Source: Limosilactobacillus reuteri (lineage in GTDB: Bacteria > Bacillota > Bacilli > Lactobacillales > Lactobacillaceae). Taken from it: a stretch of 64,000 bases of DNA. The stretch's first letter is position 1, and each line of letters starts with the position of its first letter. The position numbers and the translations under genes are program-made. Location: NCBI RefSeq assembly GCF_013694365.1, contig NZ_CP059275.1:1488001-1552000 (forward strand), read 5' to 3'. This document shows positions 1 through 64,000 of this stretch, in pieces. The notes beneath the pieces are model-generated. The model had not been told where the DNA came from and made no database searches. It saw only the letters and a list, made by a program, of their open reading frames with translations.

Positions 1-162
1 ATTGACCATCCCCAACATGGAACGGTGGTTAGTCATGTCTTAGGTAAATTTTCTAAAGAAGAACGTCCTAAATTTGACCAAGCAGTTGAACAAGCTGAGC
101 ATGCATTAGAAGACTGGATTAATGGAGAAGACTTTGCCAAATTAATGAATGCTTATAATTAA
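1..162 (+). CDS. pth: Peptidyl-tRNA hydrolase, C-terminal end (partial)
   Basis: The window opens inside this gene; only the last 53 residues are present. The fragment has a VLGKFSKEE stretch followed by an amphipathic helix and ends in LMNAYN, which matches the C-terminal end of bacterial Pth (VDYVLG-F...FMN-YN in the family). Pth releases peptides from prematurely dissociated peptidyl-tRNA in the cytoplasm. The catalytic His and Asp lie upstream of the window and cannot be checked. The next gene begins immediately after the TAA stop. Confidence 0.75.
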   Translation: MDHPQHGTVVSHVLGKFSKEERPKFDQAVEQAEHALEDWINGEDFAKLMNAYN

Positions 163-801
163 ATGATTTTCAATTCATTAATCAAACCCAAAGCAACCTT
201 AACAACTCTTCCAGAAACAGCGACATTGGATGAGGCTCTGACTGTCTTGGAGGATACCGGCTATCGGTGTGTCCCAGTTCTTGATAAGTCAGGAAAGATC
301 TTTCGGGGAAATATTTATAAGATGCATCTTTACCGGCATAAAGCACGACAGGGGGATATGCATTTACCGGTAACTGCATTATTAAAGAATGCTACTAAAT
401 TTATCTCAATTAACGCGGCTTTCTTCTCTATCTTTTTTGCTATTCGAGACCTTCCATATATTGCGGTATTGGATAACAATAATCAGTTTTATGGGATTTT
501 AACCCATAATAGTCTTTTACGGATGTTAGCTGCTGGCTGGAACGTGAATAATGGGAGTTATGTTTTAACTGTTATTACTCCTGATGAACGGGGAGCGCTA
601 GTAACGGCTGCTAAAGAAATCACTCGTTTTTGTCAGATCGTAAATGTCATTTCACTCGATCCAGAAGACGAAACAATGAAACGGGTCTTATACACCTTGC
701 CTGCTGATGTTACTAAAGAAAAGATGGAACGGATTGTTAAACGACTCGAGAAAAAAGGGTTAGAAGTTTCAGAAATTGAAGACTTGCACCAAAGCTATTA
801 A
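163..801 (+). CDS. CBS-domain protein, CbpA-like c-di-AMP binding protein
   Basis: This 212-residue soluble protein has a CBS pair in residues 1-125 (GYRCVPVLD and LPYIAVLDNNNQFYGILT are typical CBS strands). Residues 130-205 resemble an ACT domain (YVLTVITPDERGAL). That CBS-plus-ACT arrangement is the one described for the c-di-AMP-binding protein CbpA of Firmicutes. The inferred role is sensing c-di-AMP or another adenine nucleotide; no enzymatic motif is visible. The exact ligand cannot be read from sequence. An alternative name would be a generic CBS-domain acetoin-type protein. Confidence 0.6.
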   Translation: MIFNSLIKPKATLTTLPETATLDEALTVLEDTGYRCVPVLDKSGKIFRGNIYKMHLYRHKARQGDMHLPVTALLKNATKFISINAAFFSIFFAIRDLPYIAVLDNNNQFYGILTHNSLLRMLAAGWNVNNGSYVLTVITPDERGALVTAAKEITRFCQIVNVISLDPEDETMKRVLYTLPADVTKEKMERIVKRLEKKGLEVSEIEDLHQSY

Positions 802-1593
802 ATGACTGAATTAAACGCACGACAGGAAGAATTTGCTAAGGCTCTTTTTGAAGCTTATGACACTAATACGCCGTTAAAAGAGGAAGAATGGAAAGACGTT
901 GTGACTGATGATGAAACAGCATACGCAGTTCAAGATGCGGTAGTAAAGTTAAAAGGGAAGCCAACTGCTGGCTATAAAGTTTCGTTAACTAGTAAAGAAA
1001 CTCAAGACATGTTTGATGCTGATTCACCATTGTATGGACAACAAGTTGCTGAACGATTCCTCCAGTCACCGGCGGATGTTGACTTGCAGATGTTAAATGA
1101 ACCGTTATTAGAGGTTGAATTAACCTTCCGCGCAAAAGAAGACTTGCAACCTAGTGATACATTAGAAGATTTATTTCAGAAAGTAACTGTTGCGGGAGCC
1201 TTAGAATTGCCTGATGCCCGTTTCGTCGATTGGTTTCCAGATTTAGGAAAATATAATGTAATGGCTGATTGTGCTGTTGGTGGTCTTGTTGTATATGGTG
1301 AAGAACATGATGCAGATAGCGTATTTGAAAATGTTGACGATGCTGCTAATGTTCATGCCGTTTTATTCAAAGATGGTAAGAAATTAAAAGAAGGGGTATC
1401 ATCAGAAGTTTTAGGCAATCCCTTTAAGTCCCTCCAATGGTTAGTACAAAAATTAGCTGAACAAGGAAAAGTATTTACCAAGGGCCAAATGGTATCATCT
1501 GGAACATTTGTCTTACCACCTAAGCTCACTGCTGGTAAGTGGGAAGTTGAGTTCGATAGCGGTTTAGGAAACGTTGTAGTTAATGCGAAATAA
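802..1593 (+). CDS. 2-keto-4-pentenoate hydratase / fumarylacetoacetase-family protein
   Basis: The 263-residue protein fits the length and layout of the MhpD-type hydratase branch of the FAH superfamily. An N-terminal helical region is followed by AGYKVSLTSKETQ, then a central LLEVELTF stretch resembling the acidic metal-ligand motif of the family (E-x-E). Residues near the end (FTKGQMVSSGTFVLPPKL) match the family's KGQ-V-SGS-T--- motif. Known relatives hydrate 2-hydroxypenta-2,4-dienoate in aromatic meta-cleavage, but no such pathway is seen here and the substrate in this organism is unknown. It lies next to a cytosine deaminase, which hints at a shared nucleobase-related role, but this is inference only. 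Confidence 0.7.
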   Translation: MTELNARQEEFAKALFEAYDTNTPLKEEEWKDVVTDDETAYAVQDAVVKLKGKPTAGYKVSLTSKETQDMFDADSPLYGQQVAERFLQSPADVDLQMLNEPLLEVELTFRAKEDLQPSDTLEDLFQKVTVAGALELPDARFVDWFPDLGKYNVMADCAVGGLVVYGEEHDADSVFENVDDAANVHAVLFKDGKKLKEGVSSEVLGNPFKSLQWLVQKLAEQGKVFTKGQMVSSGTFVLPPKLTAGKWEVEFDSGLGNVVVNAK

Positions 1594-2832
1594 ATGCTAT
1601 TAAAAAATGTACATGTTGATAATCATGAAGAAGTAGTCGATGTTCGAATTCTCAATGGAAAATTTAGTGAGATTAAGGCTAACTTAACGCCCCATGACGG
1701 TGAAGAAGTTATTGACGGTAAAGAAAATTTACTTTTGCCACCATTTGTTGATTCTCATGTTCACTTAGATGCTACGCTTACTGCTGGTCAGCCAGAATGG
1801 AATGAAACCGGGACTTTATTTGATGGTATCCGGATTTGGAGTGAACGGAAACAAGATTTAACGAAGGAAGATGTTAAATCGCGCGCGAAAAAGACATTAC
1901 TGAATATGGTTGGTCATGGAATTCAACACGTACGGAGCCATGTTGATGTAACTGATCCTCATTTAATTGCCGCCCGTGCTCTTCTTGAATTGCGTGAAGA
2001 ATTAAAAGACCAGATCGACTTGCAGTTGGTTGCTTTTCCGCAAGAAGGTATTCTTAGCTATCCTCATGGACGTGAATTAATGGAGCAGGCGGTTAAAGAA
2101 GGATTAGATGTCGTTGGTGGTATTCCCCATTTTGAATTTACAACTGAATATGGTTGGCAATCCGTCCATTTCTTAATGGCCCTCGCAGATAAGTACGATC
2201 GTTTAGTTGACGTTCACTGTGATGAAATCGATGACCCAGCTTCGCGTAACCTTGAAGTTTTAGCGACCGAAGCCTATGAACGAGGGATGAAAGACCGGGT
2301 CACTGCTAGTCATACGACAGCGATGGGCTCATATAATGATGCTTATACTTATAAGTTATTCCGACTATTAAAGATGAGTGATATTAACTTTGTATCTAAT
2401 CCATTAGTTAATGTTCACCTTGGCGGCCGTTTCGATACTTATCCAAAGCGTCGTGGCGTTACCCGGATTAAGGAATTAACAGCAGCGGGGATTAATGTTT
2501 CCTTTGGTGAGGATGATATCCAAGACCCGTGGAATCCTCTCGGCGATGGTAACATGTTAGATGCAGTTACGATGGGTGTTTATATTGCTCACTTGATGGG
2601 GTATCACCAACTGCAAGATGCCTTTAATTATGTAACTTATAACGGTGCTAAGACATTGCATATTAGTGATAATTATGGAATTGAAGTAGGAAAACCGGCA
2701 AACTGTATCTTATTGAATGCTCACGACTTTTATAATGCCCTTAATAAGCATGTTGAAGTTCTTTATAATATTCGTCATGGGAAAGTCCTTGCTGAGACGA
2801 AACCAGCTGAAACCAAAGTTAATATAAAATAA
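1594..2832 (+). CDS. codA: Cytosine deaminase
   Basis: The 412-residue amidohydrolase is clearly CodA-like: it converts cytosine to uracil and ammonia in pyrimidine salvage. Metal ligands are visible as HVH at residues 55-57, the HCDE block at about 208-211 and the GEDDIQDPW segment (the E. coli enzyme has HDD at this place). The long stretch VTASHTTAMGSYN, then NPLVNVHLGGRFDTYPKRRG, is diagnostic of CodA. It is followed directly by a cytosine permease, the classical codBA partnership with reversed order. Length agrees with the family (about 410-430). Confidence 0.92.
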   Translation: MLLKNVHVDNHEEVVDVRILNGKFSEIKANLTPHDGEEVIDGKENLLLPPFVDSHVHLDATLTAGQPEWNETGTLFDGIRIWSERKQDLTKEDVKSRAKKTLLNMVGHGIQHVRSHVDVTDPHLIAARALLELREELKDQIDLQLVAFPQEGILSYPHGRELMEQAVKEGLDVVGGIPHFEFTTEYGWQSVHFLMALADKYDRLVDVHCDEIDDPASRNLEVLATEAYERGMKDRVTASHTTAMGSYNDAYTYKLFRLLKMSDINFVSNPLVNVHLGGRFDTYPKRRGVTRIKELTAAGINVSFGEDDIQDPWNPLGDGNMLDAVTMGVYIAHLMGYHQLQDAFNYVTYNGAKTLHISDNYGIEVGKPANCILLNAHDFYNALNKHVEVLYNIRHGKVLAETKPAETKVNIK

Positions 2833-4209
2833 GTGAAAGAGCAAAAGGGGACAACAATTTTTAGTATTCCAATGAAGAACAGAAAGACTAATACTTGGGA
2901 TATGTTTGCCACGTGGGTCGGTGCAAATGCCAATAATGGAACCTGGTTTGTTGGCGGAGTGCTCGCCGCTTGTGGATTTTCGGTTGCCATGAAGGTCTTA
3001 GTATTGTCATCTGCCTTATCATATGTATTTTTAAGTTTGGTAGGTTACATTGGTTATAAGACTGGGGTATCGACGATGACTTTAAGTCGTGCCTCCTTTG
3101 GTGAACGGGGCAGTTATCTCCCATCATTAGTTAATATTACTCAATTTATTGGTTGGACAGCAGTTAATACTTTTATTGCGGCCCAGTCGGTAAGCATTCT
3201 TTTCCATGACTTATTAGGATGGCCTGTGTGGGGACAACATGGCGGCTATTTAGGGCTAGTAGTCGGGATTATTATCATGAGCATTCTCCATATTATTAGT
3301 GTTTCTAGCGGATCACGTTCAGTCCAAATGATTGAGCGGTTAGGGATAATCCTTGTTCTTGTATTCGTCATTTGGGAGTCAGTAGCTGTTTTTCGAACCG
3401 TTTCCTTCAGTCAAATTGTAAATTGGCGTGTTCCTGCGCAATCAAAAATGGCAGTCGGTGCGGCGGTCGATTATGTAGCAGCTTTTAATTTAGCCTGGGT
3501 AACTGCCGGTGCTGATTTCACCCGCTTTACTGCTAAAGAAAAGAATGCGACTTTGACGCCGTTCCTTGGTGCTTTACTAGGGGTTGTATGGTTTGCTTTC
3601 ATCGGCCTGATTTCAACAATTAGTATTGCAATTTCAAGTGGGGTATATAACGCAAATAACTCTGATCCCTCAACGATTGCTAGTAAGTTAGGACTGGGGG
3701 TAGTTGCCCTTCTTGTTATTATTTTGACCTCGATGACGGCAAATGCTGTTAATTTATTAGCGGCCGGATCAGCTCTTTCAAATATCTTTACAAAGCTCAA
3801 ATTAAAGTATTCATTATGGATCGTCGTATTGCTTGCGACAGTTGTGACCTTTATTCCGATGTTTGTCGGTAGTTTCTTGAGTGCTTTTGAATCATTCCTT
3901 GACTATGTGGGGATGGTGTTAGGACCTACGATCGCCATTATTTGTACTGATTTTTATTTCCGTGCTCACCGGCAATATGATGTTGATGAATTAGGTAAAG
4001 TTGGTGGAAAATATTGGTATCGTGGAGGCGTCAACTGGGTAGCGATTATTGTTTTTGCTATCGGGGTTGCCTTCTTCTTAGGTGTTCATCAGTTACCAAT
4101 CTTCGTAAATACGATTGGGGCCACATTTATTGATATGTGTTTGAGTGGTATCCTATATTATGGAATTATGTTGCTGGTTGACCGAAAGGAAGATGAATTA
4201 TGCTATTAA
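2833..4209 (+). CDS. codB: Cytosine permease (NCS1 family)
   Basis: The 458-residue polytopic membrane protein starts with GTG. About twelve hydrophobic segments are visible, and the first one carries TWDMFATWVGANANNGTW, the substrate-gating motif region of nucleobase:cation symporter-1 proteins. It should import cytosine (possibly other nucleobases) with H+ or Na+, feeding the cytosine deaminase encoded just before it. The GTG start is supported by the KxxTTIFSIPMKNR leader that precedes the first membrane segment in relatives. Substrate assignment rests largely on the codA neighbour. Confidence 0.85.
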   Translation: MKEQKGTTIFSIPMKNRKTNTWDMFATWVGANANNGTWFVGGVLAACGFSVAMKVLVLSSALSYVFLSLVGYIGYKTGVSTMTLSRASFGERGSYLPSLVNITQFIGWTAVNTFIAAQSVSILFHDLLGWPVWGQHGGYLGLVVGIIIMSILHIISVSSGSRSVQMIERLGIILVLVFVIWESVAVFRTVSFSQIVNWRVPAQSKMAVGAAVDYVAAFNLAWVTAGADFTRFTAKEKNATLTPFLGALLGVVWFAFIGLISTISIAISSGVYNANNSDPSTIASKLGLGVVALLVIILTSMTANAVNLLAAGSALSNIFTKLKLKYSLWIVVLLATVVTFIPMFVGSFLSAFESFLDYVGMVLGPTIAIICTDFYFRAHRQYDVDELGKVGGKYWYRGGVNWVAIIVFAIGVAFFLGVHQLPIFVNTIGATFIDMCLSGILYYGIMLLVDRKEDELCY

Positions 4210-4584
4210 ATGACAAAACGAAAAGTAAAACGGGGTGACATCTATTACGCTGACTTATCCCCGGTAATTGGATCGGAACAGGGGGGCGTTCGTCCAGTCC
4301 TGATCCTTCAAAATGACGTGGGAAATCATTATAGTCCAACAGTGATCATTGCTGCGATTACTGCCCAAATGCAAAAAAAGAAGATGCCTACTCATGTCCA
4401 ACTAAAAGGTAAGTCGTTACCGTTAACTCATGATTCGGTCATTTTATTGGAGCAATTACGAACGATTGATAAACAACGATTAAAAGACCGAATTGCTCAT
4501 TTGTCGCCAGAGACAATGGCAAAAGTGGATAAAGCATTAACGATTAGTGTGGGATTAAGTGCTGCCTATGATGAAAATAAATGA
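4210..4584 (+). CDS. mazF: MazF/PemK-family endoribonuclease toxin
   Basis: The 124-residue protein begins [29 protein letters not shown], the hallmark of MazF toxins: a beta-barrel mRNA interferase with a conserved R in RP and S/T in TVIIAAIT. The normal length is 110-125. In Firmicutes this gene often sits after alr, with the small MazE antitoxin (NdoAI/EndoAI type) before it or missing; no antitoxin-sized reading frame adjoins it here. The usual operon order is acpS-alr-mazF, so the order in this window is inverted (see findings). Confidence 0.88.
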
Positions 4585-5712
4585 ATGGTTAATGGTCGTT
4601 TGCGAGATACATCATTAATAGTGGACTTAGATGCATTACGTCATAATATTCAAGAACAGAAAAAAGTTTTGCCCAAAAATAGTAGAATCCTTGCTGTTGT
4701 AAAAGCAAATGCTTATGGCAATGGATTGATTCCAGTTGCCCAAACAGCAATGACCAGTGGTGCAAGTGGTTTATGCGTAGCAATTTTAGACGAAGCATTG
4801 GAATTGCGGGATAACGGTATTGAAGCCATGACACTTGTCCTTGGAATTACGCCAGTTGAAGATGCGTTGATTGCTGCTCAAGCCGGAGTTTCTTTAACAG
4901 TCGGCTCCTTAGATTGGCTTGAACAATATCATCAACTAGCACAAGTTGCCAAGCCTAAGAAACCATTAAAAGTTCATCTGGGAATTGATTCAGGAATGGG
5001 CCGGATTGGTTTTACAGAGGTCGCTACATTTAAGCAAGCTGTTAAGTTGCTTGATAGTCCTGAATTTGAATTTGAAGGGATGTTCACGCATTTTGCAACT
5101 GCTGATAGTCCTGATGAAAATTACTTTAATCAACAGGTTCAACGGTGGCATCAATTTGTTGCCAGTCTTGACGAACTGCCACCATATGTTCATATGGCAA
5201 ATTCAGCGACTGGTTTATGGCATCGGGAAAAAATCACGGCTAATACAGTTAGAATGGGGATTTCAATGTACGGACAAAACCCATCTGGACGTGACTTGAA
5301 ATTAACGCTTGATTTACAGCCCGTTAGTTCATTAGTTTCATCAATTTCTTTTGTTAAGCAGTTAAAGGCAGGAAGATCTGTCAGCTATGGTGCTACTTAT
5401 ACAGCGGAGCAAGATGAATGGCTAGCCACTTTGCCGATTGGTTATGCTGACGGTTATCCCCGGTGTATGACTGGTTATAAGGTATTAGTTGACGGTCAAT
5501 TTTGTGATATTGCCGGACGAGTATGTATGGATCAAATGATGATTCGGCTTCCTAAGTATTACCCAGTCGGCACTCCAGTAGTATTGATGGGCAAATCCGG
5601 TGACCAAGAAATTACAGCAACTGATTTAGCTGAGCAGGCCGGAACTATTAACTATGAAATCCTAACTAATATTAGTAATCGGGTTCATCGCATTTATCAC
5701 CAAAGTAAATAA
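4585..5712 (+). CDS. alr: Alanine racemase
   Basis: Fold-type III PLP enzyme of 375 residues that interconverts L- and D-alanine for peptidoglycan and for D-alanylation of teichoic acids. The PLP lysine is K40 in AVVKANAYGNG, and the second catalytic base is Y268 in SVSYGATY. The GRVCMDQ motif near residue 312 is also present. D-alanine made by this enzyme is the substrate of DltA encoded a little downstream. Flanked by mazF and acpS, its standard neighbours in lactobacilli. Confidence 0.95.
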   Translation: MVNGRLRDTSLIVDLDALRHNIQEQKKVLPKNSRILAVVKANAYGNGLIPVAQTAMTSGASGLCVAILDEALELRDNGIEAMTLVLGITPVEDALIAAQAGVSLTVGSLDWLEQYHQLAQVAKPKKPLKVHLGIDSGMGRIGFTEVATFKQAVKLLDSPEFEFEGMFTHFATADSPDENYFNQQVQRWHQFVASLDELPPYVHMANSATGLWHREKITANTVRMGISMYGQNPSGRDLKLTLDLQPVSSLVSSISFVKQLKAGRSVSYGATYTAEQDEWLATLPIGYADGYPRCMTGYKVLVDGQFCDIAGRVCMDQMMIRLPKYYPVGTPVVLMGKSGDQEITATDLAEQAGTINYEILTNISNRVHRIYHQSK

Positions 5713-6075
5713 ATGATTAAGGGGATTGGAATCGATATAACCGAGATTGAACGAGTTAAGAAAGCTGCGACAGCGCATTCTCAATTCATCCAGCATGTAT
5801 TGACACCGACTGAACTAGAACAATATAGTCAATTTAGCGGTCAACGATCAGTAGAATATCTTGCTGGTCGGTGGTCACTAAAAGAATCTTTTGCTAAAGC
5901 ATATGGAACGGGAATTGGTGCTAAACTAGGCTTTCATGATATTGAAATCATTGATAACCAATATGGTGCGCCAATTGTGATTAAATCGCCGTATAATGGT
6001 AATGCTCATGCTTCAGTGAGTCATACTGCCACGTTAGTAATGACAGAAGTAATTTTAGAAAGTGAGAATAAATAA
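5713..6075 (+). CDS. acpS: Holo-[acyl-carrier-protein] synthase
   Basis: The 120-residue protein opens with GIGIDITEIERV (the metal-binding Asp) and contains LAGRWSLKESFAKAYGTGIG (the WxxKE-A-K motif), both typical of AcpS. It transfers 4'-phosphopantetheine from CoA to a serine of acyl carrier proteins in fatty acid synthesis, and it may also modify DltC encoded nearby, although that is inference. Full family length; cytoplasmic trimer. Confidence 0.95.
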   Translation: MIKGIGIDITEIERVKKAATAHSQFIQHVLTPTELEQYSQFSGQRSVEYLAGRWSLKESFAKAYGTGIGAKLGFHDIEIIDNQYGAPIVIKSPYNGNAHASVSHTATLVMTEVILESENK

Positions 6076-6216
6076 ATGGCTCAGATTATTCAACGCCATC
6101 CTGCATTACAATTCATCTTAAAAACATTATTTTACTTTGTAGTGCTTCTTTTATTAATCTACCTTTATGGTTATTATGGAGCAGGCCAAGAGCCATTTAT
6201 CTACAACGAATTCTAA
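6076..6216 (+). CDS. dltX: DltX, small membrane subunit of teichoic acid D-alanylation
   Basis: A 46-residue reading frame lies between acpS and dltA. It has a basic N-terminus (RHP), one membrane span of about 20 residues rich in Leu/Tyr/Phe, and ends exactly in EPFIYNEF. That C-terminal motif is the signature of DltX, which sits at the head of dlt operons in Firmicutes and delivers or accepts D-alanine with DltB and DltD at the membrane. Start, length and position all match the family. Confidence 0.95.
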   Translation: MAQIIQRHPALQFILKTLFYFVVLLLLIYLYGYYGAGQEPFIYNEF

Positions 6217-7743
6217 ATGAGTAAGAATATTATTACCGTCTTTGAGCAAATTGCCAAGGACAACTCAACGCGGATCGCATATGATGAAATGGGCAAAACG
6301 ACCACTTATGCGGACTTAAGCTCAGCAGTTGATACTTTAGCGGCATGGCTTAGTACTCAATCTTTGCCTGATCGTAGTCCGATTCTCGTATATGGTGATC
6401 ATCAAGTTGAAATGATTATTAGCTTTTTAGCGGCTCTAAAAGCTGGACATACTTATATTCCAGTGTCCAACGATTCAGCAATTCCACGGATGCAATCAAT
6501 TCTGGATACTGCTAAACCGGCGATGATTATTGCTGTTAATGATTTTCCAAGCAATGATCTCCAGTTTGATGCCCCGATTGTCGATCATCAACAGCTTGAA
6601 AAAATTTTGGCAACACCGCAAACTTTTGATACTTCAGCAATGATTAATGGTGACGAACTAGCTTATGTCCTCTTTACGTCTGGAACTACCGGTTCACCAA
6701 AAGGGGTTGAAGTTAGTCATGATAACTTTATGACCTTTGTTGACTGGATGCTAAGTGATGAATTTAAAATCAAAGAACATGCTAATTTCTTAGGGCAGCC
6801 ACCATATTCATTTGATCTTTCAAACATGTACTGGTTACCAGCACTACTTAATGGTGGGACAATCAAGGCGCTTCCTCACGAAGTTGTTGAAAATTTTGGT
6901 CAGATGTTCACTGCTCTACCAAACCTTGATCTTGAGGTATTTGTAGGGACACCATCGTTTGCTGATATGTTAATGCTTAGCCCAGCATTTAACCAACAAA
7001 AAATGCCAAGCTTAAAGACCTTTCTCTTCTGTGGCGAAGAATTAACAGTAAAGACTGCCAAAGGATTACACCAACGATTCCCAGATGCTAAAATCTTCAA
7101 CACTTATGGTCCGACTGAAACAACGGTTGCCGTATCAGGAATCGAGATTACTCCTGAAATCATTGAAAATAATGACCGCTTACCAGTTGGCTATGCAAAG
7201 CCTGGAGTTAAATTATCCATTTGGAATGGCGATCAAGAAATCACTACTCCCGGTGAACAAGGTGAGATTGTAATCAGTGGTAATAGTGTGGCACGTGGCT
7301 ATATGAATAATCCAGAAAAAACAGCCAAGTCATTCTTTAAGATTGATGGTGTGCCTGCTTACCGAACTGGGGATGCGGGTACCCTTGACAGCGATGGCTT
7401 ACTTCATCACAAAGGCCGCATGGATTTCCAAATTAAATTACATGGTTACCGGATTGAACTTGATGAAGTTCGTGCCAGTCTTGAAAAGAGTCCTCTAATC
7501 AAACAAGCAGTTGCGGTTCCAAAATATAATAAAGACGGCAAAGTTACGCACCTGATCGCTTATGTTATTCCAAACGAATCTACTGAAGATACGGCTGGAT
7601 TAACAAAACAAATTCGTGAAAGCTTGGACGGCTTAATCATGCCATACATGATGCCTACCCAATTCGTTTACCGTGAATCATTCCCAATGTCTGCAAATGG
7701 CAAGATTGCAGTTAAACAAATGATTGCTGAGGCTAACAAGTAA
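6217..7743 (+). CDS. dltA: D-alanine--[D-alanyl-carrier protein] ligase
   Basis: The 508-residue adenylating enzyme activates D-alanine with ATP and loads it onto the phosphopantetheine arm of DltC. The ATP-binding P-loop LFTSGTTGSPKGVE is at about residue 151. FNTYGPTETTVA, YRTGDAG and the C-terminal catalytic lysine region SANGKIAVKQ follow in the expected order of the ANL superfamily. It is the first large gene of the dltXABCD set. Confidence 0.96.
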   Translation: MSKNIITVFEQIAKDNSTRIAYDEMGKTTTYADLSSAVDTLAAWLSTQSLPDRSPILVYGDHQVEMIISFLAALKAGHTYIPVSNDSAIPRMQSILDTAKPAMIIAVNDFPSNDLQFDAPIVDHQQLEKILATPQTFDTSAMINGDELAYVLFTSGTTGSPKGVEVSHDNFMTFVDWMLSDEFKIKEHANFLGQPPYSFDLSNMYWLPALLNGGTIKALPHEVVENFGQMFTALPNLDLEVFVGTPSFADMLMLSPAFNQQKMPSLKTFLFCGEELTVKTAKGLHQRFPDAKIFNTYGPTETTVAVSGIEITPEIIENNDRLPVGYAKPGVKLSIWNGDQEITTPGEQGEIVISGNSVARGYMNNPEKTAKSFFKIDGVPAYRTGDAGTLDSDGLLHHKGRMDFQIKLHGYRIELDEVRASLEKSPLIKQAVAVPKYNKDGKVTHLIAYVIPNESTEDTAGLTKQIRESLDGLIMPYMMPTQFVYRESFPMSANGKIAVKQMIAEANK

Positions 7744-8961
7744 ATGATTGATTGGATTTCAAACCTTCCTAATTTCAGTGCTTATGGAACCCCGGTATAC
7801 TTCTTCTACTTACTTCTTGCTATTTTGCCGTTGGGAATCGGCCTTTACTTTGGGAAGAGGTTTAACTGGTATGAAGCATTAATTAGTTTCATTTTTATCT
7901 TCTTAATGTTCGATGGTTCAAGCTGGCAACAAGGAATTTCATTAATTGCTTATGTTATTTACCAGACAATTATTGTGATGGCTTATCATCGCTACCGGCA
8001 AAATAATAATTCGAGTGGTGTTTTTTACTTCACTGCCGCCTTATCAATTTTGCCGATTGTAATTGTTAAGCTCTCACCGGCAATGGTTGGTCATAACTCC
8101 CTCCTTGGTTTCTTAGGAATTAGTTATTTAACTTTTCGGGCAGTCGGAACAGTAATTGAAACGCGTGATGGAATGATCAAAGAGATTTCCCCATGGAAGT
8201 TCATTCGTTTCATTCTGTTCATGCCAACCATTACTTCTGGACCAATTGATCGTTACCGACGTTTTGAAAAAGATTATAAAAAGGTTCCGACCCGCGAGGA
8301 ATATTTGAATCTTGTTAATACGGGAATTTTCTACTTATTCCTTGGGTTCTTGTACAAGTTTGTCATCGGTTATTTCTTTGGTCAGCGTTTTTACCCCTTC
8401 TTTGAAAAAGCGGCCTTGGCTGATCCATCATTCCCTTCTTGGAACTTAGTCGGTGTCATGTACACTTACGGACTTTACTTATTCTTTGACTTTGCCGGTT
8501 ATTCATTGTTTGCAGTTGCTATTAGTTACTTTATGGGTGTGCGTACCCCGATGAACTTTAAGCAGCCTTTCAAATCGAAAAACCTTAAAGAGTTCTGGAA
8601 TCGTTGGCACATTAGCCTTTCTTTCTGGTTCCGTGATTATATTTTTATGCGGTTCGTCTTTCTTGCTACCAAAAAACGATGGTTTAAGAATCGAAATGCC
8701 TTGTCATCAACCGCATATATGCTTAATATGTTACTAATGGGCTTTTGGCATGGAATTACCTGGTACTATATTCTCTATGGTTTTCTCCAAGGTCTAGGCC
8801 TAGTAGTTAATGACTGGTGGCTGCGTTTCAAGCGCAAAAACTTAAAACAGCTACCACATAATAAGTTCACTACTGGAGTTGCTATTTTTGTCACATTTAA
8901 CTTTGTAATGTTTACTTTCTTGATCTTCAGTGGGTTCTTAGATACTTATCTATTCAAATAA
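7744..8961 (+). CDS. dltB: MBOAT-family D-alanyl transfer membrane protein
   Basis: The 405-residue protein has ten or more hydrophobic segments and belongs to the membrane-bound O-acyltransferases. It contains FWNRWHISLSFWFRDY and the catalytic-histidine motif MGFWHG, in which the histidine is residue 336. That number is the same as reported for the structurally studied streptococcal DltB. It receives D-alanine from holo-DltC on the cytoplasmic side and passes it across the membrane for teichoic acid modification with DltX and DltD. Confidence 0.95.
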   Translation: MIDWISNLPNFSAYGTPVYFFYLLLAILPLGIGLYFGKRFNWYEALISFIFIFLMFDGSSWQQGISLIAYVIYQTIIVMAYHRYRQNNNSSGVFYFTAALSILPIVIVKLSPAMVGHNSLLGFLGISYLTFRAVGTVIETRDGMIKEISPWKFIRFILFMPTITSGPIDRYRRFEKDYKKVPTREEYLNLVNTGIFYLFLGFLYKFVIGYFFGQRFYPFFEKAALADPSFPSWNLVGVMYTYGLYLFFDFAGYSLFAVAISYFMGVRTPMNFKQPFKSKNLKEFWNRWHISLSFWFRDYIFMRFVFLATKKRWFKNRNALSSTAYMLNMLLMGFWHGITWYYILYGFLQGLGLVVNDWWLRFKRKNLKQLPHNKFTTGVAIFVTFNFVMFTFLIFSGFLDTYLFK

Positions 8962-9201
8962 ATGCAAGAACAAATTATTAATATTTTAGCTGATGCAACT
9001 GGTCGGGATACTGCAGACTTTAGTGATGCAAGTCAAAACCTTTTTGAAAGTGGTCTTTTAGACTCAATGGCAACTGTTAGTCTTCTTCTCGGTTTACAAG
9101 ATGCTTTTGGCGTTCAAGTACCAGTTTCAGAATTTGACCGTAACCAATGGGACACTATTGAAAAGATTGAAGAACGGGTAAAGGAGCTCCAAAATGCATA
9201 A
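8962..9201 (+). CDS. dltC: D-alanyl carrier protein
   Basis: The 79-residue acyl-carrier-like protein has the phosphopantetheine attachment serine S35 in ESGLLDSM. It carries D-alanine as a thioester from DltA to DltB. The last eight bases of this gene (9194-9201) are repeated as the first eight bases of dltD (9202-9209). In the native operon the two genes evidently overlap by eight bases. Confidence 0.96.
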   Translation: MQEQIINILADATGRDTADFSDASQNLFESGLLDSMATVSLLLGLQDAFGVQVPVSEFDRNQWDTIEKIEERVKELQNA

Positions 9202-10491
9202 ATGCATAATGGCAAAAAGCTGTGGTCAATCTTGGGCCCGCTGATTGTCGCTTGTCTATTAGTAGTTCTTTTGTTTTCACTGCCGATTAGTAAAAAGCAC
9301 TCAGCGGCGATTGAACATGAAGCTGCAGTATCACTAAGCCCCGTTGTTTTTAAGAACCAATCAATTAAGCAACAAGCGCTCAGTGATAAGCACACCCACT
9401 ATGTTCCATTCTTTGGTTCTAGTGAATTACGGCGAATGGATCGCTTCCATCCTTCTGTAATGGCTGCTCGTTATCATAACTATACTCCTTTCCTCTTTGG
9501 TTCACGGGGTACCCAATCTCTTCCGCAATTCTTTAACATTAATTCAATGGAAACGCAGATGAGAAATAATAAGGCAGTCTATATCATTTCACCACAATGG
9601 TTTACCAAGCAGGGTGTTCAACCACCAGCTTTCAAGTACTATAATGGTGAACTCGCTAACCTTAACTGGCTTCAACACGCTAATCCCAAATCACCATATG
9701 ATCGTTACATTGCAACGCGATTAATTGCAATGCTTGGCAAAGATGGGACTGTTTCTTCGTATGCTAAAAAAATCGCTGAAGGAAAATCCCTGAGCAGTTT
9801 CGACATGGGAGTTATCCGCTTCCGACTTAACATGCTTGTTCATGAAGATGCCATCTTCTCAGGTTTTCAATTAAATAATAACTATGGCAAGCATATCCTC
9901 CCAAATGTTAAGAAGCTTCCTCAGCATTACAACTATAATGAACTTTATGATGATGCAATGAATGAAGCCGCACGTGATACTAATAACAACCGTTTCGGTA
10001 TCAAAAACAGCTTCTATACCCAGCGTGTGAAGAAAAACTTAGCGAAAACAAAGGGATCACAACGGAATTTCAATTATACTAAGTCACCAGAATATGGCGA
10101 TTTGGAAGTAGTTTTGAATCAGTTTAAGAATACCAATTCAAACGTCCTCTTTATCATCCCACCGGTTAATTCAAAGTGGGAAAAGTACACGGGAATGGAC
10201 ATGAATATGTATTACCAATCTGTTGAAAAAATCAAATTCCAGCTTCGCCAACAAGGGTTCAATCACATTTTGGATCTTTCTCATGATGGTGATAAGCCTG
10301 GATTTATGGAAGATACTATTCATATCGGTTGGGCTGGTTGGGTAAAAGTTGATAAAGCTACTAATAGTTTTATTTCTAACAAGCAACCGCAACCACATTA
10401 TCAAATCAATAGTAAGTTCCTTTCACCAGAATGGACTAACTTAACCCCAACTCCTGGTAATTTACAGAAATTCCAAGAAAAATTACATTAA
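9202..10491 (+). CDS. dltD: D-alanyl-lipoteichoic acid transfer protein
   Basis: The 429-residue protein has one N-terminal membrane anchor (ILGPLIVACLLVVLLFSL) and an extracellular SGNH-like domain. FFGSSELRRMD contains the nucleophile-region serine and DTIHIGWAGW the C-terminal Asp/His pair. DltD acts outside the membrane and attaches D-alanine to the glycerol- or ribitol-phosphate chain, lowering surface charge. Length matches the family (about 420). Last gene of the set. Confidence 0.95.
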   Translation: MHNGKKLWSILGPLIVACLLVVLLFSLPISKKHSAAIEHEAAVSLSPVVFKNQSIKQQALSDKHTHYVPFFGSSELRRMDRFHPSVMAARYHNYTPFLFGSRGTQSLPQFFNINSMETQMRNNKAVYIISPQWFTKQGVQPPAFKYYNGELANLNWLQHANPKSPYDRYIATRLIAMLGKDGTVSSYAKKIAEGKSLSSFDMGVIRFRLNMLVHEDAIFSGFQLNNNYGKHILPNVKKLPQHYNYNELYDDAMNEAARDTNNNRFGIKNSFYTQRVKKNLAKTKGSQRNFNYTKSPEYGDLEVVLNQFKNTNSNVLFIIPPVNSKWEKYTGMDMNMYYQSVEKIKFQLRQQGFNHILDLSHDGDKPGFMEDTIHIGWAGWVKVDKATNSFISNKQPQPHYQINSKFLSPEWTNLTPTPGNLQKFQEKLH

Positions 10492-11400
10492 ATGCAAAAA
10501 TTAGAGCAATTGATTGATAAAAACTTTGCTGAAACAGCTCATGGTAAGGTTGCAAACTATATTCCGATATTAGGAATTGTTGATCCGCAGCAATTGGGCA
10601 TTGCCATTTATGACGTTGACGAGGACGAAATTGGGACCGCTGGAATGGCAGGAACGCGATTTGCGATTGAGAGTATTGCGAAGGTCGTAGCTTTAATATT
10701 AGCGATCAAGAGATTAGGACATAAGCGTGTCTTAGCAGAACTAGAAAATGGTTCGGCAGATTATAGCCTAAGTTCGGTACTATTGGATGACGAGTTAACC
10801 GAGCAGGTCCATCGGATAAATTACCTTAATAATTCCTCCGTCTTGTTAACGACAGCCTTAATTGACCAGTTGATGGGGCAGAATAGTTTTAATGCCCTTC
10901 TCGGGTTCTGCCGTGAGATCTGCAATGACCCATGCATTAGCTTGAATGAGCGTTTATTTCGGTCAGTAATTATGAATGATAAAGATATTCATGCACTGGC
11001 TTACTATATGAAAGATAAGGATATTTTAGAGACTGTTGATCAAACATTGATAACTTATTTTATGCAAAGCTCAATGATGGTGACATCACAGAGTCTTGCT
11101 AACCTAGGAGCAGTCTTGGCAAATGATGGAATTAAACCTTGGGATAATGAGCGTCTTATTAGCCATGAAGATAACGAGTTGGTAAAGAAATTGCTAACAA
11201 CAGTTGGTTCGTTTGAAGAATCAAAAGAATACACAATTAAAATTGAACTCCCTATTAAAAGTGGTACTGGCGGCGGCTTATTGGCTTGTGCCCCGCAAAA
11301 ATGTGGTATTGGTATTTTTAGTCCAGCTCTTGATCAACATGGCAATAGTTTGGCAGGAATGAGTTTATTACAAGATGTTGTTGATCAATTAGTAGTTTAA
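10492..11400 (+). CDS. glsA: Glutaminase (GlsA family)
   Basis: This 302-residue serine-dependent glutaminase hydrolyses L-glutamine to glutamate and ammonia. GKVANYIPILG near residue 19 and FAIESIAKVVALILA with the Ser-x-x-Lys pair match the active-site region of the family, and SGTGGGLLA near residue 258 matches the conserved glycine-rich SGVGGG motif. The family usually has QSISK where this has ESIAK; the S and K are kept. In L. reuteri such an enzyme contributes to acid tolerance through ammonia, a known family role and not shown here. Confidence 0.85.
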   Translation: MQKLEQLIDKNFAETAHGKVANYIPILGIVDPQQLGIAIYDVDEDEIGTAGMAGTRFAIESIAKVVALILAIKRLGHKRVLAELENGSADYSLSSVLLDDELTEQVHRINYLNNSSVLLTTALIDQLMGQNSFNALLGFCREICNDPCISLNERLFRSVIMNDKDIHALAYYMKDKDILETVDQTLITYFMQSSMMVTSQSLANLGAVLANDGIKPWDNERLISHEDNELVKKLLTTVGSFEESKEYTIKIELPIKSGTGGGLLACAPQKCGIGIFSPALDQHGNSLAGMSLLQDVVDQLVV

Positions 11401-11515
11401 GAGCCCCCGCAAGCAACAGTAGGCCTCCAACGTTCGGTTTTACCGGGCGTTGGAGGCCATTGTTGTACTGTGCCATTTGTCTTTTATGGAAGTAACTTAG
11501 CTTAAGTCACAAACC
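11401..11515. repeat. Intergenic hairpin repeat, copy 1
   Basis: A block beginning GAGCCCCCGCAAGCAAC forms a long imperfect inverted repeat with a G+C-rich core: CCTCCAACG at about 11424-11432 pairs perfectly with CGTTGGAGG further on. It continues into a tail ending near AAGTCACAAAC. The same element is found at 60337-60450 with base changes on both arms. It does not encode protein and starts on the base after the glutaminase stop. It could be a terminator-derived repeat or a small non-autonomous element; its name is not known to me. Confidence 0.7.
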
Positions 11516-11566
11516 CTTATGGTAGATTGTAAAATTTAAGTTGAACATATTAGTAGACATAAAAAA

Positions 11567-11625
11567 CCATAAAGGTCTTTAATGGTGTCACCACAACATT
11601 CCATTAGAAAGAAGGACCTTTATGG
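11567..11625 (+). promoter_or_regulatory. Hairpin covering the IS30 transposase start
   Basis: An 11-bp perfect inverted repeat pairs 11567-11577 with 11615-11625, and inside it AATGG (11581-11585) can pair with CCATT (11601-11605). The right arm contains the likely ribosome binding site (AGAAGGA at about 11610-11616) and the ATG at 11622. When read-through RNA folds, the start would be masked, a known way for insertion sequences to avoid expression from outside promoters. Function here is inferred from the fold. Confidence 0.5.
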
Positions 11626-11693
11626 GCACCACTATTTTATCATTTGAAGACCGTGTTGTCATCGAAACTCTTCGTTATGAAAACCGCTCCCTT
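11622..11693 (+). pseudogene. IS30-family transposase, N-terminal fragment
   Basis: Twenty-four codons starting MGTTILSFEDRVVIETL match the N-terminus of IS30-family transposases of lactobacilli, the start of the helix-turn-helix region. The frame is cut after ENRSL and the sequence then restarts with the same 72 bases. No DDE catalytic domain follows, so it cannot transpose. The upstream 70 bases, with the hairpin, look like the left end of the element. Confidence 0.7.
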
Positions 11694-11765
11694 ATGGGCA
11701 CCACTATTTTATCATTTGAAGACCGTGTTGTCATCGAAACTCTTCGTTATGAAAACCGCTCCCTT
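11694..11765 (+). pseudogene. Second identical copy of the IS30 N-terminal fragment
   Basis: These 72 bases repeat 11622-11693 exactly and in the same frame. The copy has no ribosome binding site or left end of its own and stops abruptly at 11765, where group II intron sequence begins. The pattern fits a partial gene at a fragment edge that was written out a second time, rather than a biological duplication. Confidence 0.75.
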
Positions 11766-12709
11766 TTGGCTTCCGTCCCCACCGTGGGGCCCATGACGCT
11801 ATTGCAAAAGTAGTAGATCTTTATAATCAAGGCTATCGAAGAGTTGTCGACTTAGACCTAAAAGCCTATTTTGATAACGTTAATCATGACTTAATGATTA
11901 AGTATCTCCAACAATATATTGATGACCCATGGACACTAAGACTCATTCGTAAGTTTCTAACTAGCGGAGTCTTAGACCATGGGCTTTTCGCTAAGAGTGA
12001 AAAAGGAACCCCACAAGGAGGGCCATTGTCACCACTACTGGCGAACATCTATCTAAATGAGTTGGACAAAGAGTTGACTAGACGTGGTCATCACTTTGTG
12101 CGCTATGCGGATGATTGTAACATCTATGTTAAAAGTCAACGAGCCGGAGAACGAGTAATGCGAAGCATTACCTAGTTTCTAGAAAAACGCTTGAAAGTTA
12201 AAGTGAACCCAGATAAAACCAAAGTCGGTAGCCCTCTGCGGTTGAAGTTTCTTGGCTTTTCGTTGGGTGTAGACCACAATGGGGCCTACGCCCGTCCAGC
12301 TAAACAATCGCAACAACGAGTAAAGAAAGCGCTGAAGTTATTAACTAAACGTAATCGTGGAATATCTCTGACAAGAATGTTTGAAGAAATTCATCGAAAA
12401 ATGCGTGGGTGGCTTCAGTACTACTCAATTGGGAAACTAACTAACTTTATTCAACGCCTCGACAAGTGGTTGAGGGTCCGAATAAGGCAGTATATCTGGA
12501 AGCAATGGAAAAAGTTTAAAACTAAGGTAACTAACTTACAGAAGTTGGGGCTGTCCCAGCGTGATGCATATGTCTTCGCTAGTACCCGCAAGGGCTACTG
12601 GCGAACTGCACATAGTAAGACCTTGAGCTATTCTCTAACTAATAGAAAACTGGAACAACTTGGACTTATGAATATGTCCAAGACGCTCCAGTCAATTCAA
12701 TGTGATTAA
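11766..12709 (+). pseudogene. ltrA: Group II intron reverse transcriptase-maturase, truncated with internal stop
   Basis: Reading in one frame from 11768 gives GFRPHRGAHDAIAKV, then VDLDLKAYFDNVNHD, GTPQGGPLSPLLANIYL and YADD near 12107-12118: consecutive reverse transcriptase motifs. An in-frame TAG at 12173-12175 interrupts the protein after RSIT. The same frame continues FLEKRLKVKVNPDKTK and goes through the maturase domain (LKFLGF, MRGWLQYY, RKGYWRTA) to a stop at 12707-12709. The 5' part of the gene and intron is missing. Two short open pieces result (11894-12175; 12203-12709). The intron could not make active maturase unless the stop is read through. Confidence 0.88.
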
Positions 12710-12718
12710 GTTGTCGAA

Positions 12719-12748
12719 TCGCCGTATACGGAACCGTACGTACGGTGA
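12719..12748 (+). ncRNA. Group II intron domain V (group IIC-like)
   Basis: Ten bases after the maturase stop lies a hairpin with the geometry of domain V. The lower stem 12720-12726 pairs with 12741-12747 (one G-U pair), a two-base bulge CG sits at 12739-12740, and the upper stem 12727-12730 / 12735-12738 is closed by loop GAAC. The bases at the foot read CGC, the catalytic triad form reported for group IIC introns. A probable domain VI follows to about 12790. This identifies the surrounding gene as an intron-encoded protein. Confidence 0.8.
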
Positions 12749-12797
12749 TGTGAGAGGTCGATAATCGAACTAATCAATTATCTCCTACTCGATTTAG

Positions 12798-13079
12798 ATG
12801 ATTAAGTATCTCCAACAATATATTGATGACCCATGGACACTAAGACTCATTCGTAAGTTTCTAACTAGCGGAGTCTTAGACCATGGGCTTTTCGCTAAGA
12901 GTGAAAAAGGAACCCCACAAGGAGGGCCATTGTCACCACTACTGGCGAACATCTATCTAAATGAGTTGGACAAAGAGTTGACTAGACGTGGTCATCACTT
13001 TGTGCGCTATGCGGATGATTGTAACATCTATGTTAAAAGTCAACGAGCCGGAGAACGAGTAATGCGAAGCATTACCTAG
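12798..13079 (+). pseudogene. Duplicate of the reverse transcriptase fragment
   Basis: Base for base the same as 11894-12175, from MIKYLQQYIDDPW to the premature TAG after RSIT. It carries the QGGPLSPLLANIYL and YADD motifs but lacks the N-terminal motifs. It begins directly after the intron tail at 12797 without a ribosome binding site. It appears to be a re-listing of the first open piece and not a second intron. Confidence 0.85.
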
Positions 13080-13586
13080 GTGAACCCAGATAAAACCAAA
13101 GTCGGTAGCCCTCTGCGGTTGAAGTTTCTTGGCTTTTCGTTGGGTGTAGACCACAATGGGGCCTACGCCCGTCCAGCTAAACAATCGCAACAACGAGTAA
13201 AGAAAGCGCTGAAGTTATTAACTAAACGTAATCGTGGAATATCTCTGACAAGAATGTTTGAAGAAATTCATCGAAAAATGCGTGGGTGGCTTCAGTACTA
13301 CTCAATTGGGAAACTAACTAACTTTATTCAACGCCTCGACAAGTGGTTGAGGGTCCGAATAAGGCAGTATATCTGGAAGCAATGGAAAAAGTTTAAAACT
13401 AAGGTAACTAACTTACAGAAGTTGGGGCTGTCCCAGCGTGATGCATATGTCTTCGCTAGTACCCGCAAGGGCTACTGGCGAACTGCACATAGTAAGACCT
13501 TGAGCTATTCTCTAACTAATAGAAAACTGGAACAACTTGGACTTATGAATATGTCCAAGACGCTCCAGTCAATTCAATGTGATTAA
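13080..13586 (+). pseudogene. Duplicate of the maturase-domain fragment
   Basis: Same as 12203-12709, starting at an internal GTG (GTGAACCCAGAT). It holds the X/maturase domain with KFLGFSLGVDHNG and MRGWLQYYSIGKL. In the first copy 27 bases (12176-12202) separate the two pieces; here they are gone and the pieces abut at 13079/13080. The GTG is an arbitrary in-frame start in the middle of the original protein. Confidence 0.85.
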
Positions 13587-14117
13587 TTGTTAGAGATATT
13601 TAAACCAACATGGATGGTTAATACAATATATTCTGTTTCTCCTGCCCAATTAAAAGAGCAGGGAGTGCGAGCTGTTTTTAGTGACCTGGATAATACCTTG
13701 ATTGCTTGGAACAATCCAGATGGAACTCCAGAATTAAAGGAATGGATGGATTCTTTACGAGAAGCCTATATTCCGCTAATTGTTATTTCTAATAATAGTA
13801 AGGAACGAGTTGGGAAAGCTGTTAATAGCCTTGACCTTCCATTTGTTTCGCGATCATTAAAGCCCTTAAGTTTTGGGATTGATCGTGCACGGAAAAAACT
13901 TAATTTAGCAAAAGATGAAGTGGTTATGGTTGGTGACCAATTATTGACTGATGTTGCTGCGGCTAACCAAGCGGGCATTCGAAGCATTTTAGTACGCCCC
14001 CTATTAAATACAGATAAGTGGGATACCCGTATTAACCGCTTCTTTGAACGCCGTGTTTGGAAGAGCTTAAACAAAAAATATCCAGATTTAAAATGGCAGG
14101 AGGATTTGAATGACTGA
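13587..14117 (+). CDS. yqeG: YqeG-family HAD phosphatase
   Basis: The 176-residue HAD-superfamily phosphatase starts with TTG. Motif I is FSDLDNTLIAW, motif II VISNNS, and motif III/IV runs through KPLSFGI and MVGDQLLTDV. It is the first gene of the conserved yqeG-yqeH-yhbY-nadD-yqeK-rsfS series. Relatives are class III HAD phosphatases, with phosphatidylglycerophosphatase proposed for some members. The last eight bases are repeated at the start of yqeH, showing a native overlap. Confidence 0.9.
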   Translation: MLEIFKPTWMVNTIYSVSPAQLKEQGVRAVFSDLDNTLIAWNNPDGTPELKEWMDSLREAYIPLIVISNNSKERVGKAVNSLDLPFVSRSLKPLSFGIDRARKKLNLAKDEVVMVGDQLLTDVAAANQAGIRSILVRPLLNTDKWDTRINRFFERRVWKSLNKKYPDLKWQEDLND

Positions 14118-15245
14118 ATGACTGAACAAGAACAACAAACTGAAGAATTACGTTGTATAGGTTGTGGGAGTATTATCCAAACGGAAGATCCTAATGGCTT
14201 GGGTTATACGCCTAAGTCAGCCCTTGAGAAGGGAAAGGAGACAGGAGAATTATACTGTCAGCGTTGTTTCCGCTTGCGGCACTACAATGAAATTGCTCCG
14301 GTATCATTAACGGATGATGACTTTTTGCGCCTATTAAATCAGATTCGGGATGCCAATGCTTTAATTGTGTATGTTGTTGATGTTTTTGACTTTAATGGAA
14401 GTCTAATTCCGGGCTTACATCGTTTTGTTGGTGATAATCCAGTATTATTAGTTGGAAATAAGGAAGACTTGTTGCCACGTTCTCTACGGCGGCCCAAGTT
14501 AACTGACTGGATTCGTCAACAGGCAAATATTGCCGGATTGCGTCCAATTGATACGGTTCTTGTTTCAGCTAAAAAGAACCATCAGATTGACCACTTGCTT
14601 GATGTGATTGAAAAATACCGGCACAATCGAGATGTTTATGTTGTAGGTGTTACAAATGTTGGAAAATCAACGTTAATAAACCAAATTATCAAGCAACGAA
14701 CGGGAGTAAAAGAATTGATCACTACTTCACGCTTTCCAGGAACTACTCTTGATAAGATTGAAATTCCGCTTGATGATGGGCATGTTTTAGTTGATACTCC
14801 TGGAATTATCCATCAAGAACAAATGGCCCATGTCTTATCGCCAAAAGACTTGAAGATTGTGGCGCCTCAAAAAGAGATTAAACCAAAGACTTACCAATTA
14901 AATGATGGTCAAACATTATTTTTAGGCGGCGTTGCGCGATTTGATTATCTTCATGGTGAACGTGCGGGAATGGTTGCTTACTTTGATAATAATTTACCAA
15001 TTCACCGTACAAAGCTAAGCAATGCTGATAATTTTTATGCTAAACACTTAGGAGATTTGCTTACCCCACCGACTAGCGATGAAAAGGATGGGTTCCCACC
15101 ATTAGAACGTTATGAGTTCCACATTACCGAAAAAAGCGATATTGTCTTTGAAGGTCTAGGATGGATTACTGTTCCTGCGAAAACGACTGTTGTTGCATGG
15201 GTTCCGAAAGGTGTCGGGGCTCTTGTACGGCGCGCAATGATTTAA
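14118..15245 (+). CDS. yqeH: Ribosome biogenesis GTPase YqeH
   Basis: The 375-residue circularly permuted GTPase is needed for 30S subunit assembly. A zinc finger (CIGC ... CQRC) occupies the first 55 residues. The G motifs come in the permuted order: NKED (G4) near residue 115, SAKK (G5), GVTNVGKSTLI (G1) near 178 and DTPG (G3) near 227. The C-terminal region is RNA-binding. Native neighbours and order are preserved. Confidence 0.95.
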   Translation: MTEQEQQTEELRCIGCGSIIQTEDPNGLGYTPKSALEKGKETGELYCQRCFRLRHYNEIAPVSLTDDDFLRLLNQIRDANALIVYVVDVFDFNGSLIPGLHRFVGDNPVLLVGNKEDLLPRSLRRPKLTDWIRQQANIAGLRPIDTVLVSAKKNHQIDHLLDVIEKYRHNRDVYVVGVTNVGKSTLINQIIKQRTGVKELITTSRFPGTTLDKIEIPLDDGHVLVDTPGIIHQEQMAHVLSPKDLKIVAPQKEIKPKTYQLNDGQTLFLGGVARFDYLHGERAGMVAYFDNNLPIHRTKLSNADNFYAKHLGDLLTPPTSDEKDGFPPLERYEFHITEKSDIVFEGLGWITVPAKTTVVAWVPKGVGALVRRAMI

Positions 15246-15557
15246 ATGCAATTAAGAGGAAAACAAAAACGATTTTTACGAGCACAAGCAAACCATCTTC
15301 AACCACTATTTTCTGTGGGTAAAGATGGTCTGACGGACAATTGGCTTGCTCAATTAGACGGCGCACTTGACCGTCGAGAATTAATTAAGGTTAGCATTTT
15401 GCAAAACTCAGATGTTACAACTGATGAAGTTCGCGAATTAATTGAAGAAAAAACTTCTATTCAGGTAGTTCAAGTTATTGGTCGGGTATTAGTTTTATTT
15501 AAAGTTTCAGCAAATAAGGATGCCCGTGAATTATCATCACGAGTAGCTGAAATCTAA
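15246..15557 (+). CDS. yhbY: CRM-domain RNA-binding protein YhbY
   Basis: A 103-residue single CRM domain: LRGKQKRFLRAQANHL at the start and the GKDGLTDNW loop (the GxxG-like motif) match YhbY, which binds pre-50S ribosomal particles. Basic N-terminus, cytoplasmic. It lies between yqeH and nadD, as in most Firmicutes. Confidence 0.92.
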   Translation: MQLRGKQKRFLRAQANHLQPLFSVGKDGLTDNWLAQLDGALDRRELIKVSILQNSDVTTDEVRELIEEKTSIQVVQVIGRVLVLFKVSANKDARELSSRVAEI

Positions 15558-16202
15558 TTGCAAAGCTGTAGTGTAGTAGACAAGGTGCAAACCCAGGCGC
15601 AACCGGAGACTAAAGTTAGTGGACACCGTAAGCGGATCGGCCTCTATGGGGGAACATTTAATCCTATTCACAATGCTCACCTATTTATGGCGGATCAGGT
15701 TGGTCATGCCCTTTGTCTTGATCGAGTTGATTTTTTACCAGATGCTAAACCTCCCCATGTTGATCATAAAGATTCGCTTGATCCGCAATTGCGGTTACAG
15801 ATGCTCGAATTAGCAGTTGCTGATAACCCCTTTTTAGGGATTGAGTATACCGAGTTAGAGCGGGGAGGAGTCAGCTATACTTACGATACTATTAAGTATT
15901 TGTTAGATAAGCACCCTAATGTGGATTATTACTTTATTATTGGTGGGGATATGGTCGATTACCTTGACAAGTGGTATCGGATCAATGATTTAATCCGCTT
16001 ACCCCATTTCCATTTTGTCGGTGTTCACCGTCAAGGAGCGAAGAATGAGACACGATATCCAGTGATTTGGGTAGATGTCCCAACAGTTGATTTTAGTTCA
16101 ACCGATATTCGACAACGGGTGCAACGTGGCCAATCAATCAAGTATATGGTCCCAGATGCCGTAAGCAAGTTTATTGAGGAGCATCAATTATATCGTGAAT
16201 GA
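15558..16202 (+). CDS. nadD: Nicotinate-nucleotide adenylyltransferase
   Basis: The 214-residue enzyme makes deamido-NAD from nicotinate mononucleotide and ATP. GLYGGTFNPIHNAHLFMAD holds the nucleotidyltransferase (T/H)xGH-type motif and VDFSSTDIRQRV the ISSTxIR motif. About 24 residues precede the catalytic core, so the annotated TTG start may be somewhat early, but no in-frame ATG lies before the core. The last eight bases are repeated as the first eight of yqeK. Confidence 0.93.
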   Translation: MQSCSVVDKVQTQAQPETKVSGHRKRIGLYGGTFNPIHNAHLFMADQVGHALCLDRVDFLPDAKPPHVDHKDSLDPQLRLQMLELAVADNPFLGIEYTELERGGVSYTYDTIKYLLDKHPNVDYYFIIGGDMVDYLDKWYRINDLIRLPHFHFVGVHRQGAKNETRYPVIWVDVPTVDFSSTDIRQRVQRGQSIKYMVPDAVSKFIEEHQLYRE

Positions 16203-16817
16203 GTGAATGAAGAATTAGTTTATAATAAAAGTTATATCCCAATGACACGGTCTGAACTTATCGACCGTCTCAAAAAGGCGTTAAAGAATAAACGATTTCA
16301 GCATGTATTACGTGTTGAAAAAACAGCGATTGAGTTAGCTGCTCAATACGGTGTTGATATTGAAAAAGCAAGTATCGCTGGCCTGTGTCATGATTATGCT
16401 AAACAGCGTCCTGACGAAGATTTTATTGCCGAAATTAAGAAAAAAGGGCTTAATCCGCTGCTCTTAGATTATGGTAATGCAATTTGGCATGGAGTGGTTG
16501 GCGCAGAGCTAATTAAGGATGAATTAGGGATTTGGGATGAAGATATCCTAAATGCAGTTCGCCACCATACTACTGGAGCGCCAGTAATGACGAAGCTCGA
16601 GCAGGTTATTTACATGGCTGACTATATTGAGCCGGGTCGTGACTTTGCCGGCGTAAAAAAGGCACGAGTAATTACAGCAGCAAACCTTCAAGCAGGAGTT
16701 GCTTACCAAACAAAACATACGCTGGCTTATTTGATTGAAAATGGAAAGCCAGTATATCCAAAGACAATAGATACCTATAATGCATGGGTTCCGCAATATG
16801 AAGGAGAGATAGATTAA
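16203..16817 (+). CDS. yqeK: YqeK, HD-domain diadenosine tetraphosphate hydrolase
   Basis: The 204-residue HD-domain protein starts with GTG. The metal motif is spread over RFQHVLRVEKTAIEL (H), CHDYAKQRP (HD), H in WHGVVG and YMADYIEPGRDF. The family hydrolyses Ap4A symmetrically to two ADP and always sits between nadD and rsfS. The first 15 residues are extra to the core, so an internal ATG (MTRSELID) is an alternative start. Confidence 0.9.
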   Translation: MNEELVYNKSYIPMTRSELIDRLKKALKNKRFQHVLRVEKTAIELAAQYGVDIEKASIAGLCHDYAKQRPDEDFIAEIKKKGLNPLLLDYGNAIWHGVVGAELIKDELGIWDEDILNAVRHHTTGAPVMTKLEQVIYMADYIEPGRDFAGVKKARVITAANLQAGVAYQTKHTLAYLIENGKPVYPKTIDTYNAWVPQYEGEID

Positions 16818-17174
16818 ATGGATAGTAAACAATTATTAGAAATGGTTGTCAAGGCTGCCGATGGTCGGCGCGCAGAAGATATCGTCGCTCTTAAAGTTGA
16901 TGAAATTAGTCCAATGGCTGATTATTTCGTTATTATGACGGGAGGCTCAGACCGTCAAGTACAGGCGATTACGAATGCCATTGTTGAAAAAGCGCATGAA
17001 GAAAATGTCAAAATTGGTAGCGTTGAAGGTAAAAATCATGCTCAATGGGTATTGGTTGACCTTGGTGACGTGGTTGTCCATGTTTTCCGTGAAGAAACCC
17101 GTCAATTCTATAACCTTGAAAAATTATGGGCCGACGCACCCCTTGTCAATATTAACGACTGGATTAATGATTAA
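16818..17174 (+). CDS. rsfS: Ribosomal silencing factor RsfS
   Basis: The 118-residue RsfS/Iojap protein binds uL14 on the 50S subunit and blocks joining with 30S when nutrients fall. ADYFVIMTGGSDRQVQAI and WVLVDLGDVVVHVFREETRQFYNLEKLW are the family signature blocks. Normal length and position. Confidence 0.95.
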   Translation: MDSKQLLEMVVKAADGRRAEDIVALKVDEISPMADYFVIMTGGSDRQVQAITNAIVEKAHEENVKIGSVEGKNHAQWVLVDLGDVVVHVFREETRQFYNLEKLWADAPLVNINDWIND

Positions 17175-17915
17175 ATGATTTATCAAAGTTTTGCCCAGTT
17201 ATATGACCAGCTTTTTGATCCTGAAATGTACCAGAAGTGGGAAAAGTTCACAATTAAAAACCTTCCTGCTAATACTAAGAGCATTTTAGATTTAGCTGGC
17301 GGTAGTGGACGGTTAGGAGTAATGCTGGCTGCTCGTGGATTTGATGTAACGGTTGCTGACTTTTCTGCTGAGATGCTCAGTATTGCCGATCAACATGCCA
17401 CGGAAGCAGGAGTTAGTATGAATCTCTTGCAAGCTGATATGCGGGACCTCAGTGCTTTACCGCAGTATGATGCGATCACTTGTTATGCGGACTCTTTTTG
17501 TTATTTAGACGATGCAGCGGCCGTGCAAAAGACCTTCAATGAAATTGCTGATCATTTGAAAGATAATGGTGTCTTTTTATTTGATGTCATTTCTCCTTAT
17601 CAAACTGATGTCATTTATCCGGGGTATATGTTCAACTATGAGGATAAGGATCATCAGCGAGCGTTCATGTGGCAGTCTTTCAAAGATGATGATGTTGAGC
17701 ATGGCGTAATTCACGAATTAGCTTTTTTCACTCGAGATAATGATGGACGTTATGATCGTGTTGGAGAAACCCATTATGAACGTGCTTATGAATTGCCTTT
17801 ATTAAAGCAGATGTTATCTCAAGCTGGTTTTAATTCTGTTGAAGTGGGATCAAATTTTTCGACTTCTATCAAAGAAGAAAAACCAACACGATGGTTCTTT
17901 AAGTGTCATAAATAA
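17175..17915 (+). CDS. Class I SAM-dependent methyltransferase
   Basis: The 246-residue protein has the SAM-binding motif ILDLAGGSGRLGVML near residue 38, an acidic residue in VTVADFSAEML, and a D-Y-D-like post-II block (QYDAITCYADSFCYL). It follows rsfS in many Firmicutes, where its target is unknown. No substrate domain is recognisable. Cytoplasmic. Confidence 0.85.
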   Translation: MIYQSFAQLYDQLFDPEMYQKWEKFTIKNLPANTKSILDLAGGSGRLGVMLAARGFDVTVADFSAEMLSIADQHATEAGVSMNLLQADMRDLSALPQYDAITCYADSFCYLDDAAAVQKTFNEIADHLKDNGVFLFDVISPYQTDVIYPGYMFNYEDKDHQRAFMWQSFKDDDVEHGVIHELAFFTRDNDGRYDRVGETHYERAYELPLLKQMLSQAGFNSVEVGSNFSTSIKEEKPTRWFFKCHK

Positions 17916-19049
17916 ATGAAAGCAGTAGGGATGGTTGTTGAATATAATCCATTTCACAATGGGCATCGCTACCACCTTCAGCAAGCGAAAAAAATTTCCG
18001 GGGCAGATGTAACGGTAGCGGTAATGAGTGGTAATTTTACCCAGCGTGGTGAACCGACAATCGTTGATAAATGGTCGCGGGCTAGGGCTGCAGTGATGAA
18101 TGGCGTGGACCTTGTAATTGAACTACCGGTTTTTTATGCTGTCCAACCAGCACACCGGTTTGCCGGAGGAGCGCTGAGTCTCTTAAATGCTCTTGGCGTT
18201 GACTCGATTGTCTTTGGGAGCGAGCATCCAGAATGGGATTTTGCCCGTTTGGTGAAGGCTGAAGAAGCTTTTAACCAGGAAAGTTTTAACAAGTATAATG
18301 CAACTTATGCCACCCAATTTAACGAGCAATTGAAGGAACAAACTGGTGTCACCCTGATTGATCCCAATGATATTTTAGCTTTTGCTTATACCAAAGCTAA
18401 AATCAACCAGGGTTATCATTTTGAATTGCTGCCTATCAAGCGACAAGGGAGTAACTATCACGACCAGCAAATCAAAGGAAAGATTGCGAGTGCGAGTGCA
18501 ATTCGTCAGGCAATCAATGAAAAGGGCGATTACCGGCAAGCTGTTCCACAAGTGATGGGAGATATATTGGCGGCAATAAAGAGTATTCCTTCATGGACAG
18601 ACCTTTATCCTTTATTACGTAATCAGCTTATTCAAGCGCCTGTTTCAACCCTTCAGTCAACTTATCTAATGGCGGAAGGATTAGAATATCGGATGAAGGA
18701 AGCTGCCCAGCGGAGTCTTGACTTTAATTCGTTTATGAAATTCACCAAGACTAAACGGTATACTTATGCCCACTTATTGCGAGTTTGTTTATACACTATC
18801 TTGCAGATTACCCAAGAGGAAGTAGCTGAGCATAGTAAACATCCTTATCTTCATGTCTTGGCCTTTAATAAGCAAGGCCGTGAATACCTTCATGAGGTAA
18901 AAAAACAGCTTGATCTACCGCTGATTACAAAAGTCGACCAAGAAATGCGGGATCAATTGCTTAACCTTGATTACCGAGCAGGAAAACTATATCAGTTATT
19001 TATGCCGGCTGAACAAGATTTAAAGCACCCGCCGATAATTATTAATTAA
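17916..19049 (+). CDS. tmcAL: tRNA(Met) cytidine acetate ligase
   Basis: The 377-residue protein begins VGMVVEYNPFHNGHRYHLQQA, the nucleotidyltransferase HxGH motif of the YlbM/TmcAL family, followed by VAVMSGNFTQRGEP. The enzyme acetylates the wobble cytidine of elongator tRNA-Met using acetate and ATP in Firmicutes. Length and neighbourhood (after the methyltransferase, before YceD) agree. Confidence 0.92.
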   Translation: MKAVGMVVEYNPFHNGHRYHLQQAKKISGADVTVAVMSGNFTQRGEPTIVDKWSRARAAVMNGVDLVIELPVFYAVQPAHRFAGGALSLLNALGVDSIVFGSEHPEWDFARLVKAEEAFNQESFNKYNATYATQFNEQLKEQTGVTLIDPNDILAFAYTKAKINQGYHFELLPIKRQGSNYHDQQIKGKIASASAIRQAINEKGDYRQAVPQVMGDILAAIKSIPSWTDLYPLLRNQLIQAPVSTLQSTYLMAEGLEYRMKEAAQRSLDFNSFMKFTKTKRYTYAHLLRVCLYTILQITQEEVAEHSKHPYLHVLAFNKQGREYLHEVKKQLDLPLITKVDQEMRDQLLNLDYRAGKLYQLFMPAEQDLKHPPIIIN

Positions 19050-19607
19050 TTGAAATGGTCGTTAGCTGAATTACATCGTTACCAAGATGAACCACTTCAT
19101 ATTCAAAGTACTTTTGATCTGAACGCATCATTAACGAAGCTGTTTCCAGATATTATTTTAGCTGTTCAACCAGTTAAAGTTGATGGTTACGTTACTTATG
19201 ACGATGGTGATGCAACGATTAGCGCTCATGTTACAACGACGTTAACCGTTCCATCTAGTCGCTCGTTAACACCCGTTCAATTACCGCTCGATTTTACGTT
19301 CTCAGAGACGTATATCGATGATCGTTCACACTTTGCCCGCTATGAGGATGAAGATGAGGTTGTTTTCCTTATTAAAAAGGGTGATTCAATTGATTTTGAT
19401 ACTGCATTAGCGGAAAACATCGTTGAACAGGTACCGCTACGGGTTCTTTCTGCCGAAGAAAAATCTGGCAAACCAATGCCAAATGGAAAAGGTTGGAGTG
19501 TTATCTCTGAAGATGACTACAAGGCCCAGCAGCAGAAAGATGACAAAGTTGATCCACGTCTCGCTAAGTTGCAAAACCTTTTTCCTGATCAGGATAACAA
19601 AAAATAG
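19050..19607 (+). CDS. yceD: YceD family (DUF177) protein
   Basis: The 185-residue protein starts with TTG. The middle has VTLTVPSSRSLTPVQLPL-like and DLDTALAENI-like segments typical of DUF177, although the usual cysteines are absent. YceD proteins precede rpmF nearly everywhere and have been linked to 23S rRNA handling. Identity is supported mainly by position and general pattern. Confidence 0.8.
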   Translation: MKWSLAELHRYQDEPLHIQSTFDLNASLTKLFPDIILAVQPVKVDGYVTYDDGDATISAHVTTTLTVPSSRSLTPVQLPLDFTFSETYIDDRSHFARYEDEDEVVFLIKKGDSIDFDTALAENIVEQVPLRVLSAEEKSGKPMPNGKGWSVISEDDYKAQQQKDDKVDPRLAKLQNLFPDQDNKK

Positions 19608-19787
19608 ATGGCTGTTCCAGCACGGAAGACTTCAAAGACTAAGAAGCGTATGCGTCGGGGTCACATCAAGTTAAATGTACCTGGCCTTACCCCTTGCCCA
19701 AACTGTGGTGAACTTCGCAAGTCCCACATGGTATGCCCAAGTTGTGGTTACTACGACGGCAAGCAAGTTGTTAACACTAACAACTAA
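19608..19787 (+). CDS. rpmF: 50S ribosomal protein L32
   Basis: A 59-residue reading frame starts [19 protein letters not shown] and contains the zinc ribbon CPNC ... CPSC, as in zinc-binding bL32. The protein ends shortly after GYYDGKQVV. It lies between yceD and a two-component system. Confidence 0.96.
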
Positions 19788-20474
19788 ATGAGTCGAATTT
19801 TAATTATTGAGGATGAGGAAAATTTAGCAAATTTTGTAGAACTTGAATTAAAGCATGAAGGTTACGATACAGATGTTGAACTTGATGGTCGTGCTGGATT
19901 AGAAGCAGCTTTAAATCAAGATTTTGATGTGATTTTGCTAGACTTGATGCTCCCAGAGTTAAATGGGATTGAAGTTGCACGGCGGGTTCGTGAAATAAAA
20001 GATACACCAATTATTATCATGACCGCTCGTGATTCTGTTATTGACCGTGTCTCTGGTTTAGATCATGGGGCAGATGATTATATTGTTAAGCCATTTGCGA
20101 TTGAAGAACTCCTTGCACGGGTCCGGGCGTTATTGCGGCGAATCAGTATTGAAGATGGTAATAATAAGGAACATCAAACAACGGTCAATTACAAGGATCT
20201 TACCATTGAAAAAGAGAACCGGGTTGTTCGTCGCGGCGATGAAGTAATTAACCTTACCAAGCGGGAATACGAATTACTGTTGATCTTAATGGAAAATATC
20301 AATGTTGTTATGTCACGAAAAGACCTTTTGAGTAAGGTATGGGGTTATGATTCCAAGGTTGAAACCAATGTTGTTGATGTTTATATTCGGTACTTGCGGA
20401 ATAAGATTGACCGTCCTGGTGAAAAGAGCTACATCCAAACGGTTCGTGGTACTGGATATGTGATTCGCTCCTAG
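19788..20474 (+). CDS. OmpR-family response regulator (ArlR-like)
   Basis: The 228-residue regulator has a receiver domain with the phospho-acceptor D52 in [13 protein letters not shown], the conserved T in IIMTAR and K in YIVKPF. The C-terminal winged helix contains [15 protein letters not shown] and TVRGTGYVI. It pairs with the histidine kinase encoded next. In lactobacilli an ArlRS-like pair often follows rpmF. Targets are not visible here. Confidence 0.9.
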
Positions 20475-21950
20475 ATGAAGCAAAAAGATGAAAGACGGTT
20501 TGTTTCACTAAAAATTAAGTGGGCAGCTGGAACGGCATTAGGGTCATTAATCATCTTTTGTATCGTTGCGATGGCATTGTTTAGCGCGTTTACGCAAAAT
20601 TTATTTCATCAAGAAAGACAATTATTGAATCAAGGGATGACTAATATTAGTACACAATTAAGTACTGTTGATAAGCCCTTAACTAAAAAGAATGTTAGTC
20701 ACCTTATTGATCCAGACAGAAACCGGTCGAATATTATTTCTGGAGAGGAATATAAACGACCGGTAATTAAAGAGTTAAGTGATGGACACTTGGTTATTAA
20801 TATTTATAATCCTGATGGAAAGAATATTTTGAGTACTGGTCGTTATATTAAAAAGCCGCAGTTTACGACTAATCGCAATATTCATATTGCTGCTGGGCCT
20901 GATCATGATGTGTTGGTCGGGCAGATGCCAATTTATGGTCAGAATAATCGGCAGTTGATTGGGTACTTACAAGTTGAAAATAACCTTGACGCTTATATGC
21001 AAAGTTATCATCAGTTGGCATTAGTATGTATCTTGGCTCTCTGCCTGGTTTTGATTGCGAGTGGGCTATTGGGATACTTTCTTTCCCTCTTTCTCCTTCG
21101 ACCATTGGATGGAATTCATGACACAGTTAAGGAGATTAGTGCAGATCCTACTAAAGATGTCCGGGTACCGACTACCAATCGTAACGATGAACTAGCAGAA
21201 TTGATAACAATGTTTAATGAAATGCTTGATCGAATGCAGCGGTATATCGACCAGCAGTCACAATTTGTCAGTGATGTTAGTCATGAACTCCGAACCCCTG
21301 TTGCGATTATTCAAGGACACTTAGAGATGCTTCAGCGATGGGGCAAGGATGATCCAAAAGTGCTGGATGACTCAATTAAGGCAACATTAATTGAAACGCG
21401 CCGGATGAAAAACTTGGTTCAAGAAATGCTTGATTTGAGCCGAGCAGAGCAAGTAGAGATTAATTTCCGCAACCAGCATACGATTGTTAATGATGTGGTT
21501 CACCAGGTCTACAATAACTTTAAGATGCTATATCCAGACTTTACTTTCCGTTTGGACGACGATCTGAAAGAACCAATCATGGTTGATATTTATCGCGATC
21601 ATCTTGAACAGGTCCTTGTGATTTTATGTGACAATGCTGTCAAATATTCCACTGATGATCATAAAGAGATCCATATTATTCTTTCACGGGGAATGAATAC
21701 TGTTGAGATTGGTATTCAAGACTTTGGTGAAGGGATCTCACCGGAAAATGTAAAACGGGTCTTTGATCGCTTCTATCGAGTAGATAAGGCTCGTAGTCGT
21801 AAGAAAGGCGGCAATGGATTAGGTCTTTCAATTGCCAAACGACTAATTGAAGGTTACCATGGTTCGATTACCCTAGAAAGTTCAGTCGGTGCTGGATCAT
21901 TGTTTAGAATCATTTTACCGATTATTGAAGATCCAGAGACAAAAAAATAA
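20475..21950 (+). CDS. Sensor histidine kinase (ArlS-like)
   Basis: The 491-residue membrane kinase has a first membrane helix at about residues 15-37, an extracellular region of about 140 residues and a second helix at about 180-205. A HAMP linker (PLDGIHDTVKEIS) and the dimerisation domain follow, with H270 in FVSDVSHELRTPVA. The ATP-binding domain has CDNAVKYS, DFGEGI and GNGLGLSIAKRL. It phosphorylates the regulator encoded just before it. The signal sensed is unknown. Confidence 0.92.
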   Translation: MKQKDERRFVSLKIKWAAGTALGSLIIFCIVAMALFSAFTQNLFHQERQLLNQGMTNISTQLSTVDKPLTKKNVSHLIDPDRNRSNIISGEEYKRPVIKELSDGHLVINIYNPDGKNILSTGRYIKKPQFTTNRNIHIAAGPDHDVLVGQMPIYGQNNRQLIGYLQVENNLDAYMQSYHQLALVCILALCLVLIASGLLGYFLSLFLLRPLDGIHDTVKEISADPTKDVRVPTTNRNDELAELITMFNEMLDRMQRYIDQQSQFVSDVSHELRTPVAIIQGHLEMLQRWGKDDPKVLDDSIKATLIETRRMKNLVQEMLDLSRAEQVEINFRNQHTIVNDVVHQVYNNFKMLYPDFTFRLDDDLKEPIMVDIYRDHLEQVLVILCDNAVKYSTDDHKEIHIILSRGMNTVEIGIQDFGEGISPENVKRVFDRFYRVDKARSRKKGGNGLGLSIAKRLIEGYHGSITLESSVGAGSLFRIILPIIEDPETKK

Positions 21951-23444
21951 GTGGCTGCGAAAGAGCAGAAAAAATTAATCACAACGCCAACATTGGTGTT
22001 AATGATTATTTCGACAATATATGGGTTTGGTAATGTTTCAATAGCCTATGATCAAATGGCATATGCGGGGATGTTTTGGTACATCCTTGCTGGAGTTTGT
22101 TTCTTCTTCCCCTGTTGTTTGATGATGGCTGAATATGGTTCGGCATTTAAGGACGCCAAAGGGGGAATCTATTCCTGGTTAGCTGGTTCGATAGGGGAAC
22201 AGCTGGCCTTTATCGGAACCTTTATTTGGTTAGCGAGTTGGGTTCTGTGGCTAGTATCAAGTGCTTCTCGACTTTGGATAACATTGTCGGCACTATTATT
22301 TGGCCATGATACTACCCAACAATGGCATTTTTGGATCTTTAATTCTAATCAGTTAATTGGTATCTTGGCCATTCTTTTTGTCTTACTTGTAACCTTACTG
22401 AGTTCCCAGGGAATTAATGGGATTACGAAAATCAGCTCATTTGGTGGAGCGTTTATGATTGGAATGAATGCAATTTTTATTATTGCAAGTTTAGTAACGA
22501 TTATTGCTAACAAGGGGGTTACTGCCCAGCCTATTCATGGTATTAGCAGTTTTATTGAGTCGCCTAATCCTGCTTTTAAGACGCCAATTGCGATTATTTC
22601 ATTCGTTGTTTACGCAATCTTTGCATATGGTGGAATGGAAAATATAGGTGGAGTTACTGATAGTATGAAGAATCCAGCGAAGACATTTCCAAGAGGCTTA
22701 GTTATTGGTTCGCTCTTAACGATTGGCAGTTATGTGCTAATGATTTTAATGACTGGCTTTAGTGTTAATTACAATCATGTTATTGCAAAATCAAGCGTTA
22801 ACTTAGGTAATGTTACTTATGTTGTCTTTAATCAATTAGGATACCAACTAGGTGTGTCACTAGGGTTAAGACATGCTACTAATATTTTTCTTGGTGTTCT
22901 CTTTACGCGAATGATTGCGTTAGCTGGCCTGATGGGGATGTTAGGAGCAATGTTCCTGTTAGTTTACTCCCCGATTAAGTCCTTTATCATGGGAGCTAAT
23001 CCTGAGTTATGGCCTAAAAAAATTGTGACATTGAACAAACACGGGATGCCAGCATATGCAATGTGGATTCAGGCAATTTTTGTTTCGTGTATTATTTTCT
23101 TAGTTGCATTTGGGGGTTCAGCAGCTGCTAGTTTTTACCAAATCTTGACAGATATGGTTAATGTTTCAACCTGTGCCCCGTATATCTTCCTTGTTGGTGC
23201 ATTCCCATTCTTTCAAAAGAAGGATATCCCACATGATTTTGTAGTATTTAAGAATCATTTTTGGACAAATGTATTAGTTGTCTTTGTTGAGATAATTGTT
23301 TGCCTAGGAATCATCTTTACATGCATCCAACCAATTATTGAGCATGATTTTCAAACTGCATTCTGGACGGCATTTGGTCCGGTCTTCTTTGGGATTGTTG
23401 CTTTGATTTTCTACAATCACGCATCAAAGAAGATTACAAAGTAG
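21951..23444 (+). CDS. yjeM: APC-family amino acid permease, YjeM-like
   Basis: The 497-residue protein starts with GTG and has about twelve membrane segments. TIYGFGNVSIAYDQMAY in the first helix and FAYGGMENIGGVTDSMKNPAKTFPRG later are typical of the glutamate/GABA antiporter-type branch of APC carriers named YjeM. Likely moves an amino acid across the membrane; substrate unproven. A hairpin follows the stop directly. Confidence 0.8.
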   Translation: MAAKEQKKLITTPTLVLMIISTIYGFGNVSIAYDQMAYAGMFWYILAGVCFFFPCCLMMAEYGSAFKDAKGGIYSWLAGSIGEQLAFIGTFIWLASWVLWLVSSASRLWITLSALLFGHDTTQQWHFWIFNSNQLIGILAILFVLLVTLLSSQGINGITKISSFGGAFMIGMNAIFIIASLVTIIANKGVTAQPIHGISSFIESPNPAFKTPIAIISFVVYAIFAYGGMENIGGVTDSMKNPAKTFPRGLVIGSLLTIGSYVLMILMTGFSVNYNHVIAKSSVNLGNVTYVVFNQLGYQLGVSLGLRHATNIFLGVLFTRMIALAGLMGMLGAMFLLVYSPIKSFIMGANPELWPKKIVTLNKHGMPAYAMWIQAIFVSCIIFLVAFGGSAAASFYQILTDMVNVSTCAPYIFLVGAFPFFQKKDIPHDFVVFKNHFWTNVLVVFVEIIVCLGIIFTCIQPIIEHDFQTAFWTAFGPVFFGIVALIFYNHASKKITK

Positions 23445-23476
23445 GGCTGGGAGAAAACTTTTGTTTTCTCTCAGCC
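23445..23476 (+). terminator. Terminator-like hairpin
   Basis: GGCTGGGAGAAAAC (23445-23458) pairs with GTTTTCTCTCAGCC (23463-23476) over 14 positions with one G-U pair and a four-base loop. The T-tract after it is weak (TCAACTACTTTT). The stem is A-rich on one side and T-rich on the other, so it could serve in either direction. It begins on the first base after the yjeM stop. Confidence 0.6.
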
Positions 23477-23634
23477 TCAACTACTTTTATGAATAATAGT
23501 AAGATAACGTGGAACTAGCTTCGCGTCGCCACAAGGCTCGAGTCTAAGTACGAACGATAATCAGCCCGTGCCGTGCTAATCACCGTTCTATCCTTAGCCC
23601 ACCGCCTTGTCGAGAAGGTTATTTTCCACTTACT
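23477..23634. other. Retained non-coding block before the MATE gene
   Basis: 158 bases without a convincing gene. It contains a 14-base motif CTAGCTTCGCGTCG (23515-23528) whose reverse complement recurs at 60316-60329, plus a C+G-rich segment (CAGCCCGTGCCGTGCTAATC). These look like parts of a dispersed intergenic repeat of this species. No clear promoter or ribosome binding site precedes the ATG at 23635. Confidence 0.5.
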
Positions 23635-24954
23635 ATGGATTTACCAATGTCAATTACGAAGGAAGTACGGCATTATGTTGTTCGTAATGTTGTCGCCACC
23701 CTTGGGATGTCAATGTATATTATTATTGACACCCTTTTTATTTCAATCGCGGCGGGAGCTTTAGGCTTAACTACTCTTAACCTGGTGCTGCCCCTGTTCA
23801 ACGTTTTTAATGGAACTGGACTATTATTGGGAGTCGGTGGCGCCACAATCTTTTCGTTAAATAAAGTTATGCATCCTGAGAGAATAAAATCATTATTTAG
23901 TCAACTGATGATTTTTGCTTTTACTTTCGGTCTTATCCTAGCAATCCTATTAAACATTTTTGCGACTCCAGTAGTTAATTTCCTTGGGGCAGATGATGCC
24001 ACTCGTCAGATGGCAATCATTTATTTACGAATAATTTCATGGAGCGGACCTCTCTATATGGCTAACTACATTGCCATTAATTTCATTCGTAATGATGGCA
24101 ATCCCACGTTAACCATGAAGGCCACCTTAACTGAAACATTATCTGTTATTCTCATCGACTGGTTCTTTATCTTTGGAATGGGTCTTAAATTGGAAGGAGC
24201 AGCATTGGCAGTGTTATTTTCGCCAGCAATTAGCTTGATGGTTTTAAGTTTTCATCGGAAGTTTGCCGGACGACAATTACAATGGCACTGGGTTGTCCCT
24301 CACCTAAAAAACATTTGGCGCTCAGCACGTTTAGGGGTTGCTTCAGCATTAAACGAATTAAGTACTGGTGTTAGTATCTATTTCTTTAACCATGTTTTAT
24401 TGCAACTAGCTAATAACTATGCCGTTGCCGCATATGGCGTTATTTCCAACATTGCCATCGTTGTGCTAGCAATTGCTAATGGAGTAGCGCTCGGTGTTCA
24501 ACCGCTTGCTAGTCGGGAATTTGGTAAATACGAATACAAGAATGTATCGATGACATTAAAAAATGGGATTATCATTACCCTCTTTCTAGCAACAATCAGC
24601 TTTATTATCCTAATTACCTTTAAGCATCCAATTATTGAAGTTTTTAACACTTCTCATTCTGGTCAACTCCTCGCCTATGCTAGTGTTGGCCTCCCGATTT
24701 ACTTTACAAGTGTATTCTTCAGCGCGTTAAATCTATTGTTCATCCTTTTCTTAACAGCAATTGGATCAGCGCGGGCATCATTCTCTTTATCGATTCTTCG
24801 TGGTTATATTATCCTTCTCCCCGCAATCTTTATTCTGGCAAAAGTTGCCGGAATTAATGGGGTCTGGGCAGCAGTTCCTTTTACTGAATTTGTTATTACT
24901 TGCATCGGTGGAATTATCATTTACCAGCGACTTAAAAAATTGAATAAAGAGTAA
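23635..24954 (+). CDS. MATE-family efflux transporter
   Basis: The 439-residue membrane protein has twelve hydrophobic segments in two similar halves (VGGATIFSLNK in the first, ALGVQPLASREFGKYEY in the second), the usual MatE repeat layout. It would export cationic drugs or metabolites using an ion gradient. MSITKEVRHYV at residue 5 offers an alternative downstream start. Substrate unknown. Confidence 0.88.
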   Translation: MDLPMSITKEVRHYVVRNVVATLGMSMYIIIDTLFISIAAGALGLTTLNLVLPLFNVFNGTGLLLGVGGATIFSLNKVMHPERIKSLFSQLMIFAFTFGLILAILLNIFATPVVNFLGADDATRQMAIIYLRIISWSGPLYMANYIAINFIRNDGNPTLTMKATLTETLSVILIDWFFIFGMGLKLEGAALAVLFSPAISLMVLSFHRKFAGRQLQWHWVVPHLKNIWRSARLGVASALNELSTGVSIYFFNHVLLQLANNYAVAAYGVISNIAIVVLAIANGVALGVQPLASREFGKYEYKNVSMTLKNGIIITLFLATISFIILITFKHPIIEVFNTSHSGQLLAYASVGLPIYFTSVFFSALNLLFILFLTAIGSARASFSLSILRGYIILLPAIFILAKVAGINGVWAAVPFTEFVITCIGGIIIYQRLKKLNKE

Positions 24955-25365
24955 ATGATTAAACCAATTATTAAAGACCAACAATTACTTGCTAAAAAAG
25001 CAACCCTAACTACTAAAGCTGATTTGCCCCTTGCAAACGATCTTATCGATACTCTTAATGCTCACCAAGCTGAATGTGTTGGAATGGCTGCCAATATGAT
25101 TGGTGTAAATAAGAATGCAATTATTGCACGAATCGGGCCCTTTAATGTCGTAATGTTTAATCCGCAAATTGTCGCTAAAAGTCACCCTTATCAAACTACA
25201 GAAGGATGTCTTTCATTGAGCGGAACGCGTCCTACTAAACGTTATAAGCAAATTACCGTTAAATTTCGTAATCAGAGCTGGCAAGTGCAAACATTAGAAC
25301 TTACGGATTTTGCTGCTGAGATTATTCAACATGAAATTGACCATTGTAATGGAATTATAATATAA
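24955..25365 (+). CDS. def: Peptide deformylase, short type
   Basis: The 136-residue metalloenzyme removes the N-formyl group from new proteins. All three motifs are seen: GMAANMIGVNK (in place of GxGLAAxQIG), EGCLSLSG with the metal Cys, and QHEIDHCNGI with the two His. It is shorter than type II deformylases, and the first motif departs from the canonical Gln (AANMIG rather than AAxQIG), which may affect activity. Probably the second, minor deformylase of the genome. Confidence 0.85.
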   Translation: MIKPIIKDQQLLAKKATLTTKADLPLANDLIDTLNAHQAECVGMAANMIGVNKNAIIARIGPFNVVMFNPQIVAKSHPYQTTEGCLSLSGTRPTKRYKQITVKFRNQSWQVQTLELTDFAAEIIQHEIDHCNGIII

Positions 25366-26316
25366 ATGAAACGAAAACGAATAACGATCGCTGGGGGTCT
25401 CTTTACCCTCCTGCTGCTTCTTAGCGGATGTGTACGGACTACTAAGAGCGGTCGACCATACGGGTTTGTCTATGACTATATGGCTAAACCAATGCAGCAC
25501 TTGATGGAATGGTTAGCTAGCCACATGGGCAATAACTACGGTTGGGCAATTATTGTCATTGTGGTAGTTGTGCGAACAATTCTTTTACCGGTGATGTTCT
25601 CACAAATGAAAAAATCAACCATTATGCAAGAAAAGATGTCCAAGGTTCAACCATTGATTAAAGAACTAACAGAAAAGCAAAAAGCAGCCAAGACTCCTGA
25701 AGAACAGGCTGCGGTTAGTCAACAAATGATGGCTCTGTACCGGGATAACAACATTAGCTTAACTGGCGGAATCGGCTGTCTCCCATTGTTAATTCAACTG
25801 CCAATTTTTGCCGCCTTATATGCTGCTATCCGTTATTCTCCAGACCTTTACCATGCAACTTTCTTTGGGATTCCACTTGGTAAGCCAAGTATTATCTTAG
25901 CGGTCTTATCTTTTATTGCCTATGCTGCTCAGAGTTATCTTGGGCTTGTCAGTGTTCCTGAAGCCCAGAAGAAACAAATGAAGGCTGCTATTTGGATGAG
26001 TCCTTTCATGACCTTCTTCATTTCTATCACTTCTTCTGCCGGATTAGGTCTTTACTTCTTCATTGGTGGATTATTTGCCATCTTACAAACCTTGATGGTC
26101 AATGCTTACCGTCCGCGGATTCGTCGCCAAATTGAGGAAGAGAGCAAGAAGAATCCAATTAAAATGCCAGAAGCACCAGTAATTAACACCCCTAGTTCTT
26201 CAACTAAACCGACTGATGCAATTGACCAATTACGTAAAGGCGATGCCAAGCCAAGCGATCAAGCAAACCGTAATCGTCAACGTAATGCTGGCAAACAGCA
26301 ACATCATAAAAAATAA
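25366..26316 (+). CDS. yidC: Membrane protein insertase YidC (lipoprotein type)
   Basis: The 316-residue protein has a lipoprotein signal with lipobox LLSGC near residue 22. Five membrane segments of the Oxa1/YidC core follow (WAIIVIVVVVRTILLPVMF with the hydrophilic-groove Arg; LPIFAALYAAI; later FFISITSSAGLGLYFFIGGLFA). The tail is basic and ends KQQHHKK, as in Gram-positive YidC2, which can contact ribosomes. Inserts membrane proteins alone or with SecYEG. Confidence 0.93.
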   Translation: MKRKRITIAGGLFTLLLLLSGCVRTTKSGRPYGFVYDYMAKPMQHLMEWLASHMGNNYGWAIIVIVVVVRTILLPVMFSQMKKSTIMQEKMSKVQPLIKELTEKQKAAKTPEEQAAVSQQMMALYRDNNISLTGGIGCLPLLIQLPIFAALYAAIRYSPDLYHATFFGIPLGKPSIILAVLSFIAYAAQSYLGLVSVPEAQKKQMKAAIWMSPFMTFFISITSSAGLGLYFFIGGLFAILQTLMVNAYRPRIRRQIEEESKKNPIKMPEAPVINTPSSSTKPTDAIDQLRKGDAKPSDQANRNRQRNAGKQQHHKK

Positions 26317-26592
26317 ATGGTTAATTATCATCTTACCATTACTGGACGCGTTCAAGGAGTTGGATTCCGCTGGAGCGTCTATCAGTTGGCACAACAAGCA
26401 GAAATAGAAGGGATCGTTATGAATAAGCATGATGGGAGCGTTTATTGCGAATTGCAGGGTCCCATTGAGATTGTTAAACAATTAATCTCTAAAATTAAAG
26501 CTGGACCCACTCCTTATGCTCGAATTACTAAGGTTAAAATCATCGAAGGAAGCCTGCAAAACTACCATCATTCATTTCAAATCACGCATTAG
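26317..26592 (+). CDS. acyP: Acylphosphatase
   Basis: The 91-residue protein contains GRVQGVGFRWSVYQLA with the catalytic Arg, and the Asn in VMNKHDGSV. It hydrolyses acyl phosphates such as acetyl phosphate and carbamoyl phosphate. In lactobacilli it is a regular neighbour of yidC. Confidence 0.93.
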   Translation: MVNYHLTITGRVQGVGFRWSVYQLAQQAEIEGIVMNKHDGSVYCELQGPIEIVKQLISKIKAGPTPYARITKVKIIEGSLQNYHHSFQITH

Positions 26593-27369
26593 ATGGAACA
26601 ATTAACATCAATTCATAATCAGCACGTTAAAGATTGGAAGAAGCTGCAAACCAAAAAAGTACGGCGTCAGACTGGTACTTACCTGTTAGACGGCTGGCAC
26701 TTAGTTCAAGAGGCATCCAAAGCTGGAATCGAGCTCTTAGAAGTAGTCGGAACAGCTGAACAATTAGCTACCCATCCAGAGCTTGAAGGAATGGCTAATG
26801 CAACCTATGAAGTTACTGAAGAGATCATGAAGCATATTACTGATACGGTAACGCCTCAAGGGATTGCCGCGGTTGTTGCTTTACCAGATTCTCATCGTTT
26901 ACCAGCAGAGCCATTGCATGGGGCATGGCTTTTCCTCGACCGGGTTCAAGATCCAGGAAACGTGGGGACAATGGTGCGGACAGCAGATGCCGCTGGGTTT
27001 ACTGGAGTAGTAGTTGGACAACGCTCAGCAGACTTATTTGGTCCCAAAGTTGTTCGTTCAATGCAAGGAAGTCAATTTCACCTTCAAATGTTTGAGGGTG
27101 ACTTAAGAAAGTGGATTGATGATTTTAAATCAATCAATGCTCCGGTGTATGGAACGCAACTGAATCCCCAAGCCAAAAACTTCCGGACTGTTGATCCTGG
27201 TGATACTTTTGCCTTAATTATGGGCAATGAAGGGCAGGGGATGAGCGACGATCTTCTTTCACAAACAACTGATAATCTCTATATTCCAATGCGTGGTGAA
27301 GCCGAATCGCTTAACGTCGCTATCTCTGCAGGAATTTTAATGTTTCAGCTTAATCAAAATCTAGATTAA
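26593..27369 (+). CDS. TrmH/SpoU-family RNA 2'-O-methyltransferase
   Basis: The 258-residue SPOUT methyltransferase has an N-terminal L30e-like RNA-binding domain (YLLDGWHLVQEA). The knotted domain has motif 1 DRVQDPGNVGTMVRTADA, motif 2 ALIMGNEGQGMSDD and motif 3 IPMRGEAESLNVAISAGI. It methylates a ribose in rRNA or tRNA; the exact site cannot be told from sequence. Confidence 0.92.
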   Translation: MEQLTSIHNQHVKDWKKLQTKKVRRQTGTYLLDGWHLVQEASKAGIELLEVVGTAEQLATHPELEGMANATYEVTEEIMKHITDTVTPQGIAAVVALPDSHRLPAEPLHGAWLFLDRVQDPGNVGTMVRTADAAGFTGVVVGQRSADLFGPKVVRSMQGSQFHLQMFEGDLRKWIDDFKSINAPVYGTQLNPQAKNFRTVDPGDTFALIMGNEGQGMSDDLLSQTTDNLYIPMRGEAESLNVAISAGILMFQLNQNLD

Positions 27370-27876
27370 ATGAAATCAAAAAATGAATGGCGCACCGATA
27401 AAGAGTATGTTTCAATCGTTGCCGATCTTTTAGCCCAGCCAGCTGTCCAAAAGCTAGCGAACTATACTCAGCATCATCACTCTACCCGCCTGCAACATTC
27501 TATTGCGGTTTCGTATGATAGCTACAAAATTGCTAAAAAAATGCATCTTGATTATCGCAGTACTGCGCGGGCAGGTCTCTTGCATGATCTTTTTTATTAT
27601 GATTGGCGGACGACTAAGTTTAATTTAGGAACCCATGCATTTATTCATCCCCGAGTTGCATTACGCAATGCTGAAAAGCTAACCCCGTTAAATAAAAAAG
27701 AAAAGGATATTATCCTCAAGCATATGTTTGGCGCAACGTTGGCAGTGCCACGCTATCCGGAGAGTTTAATTGTATCGCTAGTTGATGATTTCGAAGCAGA
27801 GCATGAATTCTTTGGCCCGCTACGTGCAAAGATGCGTCGAAAGATTAAGAAACGTCGAATGCAAACAACTTGGTAG
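27370..27876 (+). CDS. HD-domain phosphohydrolase family protein
   Basis: The 168-residue protein has the HD-domain metal motifs RLQHSIAVS (H), GLLHDLFYYDW (HD) and HAFIHPR. A basic C-terminus (KRRMQTTW) follows. Substrate unknown; such proteins hydrolyse nucleotides or related phosphate esters. It sits after the RNA methyltransferase, as in related lactobacilli. Confidence 0.8.
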   Translation: MKSKNEWRTDKEYVSIVADLLAQPAVQKLANYTQHHHSTRLQHSIAVSYDSYKIAKKMHLDYRSTARAGLLHDLFYYDWRTTKFNLGTHAFIHPRVALRNAEKLTPLNKKEKDIILKHMFGATLAVPRYPESLIVSLVDDFEAEHEFFGPLRAKMRRKIKKRRMQTTW

Positions 27877-28215
27877 ATGGAACAATTAGTAGCAGAAAAG
27901 GCACTTGATGAAGACTGTAAACTTTGTCCAAAATTTACACGTACGTTTATGATCTTGGGAAAGAAATGGAACGGATTAATCATTGAAGTACTACTTAAAA
28001 ATGGCAACATGCGATTTAAGGATATTGCCAGTAGCATTGCAAAGTGCAGCGATCGAGTTTTATGTGAACGATTAAAAGAACTCGAAGACGAACAAATTGT
28101 TATTCGTAACACTTACGAAGGTTCTAGTCGGGTAGATTATTCTTTGACTGAACGTGGTCAAGAATTGCGCCCAGTCATGGAAGCTGTTCATGCATGGAGT
28201 GACAAGTGGATTTAA
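27877..28215 (+). CDS. HxlR-family transcriptional regulator
   Basis: The 112-residue winged-helix protein has the HxlR pattern: a cysteine motif at the N-terminus (CKLCPKFTRTFMILGKKW), MRFKDIASSIAKCSDRVLCERLKELED and a YSLTERGQEL wing. Family members often sense redox-active or electrophilic compounds through the N-terminal cysteine; C20 and C23 could play this part here (inference). Confidence 0.88.
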   Translation: MEQLVAEKALDEDCKLCPKFTRTFMILGKKWNGLIIEVLLKNGNMRFKDIASSIAKCSDRVLCERLKELEDEQIVIRNTYEGSSRVDYSLTERGQELRPVMEAVHAWSDKWI

Positions 28216-29262
28216 ATGGGACTAAGAGAGAAATTAGCCGAACTTCGTGAAGAAGGATTGCAAGATATTAAACAATCAGAGGATTTAAAGCGAATTAATG
28301 AAATCCGCGTCAAGATGCTGGGAAAGAAGGGACCGATTACTTCAGTTCTTCGGGGCATGCGTGATCTTAGTGCTGAAGAACGTCCTAAAGTAGGGCAATT
28401 TGCTAACAAGGTGCGGGATGAATTATCAGCTGCGATTGAAGAAAAGCGTGCTGAGCTAGAACAGGCCGCCATGAATGCTAAGTTAGCAGCCCAAACAATT
28501 GATGTTACTCTTCCTGGAACACCAGTAGCACAAGGGCAACCCCATGTTATTCAACAAATCATTAACCAAGTTGTGGACTTGTTTGTATCAATGGGGTATG
28601 AAGTAGCAGTTGGGGATGAAGTTGAACAAGAAGTTTATAACTTTGAAAAGTTAAACTTGCCAAAGGATCACCCCGCTCGTGACATGCAAGATACATTTTA
28701 TGTTACGCCATCTGTTTTGATGCGGACCCAAACGTCACCAATGCAAGCACGGATGCTCGAAAAACATGATTTTAGTCAAGGCCCACTAAAGATGATTTCA
28801 CCAGGTAAGGTTTACCGGCGTGATACTGATGATGCAACTCACAGTCACCAATTCCACCAAATTGAAGGGATGGTTGTTGGTAAAAATATTACCATGGCTG
28901 ATTTGAAGGGAACTCTTGAGGCCGTTGCTCAAAACCTTTTCGGTGACAAGTTAAAGGTTCGCTTGCGACCAAGTTACTTCCCATTTACTGAACCATCAGT
29001 TGAGGCAGATATTACTTGTTTCAACTGCCTTGGCAAGGGTTGTGCGATTTGTAAACAAACTGGTTGGATTGAAGTTCTTGGTGCCGGAATGGTTCATCCA
29101 AATGTGCTTAAGATGTCAGGCGTTGATCCAGAAGAATACGGCGGTTTTGCCTTTGGACTTGGACCAGATCGTTTTGCCATGCTGAAGTACGGTGTTGATG
29201 ATATCCGTAACTTCTACCAAAATGATGTCCGCTTCCTTAACCAATTTGACCAGAAAGGATAA
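28216..29262 (+). CDS. pheS: Phenylalanine--tRNA ligase alpha subunit
   Basis: The 348-residue catalytic subunit of the (alpha-beta)2 class II synthetase has an N-terminal coiled coil (residues 1-90). Motif 2 lies around [24 protein letters not shown], and motif 3 is [23 protein letters not shown] CxxC...CxxC-like cluster ([12 protein letters not shown]) near 260 is typical of this group. Adjacent to pheT in standard order. Confidence 0.96.
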
Positions 29263-31680
29263 ATGAAAGTATCATATCAATGGCTTCAAGAATACCTTGA
29301 TTTAGATGTTGCCCCTCAAGATTTAGCTGAAAAGATTGCTCGTACCTCTGTGGACATTAATGACGTTTACTCACTGAGCGACGGATTAAAAAAGATTGTT
29401 GTTGGGGAAGTAGTAAAATGTGAAAATCACCCTGACTCAGACCATCTCCATGTTTGTCAAGTTGATGTTGGCGAAGAAGAACCGATTCAAATTGTTTGTG
29501 GTGCCCCGAACGTCCAAGAAGGTAAAAAGGTAATCGTTGCCCTTCACGGTGCGCGAATTGCTGATAACCAAAAGATTAAGCGTGGCAAGATCCGCGGTGT
29601 TGAGTCAAATGGAATGCTTTGTGCTCTTCAAGAAATTGGCTTTAGCGACAAGATTGCGCCTAAAGATTACGAAGATGGTATCTACTTCTTACCAGATGAT
29701 GCTAAAAATGGTGATCCTGTATTTAAGTACTTAGGAATGGACGATACGATCATCGATACAGACGTAACTCCTAACCGTGGAGATATGCTTAGTATTTATG
29801 GAAATGTTAATGATATCGCTGCCTTTTATGGATTAAAGCCACATTTTAAAGAAATTACGATTAAAGAAGAAGGCACTGAAAAGACAGCGGACCTTCTCCA
29901 AGCAGAAATTAATGATACTAAGATTGCACCAACTTATAAATTACGGGTAATCAAGGGCGTTAAAATTGCCGAAAGTCCACTATGGCTTCAAATTCGCTTA
30001 TGGAACAGTGGTATTCGTCCTGTAAATAATGTTGTGGATGTGGCTAACTATGTCCTTCTTAAATATGGTCAACCACTCCACAGTTATGATTATGATCAAT
30101 TATCTGGTAAAAACTTTGGGGTTCGCCACGCTAATGAAGGTGAAAAGTTTATTACATTAGACGGGGATGAACAAACCTTAAAAGCAAATGATATTGTTGT
30201 AACTGTCGATGATCAGCCAGTTGCGCTTGCGGGAACGATGGGTGGAGAAGGAACTGCAGTAAGTGATGATACGACAACTGTTGCCCTTGAAGCAGCCATT
30301 TTTGATCCAGTAATGGTCCGGAAGCAAGCCCGGCGCTTAGATCTTCATAGTGAATCTTCAATGCGGTTTGAACGTGGAATCAATCCAGCAACCGTTGAAA
30401 TCGCATTGAATGAAGCAGCCGAAATGATTAAGGAGCTTGCTGGGGGAACGATTACTGCTGGAATTGTTACTGGTAGTGAAGCGCTAGCAGTTGATACCCC
30501 AATCAAACTATCCCTTGCGAAGATTAATCATGTTCTGGGAACTTCATTAACCATGGAACAAGTTACTGACATTTTTGATCGCTTGGCATTTGCTTACACT
30601 GTTGATGATGACGATCAATTAACAGTGATTGCTCCAGCACGGCGGTGGGATATTAGCCTGGCAGCTGATCTTTATGAAGAAATTGCGCGGATTTATGGTT
30701 ATGATAACTTACCGTCTACTTTACCAACGATGACGCGTAACCGGGGAGGACTTACTCCACGTCAACGGTTTATTCGGGCAAGTCGTCATGATCTCGAAGG
30801 AATGGGCTTAACTCAAGCAATTAGTTATTCTTTAACAACTGTTGAGAAGGCTAAGCAGTTCCAAATTAAGCCACTTGCTGAACCGATGAAACTCGACTTC
30901 CCAATGAGTTCTGACCATGTAGCTACCCGGATGAATATTGTTAGTGGCTTGCTTAATGATATTGCTTATAACGTGGCGCGGAATGTTGATAACGTAGCAT
31001 TATATGAAGAAGGCCGAGTATTCCTGCCAATGGGGGATGAACGTCCAGTAGAACAAGAACACCTTGCAGCTGCGGTTACTGGCCAAATGGTAGCTAATAG
31101 TTGGAATAAGAAGGATCAACCGGCTGATTTCTTCCAATTAAAGGGGATCGTTGAACGTTACCTTAAGAATATGGGGATTGCTGGGAAGATTACTTATGTT
31201 CCAACTAGTGATCGTCAAGAAATGCACCCAGGACGAACAGCTGATATTATGGTTGATGACCAATTAGTCGGCTTCATCGGTCAAGTTCATCCACAAACTG
31301 CTAAGGAATATAAGATTCCAGAAACATATGTATTTGAATTAAATCTAGAATTATTACTGGCTGCACCAAAGATTGAAAATGAATATACACCTATTAGTAA
31401 GTATCCTTCAATCACTCGCGATATTGCTCTCTTGGTTGATGATGATGTTGAAAATGCAACAATTGTAGAGGCAATTAAGCAAAAGGGTGGTGCTTACCTT
31501 AAGGACATTCACCTATTTGATGTTTATGCTGGTTCTCACCTTCCTGCTGGCAAGAAGTCATTAGCTTACACCTTAACTTATCAAGATGATAAAGGAACGT
31601 TAACTGAAGACCAAGTAAACACGGCCTTTGATAAGGTTACTGCTTACTTGCAAGATAAGGTTGATGCAGAAATTCGTTAA
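29263..31680 (+). CDS. pheT: Phenylalanine--tRNA ligase beta subunit
   Basis: The 805-residue protein has full family length. The domains follow the usual order: an EMAP-type tRNA-binding OB fold at about 40-150 (HPDSDHLHVCQVDVG), the B3/B4 editing domain, the B5 domain, and the C-terminal ferredoxin-fold anticodon-binding domain (YPSITRDIALLVDD to DAEIR). The editing domain removes mischarged tyrosine. Confidence 0.96.
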   Translation: MKVSYQWLQEYLDLDVAPQDLAEKIARTSVDINDVYSLSDGLKKIVVGEVVKCENHPDSDHLHVCQVDVGEEEPIQIVCGAPNVQEGKKVIVALHGARIADNQKIKRGKIRGVESNGMLCALQEIGFSDKIAPKDYEDGIYFLPDDAKNGDPVFKYLGMDDTIIDTDVTPNRGDMLSIYGNVNDIAAFYGLKPHFKEITIKEEGTEKTADLLQAEINDTKIAPTYKLRVIKGVKIAESPLWLQIRLWNSGIRPVNNVVDVANYVLLKYGQPLHSYDYDQLSGKNFGVRHANEGEKFITLDGDEQTLKANDIVVTVDDQPVALAGTMGGEGTAVSDDTTTVALEAAIFDPVMVRKQARRLDLHSESSMRFERGINPATVEIALNEAAEMIKELAGGTITAGIVTGSEALAVDTPIKLSLAKINHVLGTSLTMEQVTDIFDRLAFAYTVDDDDQLTVIAPARRWDISLAADLYEEIARIYGYDNLPSTLPTMTRNRGGLTPRQRFIRASRHDLEGMGLTQAISYSLTTVEKAKQFQIKPLAEPMKLDFPMSSDHVATRMNIVSGLLNDIAYNVARNVDNVALYEEGRVFLPMGDERPVEQEHLAAAVTGQMVANSWNKKDQPADFFQLKGIVERYLKNMGIAGKITYVPTSDRQEMHPGRTADIMVDDQLVGFIGQVHPQTAKEYKIPETYVFELNLELLLAAPKIENEYTPISKYPSITRDIALLVDDDVENATIVEAIKQKGGAYLKDIHLFDVYAGSHLPAGKKSLAYTLTYQDDKGTLTEDQVNTAFDKVTAYLQDKVDAEIR

Positions 31681-32319
31681 ATGAAATCAACAACAAAGAA
31701 AATTCTTGCATCGTCGTTAGGGGTAGCTGGCGCAATGGCAATGGGCACGGTAACTGCAAAGGCTGATACGACCGTTACGGTCAATGCTGGCGATAGTTTG
31801 AATGGGATTGCTCAAAAGTATAATGTTAGTGCGGATGATATTGCAACCGCTAATCACTTGCAAAATAAAGAGTTGATTTTTGTGGGACAAAAGTTGACAA
31901 TTCCAACCAAAGATAAAAATGAAACACCTGCTAATAATGCTGAGAAAAAGGATCAAGCCAGCAAGAACAGTCAAAGTCTACAAGATTCTGTTAACAAGGC
32001 AATGTCTTATTTAGGAACCCCTTATGTATGGGGTGGTAATAAACCAGGTGGATTTGATTGTTCTGGGTTGGTCCAATATTGTTACGGTATTCCACAACGG
32101 ACGACGTATGAACAACAAGCTTTAGGACCACATATTCACGATAATGTTTTAAACGCGCCATATGGGGCCCTTGTTTTCTACGGTTCTGATGATGCGCCAT
32201 ATCACGTTGCCATTTCACTTGGAGATGGTCGGATTATTCAAGCACCAAATGAAAATGAAACAGTTAAAATTACTGACCAACAATACTTCCCTGGAAATTA
32301 CTATGTTGTGATGCATTAA
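31681..32319 (+). CDS. Secreted LysM-NlpC/P60 peptidoglycan endopeptidase
   Basis: The 212-residue exported protein has a signal peptide cleaved near AKA-DT (residues 27-29) and one LysM wall-binding motif (VNAGDSLNGIAQKYNVSADDIATAN). A lysine-rich linker leads to an NlpC/P60 domain with nucleophile C127 in GGFDCSGLVQYCYG and the catalytic His in PYHVAISLGDGRIIQAP. It likely cuts D-Glu-meso-DAP or D-Glu-Lys stem peptide bonds during wall turnover. Confidence 0.92.
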   Translation: MKSTTKKILASSLGVAGAMAMGTVTAKADTTVTVNAGDSLNGIAQKYNVSADDIATANHLQNKELIFVGQKLTIPTKDKNETPANNAEKKDQASKNSQSLQDSVNKAMSYLGTPYVWGGNKPGGFDCSGLVQYCYGIPQRTTYEQQALGPHIHDNVLNAPYGALVFYGSDDAPYHVAISLGDGRIIQAPNENETVKITDQQYFPGNYYVVMH

Positions 32320-32976
32320 ATGAGTATTCAACAGAATAAGCGTCCAGTAGTTATTGGTGTTACAGGTGGTTCCGGTAGTGGAAAGACAACGGTAAGTAAT
32401 AAAATCTATGACCAATTGCATGGGCAAGCGATCCAGATTATTAACCAAGATACTTACTATAATGATCAGTCAGATATGACAATGGATGAACGTAAAGCAG
32501 TAAATTATGATCATCCACTTGCATTTGATACCGATTTTTTAATTAAGCAACTAACGGATTTGCGAAGTAATAAGGCTATTGAGATGCCGGTATATGACTA
32601 TGCACAATATACACGTTCAGCCAAAACCGTTCATGTAGAACCAACCGATGTTATTATTTTGGAAGGAATCTTAATTCTTGATGATGAGCGTTTACGTGAT
32701 TTAATGGATATTAAGGTTTACGTTGATACAGATGATGACATTCGGATTATTCGCCGGATTCAACGTGATATGGTAGAGCGTGGACGGTCTCTTGATTCAA
32801 TTATTACGCAATATTTAGCTACGGTTAAGCCAATGTACCATCAATTTGTTGAACCAACTAAACGCTATGCTGACATTATTGTGCCAGAAGGTGGCGAAAA
32901 TCAAGTTGCAATTGACCTATTGTCGACAAAGATCCGTGATATTTTGGTAAAACGTGGACATACGGAATTACAATAG
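32320..32976 (+). CDS. udk: Uridine kinase
   Basis: The 218-residue P-loop kinase ([15 protein letters not shown] near residue 9) phosphorylates uridine and cytidine with ATP or [22 protein letters not shown] and VILEGILIL are the conserved udk blocks. It sits before greA, the usual arrangement in lactobacilli. Confidence 0.95.
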
Positions 32977-33453
32977 ATGGCTGAAGAAAAAACTTTTCCA
33001 ATGACCCTTGAAGGGAAGAAAAAGCTTGAAGATGAACTTGAAGAATATCGCTTGAAGCGTCGACCAGAAGTTATTAAGCGGATAAAGATTGCTCGTAGTT
33101 ATGGTGATTTATCTGAAAACTCAGAATATGAATCAGCAAAAGACGAACAAGCAATGGTTGAAAGCCGAATTGCTCAAATTGAAAACATGCTTCAATATGC
33201 TGAAATTATCGATAATGAAGATGTCGATAAGGATGAAGTATCTATGGGTCGGACAATTACTATTCAAGAATTGCCAGATGAAGAACCAGAAGAATACCAA
33301 ATTGTCGGTGAATCAGAATCTGATCCATTTAACGGTAAGATTTCTAATGAATCTCCAATGGCAAAAGGATTACTTGGTCACAAAGTTGGCGAAGTAGTTG
33401 AAGTTGAAGTTCCTAATGGGACAATCAAGCTAAAGATTGTCAAGGTTGATTAA
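32977..33453 (+). CDS. greA: Transcription elongation factor GreA
   Basis: The 158-residue protein has a coiled-coil N-terminal domain carrying the tip motif [16 protein letters not shown]. The acidic D and E there direct the RNA polymerase active site to cut backtracked RNA. The C-terminal FKBP-like domain ends in [11 protein letters not shown]. Confidence 0.96.
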
Positions 33454-33843
33454 ATGAAATTGATTATTACTGATGCTGCAAGTCAATGGTTTCGTGACGA
33501 AATGGGATTAGAATCAGGAAATGGAATAAAGTTTTACGGTAAAACCTATGGTCAAACCGAAGTCCATCATGGTTTTTCACAAGGATTCACTCGTGAAGAT
33601 ACACCAGTTGATCCAATTTTAGAGGTTAAAAAGGATGGTATTAACTATCACATTGATTCGCTAGATGAGTGGTTCTTTAAGGATCTTATAACTACTGTTG
33701 ACTATGATCCGCAAGCCGACGGACCGGTTTTTCATTTTCAACATGAAGATGGTGATACACCTGACGTAGCTGGATTTGTTAATGACGCTGATGACCATTC
33801 CGATAATAAGGCTGACGCCTCTACTGGAGCATCTCAGCATTAA
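33454..33843 (+). CDS. HesB/IscA-like domain protein without cysteines
   Basis: The 129-residue protein has the fold pattern of the HesB/YadR group (MKLIITDAASQWFRDEMG; GIKFYGKTYGQ; DGINYHIDSLDEWFF). Not one cysteine is present, so it cannot be an A-type iron-sulfur carrier with the C-x-C ligands. The acidic, histidine-containing tail (from about residue 100) is low-complexity. Function unknown; the family is common in lactobacilli. Confidence 0.75.
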   Translation: MKLIITDAASQWFRDEMGLESGNGIKFYGKTYGQTEVHHGFSQGFTREDTPVDPILEVKKDGINYHIDSLDEWFFKDLITTVDYDPQADGPVFHFQHEDGDTPDVAGFVNDADDHSDNKADASTGASQH

Positions 33844-36459
33844 GTGTTTTTATATCAACATCATCGTTTATATCGACGCAAAATTTTGATTGCAAGTTTC
33901 CTATTACCAGTTATTTTGATGGCCTGCTATTTTGCATACCGTCAAATGACTCCCTTTGGCAAAAGCAGCTTATTAACCGTTGATCTCGGTCAACAATATG
34001 TCGATTTTTTCAGTTACCTTCGAAATACTATTCTCCACCATCCCAGCAGTTTCTTTTATTCGTTTAGCAAAGGACTTGGTGGCGAAATGTTTGGAACTAA
34101 TGCGTATTACTTGCTAAGTCCATTAAACTTAATTTTGTTATTCTTCCCTGCTCAACACCTTGCAACTGGGATAACCATCGTTACACTCGTTCGATACGGT
34201 CTAGCGGGATTGAGTTTTGCTTGGTTAATGCAAAAAACGGATCTACAACAGGGGTGGCGAATTTTAGCATTCAGTACAGTCTACTCAATGAATGGCTGGA
34301 TGATTGCCAACCAATTAAATATGATTTGGCAAGATGCTTTAATACTTTTGCCGTTAATTATTTGGGGACTCCTCAAACTTATTTATCAAAACCGTGTTGG
34401 AACTTATATCGCTTGGCTAGCCGTAATGCTGATTGATAATTATTATATGGGCTGGATGATTGCCATCTTTACTTTTCTATTTTTCCTCTGGCAAACACCA
34501 GCGTTAGCCTCATGGCGACAACGGGGAGTAATTTTTCTCCGCTATCTCGGCAGTTCGCTGCTTGCGGTGGGTATTTCAGCAGTCATTTTATTGCCAACTT
34601 TCTATGCCTTAATGCAAAGTAAAGGGATCTACACTGAAACCAAGATTCACAGCCGTTTTGAGTACTTTGCTCCTAAAATGCTTGGGAAACTTGTCCCCGG
34701 ATCATTTAATTTTAATCAAATGCCAAGTGGTCAGCCTAACATTTATATCGGAATGCTATTAATGCTCGGCGCTTGTCTCTACTTCTTCAATAATCGCTTT
34801 GACCTTCGTCGTCGTTTGATTGGGGCAGCTATTTCTATTTTCTTTATTTTCTCATTCTGTTACGAACCATTAGATCTTTTATGGCATGCCGGCCAGTTTC
34901 CAGTTTGGTACCCTTATCGTTTTTCCTACCTTTTCTCTTTCTGGTGCATCTATCTTGCAGCTAAAGTGCTTCAACCTGATTTCAAAATAAAAAAGCGCAG
35001 TGCACTTATCCTGACGTTGCTTATTATCGCAATTTACTGGTATGTTGGTACGCTTAACTTATCGTATATTAATAGCAATCAACGGAATATCGGCTTATGC
35101 TTTTCGCTGATCGCTGTTAGTTGCCTTTGTATTCCCCGAACAAATTCACCGCGCTTATACGACGCGCTTCTTGTTCTCCTTGCTGTCTGTGATATTTCTA
35201 TGAGTGGGTACACGGCGCTTAATAAGATCTCTTACGTTTCACAGCCTGAATTTAGCAACTACACTATTGCTCTTGATAAAAGTGTAAAAAAACTAAAGAA
35301 GCATGATCCGAGTTTCTACCGCGTTGCCAAAACTTTTATGCGAACAAAGGATGATCCCTTCCAAGCAGACTTTAATTCTGGTGACCATTTTGGTTCGACC
35401 TTAGAGCCGCCAATTCCAGCCTTCATGGGTGCAATTGGGCAGCCAGATGGGGATGGTTTTGTTACGTATACTAATGGAACTCAAGTGAGTGATGCGCTTC
35501 TTGGTTACAAATACACTATAAATGCTCGGAACACGTCAGCCGGACAGGCATTACCCCTATCAGGTTTCCGTCCTGATTGGTACAGTTACCCATTAGTAGG
35601 ATCAACTTCGGCAGTCAATCTCCGTGAGAATCCACATGCTCTTCCGATCGCATTTGGAGCTAATGCCGCCATCCTTCACCTTCAACGGACAACAATGGAT
35701 CCGTTAAACTATCAGTCACAGATTTTCCAAACGCTTGCCGGTCGTCCAACACTTCATTCATTATTTGCCGTTCAAAACTTTAATTCCGTCAAATTCAATA
35801 ATGTTCAAAGTGCTAAGCAAATTACTGGCACGATCTTTAGAAAGCAAAACCTGCTTAAACCAGCATCAGTTCAGCTAGAATTTATTCCGCCAACCAACGA
35901 TTCTTACTACTTAACACTCGGACCAAACGTTGAGGATAATGCCACAATTACGATGAATAACAAAAAATTCACCCAATATGACACCTTTCGTAATACGGTA
36001 GTAATCAACGTTGCTCATGATCAAAAAGGGCAAAAAGTCCTTGTCAATTTGCAACTAAAGAAAGCTACACTTTGGATGCAAAACGTTAGTATCTATCAAC
36101 TAAAGCAACGGCCATTTATGGCAAGCTTAAAGACTCTCCAAGAATCTCCCTTAAAGATTAGTTCATACCGTAGTAATCGGATCGTTGGTACAGTCAATCT
36201 CCAGCGAAATCAGCGAGTATTGATGACTACTATCCCTGCTGCCAAGGGTTGGCACGTTAAAGTAGATGGTAAGTCTACTACTCCACAAACCGTGCTTAAT
36301 ACGTTTATGGCTATTCCAATGAGTCCCGGAAAGCATCGGGTTGAATTTTATTATCGGCCACCGTTTCTCATTCTCGGGCTTATAATTACAGTTATAAGTC
36401 TCGGTTTAACTGGTTGGTGGGTTAAGAAAGAACATCAAACAAGGACAATGTTTGATTAA
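33844..36459 (+). CDS. YfhO-family large membrane glycosyltransferase-like protein
   Basis: The 871-residue protein starts with GTG. About twelve to fourteen membrane segments in residues 10-460 are followed by an extracellular beta-rich region and one last helix (FLILGLIITVISLGLTGWWV). YfhO proteins resemble GT-C transferases and take part in teichoic acid or lipid sugar decoration in Firmicutes. The early acidic motif LLTVDLGQQYVDFFSY is typical. The precise sugar and acceptor are unknown. Confidence 0.85.
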   Translation: MFLYQHHRLYRRKILIASFLLPVILMACYFAYRQMTPFGKSSLLTVDLGQQYVDFFSYLRNTILHHPSSFFYSFSKGLGGEMFGTNAYYLLSPLNLILLFFPAQHLATGITIVTLVRYGLAGLSFAWLMQKTDLQQGWRILAFSTVYSMNGWMIANQLNMIWQDALILLPLIIWGLLKLIYQNRVGTYIAWLAVMLIDNYYMGWMIAIFTFLFFLWQTPALASWRQRGVIFLRYLGSSLLAVGISAVILLPTFYALMQSKGIYTETKIHSRFEYFAPKMLGKLVPGSFNFNQMPSGQPNIYIGMLLMLGACLYFFNNRFDLRRRLIGAAISIFFIFSFCYEPLDLLWHAGQFPVWYPYRFSYLFSFWCIYLAAKVLQPDFKIKKRSALILTLLIIAIYWYVGTLNLSYINSNQRNIGLCFSLIAVSCLCIPRTNSPRLYDALLVLLAVCDISMSGYTALNKISYVSQPEFSNYTIALDKSVKKLKKHDPSFYRVAKTFMRTKDDPFQADFNSGDHFGSTLEPPIPAFMGAIGQPDGDGFVTYTNGTQVSDALLGYKYTINARNTSAGQALPLSGFRPDWYSYPLVGSTSAVNLRENPHALPIAFGANAAILHLQRTTMDPLNYQSQIFQTLAGRPTLHSLFAVQNFNSVKFNNVQSAKQITGTIFRKQNLLKPASVQLEFIPPTNDSYYLTLGPNVEDNATITMNNKKFTQYDTFRNTVVINVAHDQKGQKVLVNLQLKKATLWMQNVSIYQLKQRPFMASLKTLQESPLKISSYRSNRIVGTVNLQRNQRVLMTTIPAAKGWHVKVDGKSTTPQTVLNTFMAIPMSPGKHRVEFYYRPPFLILGLIITVISLGLTGWWVKKEHQTRTMFD

Positions 36460-36713
36460 CGTATCTGTCAAGTTTTCATAGGTAGCCTTTAAATATACAG
36501 TTTTAGTGGGTTAGTGCCTTAAAAAGTTGTCCCATTGGTCTACTTGTGGCCGTGTTAATCGGAATTATTCCTTGTACTGCTCCAATATTGGAGCAGTACA
36601 AGGAATAATTCCGATTAACACGGCCACAAGTAGACCAATGGGACAACTTTTTAAGGCACTAACCCACTAAAACTGTATATTTAAAGGCTACCTATGAAAA
36701 CTTGACAGATACG
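36460..36713. repeat. Perfect 254-bp palindrome
   Basis: Bases 36460-36586 are the exact reverse complement of 36587-36713; the axis is in CCAAT/ATTGG, with no spacer and no mismatch. It is bounded exactly by the stop codon of the previous gene and the ATG of prfC. No open reading frame or promoter of note is in it. The 127-base arm equals a common largest k-mer in short-read assembly, so an assembly hairpin is the leading explanation. Confidence 0.95.
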
Positions 36714-38291
36714 ATGTCACCAAAAGAACTTGCTGAAGCAGTTAATAAACGGCGTACGTTTGCCATTATTTCTCACCCGGATGCCGGGAAAACAACGATT
36801 ACTGAACAACTCTTGCTTTTTGGGGGAGTGGTTCGTGAAGCCGGGACCGTTAAAGCACGGAAGACCGGTAACTTTGCAAAGTCAGACTGGATGGAGATTG
36901 AAAAGAAGCGGGGGATCTCTGTTACCTCATCTGTTATGCAGTTTGATTTCCAAGGTAAGCGGATCAATATTTTGGATACTCCAGGGCACGAAGATTTCTC
37001 TGAAGATACTTATCGGACATTAATGGCGGTGGACTCTGCTGTGATGGTTATTGATAGTGCGAAAGGGATTGAGCCGCAGACTAAGAAGTTGTTCCAGATT
37101 TGTAAGATGCGGGGAATTCCGATCTTTACCTTTATGAACAAATTTGACCGGGATGCCCGCGAACCATTAGACCTTTTAAATGAAGTTGAAGACGTATTAG
37201 GAATTGAAACTTACCCAATCAACTGGCCAATCGGTTCTGGTCACCAGTTCAAGGGAATCTATGACCGCTTTAACCAACGTGTTGCCTTGACTCACCCAGC
37301 TGATGAAAATAATCCTTACTTACCATTAGATGAAGACGGTAATGTTAAAGGAGATAACCCATTAGCTGGTAATGGTGAATGGCAAGATGCAATGGATGGT
37401 ATGGAACTAGTCGAAGTTGCTGGTAATGAATTAGACCGAGAAAAGATTGCCAAGGGGGACCAAACACCAGTCTTCTTTGGATCTGCTTTAACTAATTTTG
37501 GAGTTCAGACTTTCTTGGAAACCTACTTACAGTTTGCCCCTGCACCAAGTGATCACAAAACTGAGGACGAGGATGTTGTTAAGCCCCTTGATCCCGAATT
37601 TTCTGGTTTTGTCTTTAAGATCCAGGCTAACATGAATCCTCGCCATCGTGATCGAATTGCCTTTGTCCGGATTTGTTCCGGTGAATTTGATCGGGGGATG
37701 GATGTAACATTATCACGGACTAAGAAACCAATGCGGTTATCAAATGTGACTGAATTTATGGCCGATACCCGTGAAAATGTTGAGACAGCTGTTGCCGGTG
37801 ATATTATTGGTTTATACGATACCGGAAACTTCCAAATTGGTGATTCTATTTACAATGGTAAAAAAGATATTCAATTTGAAAAGTTACCACAATTTACACC
37901 AGAACTGTTTGTCCGTGTTTATGCTAAGAATGTGATGAAACAAAAGTCCTTCCACAAGGGAATCAATCAATTAGTTCAAGAAGGGGCTGTCCAGCTTTAC
38001 CGGAGTTATTCTACTGGCGATTATATTCTCGGTGCTGTTGGTCAACTGCAATTTGAGGTATTCAAGTTCCGGATGCAAAATGAATATAATTCCGAGGTTG
38101 TCATGGAACCAATGGGAACTAAGACTGCCCGGTGGATTGATCCAGACCAATTAGATGAAAAGATGTCATCATCACGAAACATCTTAGTCAAGGATATCCA
38201 TGATCAGCCACTATTCTTGTTTGAAAACCAATTTGCTGAAAATTGGTTTAAGCAAAAGTATCCTGATGTGAAGTTAACGGCAAAGTTGTAA
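36714..38291 (+). CDS. prfC: Peptide chain release factor 3
   Basis: The translational GTPase of about 525 residues recycles RF1/RF2 after termination. G1 is [14 protein letters not shown]3 DTPGHEDF and G4 NKFD. The ATG at 36714 ([16 protein letters not shown]) is chosen. An in-frame TTG at 36702 would add four residues but lies in the palindrome arm, which is suspected not to be native upstream sequence. Confidence 0.95.
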
Positions 38292-39980
38292 ATGAAAAAA
38301 CATTTTAAAATGTATAAAAACGGTAAAAGATGGTGTGTAGTTGCTATTGCTACAATTTCGCTAGGGCTAGGTATTAGTCTAGGGTCGATAGCGCATGCAG
38401 ATATGATGCCTAATAATGAGACACCTGCTACAGATACTTTAACTACTGGAACTCCCACTAATACTAATCCTCTACAAGGTAATAATAGTACTGGCACTGA
38501 TACTCAAAGTGATAATCAGACGCCGGTTAAGCCTGAAACAACTGAAAATAAAGATGTAGCACAACAAACTATTCCTGAAACAGGAGCTCCTAATACTTTT
38601 TCAACAATAAATAATAATACGTATTACTATAATTCAGAAGGACAGCTAGTTAAAAATGATTTCTATAGTAATTGGGGTCAAACTTATTATTTTCAACCTA
38701 GTGGTGCTCGGCTAGATAATGGTTTTTATAACAATTGGGGTAATACTTACTACTTTGGTAATGATGGTGCACGTTGGAATAATCGTTATATGGTTCGATG
38801 GGGAAATGCCTATTACTTCGGTAACGATGGTGCCTTAATAAAGAATAAAAGCTTAAATGTTAATGGGAAAGATTACTGGGTAAATAATCAGGGGATAATT
38901 CCTTTACGTAATCAATTTTTAACTGCAAATGATAATCAACTTTATTATTTTGATGCAAATAATTCATTAATTACAAATAAGTTCTATCATAATTGGGGCA
39001 ATACTTATTATTTTGGTGCAGATGGTGCCCGCTACACTAACCAATTTTTAACCAAAGACGGTAAAGTCTATTACTTTGATAACGATGGGGTAATGTATCG
39101 AAATCGTTATTACAAGAACTGGGGCAATACTTATTACTTTGGTGCAGATGGTGCCCGCTACACTAACCAATTTTTAACCAAAGACGGTAAAGTCTATTAC
39201 TTCGATAACGATGGGGTAATGTATCAAAATCGTTACTACAAGAACTGGGGCAATACCTATTACTTTGGCGCAGACGGTGCCCGGTATACAAACCAATTTT
39301 TGACTAAAGATGGCAAGGTCTATTACTTTGATAACGATGGAGTAATGTATCAAAATCGTTACTACAAGAACTGGGGCAATACCTATTACTTTGGTGCAGA
39401 TGGTGCCCGTTACACCAACCAATTCTTAGATAAAGATGATTCTAATACTCATATTCATTATTTTGATAGTGAAGGTCGGATGTTAGTCAATCAATGGCTT
39501 ATGTATGAAGGAAGTACAATTTATTTTGATGAAAATGGATATCCCGTAACTGGTAAACAAGATATTAATGGACAAAATTATCTTTTTAATGAAGATGGAG
39601 CATTAATTCCAAATGGTATTAATAGAGTAAATTATACTCAATATCTTGGAACATTAGTCGGTCTATATCAGAATGCTGATTGGTTCAAGGATTGTTTGAG
39701 TAACCATACGATGTATTATGGAAAAGTTACATCGGGCGTAAATGATGGCTACAGTTTCATTACTGCTAAGGGTGATCCAACAAGTTGGTTCTACTTTAAG
39801 GAAATTCAAGACGGGCAAGTGCTTATTAAATATGTAGATCCAACTACTGCTACTGATATTGCTCATTCGAAATTTGTTGAGAAAGCTATTCCATTAAAGG
39901 AACTTACCGCTATTTACAATAATGAACAAAACGAAACTTTGATCAATGATTATGCTAATAAGTTAGTTGCTTATAAATAA
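38292..39980 (+). CDS. Secreted KxYKxGKxW protein with wall-binding-type repeats and unknown C-terminal domain
   Basis: The 562-residue protein begins with a KxYKxGKxW signal (KHFKMYKNGKRWC) and a hydrophobic core ending in AHA, residues 1-36. A Thr/Asn-rich linker leads to ETGAPNTF, then repeats of the form NWG-TYYFG-DGAR from about residue 110 to 440. Residues from about 440 to 562 form a separate domain (QYLGTLVGLYQNADWF ... DGQVLIKYVDPTTATD) that I do not recognise with certainty; a domain seen in other L. reuteri secreted proteins is possible. No LPxTG anchor. First of four adjacent genes with this architecture. Confidence 0.8.
   Translation: MKKHFKMYKNGKRWCVVAIATISLGLGISLGSIAHADMMPNNETPATDTLTTGTPTNTNPLQGNNSTGTDTQSDNQTPVKPETTENKDVAQQTIPETGAPNTFSTINNNTYYYNSEGQLVKNDFYSNWGQTYYFQPSGARLDNGFYNNWGNTYYFGNDGARWNNRYMVRWGNAYYFGNDGALIKNKSLNVNGKDYWVNNQGIIPLRNQFLTANDNQLYYFDANNSLITNKFYHNWGNTYYFGADGARYTNQFLTKDGKVYYFDNDGVMYRNRYYKNWGNTYYFGADGARYTNQFLTKDGKVYYFDNDGVMYQNRYYKNWGNTYYFGADGARYTNQFLTKDGKVYYFDNDGVMYQNRYYKNWGNTYYFGADGARYTNQFLDKDDSNTHIHYFDSEGRMLVNQWLMYEGSTIYFDENGYPVTGKQDINGQNYLFNEDGALIPNGINRVNYTQYLGTLVGLYQNADWFKDCLSNHTMYYGKVTSGVNDGYSFITAKGDPTSWFYFKEIQDGQVLIKYVDPTTATDIAHSKFVEKAIPLKELTAIYNNEQNETLINDYANKLVAYK
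38991..39428 (+). repeat. 126-bp tandem repeats in the first secreted gene
   Basis: Three near-identical units of 126 bases (38991-39116, 39117-39242, 39243-39368) are followed by a partial fourth. Each encodes 42 residues starting NWGNTYYFGADGARYTNQ. Differences are mostly silent. Copy number may vary between strains by slippage or recombination. Confidence 0.9.
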
Positions 39981-42900
39981 ATGGAAATAAAAAAGCATTT
40001 TAAATTATATAAAGATGGTAAAAAATGGTGTTGTGCAGCAATCGCAACTACTGTTTTAGGGATAGGACTTGCTATTGGTTCGCCTAGTGTTTTAGCTGAT
40101 GCAGATACTATTACATCTACTTCTGATGCTAATAATTCTTTAGTAAAAAACGATAATACTAGTGCTACTAATTCTAATTCGGAGTCAACTTTTACCGATA
40201 CAAACAAGAATAGTACTAATGAAAAAGCGGTAACTGAGAATAAAAATATAGATTCAAGTCAACAGATTAATCAAGGACAAACTAAATCTAATAATAGTGA
40301 AGAACAAACAACTCCAGTTAACGTTAAAGCTGAAAATACAGATATTAAAGATAGTATTCCAGAGAAATCAACGCCGAATTCTTTTAAAGAGATTAATGGT
40401 AGTACCTATTATTATGGGGAAAATGGTGACTTGTATCGTAATCAATTTTATAACAATTGGGGTCGTACGTATTACTTCCAAAATGATGGTAGTCGTTTAG
40501 ATAATGGATTCTATAATAATTGGGGTCGTACGTATTATTTCGGTTCCGATGGTGCTCGTTGGGATAATCGTTTCTACAATAATTGGGGTCGTACTTACTA
40601 CTTCCAAAATGATGGTAGTCGTTTAGATAATAGCTTCTATAATAATTGGGGTCGTACGTATTACTTTGGTTCCGATGGTGCTCGTTGGGATAACCGTTAC
40701 ATGGTAAAATGGGGTCGTGCTTACTACTTCGGTAGTGATGGAGCGCTTCTCCAAAACCAGCTTAAAAGTATAAATGGGATTAACTATTGGATTAATAATG
40801 AAGGAGTTATTCCATTAAAGAATCAATTCTTAACAGCAAATGAGAACCAATTATTCTACTTTGATGGAAATGGATCATTAGTTGTTAATAAGTTTTATCA
40901 TAACTGGAGTCACACTTACTACTTTGGAGCTGATGGCGCTCGTTACACTGATCAATTCTTAAATAGAGATGGCAAGGTATACTACTTTGATAATCAAGGA
41001 ATTATGTACCAAGACCAATATTACAAGAATTGGGGCCACACTTATTACTTTGGAGCTGATGGCGCTCGTTATACTGATCAATTCTTAAATAAGAATGGCA
41101 AGGTATACTACTTTGATAATCAAGGAATTATGTATCAAGATCAATATTACAAGAATTGGGGCCACACTTATTACTTTGGAGCCGATGGTGCTCGTTATAC
41201 TGATCAATTCTTAAATAAGAATGGCAAGGTATACTACTTTGATAATCAAGGAATTATGTACCAAGACCAATATTACAAGAATTGGGGCCACACTTATTAC
41301 TTTGGAGCCGATGGTGCTCGTTATACTGATCAATTTTTAACAAAAGATGGTCATCAATATTACTTTGATAATGATGGTATTATGGTTACTAATCAGGTAA
41401 GAGTCATTAATGGTAAAGGATACGAATTTAATGGTAACGGTGAAGCCACTGAAACTTCTGATATGGGTCAAACTAGAGATACAGTAGCTAAGGAAGTTGC
41501 TCAAGCTTTGACTAACCAAGGTATTAAAGGTGTTAAATATGATTGGCGAAACACCAATAACGATTATCAAGAATTAGCGCTTCATGATATTGCACAAGAA
41601 GTAGCTCAAGGTGATACTAATCCTGATAAAAATGTAATTGAAAAGAAATTACAAGCTAATAATTTACTGAGTGGTAAGGTTTTAGTAGTATATTCTACTG
41701 ATTTTACAAATGATGATCCTCAAAAGATTACTAATACCTTTATGAATAGTTATGACTTTACAAATGCAGACAACTCGGTGCTTGGTATTGGGGCAGACCT
41801 AAATAAAAATAAGTTAGTAATTATTTTATTTAAACCAGGAGAAAAAGTTGAACAACCACAAGCTACTTCCACGATTAGTGCTTCTATTTCAGATATCTTT
41901 AAGAAGGCCGGCGTAAATGTTGACGTAGATAATGGCTTAACTAAAGGAAGTGTAGTTAATAGTGCAGATCTCGGAAATGCTTTGACTAATGGAACTGCTG
42001 AACTTCTAAAAGGAGATAAAGGTACAATTATTAGTCAGGAGGTTCTTAAAGCAATTTTTGCTGCTTTTGCAGGTAATACTTCTGCAGTAGAAGGCACTAA
42101 GAATTACTATAATGGTAATGATGCTTATCATTATGAATTCTGGCTAGAAGGTCAATCAGCTGATGACAAATTAAATAACTTCCTTGCACTTAACAAGGGT
42201 GCTAAATACGGAGATCAGCTAAAGGTAAATTACACTGCAACACTTGTATTCGGTCAAGAGACTGGTACTAACTCTAATGAGAGTAAGGTCCCTGCAAGTG
42301 AAAGAACAGATGAACAGTTAGACTTAGCTTATAAGACCGGGACTGACACAGGACTTCGTTATGATAGTGTAAAGGTTGAAAAGATCCCTGGAATGACTGA
42401 TGATATGGTTCGTGGGGTTGATGTTTCGAGTTACCAAGCGCTGATAAATGCTGGTGTAAAATTTTATGACTTTAATGGGCAAGAATCGAACTTATTTAAA
42501 ATTTTAAAGGATTCAGGTGTCAATTGGGTACGATTGCGAGTCTGGAATGATCCTTATAATGCACAGGGGCAGCCATATGCTGGTGGAGACAATAATGAAG
42601 AAAATCTCATAAAAATGGCTAAAGAAGCATCTGATAATGGTCTTAAATTATTGATAGATTTTCAATACTCTGATTTTTGGACTGATCCAGCACAGCAAAT
42701 TTTGCCAAAAGCTTGGAGAAATTTATCTCATGGTGAAATGAGTCAAGAGGTTTACCTTTACACCTCTAAAATTTTAAATGATTTGCAAAAAGCTGGTGCA
42801 TCTGTAAAGATGGTTCAAATTGGTAATGAAATTACCAATGGAGCATTTGGCCTTTACACTGGACGTAATGGTGGAGGTAACTGGGCTTCATTATGGGAAA

Positions 42901-44399
42901 CCAGTGATGGTGATCAAGTTGCTAAATATATTCAAGCTGGTTCCTCCGCTGTAAGGAGAATTGATCCAACTATTAAAGTTGCTATTCAATTAGAAACTCC
43001 GGAAATTAATAAATATCGTGGGATTATGAATGTCTTAAAGAAAAATAATGTAGATTATGATTATCTTGGAACTTCGTACTACCCATTCTGGAGTACCACA
43101 CAAGGCAATGGGTGGTATGATAATGTTGATCTTGGATACGGAGCTAATACACCAGTAAATCTTGAAGCTATTGAAAAAATGGCTTGGAATGAATTTGGTA
43201 AAAGAACGGTGATTTTGGAATCTGGATGGCTAAATAATACTAACGATGCAGATGGCACCCATAACTCCGTTGGTGAAAATAATGAAACTACTAATATAGA
43301 TCGATATAGTGCTGATCCTCAAGGTCAGGTAGACGAAATTGAGGATATGTATAATGCGATTATTGCACAAAAAGGTCTCGGTGCTTTTTATTGGGAACCA
43401 GCATGGATCCCAGTAAAGGCTGGGTGGAATAATTGGCAATATAATAAATTAATGTCTAACATTTATGGTTCGGGATGGGCTTCACAGTATGCCAAAGGAT
43501 ATGCGCCAGATTCAGTATTGTATTATGATGGCAAGGAAGCATGGGGAGGTTCATCTTGGGATAATATTTCATTATTTGATGATCATGGACATCCACTGCA
43601 ATCATTGAACGTTTATAATGGAATGTTAAATGGATATGAAAGCCCCAAAAATGTTAAGTCATCTCTTTCAACCCAATTAGTAAAAATTTGGAATGAGACT
43701 GACGTTATTCCTAATGATGGATTAACTGAAGGAACAAAGTTATCGACAGACCTTTTCGGAACTACTCAATTAAGTGGAAATGATGGTCAATCGATTGGTA
43801 ATGCTGAATTAACTAAGCTAGCTGGACGGCTTAAAGATGGAATATCTTCAAAAGTATACACAGCAGCAAATGGTGCACGGTATCACTATATTTACTGGCT
43901 TGAAGGCGGAAATAATAAGGTAAATACGTTTGTTTCTGCAAATAAAGATGCCAAGTATGGACAACCATTAATTGCAAATTATTCGGCAACTGTAGTCGTT
44001 GATTCTGAACCAGGTACTCAAGTAGCAACTTCTCCATTACAAATTAAAATATCTCAGGTTTGGAATACTGTTAACAATGAGGAAATTAAAATCGATAATC
44101 CTCTAAAGCAGGGAGATTTAATAACTGATAAAAGTGATAATGCGTTTTCTGGTATCTTGAATTCAAAAGATATCAAAGAAGCTTTAACTGGAGAAAAAGG
44201 TAAAGATGTTAGCGAAAGTACTGTTAATGATGTAAAGAGTCTTTTACCTAAAGAAGTAAAAGGAAATAAAACATATACAACCGCAGATGGAAATCAATAT
44301 TATTATGATTTCTGGCTTGCTTCCGTAGAAACTAATAATGCAAAATATGGAGAACCTATTATTGTAAACTATACCGCATCCTTAAAATGGCTTGGGTAA
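39981..44399 (+). CDS. Secreted GH53 endo-beta-1,4-galactanase with repeats and accessory modules
   Basis: The 1472-residue secreted protein has a KxYKxGKxW signal (KHFKLYKDGKKWC; cleavage near VLA-DA) and a Ser/Thr/Asn linker. NWG-TYYF repeats run from about residue 150 to 480. Residues 490-625 form an unassigned domain (LALHDIAQEVAQG ... VLGIGADLNKNKL). At about 631-758 lies the first copy of an unnamed module. At about 806-1203 is a GH53 barrel: RGVDVSSYQALINAG, acid/base E950 in VQIGNEITNG and nucleophile E1080 in VILESGW. Two more module copies close the protein. It should cut beta-1,4-galactan of plant arabinogalactan outside the cell. No LPxTG. Confidence 0.88.
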   Translation: MEIKKHFKLYKDGKKWCCAAIATTVLGIGLAIGSPSVLADADTITSTSDANNSLVKNDNTSATNSNSESTFTDTNKNSTNEKAVTENKNIDSSQQINQGQTKSNNSEEQTTPVNVKAENTDIKDSIPEKSTPNSFKEINGSTYYYGENGDLYRNQFYNNWGRTYYFQNDGSRLDNGFYNNWGRTYYFGSDGARWDNRFYNNWGRTYYFQNDGSRLDNSFYNNWGRTYYFGSDGARWDNRYMVKWGRAYYFGSDGALLQNQLKSINGINYWINNEGVIPLKNQFLTANENQLFYFDGNGSLVVNKFYHNWSHTYYFGADGARYTDQFLNRDGKVYYFDNQGIMYQDQYYKNWGHTYYFGADGARYTDQFLNKNGKVYYFDNQGIMYQDQYYKNWGHTYYFGADGARYTDQFLNKNGKVYYFDNQGIMYQDQYYKNWGHTYYFGADGARYTDQFLTKDGHQYYFDNDGIMVTNQVRVINGKGYEFNGNGEATETSDMGQTRDTVAKEVAQALTNQGIKGVKYDWRNTNNDYQELALHDIAQEVAQGDTNPDKNVIEKKLQANNLLSGKVLVVYSTDFTNDDPQKITNTFMNSYDFTNADNSVLGIGADLNKNKLVIILFKPGEKVEQPQATSTISASISDIFKKAGVNVDVDNGLTKGSVVNSADLGNALTNGTAELLKGDKGTIISQEVLKAIFAAFAGNTSAVEGTKNYYNGNDAYHYEFWLEGQSADDKLNNFLALNKGAKYGDQLKVNYTATLVFGQETGTNSNESKVPASERTDEQLDLAYKTGTDTGLRYDSVKVEKIPGMTDDMVRGVDVSSYQALINAGVKFYDFNGQESNLFKILKDSGVNWVRLRVWNDPYNAQGQPYAGGDNNEENLIKMAKEASDNGLKLLIDFQYSDFWTDPAQQILPKAWRNLSHGEMSQEVYLYTSKILNDLQKAGASVKMVQIGNEITNGAFGLYTGRNGGGNWASLWETSDGDQVAKYIQAGSSAVRRIDPTIKVAIQLETPEINKYRGIMNVLKKNNVDYDYLGTSYYPFWSTTQGNGWYDNVDLGYGANTPVNLEAIEKMAWNEFGKRTVILESGWLNNTNDADGTHNSVGENNETTNIDRYSADPQGQVDEIEDMYNAIIAQKGLGAFYWEPAWIPVKAGWNNWQYNKLMSNIYGSGWASQYAKGYAPDSVLYYDGKEAWGGSSWDNISLFDDHGHPLQSLNVYNGMLNGYESPKNVKSSLSTQLVKIWNETDVIPNDGLTEGTKLSTDLFGTTQLSGNDGQSIGNAELTKLAGRLKDGISSKVYTAANGARYHYIYWLEGGNNKVNTFVSANKDAKYGQPLIANYSATVVVDSEPGTQVATSPLQIKISQVWNTVNNEEIKIDNPLKQGDLITDKSDNAFSGILNSKDIKEALTGEKGKDVSESTVNDVKSLLPKEVKGNKTYTTADGNQYYYDFWLASVETNNAKYGEPIIVNYTASLKWLG
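40440..41405 (+). repeat. NWG/TYYF repeat array in the GH53 gene
   Basis: 63-base units encode 21 residues (NNWGRTYYFGSDGARWDNRFY type) at 40440-40730. Then, after a variant stretch, 126-base units start at 40902, 41028, 41154 and 41280. They encode NWGHTYYFGADGARYTDQ followed by KVYYFDNQGIMYQDQYYK. The 126-base units are almost identical at nucleotide level. Confidence 0.88.
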
Positions 44400-45908
44400 T
44401 TGGAAATAAGAAAACATTTTAAGCTATACAAAAGTGGAAAGAAATGGTGTTATGCTGCAATTGCTCTAGGTCTATTAATGGTAACGCCTACTTTCGCAAA
44501 AGCTGATAGTACAACAGAAAATCAAAATTTAAATAATGTTGAAATAACGCAGAATATATCTTCAGATAGTAATCAAACTCTTACGGATCAAAATACTAGT
44601 GACGAAGGAAAAATTCAAGTTCCAGTAATACCACAATCTCAAAGTAATAATGTAGATGAGATATCTGAGACTGGAAAACCAAATACATTCAATACTATCA
44701 ACAATAAAACATATTATTATGACAATAACGGGATCCTTTCTAAGAATCAATGGTATACAAATTGGGGTCATAGTTATTACTTTGGAGCGGATGGTGCCCG
44801 TTATACTAATCAATTAGCTCAAATTAATAATGATGTGTATTCATTTGACGCACAAGGAATAATGCAAACAGATTACTTTCAACAAAGAAATGGTAAGACA
44901 TATTATTTTGGTGCTGATGGAAAAGAATATAAAAATCAGTTTTATAACAACTGGGGCCGAACCTATTACTTTCAAGCAGATGGAAGTCGCTTAGATAATG
45001 GTTTCTATAATAATTGGGGTCGTACTTATTATTTCGGTAGTGATGGCGCTCGTTGGGATAACCGCTTTTACAACAACTGGGGTCGTACTTATTATTTCGG
45101 TAGTGATGGTGCTCGCTGGGATAATCGCTTTTACAACAACTGGGGTCGAACCTATTACTTTCAAGCAGATGGAAGTCGCTTAGATAATGGTTTTTATAAT
45201 AATTGGGGTCGCACTTATTATTTCGGTAGTGATGGCGCTCGTTGGGATAACCGCTTTTACAACAACTGGGGTCATACCTATTACTTTGGTGATGACGGTG
45301 CCCTACAAAAGCAGGATTTTATTCTTGGACATCAGAACTATTACGTTGATCCAAATAGTGGAATAATTAATGGTACTTTATTAAATGCGCCTTACATTAA
45401 TCAATATCAAGTTGGTGATATGGCGTGTGAAGCGACAGCCTTGTTAGAAGCGCTTCATAATAAGGGATATGCCAACAACTACAACATTCAATCATTTATT
45501 AAAACGATGCCAATTTCACCAAATGGTAATCCTAATGAAGGATTCGGTGGCGGATATCAACGAGTAACCTATGGAATCTTTCAATCAATTTATCCCGAAC
45601 CTTTAGCAAAATGGGGTTCACGGTTCGGTAATGTTCAGAATATTTCAGGGTCTTCTCCTACCGACTTACAAAGTCAATTACTTAATGGTAACCCGGTTGT
45701 TGTCTATGTCACGATGCATTGGGCTGCCCCTCAATATGGTAATTATTTCTGGGGAGTAGGTGTTAATAATAGTCATGTGATGACTCTTGATGGTTATCGT
45801 CCAGGTTATTATCACGTTGAAGATCCTGCTGGAGGATCATACTGGGTTTCAGCAAGTAATTTTGAAAATTCATATAATATTAAACGTTTTGCAGTTGTAG
45901 TTAAATAA
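44400..45908 (+). CDS. Secreted KxYKxGKxW protein with C39-like cysteine peptidase domain
   Basis: The 502-residue protein starts with TTG. The signal KHFKLYKSGKKWC is cleaved near AKA-DS. The linker has SETGKPNTF, and the NWG-TYYF repeats span about residues 110-305. Residues 320-502 match a C39-like peptidase: the likely nucleophile is C343 in VGDMACEATALLEAL and the likely catalytic His is H459 in NNSHVMTLDGY, with an Asp in HVEDPAG. This domain class cleaves peptides, often peptidoglycan or secreted peptides; there is no attached transporter, so it is not a bacteriocin-exporter peptidase. Third gene of the cluster. Confidence 0.82.
   Translation: MEIRKHFKLYKSGKKWCYAAIALGLLMVTPTFAKADSTTENQNLNNVEITQNISSDSNQTLTDQNTSDEGKIQVPVIPQSQSNNVDEISETGKPNTFNTINNKTYYYDNNGILSKNQWYTNWGHSYYFGADGARYTNQLAQINNDVYSFDAQGIMQTDYFQQRNGKTYYFGADGKEYKNQFYNNWGRTYYFQADGSRLDNGFYNNWGRTYYFGSDGARWDNRFYNNWGRTYYFGSDGARWDNRFYNNWGRTYYFQADGSRLDNGFYNNWGRTYYFGSDGARWDNRFYNNWGHTYYFGDDGALQKQDFILGHQNYYVDPNSGIINGTLLNAPYINQYQVGDMACEATALLEALHNKGYANNYNIQSFIKTMPISPNGNPNEGFGGGYQRVTYGIFQSIYPEPLAKWGSRFGNVQNISGSSPTDLQSQLLNGNPVVVYVTMHWAAPQYGNYFWGVGVNNSHVMTLDGYRPGYYHVEDPAGGSYWVSASNFENSYNIKRFAVVVK
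44940..45300 (+). repeat. 63-bp repeats in the C39-like gene
   Basis: Six consecutive units of 63 bases encode 21 residues each. They alternate between NNWGRTYYFQADGSRLDNGFY and NNWGRTYYFGSDGARWDNRFY types; a QADGSR/GSDGAR/GSDGAR block is repeated in order. High nucleotide identity between units points to recent expansion. Confidence 0.88.
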
Positions 45909-48005
45909 TTGGAATTAAAGAAACATTTTAAGTTATATAAAAGTGGTAAACTTTGGTGTACTGTAGCAGTTGTTCTTGCGGGGACGATTTTAGGCGTAGG
46001 ATCTGTTCAAGCAGATTCTACGTTAGATAATAGTAATGTTGAAGTTCAACAATCAGTTACTAATACTAGTAATGAAAATGTCATCGACAATACTGAAAGT
46101 ACTAGTAATAGCACAGTTGGTAATGATAATAAGGGAGCAGTTCCTGTTACTCCAGCTGCACAAAGTACCGATACTTCAGAACAAAACATTACTGAAACTG
46201 GGCAATCAAATAGCTTTAAAACAGTCGATAATAAAGTTTATTATTATGGCAATGATGGTAAAGAATATAAGAACCAATTCTATAATAACTGGGGCCACAC
46301 CTACTACTTTGGAGCTGATGGTGCGCGTTATACCAACCAATTCTATACCAATTGGGGTCGGACTTATTATTTTGGAGCTGACGGTGCGCGTTGGGATGAT
46401 AAGTTTATGAATGCATGGGGTAATGTATACTACTTCGGGCAAGACGGTGCACGTTGGGATAATCAATGGATGAATCGTTGGGGCAATAGTTACTACTTTT
46501 TTGGCGATGGAGTACGGGCAACTTCACAAGTTGCCACTATTGGCGATGCAACATATCTTTTTGATGATCAAGGACGGATGCAACGCGATTATTTCTTGAA
46601 CCAAAACGGGAAGCTTTACTACTTTGGAAAAGATGGTAAGCAGTATAAGAACCAATTCTATAATAACTGGGGCCACACCTACTACTTTGGAGCTGATGGT
46701 GCGCGTTATACCAACCAATTCTATACCAATTGGGGCCGGACTTATTATTTTGGAGCTGACGGTGCGCGTTGGGATGATAAGTTTATGAATGCATGGGGTA
46801 ATGTATACTACTTCGGGCAAGACGGTGCACGTTGGGATAATCAATGGATGAATCGTTGGGGCAATAGTTACTACTTTTTTGGCGATGGAGTACGGGCAAC
46901 TTCACAAGTTGCCACTATTGGCGATGCAACATATCTTTTTGATGATCAAGGACGGATGCAACGCGATTATTTCTTGAACCAAAACGGGAAGCTTTACTAC
47001 TTTGGAAAAGATGGTAAGCAGTATAAGAACCAATTCTATAATAACTGGGGCCACACCTACTACTTTGGAGCCGATGGTGTGCGTTATACCAACCAATTCT
47101 ATACTAATTGGGGTCGGACCTATTATTTCGGTAGTGACGGTGCACGTTGGGATAATCAGTGGATGACCAATGGTAAAGGCCAAAAATTTTACTTTACCAA
47201 TGATGGCTCACGAGCAGAATCTAAGTTTTTAGGTATCGATGGAAATACCTATGTCTTTGATGCAAATGGAGTAGCTACTAGCTGGGGAAAAGTTTATTAT
47301 GATGATCCTGCAACTAAGAAAGTAGCTACTGGTTGGCGAACTATTAATGGTAATCGCTACTATTTCTCAGACGGTTATGACGTTCAACGTGACCCAGATG
47401 ACTTATGGGTTTACAATGATCAGCTTTATGGTCAAATGTATACTGGTATTCAATGGGTTGACGGCCATTGTTATGATTTTGGTACTGATGGGATTGCTCG
47501 TGCACTTCCGCAAAATGACGGTTGGAGTTGGCCATTTCCACGGTCTGGTGAAGGTTGGCACTATCAGGGACAGAAATTTGGTTATACCAGCAATATTCGT
47601 AAGAATGGCTTCCATGATGGCCTAGACTTTGGGACTCAAGATCATCCAGGTTCAGAAGTTCATGCAGTTCATGGTGGGCGAGTATTAGATGTAAATACGG
47701 TAAAAGATGATGATGGTAAAGTTCTATGGTGGTTTACAACTGTTTGGGACGGAAAATACTTATATGTTTACCAGGAAGCATTTAGTAACCGTGATAAGAT
47801 CACTGTTAAACCAAACGATATCGTTTATGCCGGTCAAGTAATTGGTTATCGTGACCTTGATCATCTTCACTTAGGAATTAATACTAGTCCAAACTATGGC
47901 ATCGATTTAAAGAATTCCTTTGTTCCAAGTTGGAATGATCCTAGTCAAGCAACAGGCCATGGTGAATGGTTGGATCCACAAACAGTTATCAGAAATCATG
48001 GATAG
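45909..48005 (+). CDS. Secreted KxYKxGKxW protein with M23 metallopeptidase domain
   Basis: The 698-residue protein starts with TTG. The signal KHFKLYKSGKLWC is cleaved near VQA-DS, and the linker ends TETGQSNSF. Repeats fill residues 100-530, including a nearly perfect duplication of 126 residues. The C-terminal domain (about 550-698) has the M23 (lysostaphin-like) zinc motifs: HDGLDFG at about 570 (HxxxD) and HLHLG at about 653 (HxH). It probably cuts peptidoglycan cross-bridges or stem peptides at the cell surface. Last of four tandem genes. Confidence 0.88.
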   Translation: MELKKHFKLYKSGKLWCTVAVVLAGTILGVGSVQADSTLDNSNVEVQQSVTNTSNENVIDNTESTSNSTVGNDNKGAVPVTPAAQSTDTSEQNITETGQSNSFKTVDNKVYYYGNDGKEYKNQFYNNWGHTYYFGADGARYTNQFYTNWGRTYYFGADGARWDDKFMNAWGNVYYFGQDGARWDNQWMNRWGNSYYFFGDGVRATSQVATIGDATYLFDDQGRMQRDYFLNQNGKLYYFGKDGKQYKNQFYNNWGHTYYFGADGARYTNQFYTNWGRTYYFGADGARWDDKFMNAWGNVYYFGQDGARWDNQWMNRWGNSYYFFGDGVRATSQVATIGDATYLFDDQGRMQRDYFLNQNGKLYYFGKDGKQYKNQFYNNWGHTYYFGADGVRYTNQFYTNWGRTYYFGSDGARWDNQWMTNGKGQKFYFTNDGSRAESKFLGIDGNTYVFDANGVATSWGKVYYDDPATKKVATGWRTINGNRYYFSDGYDVQRDPDDLWVYNDQLYGQMYTGIQWVDGHCYDFGTDGIARALPQNDGWSWPFPRSGEGWHYQGQKFGYTSNIRKNGFHDGLDFGTQDHPGSEVHAVHGGRVLDVNTVKDDDGKVLWWFTTVWDGKYLYVYQEAFSNRDKITVKPNDIVYAGQVIGYRDLDHLHLGINTSPNYGIDLKNSFVPSWNDPSQATGHGEWLDPQTVIRNHG
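46271..47026 (+). repeat. 378-bp tandem duplication in the M23 gene
   Basis: 46271-46648 and 46649-47026 are the same length (378 bases, 126 residues) and almost identical; one difference is GGTCGG versus GGCCGG in the second NWGR unit. A partial third copy starts at 47027 with a few coding changes. 378 is three times the 126-base unit used in the sister genes. Confidence 0.92.
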
Positions 48006-48389
48006 ATGAATTTCGACTTTAATGATTCGACGCCGCTCTATCAGCAAATTGCTGACCAGCTTGAAGAGATGATTTTCTCTGGGGGCTTTGATGAAGGTTC
48101 GCAGGTACCGTCAACGACCCAGCTTTCTCAGCAATTGCATATCAATCCTGCGACAGTTCTTAAGGGGATGAATATTTTGGTTAATAAAGACCTCTTAGAA
48201 AAGCGACGTGGACTAGGGATGTTTGTAAAAAAAGGTGCACAACAAAAAATTATGGAACAACGTAAAGAAAGTTTTTATAACGACTATGTAAAGAGTTTGC
48301 TAGTTGAAGCAGGTAAGCTCGGGATTACCAAGCAGCATTTATTAGACTTAATCGAACGAGGTGAGAATGATGGATCAATTAATAGTTAA
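48006..48389 (+). CDS. GntR-family regulator (YtrA-like)
   Basis: The 127-residue protein has a GntR winged helix (LYQQIADQLEEMIFSG; VPSTTQLSQQLHINPATVLKGMNILVNKDLLEKRRGLGMFV) with only a short C-terminal tail. This is the YtrA subfamily that controls adjacent ABC exporters. The final 20 bases equal the first 20 of the ABC gene, so natively the two overlap and are co-translated. Confidence 0.92.
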   Translation: MNFDFNDSTPLYQQIADQLEEMIFSGGFDEGSQVPSTTQLSQQLHINPATVLKGMNILVNKDLLEKRRGLGMFVKKGAQQKIMEQRKESFYNDYVKSLLVEAGKLGITKQHLLDLIERGENDGSINS

Positions 48390-49253
48390 ATGGATCAATT
48401 AATAGTTAAAAATATTGTCAAAAAGTACCGACGCCAAACAGTATTGGATAATATTTCATTTACCCTAGAACCCGCTAAAATTTATGGTCTCCTTGGCCGG
48501 AATGGGGCTGGGAAGACGACTCTTCTTAATATTATGAGCAACCGGATTTTTCCAACGAGCGGGGAAGTAAAAATTGGTAATGAAGACGTTAATAACAATG
48601 ATGACCTCCTCAGCAAGATCTTTTTGATGAGTGAAGTTAATCTTTATCCGCGTCACATGAAGATAAGTCAAACCTTTGACTTGGCCGATGCCGCTTATAA
48701 TAATTTTGACTATGATCTAGCAAACCGTCTCCTAAAGGTTTTTGGCTTGAATGACCGGATGAAAATTACTAACTTATCGACTGGGCAACGGACAGCCTCC
48801 AAGCTGATCGTTGCTTTAGCAGTCAATGCCGATTACGTTTTATTAGATGAACCGATTTTAGGTTTAGATGCTAATCACCGTGATAGCTTCTATAAAGAAT
48901 TAGTTAAGACTTATCAAGAGCGGCCGCGAACCTTCGTCTTATCAACTCACTTAATTGAAGAAATTCAACAATTAGTCGAACATGTTCTAATCATGGATCA
49001 ACACCACATCATTATTAATGAAGATACAGAAAGTTTATTAGCCGAGGCTTATGCAATTAGTGGTCCGGAAAAAATGGTTGATGAGTATACTGCAGGCTTA
49101 AAAATTCTTAAAACGGAGATGATGGGTAATATTAAGACTGCCTACTTACTTGATCGCTTAGATGAACAGCGTGTGATTCCTGATCAAGTTAAGATTGGTC
49201 ATTATGATTTGCAGCATTTATTCATTTACTTAACGAATGGGGGAGAATACTAA
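48390..49253 (+). CDS. ABC transporter ATP-binding protein
   Basis: The 287-residue ATPase has Walker A GLLGRNGAGKTTLLN, a signature NLSTGQRTASKL (a variant of LSGGQ: LSTGQ), Walker B YVLLDEPILGLDA and an H-loop in STHLIEE. Paired with the regulator before it and the membrane protein after it, it forms an exporter of the type induced by cell-wall stress or antimicrobial peptides. Substrate unknown. Confidence 0.92.
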   Translation: MDQLIVKNIVKKYRRQTVLDNISFTLEPAKIYGLLGRNGAGKTTLLNIMSNRIFPTSGEVKIGNEDVNNNDDLLSKIFLMSEVNLYPRHMKISQTFDLADAAYNNFDYDLANRLLKVFGLNDRMKITNLSTGQRTASKLIVALAVNADYVLLDEPILGLDANHRDSFYKELVKTYQERPRTFVLSTHLIEEIQQLVEHVLIMDQHHIIINEDTESLLAEAYAISGPEKMVDEYTAGLKILKTEMMGNIKTAYLLDRLDEQRVIPDQVKIGHYDLQHLFIYLTNGGEY

Positions 49254-49940
49254 ATGGAAAATCAAAAGAGAAACCTTGTTATTTCAACCATGTTTCAACA
49301 AGCAGGTCACGCTACAGGAATTGCCTTAGGTTGGGGGCTGGGAATTGCATTAATAACCTACCTGCTTGGATTAATTATTTCACACAACCTTGAATCTTTT
49401 TTGGTTAGCCTCCAAGCCCTTCCAAGCATTGCTTCATCAATCTTAAGCGTGCTTTTAATGGCGATTTTCCTTGTAACTCCTTATACTGACTTTAAATGGG
49501 CAATTCAAAACGGTATTTCTCGTAAAACACTATGGCAAGGGCGGATTTTATCTCTTTTCCTGATGACATTAGTAGTTTGGTTTATCGCACAACTGGTGGG
49601 CTTAATGAATACACCGTTTGATCTTGTTTCTGCTTGGCATAGTCTTTTATGGTACTTCGGTTTTTCTTTAACGATGATGGCAATTGGTAATGGTTTTGCC
49701 TTATTAAATCGTCGGTGGAAATGGATTGTAGGAATTGGGCTTCCAATGGCGTGCCTAGTTTTATTGATGATGTTAGCTTATTCACTGGTTGGCTTAATTC
49801 CTGCACTTTCTGCTAGTGGTGTCTTTAAATCAATCATAATCTCAAACGTTACTGGTTGGGTAATCTTAGTTATTTACTTAATCATTGTTTATGCTTTAGC
49901 GCGATTCTTTAATAATAAAATTCAATTACGGCGGGATTAA
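49254..49940 (+). CDS. ABC transporter permease subunit
   Basis: The 228-residue protein has six hydrophobic segments (ITYLLGLIISH; ILSVLLMAIFLV; ILSLFLMTLVVWFIAQLVGL and others) and no extracytoplasmic domain. It matches the one-permease plan of YtrA-regulated ABC modules. Ends with a basic tail (NNKIQLRRD). Confidence 0.8.
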   Translation: MENQKRNLVISTMFQQAGHATGIALGWGLGIALITYLLGLIISHNLESFLVSLQALPSIASSILSVLLMAIFLVTPYTDFKWAIQNGISRKTLWQGRILSLFLMTLVVWFIAQLVGLMNTPFDLVSAWHSLLWYFGFSLTMMAIGNGFALLNRRWKWIVGIGLPMACLVLLMMLAYSLVGLIPALSASGVFKSIIISNVTGWVILVIYLIIVYALARFFNNKIQLRRD

Positions 49941-50666
49941 ATGATTGACAAGTTTAAAACAGGAAATCCTATCTGGGTTTACTATAATGATATCGATTCA
50001 GGAGCAAACCTTACCGTCCCGCAATTATTACGCGGATTCATCGGTCAAGAATACCAAATTGAACAAAAACAATTTCCTAATTACCGATACGTAAAAACTG
50101 AAGGTGAAACTAAAGGAACATTTGATATGCAGCAACGAATTGTGCACCTTTTTTATCGGAAACAAAATTGGGGAGAGGTTCAATCGATTGAAATGTATCT
50201 CCACCTCGATGCCCCTACACAGGTATTTGACACAGCTGGTGGAATGCCAGTCGGTGCCCCCCTTCCTGCTGATATTACAGTTAAGTCTTTTCACCGGGTT
50301 GCAACTAAGAATGGTCAGTTTTGGTACGAAATTGGCGCTGACCAATGGATTAAGTATGATCAAATGCACGTTGTTGACAATCCATTCAATCAAGATATCC
50401 GGAAAGAAAAATCAAAACTCATTAATAATTTAACGGTAATTCCCTTGAAGAATGTGCATGCCAAAGTTGATTATCTCCATAATAAGTCAATCAATGTTTA
50501 CGATGCGCCTTATGGAAATAAAGTGGCAGAGATTCCAAACGGCGAAACAATTACCCTAATTGGAAAATTAAACGATAATGATGAGATTACCTGGTACCAA
50601 GTGGGCCGCAAGAAATATATTACTAGCAACTACATTCAAATTGAATATCCGGAAGATGATGAATAA
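49941..50666 (+). CDS. MucBP/SH3-like domain protein without signal peptide
   Basis: The 241-residue protein begins with a MucBP-like strand pattern (GNPIWVYYNDIDSGANL ... GFIGQEYQIEQKQF ... RIVHLFYRKQ). Two SH3-like segments follow (FHRVATKNGQFWYEIGADQWIKY and VYDAPYGNKVAEIPNGETITLIGKL ... WYQVGRKKYITSNYI). No signal peptide or membrane helix is seen, which is odd for domains normally found on the cell surface. Function unknown. Confidence 0.65.
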   Translation: MIDKFKTGNPIWVYYNDIDSGANLTVPQLLRGFIGQEYQIEQKQFPNYRYVKTEGETKGTFDMQQRIVHLFYRKQNWGEVQSIEMYLHLDAPTQVFDTAGGMPVGAPLPADITVKSFHRVATKNGQFWYEIGADQWIKYDQMHVVDNPFNQDIRKEKSKLINNLTVIPLKNVHAKVDYLHNKSINVYDAPYGNKVAEIPNGETITLIGKLNDNDEITWYQVGRKKYITSNYIQIEYPEDDE

Positions 50667-51275
50667 ATGGCAAAAACACGGCACCAACAAATTAGGCACA
50701 ATACGACATTAGCAATCTTTATCGCAATTATTCTCTTACAAGATTTTGTTCCATTTTTTGGCAACATTCCGCTAGGGCCGCTTAGTATTACAACCCTTCA
50801 TGTAACAGTCATTATTGCGGCAATCGTGTTGGGGCCCGTTGATGGCGCGATTATTGGTGGTATTTGGGGGCTTTTGACTTGGGTGCGAGCATTTGTTGCA
50901 CCAAGTAGTCCGCTTGCTCCCTTAGTTTTTGTTAACCCGCTTGTTTCCGTTGTCCCGCGCATTATGATTGGGATTTTAGCTGGCTATACTTTTATCCTTA
51001 TGTGTCGTTTGTTCAAAGTAAAATATATTGCCGCAATAAGTGCTGCGATAGTAGGAGCCCTTACTAATACTGGCTTAGTATTAGGCTTTATTTATCTATT
51101 TTATCGTACTCCAGCAGTTGCGCAAACTTATGGGGTAAATGTTAATCATTTATTAATTGCTTTAGAAACAGTCATGGCGACTAATGGACTTGCAGAATTG
51201 ATATTGGCGATTATTATTGTTCCAATGGTTGCTCTTCCAGTATTGGAGGTCCGCCGTCGTTTGGAAGTAAATTGA
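50667..51275 (+). CDS. ECF transporter S component
   Basis: The 202-residue protein has six membrane segments and the substrate-binding subunit layout of energy-coupling factor transporters (ITTLHVTVIIAAIVLGPVDGAIIGGIWGLLTWV; FVNPLVSVVPRIMIGILAGY). It joins a shared EcfAA'T module elsewhere in the genome to import a vitamin. The pattern resembles pantothenate- or related S components, but the vitamin cannot be fixed from this sequence alone. Confidence 0.82.
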   Translation: MAKTRHQQIRHNTTLAIFIAIILLQDFVPFFGNIPLGPLSITTLHVTVIIAAIVLGPVDGAIIGGIWGLLTWVRAFVAPSSPLAPLVFVNPLVSVVPRIMIGILAGYTFILMCRLFKVKYIAAISAAIVGALTNTGLVLGFIYLFYRTPAVAQTYGVNVNHLLIALETVMATNGLAELILAIIIVPMVALPVLEVRRRLEVN

Positions 51276-53480
51276 ATGCAATGTCAATACTGTCATCAAA
51301 ATCCAGCCACGATTCATCTTCAAATGAATTTTAATGGGCAACGGATTCAAATAGACCTCTGCCAAAATTGTTATCAAAAATTACAAAATCTACAAACAGA
51401 TATGATGAATGGAGGTAACGGAATGAATAATTTCGGTTTTGGAAGCCTCGAAGACTTCATGAACGCAATGAACAATATGCAAAGTCAAGCTGCCGGTGCT
51501 AATGGTCAAAACATGAACGGCCAATCCCAACGACAAGGTGGCGGACGAAATGGAAAAGGAATCCTTGGTCAATATGGGATCAACCTTACTGATCTCGCTC
51601 GCCAAGGTAAAATTGACCCAGTCATCGGGCGCGACAACGAAATTAAACGAGTAATTGAAATTTTAAACCGTCGGACCAAGAATAACCCAGTCTTGATTGG
51701 TGAAGCTGGGGTTGGTAAGACCGCGGTTGTTGAAGGCTTAGCTCAAGCAATCGTTAGTGGCCAAGTTCCTGAAAAGCTTGCTAACAAGGAAATTATCCGG
51801 CTCGATGTTGTTTCCTTAGTTCAAGGAACAGGAATTCGGGGCCAATTTGAAAAACGAATGCAACAATTAATGGAAGAAGTTCGTAAGAATAAAAACATCA
51901 TCCTCTTTATTGACGAAATCCACGAAATCATGGGTGCGGGAAATGCTGAAGGCGGAATGGACGCTGGAAATGTTCTTAAGCCCGCCCTTGCCCGTGGTGA
52001 CTTCCAATTAGTTGGTGCCACTACTCTTAATGAATATCGAAAGATCGAAAAGGATGCAGCTCTTGCACGACGGTTCCAACCAGTTGAAGTTGATGAACCA
52101 TCCGTTGAAGAAACAATCCGCATCTTAAACGGAATCAAAAATCGTTATCAAGATTACCACCATGTTAAATACACAGATGACGCAATTGTAGCAGCTGCTA
52201 AACTTTCTGACCGCTACATTCAAGATCGTTACTTACCTGACAAAGCTATCGACTTACTTGATGAAGCGGGATCAAAGAAGAACTTAACGCTTAAAAATGT
52301 GGATCCAAACGCAATCGAAAATGAAATCCACACAGCTGAAGCACACAAGCAACAAGCAGCTGATAACCAAGACTATGAAAAAGCAGCTTTCTACCGCGAT
52401 CAAGTCGCTAAACTTGAAAAGGCAAAGAAAGAAGCTGAAGAAAACCATACTGAAGATTCTGCAACTGTTACCGTTAAGGATATGCAGAGAATCGTTGAAG
52501 AACGGACAAATATTCCAGTTGGTGACCTGCAAAAGCAAGAAGAAAATCAACTTCGCGACCTTGATAAGAAGCTTGATGAACATGTTATTGGTCAAACCCA
52601 AGCAGTGGATAAGGTTGCCCGTGCCATTCGTCGTAACCGGATTGGTTTGAACAAGTCTGGGCGCCCAATCGGTAGTTTCCTCTTTGTTGGTCCTACTGGT
52701 GTTGGTAAGACCGAAACAGCTAAGCAACTTGCCCTTCAATTATTTGGTTCTAAAGATGCAATGATCCGGTTCGATATGTCCGAATATATGGATAAAACTT
52801 CTACTTCCAAACTTATCGGGGCTGCCCCTGGTTATGTTGGTTACGAAGAAGCCGGACAGCTTACTGAACAAGTACGGCGGCACCCATACAGCTTGATTCT
52901 TCTTGATGAAGTTGAAAAAGCTCATCCAGATGTAATGCACATGTTCTTACAGATTCTCGATGATGGCCGGTTAACTGATTCGCAAGGACGAACAGTTAGT
53001 TTCAAGGACACGATTATTATCATGACGTCGAATGCCGGAACCGGTGATGCTGAGGCTAGTGTTGGTTTTGGTGCTGAATCTAATGGCAGCACCCACTCCA
53101 TCATTGACAAGTTGACAAACTACTTCAAGCCAGAATTCTTAAACCGGTTTGATGACATTGTTCAATTCAATGCCCTCTCTAAAGATGACTTGATGAAGAT
53201 CGTTAACTTAATGATTGATGATGTTAATAACATGCTTGCTGATAAGAACTTGCACATCGAAGTCACTAACAATGTTGAAGAAAAATTAGTTGACATGGGC
53301 TTTGATCCAAAGATGGGTGCTCGTCCTCTTCGCCGGGTAATCCAAGAACAAATCGAAGACCGGATTGCTGATTACGTTCTTGATCACAGTGACGCTCATA
53401 AATTAGTTGCTAAACTTGATGATAATGGGGACATTGTTGTCGAAGAAACTGAAGAAGTACCAACAATTGCTAAAAAATAA
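51276..53480 (+). CDS. clpE: ATP-dependent Clp protease ATP-binding subunit ClpE
   Basis: The 734-residue HSP100 protein has an N-terminal zinc finger (CQYCHQNP ... CQNCYQKL) that distinguishes ClpE from ClpC. A Gly/Asn/Met-rich linker precedes AAA-1 with [13 protein letters not shown] and AAA-2 with [14 protein letters not shown] coiled middle region (about residues 345-400) carries a UVR-like segment. With ClpP it degrades or refolds damaged proteins; CtsR control is usual in relatives but the upstream region is absent here. Confidence 0.95.
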
Positions 53481-53666
53481 ATGGCAGAAGAAAATTTTGA
53501 GCAATTGTTGGATGACTTGCGAAATAAAAAGATTGATCATTTTGTAATTACCCCTGAGAATTTTCAGCAATTTCAACCAATTTTTCACTCGTATGCGTAT
53601 CGTTCGCAAATTAAAGGCGAAGCGCAGCGAGGCGGTAAAGTTATTTATCAATTAAGAGAGCGATAA
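53481..53666 (+). CDS. Small conserved hypothetical protein
   Basis: The 61-residue soluble, charged protein (EQLLDDLRNKKIDHFVITPENFQ; ending VIYQLRER) lies between clpE and ptsH. No membrane segment or known motif. Compact, balanced composition and placement between two conserved genes support that it is real, but I cannot name a function. Confidence 0.65.
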   Translation: MAEENFEQLLDDLRNKKIDHFVITPENFQQFQPIFHSYAYRSQIKGEAQRGGKVIYQLRER

Positions 53667-53933
53667 ATGGAAAAACGTGAATTTACAATTACTTCTGAAA
53701 CTGGTATTCATGCTCGTCCAGCTACTATTTTGGTACAAGCTGCTTCAAAGTTTTCATCTGACATTACTCTTTCATACGAAGGTAAGAGTGTAAACTTGAA
53801 GTCAATCATGGGTGTAATGTCCCTTGGTGTTGGTCAAAACGCCAAGGTTACTATTACTGCTAATGGTGACGACGAAAAAGAAGCTTTGGACACCGTTGCT
53901 GAAACTATGAAGAAGGAAGGATTGACTGACTAA
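53667..53933 (+). CDS. ptsH: Phosphocarrier protein HPr
   Basis: The 88-residue protein has phosphorylation site H15 in TGIHARPAT and regulatory S46 in [12 protein letters not shown], the site of HPr kinase. It passes phosphate from enzyme I to sugar-specific enzymes II and acts with CcpA in carbon control. Precedes ptsI. Confidence 0.97.
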
Positions 53934-55664
53934 ATGTCTATACTACTAACCGGACTTGCCGCTAGTAGTGGTATTACGATTGCTCCGGCACACCTGTTAG
54001 TAGAGTCAGATCTATCTATAAAAAAACAGCATACAGCTGATGAGAATCATGAGGTCGCCCGGCTTCATGATTCTTTTGCGTTAAGCAAGACCGAACTTCA
54101 GCATTTATCTAAGCGTGCCCATGAGCTGTTAGGTCAACGGGCAGTGACGATTATTGATACCCAAATTGCGATTTTAGACGATCCGACTTTACAAAAGAAG
54201 ATTATTGACCGTATTAATAGCCATCATGATACCGCTGAGTGGGCTGTTAAACGCGTTGAAGATTATTATTTAAGTATTTTTGAGCGCAAGAACGATAATG
54301 AATATTTATATGCGCGGGCAACCGCCTTGCGTGATGTGACCAAACGAGTCTTGAGTCACCTATTGAATGTTCCTTTACCAGACCCAGGACTTTTAGACCA
54401 CCGCGCGATCTTTGTTGCTAATAATATTACGCCTACTGATACCGCTCAATTTGATAAACGATATGTTGCAGGAATTGTTACAACTAACGGGGGGCGGACT
54501 TCTCATTTTACGATTATGAGTAAGACTCTTTCGTTACCAGCTGTCGTTGGTGTCAAGGATGCTACTGCGATCATTCATGATGGCGACTTACTGATTGTTG
54601 ATGGGATTCATGGCAAGGTGATTGTCAATCCAACGAAGGAAGAGGTTGAGCATTACCGTTTGTTAGCCGGTAAATTTATCCAGGAGCAGCAAAAGTGGGG
54701 AGCGTTAAAAGATAAGCAAACTGTGAGTGCTGATGGGCGCCGATTTGAAGTGGGAGCTAATGTCGGAACATTTGCTGACGTTATTGATGCTCAAGAGGAT
54801 GGTGCCGAGGGAATTGGTCTTTTGAGAACAGAATTCCTCTATATGAGTAAGGATGAATTGCCAACAGAAGAGCAACAATTTAATGCTTACAAAAGATTTG
54901 TTTCAGCGATGAACGGACAACGGGTAGTCGCGCGAACGCTTGATATTGGCGGCGATAAAAAGCTGGGGATGGTTGCTCTTCCTCATGAGGACAATCCTTA
55001 CCTAGGTTTTCGTGCCATTAGGATTGGATTGGCACGCCCAGAAATATTACGTCCTCAATTGCGCGCCCTTCTTCGTGCATCCGTTTATGGACGGTTAGCC
55101 ATTATGTTTCCGATGATTGCAACAATTGAAGAGTTCCAAGCGGCACGAGCAATTCTTGACGATGAAAAAGAAAAGCTTGAGCAAGCAGGTATTCAAGTTG
55201 CTAAAAATATTGAAGTTGGCATGATGCTAGAGATTCCAGCAGTTGCAGTTATGGCTGAACATTTTGCAAAATATGTTGATTTTTTCAGCATTGGCAGTAA
55301 TGACCTTATTCAGTACCTATTTGCTGTTGATCGCGGAAATCAGCAAGTAGCATACCTATATCAAGAACTTCACCCAGCAGTTTTACGGATGGTGCGGCAA
55401 GTGATTGAGGCTGCGCATGCTGAAGGCAAGTGGGTCGGAATGTGTGGAGAGATGGCTAATAATCCTTATGCGGTTCCTCTATTAATGGCGATGGGGCTTG
55501 ATGAATTTTCAATGAGCAGTAGTCAGATTTTACGTGTTCGCTCTTTAATTAACCAGTTGAATACGCGCAAATTACAACCATTAGTTCATCGAGCGATTCA
55601 TGCTGAAACTGCCGCGGCGGTCCAAGAATTAGTGGAAAAGTATGTTCCACAGGTAAAACTTTGA
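53934..55664 (+). CDS. ptsI: PEP-protein phosphotransferase (enzyme I)
   Basis: The 576-residue enzyme takes phosphate from phosphoenolpyruvate and gives it to HPr. Active-site His is in GGRTSHFTIMSKTL. The PEP-binding barrel shows EGIGLLRTEFLYM, SIGSNDLIQYL and GMCGEMANN with the proton-donor Cys. Full length. Encoded right after ptsH. Confidence 0.96.
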   Translation: MSILLTGLAASSGITIAPAHLLVESDLSIKKQHTADENHEVARLHDSFALSKTELQHLSKRAHELLGQRAVTIIDTQIAILDDPTLQKKIIDRINSHHDTAEWAVKRVEDYYLSIFERKNDNEYLYARATALRDVTKRVLSHLLNVPLPDPGLLDHRAIFVANNITPTDTAQFDKRYVAGIVTTNGGRTSHFTIMSKTLSLPAVVGVKDATAIIHDGDLLIVDGIHGKVIVNPTKEEVEHYRLLAGKFIQEQQKWGALKDKQTVSADGRRFEVGANVGTFADVIDAQEDGAEGIGLLRTEFLYMSKDELPTEEQQFNAYKRFVSAMNGQRVVARTLDIGGDKKLGMVALPHEDNPYLGFRAIRIGLARPEILRPQLRALLRASVYGRLAIMFPMIATIEEFQAARAILDDEKEKLEQAGIQVAKNIEVGMMLEIPAVAVMAEHFAKYVDFFSIGSNDLIQYLFAVDRGNQQVAYLYQELHPAVLRMVRQVIEAAHAEGKWVGMCGEMANNPYAVPLLMAMGLDEFSMSSSQILRVRSLINQLNTRKLQPLVHRAIHAETAAAVQELVEKYVPQVKL

Positions 55665-56882
55665 TTGAATATTGGTATTTTTACAGATACATATTTCCCT
55701 CAGGTGAGTGGCGTGGCGACTTCGATTAAGACGCTTCGTGATGAATTGATTGCTCAGGGACATCATGTATATATTTTTACGACAACTGATCCTAAGGCTA
55801 AACATGATGATGTTGAAAATGGGATATACCGCTTTGCAAGCATTCCCTTTGTTTCGTTTTCTGATCGTCGAATTGCGGTGCGTGGCGTATTTCGAGCCAT
55901 CAAGCTTGCTAAAAAGTTCCAATTAGATATAGTTCATAATCAAACTGAATTTGCGCTTGGAGTTATGGGGAAGACGGTTGCCAAGCATTTGCATATCCCT
56001 TGTCTCCATACTTACCATACGATGTATCAGGATTATCTCCACTATATTGCGAATGGCCATATTCTTAAGCCGAATGATGTTGCCCGGCTTGCTCATCTTT
56101 ATTTAAAAAATATTTCTGGGATTATTGCTCCAAGTGACCGTGTTTTGGATACTTTAACCAGTTATCATGTTGAATCACCAATTCGTGTTATTCCGACTGG
56201 GATTAATTTACGGGTATATAGTAAACGAGATTCAGTAGAAGAAATAGCTAATTTAAGGGCAAAGTTAGGCTACAGTGAAGAGACCCCAGTTTTACTTTCG
56301 CTTAGTCGTTTAGCATATGAAAAGAATATCCACTCACTGATAGAAGCAATGCCAGATATTCTTGCTCACAAGCCTGATGCACAGCTGCTGATTGTTGGGG
56401 ATGGTCCCGCAAGACATACTCTGGAGCGTCAAGTTCGTGAAATGCAGCTTAATGACAATGTTAGTTTCGCTGGTGAGATATCAAATGATGAAGTTTACCA
56501 TTATTACCAAATGGCAGATGTTTTTGTTTCAGCCTCCGATTCTGAATCACAAGGACTGACTTATGATGAAGCCCTTGCCTCGGATTTGCCAATTGTGGTT
56601 ATGCGTAGTGAATATACTGACCAATTGATTGATGACCCAGCGATTGGCATTAGTTTTCAAAAACGGGCTGACTTGGTTAATGGTGTCCTATTTTACCTTA
56701 ACCAACCAAAAAACTCAGAATCAAGGGTGAGACGACAACAAAAGCTGCATGAGATCTCAGCAGAGGTCTTTGTTGAAAAGGTTGTTCAGTTCTACCAGGA
56801 TTGTCAAAAAGATATGGCTGTCCATGATGAACTTAATCAAGCTGAAAAATCACATCGTCTTTTTCACCGCCCAAGGAGCTAA
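55665..56882 (+). CDS. GT4 glycosyltransferase, probable diacylglycerol glucosyltransferase
   Basis: The 405-residue protein starts with TTG. N-terminal NIGIFTDTYFPQVSGVATSIKTL and C-terminal LVGDGPARHTLE ... SASDSESQGLTYDEALA (the E-x7-E motif region) mark GT4 enzymes. The close pattern is that of 1,2-diacylglycerol 3-glucosyltransferases, which begin glycolipid anchor synthesis for lipoteichoic acid. A second GT and a flippase-like gene follow, supporting this. Acceptor not proven. Confidence 0.82.
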   Translation: MNIGIFTDTYFPQVSGVATSIKTLRDELIAQGHHVYIFTTTDPKAKHDDVENGIYRFASIPFVSFSDRRIAVRGVFRAIKLAKKFQLDIVHNQTEFALGVMGKTVAKHLHIPCLHTYHTMYQDYLHYIANGHILKPNDVARLAHLYLKNISGIIAPSDRVLDTLTSYHVESPIRVIPTGINLRVYSKRDSVEEIANLRAKLGYSEETPVLLSLSRLAYEKNIHSLIEAMPDILAHKPDAQLLIVGDGPARHTLERQVREMQLNDNVSFAGEISNDEVYHYYQMADVFVSASDSESQGLTYDEALASDLPIVVMRSEYTDQLIDDPAIGISFQKRADLVNGVLFYLNQPKNSESRVRRQQKLHEISAEVFVEKVVQFYQDCQKDMAVHDELNQAEKSHRLFHRPRS

Positions 56883-57911
56883 ATGATTAAAATAACAATG
56901 TTTTCATCTGCAGATAAGGTTGCGGGACAAGGAGTAGGAAGTGCCTATCTTGAATTAATTAACTTGTTGCGCAACCAGTGCAGTGACAAATTTGAAATTG
57001 AAATCAACCGTTATGGGAAGAGTCAGATCAGTCATTATCATACAATCGACCCTCTTTTTTACCTGTCAACTTTTTCAAAAAAGCGGGGTCGAAAGATTGG
57101 CTATGTGCATTTTCTTCCCGAGACGTTAGAAGGAAGTCTTACAATCCCGCAACCGTTTCGCGGGCTTTTTTATCATTACATTATTGCCTTTTATAAACGA
57201 ATGGATCAGTTAGTAGTTGTGAATCCCTCTTTTATCAAGCAGTTAGTAGCATATGGGATTCCTGAAAAAAAGATTACCTATATTCCTAACTTTGTTGATA
57301 ATGATCGTTTCCATCCATATTCGGCTGTTAAGCGAACTGCTCTCCGAAAAAAATATGGGATTGCTGCCGATAAGTTTGTGGTATTAGGAAGCGGCCAGGT
57401 TCAAGAACGAAAAGGAGTTCCAGACTTTATTCGTCTTGCTCGCCAAAATCCGGACGTTGAGTTTTTTTGGGCTGGCGGATTTTCTTTTGGCCGTTTAACA
57501 GATGGTTATAGTGAATTAAAAAAGGTGGTAGATAATCCACCAGCTAATTTACATTTTACGGGAATCGTTTCACGGGATAAGATTGCTGAACTGAATAATC
57601 TTGCCGACCTATTTCTTTTACCTTCATATAATGAACTATTTCCAATGTCTGTCTTGGAAGCTTTTAGCTGTGGGACACCAGTAATGTTACGCGATCTTGA
57701 CCTTTATCATTCTATTATTGAAGGAGATTATGAGCCTGCTAAAGATGTCAATGAGATGCAAATGAAGTTGACATTATTACGCAATGATCCTGCACGACTG
57801 GCACATTGGCAAACTCAGGCCCAGCGAGCTGCTAAGGAATACTCAAAAGAACACTTAGCAGATGTTTGGACTAAGTTTTATCAGGAGCAAGCACGAAAGG
57901 GGGATGCTTAG
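56883..57911 (+). CDS. GT4 glycosyltransferase, probable glycolipid second-sugar transferase
   Basis: The 342-residue protein has KITMFSSADKVAGQGVGSAYLEL, IGYVHFLPETLEGSL, VVLGSGQVQERKGVPDF and SYNELFPMSVLEAFSCGTPV (the conserved E-x7-E). Lactobacilli carry such a gene after a diacylglycerol glucosyltransferase, where it adds the second hexose of the glycolipid anchor. The sugar is not readable. Confidence 0.8.
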   Translation: MIKITMFSSADKVAGQGVGSAYLELINLLRNQCSDKFEIEINRYGKSQISHYHTIDPLFYLSTFSKKRGRKIGYVHFLPETLEGSLTIPQPFRGLFYHYIIAFYKRMDQLVVVNPSFIKQLVAYGIPEKKITYIPNFVDNDRFHPYSAVKRTALRKKYGIAADKFVVLGSGQVQERKGVPDFIRLARQNPDVEFFWAGGFSFGRLTDGYSELKKVVDNPPANLHFTGIVSRDKIAELNNLADLFLLPSYNELFPMSVLEAFSCGTPVMLRDLDLYHSIIEGDYEPAKDVNEMQMKLTLLRNDPARLAHWQTQAQRAAKEYSKEHLADVWTKFYQEQARKGDA

Positions 57912-58925
57912 GTGAGCAGGCGAAATTGGTTAGTATTAAGCATAATGCTAATTATTGGAGTTGGAATTCTCGGCTACTCATTACGTAACTCAAACATCCA
58001 CCTATTGTTACAGGATGTTTCTGCCATTAATTGGGGATGGATGCTCGTTGCACTTGGCTGTATTTGTTTATATTTAGGTTTGGAGGCGGTTGTCGTAAAG
58101 ATTTTTATGAATGATCGTCACTATGGTTTTACCTGGAAGGATGCATTACGATTACCATTAATCGAACAACTATTTAATGGAATTACTCCATTCTCAACAG
58201 GAGGACAACCAGCGCAATTAGTTGCAATGATTCAATCAGGTGTTGATGGGGGATTAGCAAGTTCAGTTCTTTTAATGAAGTTTGTTGTATTTCAGGCAAT
58301 GATTGTTGTTAACTTCTTAATCAGCTTGTTAATTGGCTTTCATTTTATTGCGGAGAAACTCCATGCTCTTTCATTATTAGTAATATTTGGCTTTTTGATT
58401 CATTTAGCGGTAATTGTCGGATTACTGATGGTGATGTACTGGTATAGTTTTACTAAGAGACTAATGAACCTCGTTATCAAACCAGCTGCCATTTTTATGA
58501 AGGCTAACCGATATGAGCACATGAAAGTTGTCTTAAATGAAAAAGTGGATACTTTTTACCAAGAGAGTCTCCGAATGAAGCAAGATTATAAGAAGCTGCT
58601 TAAGGTTTGCGTAGTAACTATTTTTCAATTATTCTTTTACTATGCAATCCCATACTTTATTATGCTTGCGCTTGGAATTGACCACATTAATTTTGTGATG
58701 GTGCTCAGCTTGCACGTGTTAATTTTTATGATTATTTCGCTTTTTCCAATTCCAGGAGGGGCGGGGGGAGCCGAGTATAGTTTTTCCGTTCTCTTTGCAA
58801 GTTTTATTCACTCAAATACAAAATTGATTTTAGCAATGATCTTATGGCGACTACTCACATATTACTTCGGAATGTTCGCCGGAATTGTAGCTGTATTTAT
58901 AAAACCTGATAAAGTAAAAAGATAG
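57912..58925 (+). CDS. YbhN/UPF0104 flippase-like membrane protein
   Basis: The 337-residue protein starts with GTG and has about eight membrane segments. NGITPFSTGGQPAQLVAM and ISLFPIPGGAGGAEYSFSVLF are the signature blocks of the lysylphosphatidylglycerol synthase-type transmembrane family without the catalytic domain. Together with the two glycosyltransferases before it, it may move a glycolipid across the membrane (inference). Confidence 0.8.
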   Translation: MSRRNWLVLSIMLIIGVGILGYSLRNSNIHLLLQDVSAINWGWMLVALGCICLYLGLEAVVVKIFMNDRHYGFTWKDALRLPLIEQLFNGITPFSTGGQPAQLVAMIQSGVDGGLASSVLLMKFVVFQAMIVVNFLISLLIGFHFIAEKLHALSLLVIFGFLIHLAVIVGLLMVMYWYSFTKRLMNLVIKPAAIFMKANRYEHMKVVLNEKVDTFYQESLRMKQDYKKLLKVCVVTIFQLFFYYAIPYFIMLALGIDHINFVMVLSLHVLIFMIISLFPIPGGAGGAEYSFSVLFASFIHSNTKLILAMILWRLLTYYFGMFAGIVAVFIKPDKVKR

Positions 58926-59174
58926 GTGAAAGAATCAGAATTATTAGTGATTATTAAACGTTTGATTGCGATGCAAAACGATGATTCAAGAGATCGACAG
59001 AAACGAACATTTGAAAAATTTGGTATTCCATTATGTGATGTAACTTATATCCATAGTAGGGAAGAATTTATCTTCGTTCGATATCGCCCTTATGAACGTT
59101 TTCGCTTTGATGATATTGACCTAGTTGCTATTGAAGTTTTTAACTGTTTATATGACCTTGAGAATACTTTTTAA
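58926..59174 (+). CDS. DUF1797 (YkuJ-like) protein
   Basis: The 82-residue protein starts with GTG and ends FRFDDIDLVAIEVFNCLYDLENTF, close to the C-terminal pattern of B. subtilis YkuJ (FDNIDMVSIEIFELL). Cytoplasmic, function unknown. The last protein gene before the non-coding block with rRNA promoters. Confidence 0.82.
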   Translation: MKESELLVIIKRLIAMQNDDSRDRQKRTFEKFGIPLCDVTYIHSREEFIFVRYRPYERFRFDDIDLVAIEVFNCLYDLENTF

Positions 59175-59255
59175 AAAACCCATGTATAGTAATTATCGTT
59201 GTCAAAACAGTTAAGCGCTGTTGAGATGGTTTGACAAAAAAGTTAAAAATAATTG

Positions 59256-59284
59256 TTGACATCAACTTGATGACATGATATATT
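59256..59284 (+). promoter_or_regulatory. rRNA operon promoter P1
   Basis: A -35 box TTGACA (59256-59261) and -10 box TATATT (59279-59284) are separated by 17 bases. Flanks are A+T-rich. Its tandem arrangement with P2 and the pre-16S leader downstream point to an rrn promoter. Confidence 0.75.
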
Positions 59285-59344
59285 AATAAAGTTGCTGATT
59301 GAGTTATCAATCAAAAGGGATTAAAAATTAATTAAATTTTCTTC

Positions 59345-59374
59345 TTGACAAGCTGATCTGATATATGTTATAAT
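59345..59374 (+). promoter_or_regulatory. rRNA operon promoter P2
   Basis: A consensus -35 TTGACA (59345-59350) and consensus -10 TATAAT (59369-59374) have an 18-base spacer. Transcription would start near 59381 and run into the leader. Confidence 0.85.
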
Positions 59375-59380
59375 AAACAT

Positions 59381-59507
59381 GTTGATTGGCTGCTTGATTA
59401 GCCAACGGGTAGACCTTTGAAAACTGAACAAAGTTTCGACGAATCAAATGTGTAGGGTCTTCAATCACGATGTGATTTGAAGTAAAACATTTGCGAAGTC
59501 AATTCGG
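59381..59507 (+). other. Pre-16S rRNA leader, without the rRNA gene
   Basis: Contains TTTGAAAACTGAACAAAG (59417 onward), TGTGTAGGGTC, and a hairpin CTTCAATCAC/GTGATTTGAAG near 59459-59482, the usual lactobacillar leader before 16S. It ends AATTCGG at 59507, exactly where the 16S gene would begin with AGAGTTTGATC. Instead the sequence goes AGAGTTAAATT, into an IS110 fragment. The rRNA genes are missing from this place. Confidence 0.75.
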
Positions 59508-60170
59508 AGAGTTAAATTAAAGAATATTCTAATGGCATCTACAGATAAACGAATATCTAAGATGAAAGCTTATAAGTATGCCGATCGATTAATCGATCTC
59601 GCCCAAAAATCATATCCGGCTGTTTCTGGTGATACCATTCAGGTTGATGAAGTTCGCTACTACGCTCGCCAATTAATTGCCTTAACCCGTAAAAAGGAAG
59701 AGGTCATCAAGCGGATGGAATCTATTGCCCAGCGCTTACCAGAGTATATCCTATACTGCTCTTTTCCGGGAATTGGGAAACAAACTGCGGCTCAGTTAAT
59801 GGGAGAATTGGGCGACATTAGTCGCTTTGACAATGCCAATCAGCTTAATGCCTTTGTCGGAATTGATATTCGTCGTTACCAATCTGGAACCTATTTAGGT
59901 CAAGATCACATTAATAAGCGTGGAAACCCGATTGCCCGTAAGCTCTTATATTTTACTGTAGGTAATATGATCCGCCAACAACACGCTAATTCTAATCATA
60001 TCGTTGACTATTACTATCGTTTAAAAGAAAAACGACCTCATCCCAAAATGAACAAGGTCGCCATGGTAGCTTGTATGAATAAAACTCTGAAATGTCTCTT
60101 ATCCATGATTAAGCACCATGAAAAATACCACTATCGGTATACGAACTCAATGGTCCCTGTGAAGGCATAA
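59508..60170 (+). pseudogene. IS110-family transposase, C-terminal part (copy 1)
   Basis: 221 codons in one frame from 59508; an internal ATG at 59532 gives 212 residues. SFPGIGKQTAAQLMGELGD, FVGIDIRRYQSG and GNPIARKLLYFTVGNM are the C-terminal IS116/IS110/IS902 domain with the helix-hairpin-helix and serine region. The N-terminal DEDD (RuvC-like) domain is missing, so no active transposase is possible. The frame is open at the left edge, suggesting a truncated fragment end. Confidence 0.85.
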
Positions 60171-60291
60171 TCACCTCACAATTTTAATATACCACTAATT
60201 CTCGATTTTTGAAGAAGAACCGGGTTGGTTTAGTATACTCTTCTTTTCTAAATATTTTTCTTGACTAATCGTAGGAAAAGGGAGCGAGACA

Positions 60292-60315
60292 GAAGTCACT
60301 TGTGACTTCGTTTTT
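60292..60315 (+). terminator. Rho-independent terminator-like hairpin
   Basis: GAAGTCAC (60292-60299) and GTGACTTC (60302-60309) form a perfect 8-bp stem with loop TT, followed by G and five T. It stands about 120 bases after the IS110 fragment stop. The preceding stretch 60171-60291 has no gene and may be the right end of the IS. Confidence 0.65.
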
Positions 60316-60336
60316 CGACGCGAAGCTAGCCTCTGG

Positions 60337-60450
60337 GAGCCCCCGCAAGCAACAATAGGCCTCTGACGTTCGGTTTCCGGACGTTAGAGGCTATTGTTGT
60401 ACTGCGTATTTGCTTTTTATGAAAGTAACTTAACTTATGTCACAGCCCCT
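60337..60450. repeat. Intergenic hairpin repeat, copy 2
   Basis: Second copy of the element at 11401-11515, again starting GAGCCCCCGCAAGCAAC. The stem core is CCTCTGACG with CGTTAGAGG; compared with copy 1, both arms changed so that pairing is kept apart from one G-U. It ends CACAGCCCCT and is cut off where a second IS110 copy starts. Confidence 0.75.
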
Positions 60451-61113
60451 AGAGTTAAATTAAAGAATATTCTAATGGCATCTACAGATAAACGAATATC
60501 TAAGATGAAAGCTTATAAGTATGCCGATCGATTAATCGATCTCGCCCAAAAATCATATCCGGCTGTTTCTGGTGATACCATTCAGGTTGATGAAGTTCGC
60601 TACTACGCTCGCCAATTAATTGCCTTAACCCGTAAAAAGGAAGAGGTCATCAAGCGGATGGAATCTATTGCCCAGCGCTTACCAGAGTATATCCTATACT
60701 GCTCTTTTCCGGGAATTGGGAAACAAACTGCGGCTCAGTTAATGGGAGAATTGGGCGACATTAGTCGCTTTGACAATGCCAATCAGCTTAATGCCTTTGT
60801 CGGAATTGATATTCGTCGTTACCAATCTGGAACCTATTTAGGTCAAGATCACATTAATAAGCGTGGAAACCCGATTGCCCGTAAGCTCTTATATTTTACT
60901 GTAGGTAATATGATCCGCCAACAACACGCTAATTCTAATCATATCGTTGACTATTACTATCGTTTAAAAGAAAAACGACCTCATCCCAAAATGAACAAGG
61001 TCGCCATGGTAGCTTGTATGAATAAAACTCTGAAATGTCTCTTATCCATGATTAAGCACCATGAAAAATACCACTATCGGTATACGAACTCAATGGTCCC
61101 TGTGAAGGCATAA
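60451..61113 (+). pseudogene. IS110-family transposase, C-terminal part (copy 2)
   Basis: Identical over all 663 bases to 59508-60170, including 24 bases before the internal ATG (60475). A longer frame starting at 60394 is only a read-through from the hairpin repeat and should not be used. The copy ends at the stop and the next gene starts at once, without the 3' flank found after copy 1. Confidence 0.85.
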
Positions 61114-61404
61114 ATGAAATTAAATAAAGACGGAAAACCAAATGAAATGAACGCCACATATCGTCAAATGACAGAAGTACGGCAAACTTATCCGAAAGGT
61201 CAAGTAGCTGTTCTTAATATTATTGGTGATGTTGGTAATCATTCGAACGGTACTGTTGATAATGTATCTTCATTGTCACTTAAGTATCTAGTGGCTGCTC
61301 GGGCAAAGTCATACCGTATTCTAAAAATAACAGGAAAAGATACTCAACATTCAAAACTTCATAATAATACTCAAGTTGATAAAGCATTAATTAATTTCTT
61401 ATAG
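61114..61404 (+). pseudogene. Alpha/beta hydrolase (DUF915), C-terminal fragment
   Basis: 96 residues. LKYLVAARAKSYRILKITGKDTQHSKLHNN and DKALINFL are the end of cell-surface DUF915 hydrolases, with the catalytic His in the QHSKLH segment; the leading part GQVAVLNIIGDVG precedes the acid residue. It lacks the nucleophile half, which is the next gene. The two pieces are the halves of one broken gene in reversed order. Confidence 0.8.
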
Positions 61405-61917
61405 GTGATAGTAATTGTTATCTTGGCAATAATTGGTGATGCAGTTTGGCGTCAGCAAAAACATAGTAAATATATGCAATCAACAACGCCAACACTATTT
61501 TTCCGTGGTGGAGGTAGTAGTTATCATGCAGAAGAACACATGGTAAATGCTGCTAAAAAAGCCGGGGTAACGAGCACAGTCCTGCGAGCTGATGTTACTA
61601 ATAACGGAAAAGTTACTCTTCATGGTTCAATGCATAAGGGGGCCATTAATCCAATTGTTGAGGTGAATTATGATAATAATAGGCAGTTGGATTTTAATAA
61701 GCATGGCGAATATGCGACAAATGTTGTAAAAGCATTACAGAAACGATATCGCATAACTAAGATTAATATGGTTGGTCATTCCCTGGGAAATATTTCGATT
61801 ATTTACTATATGTTGCAAAACGGTAAAAATCAGAATATGCCTCAATTACAAAAACAGGTTGATATCGCAGGTCATTTTGCTGGATTGAATTTTAAACAGG
61901 TACCTGCTGCTATCTAG
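61405..61917 (+). pseudogene. Alpha/beta hydrolase (DUF915), N-terminal fragment
   Basis: 170 residues starting with GTG: a membrane anchor (VIVILAIIGDAVW), TLFFRGGGSSYHAEEHMV, and the nucleophile elbow GHSLGN near residue 127. The protein ends at FKQVPAAI, about two thirds into the domain. The rest is encoded by the preceding fragment. A frameshift or stop in the native gene is inferred. Likely inactive. Confidence 0.8.
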
Positions 61918-63129
61918 ATGAAAAAGTTGACAGTTTTTATTTTATCTCTATTCATGATGCTAATGGTAGGAAGTCAATCAGTGTTAGCAAATAATCGAAT
62001 TGATGCTTCTGCAGCGATCATGGCTGATGCTTCAACAGGGCAAATTATCTATAAGCAAAATGTAGATAAGGCTCTTCCCGTGGCATCAATTACAAAATTA
62101 TTAACTATTTTGGTAATAGAAGATGAAATCCAACAGAAGCAACTTTCATGGGATACTCAAGTAAAAATAACTCCTGAAATTGCGGCTATTTCTAATGATG
62201 CTGCTTATTCTTCAATCGGACTAAAATCTGGTCAATCTTATTCAGTTCGGACATTAATCAATGCAGCCCTTGTAAAGTCAGCGGATGGGGCGACTGTCGC
62301 ACTTGCAACAGCTACCGGGGATGGAACCGATGAATTTAATCTTAAAATGATGCAAAAAGCCAAAAAAATTGGAATGACTAAGACAAACATTGTGAATTCA
62401 GTTGGATTAGATAATGGAGATATGAAAAGTTTTAAGTTAGCGGATCTCCCTAATAATGCTGCTAATACGATGAGTGCACGTGATGTTGCTATTTTATCGC
62501 AATACTTTGTAAAACATTATCCTGAACTTTTGCAAATTACAGCACAAAAAGAAGTAAAATTTCAAATAGCGAAAGATCAAGTTAAGACTGAAAAAAATCT
62601 TAATAAGATGTTACCAGGAGAACAGTACGCTGTAAAAGGGGTAACGATTGATGGCTTGAAGACGGGGACTTCTGACAGTGCGGGAGCTTGTTTTGCAAGT
62701 ACAGGTAAGTATCAAGGACATCGCATTATTACTGTTATTTTACATTCAAAAGGGAGCAATAAAGACAACCGATTTAAGGCTACGCAGGATTTATATGAGA
62801 TCCTTAAGACAGAGGACCATTTACAAAAAATAAAAGTTCCATTATCAGTAACAACACGTAAAGTAGCTAATGGTGTTGAAAAAACAATGAAACTCACGCC
62901 ACAATATGTAACTATTTGGAGTCCGTACGATACAAAAACGAATTATACAATTGGAACACAATATAAAAAGAAAAAACTAGAAGCACCTATTTGGAAAGGT
63001 GAACGTGTTGGCAACTTAAGGATAACGAGTGATCAATTAGAAACGCTTAATGGTGAACCATTAACTTACTCTCTATATAGTGCTAATGATGTTCGACGGG
63101 GAAACTTTTGGCAACGTCTTCTACATTAA
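61918..63129 (+). CDS. dacA: D-alanyl-D-alanine carboxypeptidase (PBP5 type)
   Basis: The 403-residue secreted enzyme has a signal peptide ending near VLA-NN (residue 23-25). The SxxK motif is in PVASITKLLTI, the second motif SADGA replaces the usual SxN (SGNDA in E. coli), and the KTG motif is in DGLKTGTSDSAG. It trims the terminal D-Ala of peptidoglycan stems. The Asn-to-Asp change in motif 2 (S-A-D) is seen in some lactobacilli but deserves notice. The C-terminal domain probably lies against the membrane. Confidence 0.88.
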   Translation: MKKLTVFILSLFMMLMVGSQSVLANNRIDASAAIMADASTGQIIYKQNVDKALPVASITKLLTILVIEDEIQQKQLSWDTQVKITPEIAAISNDAAYSSIGLKSGQSYSVRTLINAALVKSADGATVALATATGDGTDEFNLKMMQKAKKIGMTKTNIVNSVGLDNGDMKSFKLADLPNNAANTMSARDVAILSQYFVKHYPELLQITAQKEVKFQIAKDQVKTEKNLNKMLPGEQYAVKGVTIDGLKTGTSDSAGACFASTGKYQGHRIITVILHSKGSNKDNRFKATQDLYEILKTEDHLQKIKVPLSVTTRKVANGVEKTMKLTPQYVTIWSPYDTKTNYTIGTQYKKKKLEAPIWKGERVGNLRITSDQLETLNGEPLTYSLYSANDVRRGNFWQRLLH

Positions 63130-63711
63130 ATGAATAAAGAACTTAAATCGCTGCTTTTCATCTCAACTGGTCTATTCCTTATTTTTGTTCTAATTTTTAA
63201 TCTTTATACATATAATGCTGCTAGTTTTATTCCCCAAGCTAGAAAAACAAGTCAAATTCTTAGTCAAAATCGGCTTCGTGCTCCTAATATTCACCGTTCC
63301 TCTGAAAATTGGGCATACCCTAAGATCGGTAACGTTCCTATTGAATTGATCGCCATCAAACAAGCAAAAAGGATTCTAGTTATCAACTCAAATAAGCGCC
63401 AAGTTATTTACATTATTCACGCACAGATTAATCTACCAGCACAAAAAAATTCTTTCCGCTTACTTCACGCTCGGGGGCAGCAAATTTATCATATTAATGG
63501 TTCCCAGCAAGCCATCGCTAAGAATTGGTTAGGAATTACTAATGGGAACTACATTGAAACCCCCGTTACAGATATGAATAATCATCAGGTCTCACGAAAT
63601 CTACGAAAAGCACCCAAAATTGAAAATACTATCCAGGTGTCAATCCCCGATGCTAAATGGCTGCAAACTTTACCTGAAAACACACCCTTAATAGTTAAGG
63701 AGGACTATTAA
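63130..63711 (+). CDS. Membrane-anchored hypothetical protein
   Basis: 193 residues: a single N-terminal helix (LLFISTGLFLIFVLIFNLYTY), then an extracellular basic domain with beta-like segments (KRILVINSNKRQVIYIIHAQINLP; GQQIYHINGSQQAIAKNWLGI). Residues such as YPKIGNVPIELIAIKQAKRILVI recall short wall-linked proteins, but I recognise no family. The high Asn/Gln/Lys content fits a surface protein. Followed at once by another small membrane protein. Confidence 0.55.
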   Translation: MNKELKSLLFISTGLFLIFVLIFNLYTYNAASFIPQARKTSQILSQNRLRAPNIHRSSENWAYPKIGNVPIELIAIKQAKRILVINSNKRQVIYIIHAQINLPAQKNSFRLLHARGQQIYHINGSQQAIAKNWLGITNGNYIETPVTDMNNHQVSRNLRKAPKIENTIQVSIPDAKWLQTLPENTPLIVKEDY

Positions 63712-63912
63712 ATGATTTCACGCCTAAAACATGGACGGTTTTTTAATCACTTACTTGGAAGTAATCTTATTTTGCTAATTATAATTAGCTTTTATAATCT
63801 TCTTACATACTTCATCCCATTAATCAAAATTTCAATCATTCAAATAATTTTATTCTTTCTAATAATTGACCTACTCTTGATTATCTTTAAGATTTTAGCG
63901 CTATACAATTAG
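63712..63912 (+). CDS. Small two-helix membrane protein
   Basis: 66 residues with two hydrophobic helices (LLGSNLILLIIISFYNLLTYF and IIQIILFFLIIDLLLIIFKIL) joined by a short loop, basic at the N-terminus (RLKHGRFF). No known family is recognised. The ATG follows GGAGG (in AAGGAGGACTATTAA), a good ribosome binding site in the end of the preceding gene, so these two genes are natively close and co-translated. Confidence 0.6.
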   Translation: MISRLKHGRFFNHLLGSNLILLIIISFYNLLTYFIPLIKISIIQIILFFLIIDLLLIIFKILALYN

Positions 63913-64000
63913 TTGAACTTACGAGTAAAGCATTGGATTTATGGAATATTTTGCTTATTAGTAGCAATAATTGCAATTGGTCCAGAATTACGTGCTACTT
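63913..64000 (+). CDS. Start of a membrane protein (partial)
   Basis: A TTG start gives 29 residues up to the window edge: NLRVKHWIYGIFCLLVAIIAIGPELRAT, a basic start followed by one membrane helix. The rest lies outside the window, so no family can be assigned. Confidence 0.5.
   Translation, partial: MNLRVKHWIYGIFCLLVAIIAIGPELRAT

Follow-up and report, generated by a model that had tools for sequence, protein, structure and literature searches.

Gene arrangement in the window

The window is a 64-kb stretch of DNA, bases 1488001–1552000 of a record that consists of a single contig of 2,085,667 bases. It carries protein genes, dispersed repeat units and features nested within these units (Table 1), and its coding share is 0.969. 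With 66 gene ends listed, the gene density is 1.03 per kb. The quality figures of the record are a completeness of 100 and a contamination of 0.96. No tRNA genes are found in the 64-kb window.

Neighbouring genes follow one another without spacers. A start codon (ATG, GTG or TTG) is present immediately after 62 of the 66 listed gene ends, and the gene end at 63912 runs into TTG, which gives 63 of 67; the count covers gene ends outside the repeat units, with ORFs inside those units excluded. The background level is 269 of 3907 (6.9%), i.e., the stop triplets in any frame that are directly followed by a start codon. The earlier note had described this arrangement from the sequence and quoted the junctions 801/802, 1593/1594, 2832/2833, 24954/24955 and 31680/31681. 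All five are exact stop/start junctions with zero bases between. The four exceptions are the gene ends at 11400, 23444, 36459 and 59174, each of which is followed by a dispersed-repeat unit.

The genes are also found on one strand. When ORFs of 40 aa or more are tiled greedily, 72 of the 73 are on the plus strand, and the sole minus ORF (46 aa, positions 59328–59468) is within a repeat unit. At a minimum of 60 aa, all 68 tiled ORFs are on the plus strand; other minus ORFs in the plain ORF list overlap longer plus ORFs. This agrees with the earlier claim that the minus strand has no real gene. Ribosome binding sites had also been said to be missing; a Shine-Dalgarno (SD)-like motif is present 5' of 6 of the 62 abutting starts, compared with 4% at random positions.

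Table 1. Segments and features of the 64-kb window. G046 is the nearest genome compared; L013 is L. balticus and L014 is L. reuteri WF-AA1-C.
Feature	Positions	Strand	Remarks
Gene units, zero spacing	1–11400	+	Same order in G046 (C3:289–304 kb), where gaps, overlaps and both strands are found
Reversed pair, 10-base overlap in G046	1594–4209	+	Shared 10 bases at far ends
Junction 9201/9202, 8 bases written twice	9180–9220	+	G046 genes overlap by 8
Repeat units: dispersed repeat, 72-base piece twice, group II intron piece	11401–12797	+	
Two ORFs, exact second copies of nested genes	12798–13586	+	Written after their container
Gene units	13587–23444	+	Syntenic with G046:C3:1256949–1267451; 8-base doublings at 14117, 16202
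Dispersed repeat unit without long ORF	23445–23634	+	10 matches in record including self
Four genes	23635–26592	+	Opposite strand from neighbours in G046, L013, L014
Gene units including junction 28215/28216	26593–33843	+	G046 has a gap of 292 bases with a T-box leader at this junction
YfhO membrane protein gene	33844–36459	+	Opposite strand from preceding neighbours in G046, L013, L014
Perfect palindrome, 254 bases, loopless	36460–36713		127-base repeat on +, then on −
Gene units, abutting	36714–59174	+	20 bases doubled at 48389/48390; G046 overlap 20
Repeat unit(s) with IS110-type transposase ORF (59532–60170) and non-coding flanks	59175–60393	+	
Stretch with exact 663-base second copy of 59508–60170	60394–61113	+	Copy at 60451–61113
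Gene units, abutting, last partial at window end	61114–64000	+	Near G046 C3:1963–1968 kb, gaps, both strands

Repeat units and nested features

A few short raw fragments had been noted between the genes. These fragments are present, and they can be described more precisely as repeat units whose nested genes are written again. Nested features appear twice in the window as pairs of 282, 507, 663 and 72 bases. Positions 11894–12175 and 12203–12709 are repeated exactly at 12798–13079 and 13080–13586, respectively, and the 72-base piece, which has no stop, is found at 11622–11693 and again at 11694–11765. The 3' RNA domain of a group II intron is located at 12717–12793, and 13080–13586 has a GIIM maturase domain and represents a piece of a group II intron maturase.

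The units are multi-copy. In addition to 23445–23634 (Table 1), there are 28 matches in the record for 11401–11693, 13 for 36460–36586 (both palindrome arms included) and 10 for 59175–59531; these counts include the self match and weak matches. The last 127 bases of 11401–11693 recur exactly elsewhere in the record. Positions 11401–11515 and 60276–60449 represent short dispersed repeats of approximately 110–175 bases that have many copies in the record with 82–97% identity and are also present in G046.

Comparison with related genomes

The genes of the window are 92–100% identical to those of G046 (98% at positions 29263–31680), yet their spacing and strands differ. Fifty-two gene-gene junctions can be placed in G046, after leaving out those where either unit is less than 90% covered, lies in another block or more than 3 kb away, or is a repeat fragment. 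None of the 52 is a zero-gap junction and the median spacing is 59.5 bases. There are seven one-base overlaps, five longer overlaps, seven spacings of 1–19 bases, 27 of 20–300 bases and six of more than 300 bases, although gaps in this last class may hold other genes. Strand flips are found at 10 of the 52 junctions. The earlier note had predicted that alignment to a relative would reveal some 20–300 missing bases between most genes, together with strand flips, and the comparison with G046 bears this out. Four strand flips are present in G046 between positions 49941 and 53481 of the window. The last unit of the first gene segment, 10492–11400, is only 37% placed in G046.

The five junctions quoted above show the range of these differences. 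The G046 counterpart of 801/802 has 2047 bases and a strand flip, and those of 1593/1594, 24954/24955 and 31680/31681 have 384, 138 and 185 bases, respectively. The counterpart of 2832/2833 is a 10-base overlap, and the two genes run against the block direction in G046. For 60 genes compared in both, an SD-like motif is found 5' of 42 starts in G046 and of 5 starts in the window. The T-box leader in the 292-base gap of G046 (positions 1251551–1251758) is missing from the window before position 28216.

The assignment to L. reuteri in the earlier note fits at the level of the group, as L. reuteri WF-AA1-C matches the window from 20.1 to 36.5 kb at 89–96% DNA identity. In this strain and in L. 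balticus the genes of the window from 23.6 to 36.5 kb are in the same order with bases between most neighbours, and the two segments at 23635–26592 and 33844–36459 are on the strand opposite to the rest. Genome G047 (94% identity at 29263–31680) gives the same picture as G046 in its single matching block; two zero-gap pairs of G047 in this comparison are pieces within one repeat unit and not gene-gene junctions.

GC skew gives a mixed result with no clear support for strand flipping. It is near zero at 24–28 and 32–36 kb, where genes are flipped, but also at 8–12 and 60–64 kb, and it is high at 1–4 kb although most genes there are flipped in G046. Skew is not used as evidence.

The genes had been said to stand in map order. 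This is the case inside blocks and does not extend across the window, which joins four blocks that are separate in G046. All three switches between blocks occur at repeat units; repeat 23445–23634 lies at no block switch. It is possible that the switches at repeats represent real rearrangements between strains.

Doubled bases at junctions

Doubled bases are found across the window junctions at 9201, 14117, 16202 and 48389, with lengths of 8, 8, 8 and 20 bases. The genes at the corresponding positions in G046 overlap by 8, 8, 8 and 20 bases. Where genes are exported singly, the bases common to two overlapping genes must appear twice, and the exact agreement of doubled bases with G046 overlaps implies that each gene was exported whole.

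There are five G046 overlaps of more than one base. Four are doubled at the junction itself. The fifth, of 10 bases, belongs to a reversed pair and is doubled at the outer ends of the two genes, where the unit that begins at 1594 opens with the same 10 bases that close the unit ending at 4209. This implies that each gene of the pair was reverse-complemented alone while the positional order was kept.

Doublings of at least 4 bases are present at 5 of 62 junctions, compared with a mean of 1.08 and a maximum of 4 in 2000 shuffles. One of them, a 4-base doubling at 55664, has no G046 overlap (a distance of 1316 bases separates the genes in G046) and may be due to chance. A single shared base is found at 42 of the 62 window junctions, so the seven one-base overlaps in G046 are uninformative.

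Extent of the pattern along the record

The joining reaches beyond the window. Twenty stretches were sampled, amounting to 398 kb and 19% of the 2.09-Mb contig, and zero-gap chains are present in all 20. Neighbouring ORF pairs with zero gap amount to 357 of 433 in these stretches and 0 of 173 in eight relatives, i.e., eight of the 12 loci from a scan of named relatives, approximately 22.4 kb each, with the four shorter loci left out. A recount that takes pairs on either strand instead of plus-plus pairs gives the same totals. In 14 stretches of G046 and G047, 2 of 280 pairs have zero gap. The plus strand carries 431 of the 453 ORFs in the 20 stretches, and in the eight relatives 137 of 181 ORFs share the strand of the query gene.

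The zero-gap share per stretch is lowest in L064 (10 of 31 pairs) and complete in L050 and L055 (22 of 22). L064 is rich in tRNA, 5S rRNA and group II intron units. L045, with 9 of 16, has a repeat at its very start. L045 is also the start of the contig, where positions 1–249 (C1:1–249) consist of the 72-base piece of 11622–11693 and, after it, part of this repeat in reverse. The contig opens with a repeat piece, and thus the record starts at no usual origin gene.

RNA genes are part of the chain. There are 21 tRNAs at positions 6264–7882 of L064, with a spacing that varies from an overlap of 2 bases to 16 bases apart in ARAGORN coordinates. The tRNA runs are nearly head to tail, with exceptions such as two tRNAs in L047 that are 69 and 135 bases from the preceding one. 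The 5S rRNA is found in three side-by-side pairs, two in opposite directions and one in the same direction. In L057 a tRNA-Val and tRNA-Glu pair is written both ways. Side-by-side doublings of tRNA-Val/tRNA-Glu and 5S rRNA in opposite directions are located at L057:9032–9334, L057:9429–9665 and L064:17661–17898, and they resemble the palindrome of the window.

T-box leaders are close to absent. The record has one match, which is below the family cut-off (E value 1.1e-7), compared with 14–31 in 49 congeners.

Origin of the record

The window is almost certainly an artefact, part of a record made by software and not a natural chromosome, in which features have been joined without spacers. The record is an end-to-end series of annotation features belonging to several types, as shown by the doubled overlaps and the doubled nested units. 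The gene spacing and the strands in the window carry no biology; the genes themselves look normal. The caution in the earlier note that gene-distance, operon or strand analysis would be misleading is borne out. Its further remark that no living genome could express such a layout is plausible and is not needed for the conclusion.

In the proposed origin, the assembly of an L. reuteri-group strain would have been annotated, and its features (CDS, tRNA, rRNA and dispersed repeats) would then have been exported singly, each in its own reading direction. The feature list, kept in positional order, would have been joined without spacers into one sequence of 2,085,667 bases. A single export-and-join step is what we infer from these observations. 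The raw fragments represent multi-copy repeats, so repeats are among the exported units; RAST/PATRIC-like pipelines list repeat regions beside genes, and there is about an even chance that the annotation came from such a pipeline.

A narrower version of this origin is the literal reading of the earlier note, in which coding sequences and nothing else were concatenated. The window is nearly all CDS, which agrees with that reading. As an exclusive description it is very unlikely: it is refuted by the tRNA and 5S rRNA genes in the chain elsewhere in the record and by the repeat units with non-coding parts between genes, all of which have been joined as well. It is also conceivable that the artefact is confined to the window as a local assembly error; this has hardly any probability, as no observation favours it and the zero-gap chains in all 20 further stretches along the contig refute it. 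The deposit might instead be sound, with the joining done later, in the collection that serves the genome. G046 and G047 come from the same service and have normal gaps, and 49 congeners keep their T-boxes. The service is therefore unlikely to have a general fault, and later joining is improbable, if less sharply so.

The biological alternative is a real chromosome that has undergone extreme streamlining, with loss of intergenic DNA and placement of all genes on one strand. The single contig with 100% completeness and the intact long ORFs would fit such a chromosome. Nevertheless it is virtually inconceivable, since a relative that is 92–100% identical per gene keeps normal gaps and strands, and the short spacing is not common to relatives (0 of 52 G046 junctions, 0 of 173 pairs, 2 of 280 pairs). 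The T-box leaders persist in the 49 congeners, and an SD-like motif precedes just 6 of the 62 abutting starts. Streamlining would not double overlapping or nested stretches, nor would it explain a loopless 254-base palindrome between genes. The joining of exported features remains the preferred explanation, and none of the observations contradicts it.

The exact repeats give an indication of the assembly from which the features were taken. With a lower limit of 60 bases, the window and the 20 stretches have 172 maximal exact matches. Of these, 19 have a length of 126–128 bases and only 17 exceed 130 bases, the latter including the export duplicates, which are 282, 507 and 663 bases long. For G046, nine stretches have 42 such matches, 32 of them longer than 130 bases, a set that differs in size from the 172 of the record. 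Pieces of 127 bases are found at the end of 11401–11693 and as the palindrome arm of 36460–36713. A length of 127 is a k-mer length of assemblers, and the piling up of exact repeats at 126–128 bases suggests a short-read draft (k = 127). Judged from these sequence matches and from the three block switches at repeat units, the source is probably such a draft with contigs sharing 127-base ends.

Similar records and consequences

A concatenated feature FASTA export of the 'ffn' type has the same properties, i.e., each feature in its own direction, positional order, doubled overlaps and nested features, and no intergenic DNA. Unlike such an export, the record is one contig that is used as a genome. 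The concatenated-gene input of phylogenomics likewise has genes without spacers, but it is a chosen gene set, whereas the record combines features of different types from a single genome, ordered by position. A search of the literature on gene-to-sequence ratio, concatenated coding sequences and RASTtk repeat regions found no paper describing the record.

NCBI flags assemblies with an 'abnormal gene to sequence ratio', a quality label for records whose gene density is wrong; the typical range is given as 0.8–1.2 genes per kb, with flagging outside 0.5–1.5 (PMC12407952). In contrast to assemblies flagged in this way, the window at 1.03 per kb is inside the typical range. Judged by the window, the ratio check described there is therefore probably blind to the record. 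The completeness figures miss the fault as well. Simple detectors would be the share of stops directly followed by starts and the missing T-boxes, of which the 49 other genomes have 14–31.

It is somewhat more probable than otherwise that, in a species-level collection, a gene-only pseudo-chromosome derived from a draft is the one genome that represents its species, and that more such records may exist. If this is true, a record with ordinary completeness and density could distort, with no warning sign, any work on promoters, operons, strand bias, skew, leaders and repeats. This is a matter of data quality and not of biology. Intergenic distance, operons, strand bias, GC skew, promoters, riboswitches and repeats taken from the record are unreliable, and the doubling of nested features makes counts of repeats and transposases too high. 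The set of genes and their protein sequences should stay usable.

Individual genes

Four consecutive genes at positions 38292–48005 encode secreted proteins that have both a KxYKxGKxW signal peptide and choline-binding-type repeats. These surface-protein genes have no good match in the stretches of G046 that were compared. Their domains are Lreu_0056-like, GH53 and C39-like peptidase, together with a weak M23 peptidase match that is below the cut-off. Positions 4210–4584 encode a PemK/MazF-like toxin (Pfam PF02452), one partner of a type II toxin-antitoxin pair, directly before the unit at 4585–5712.
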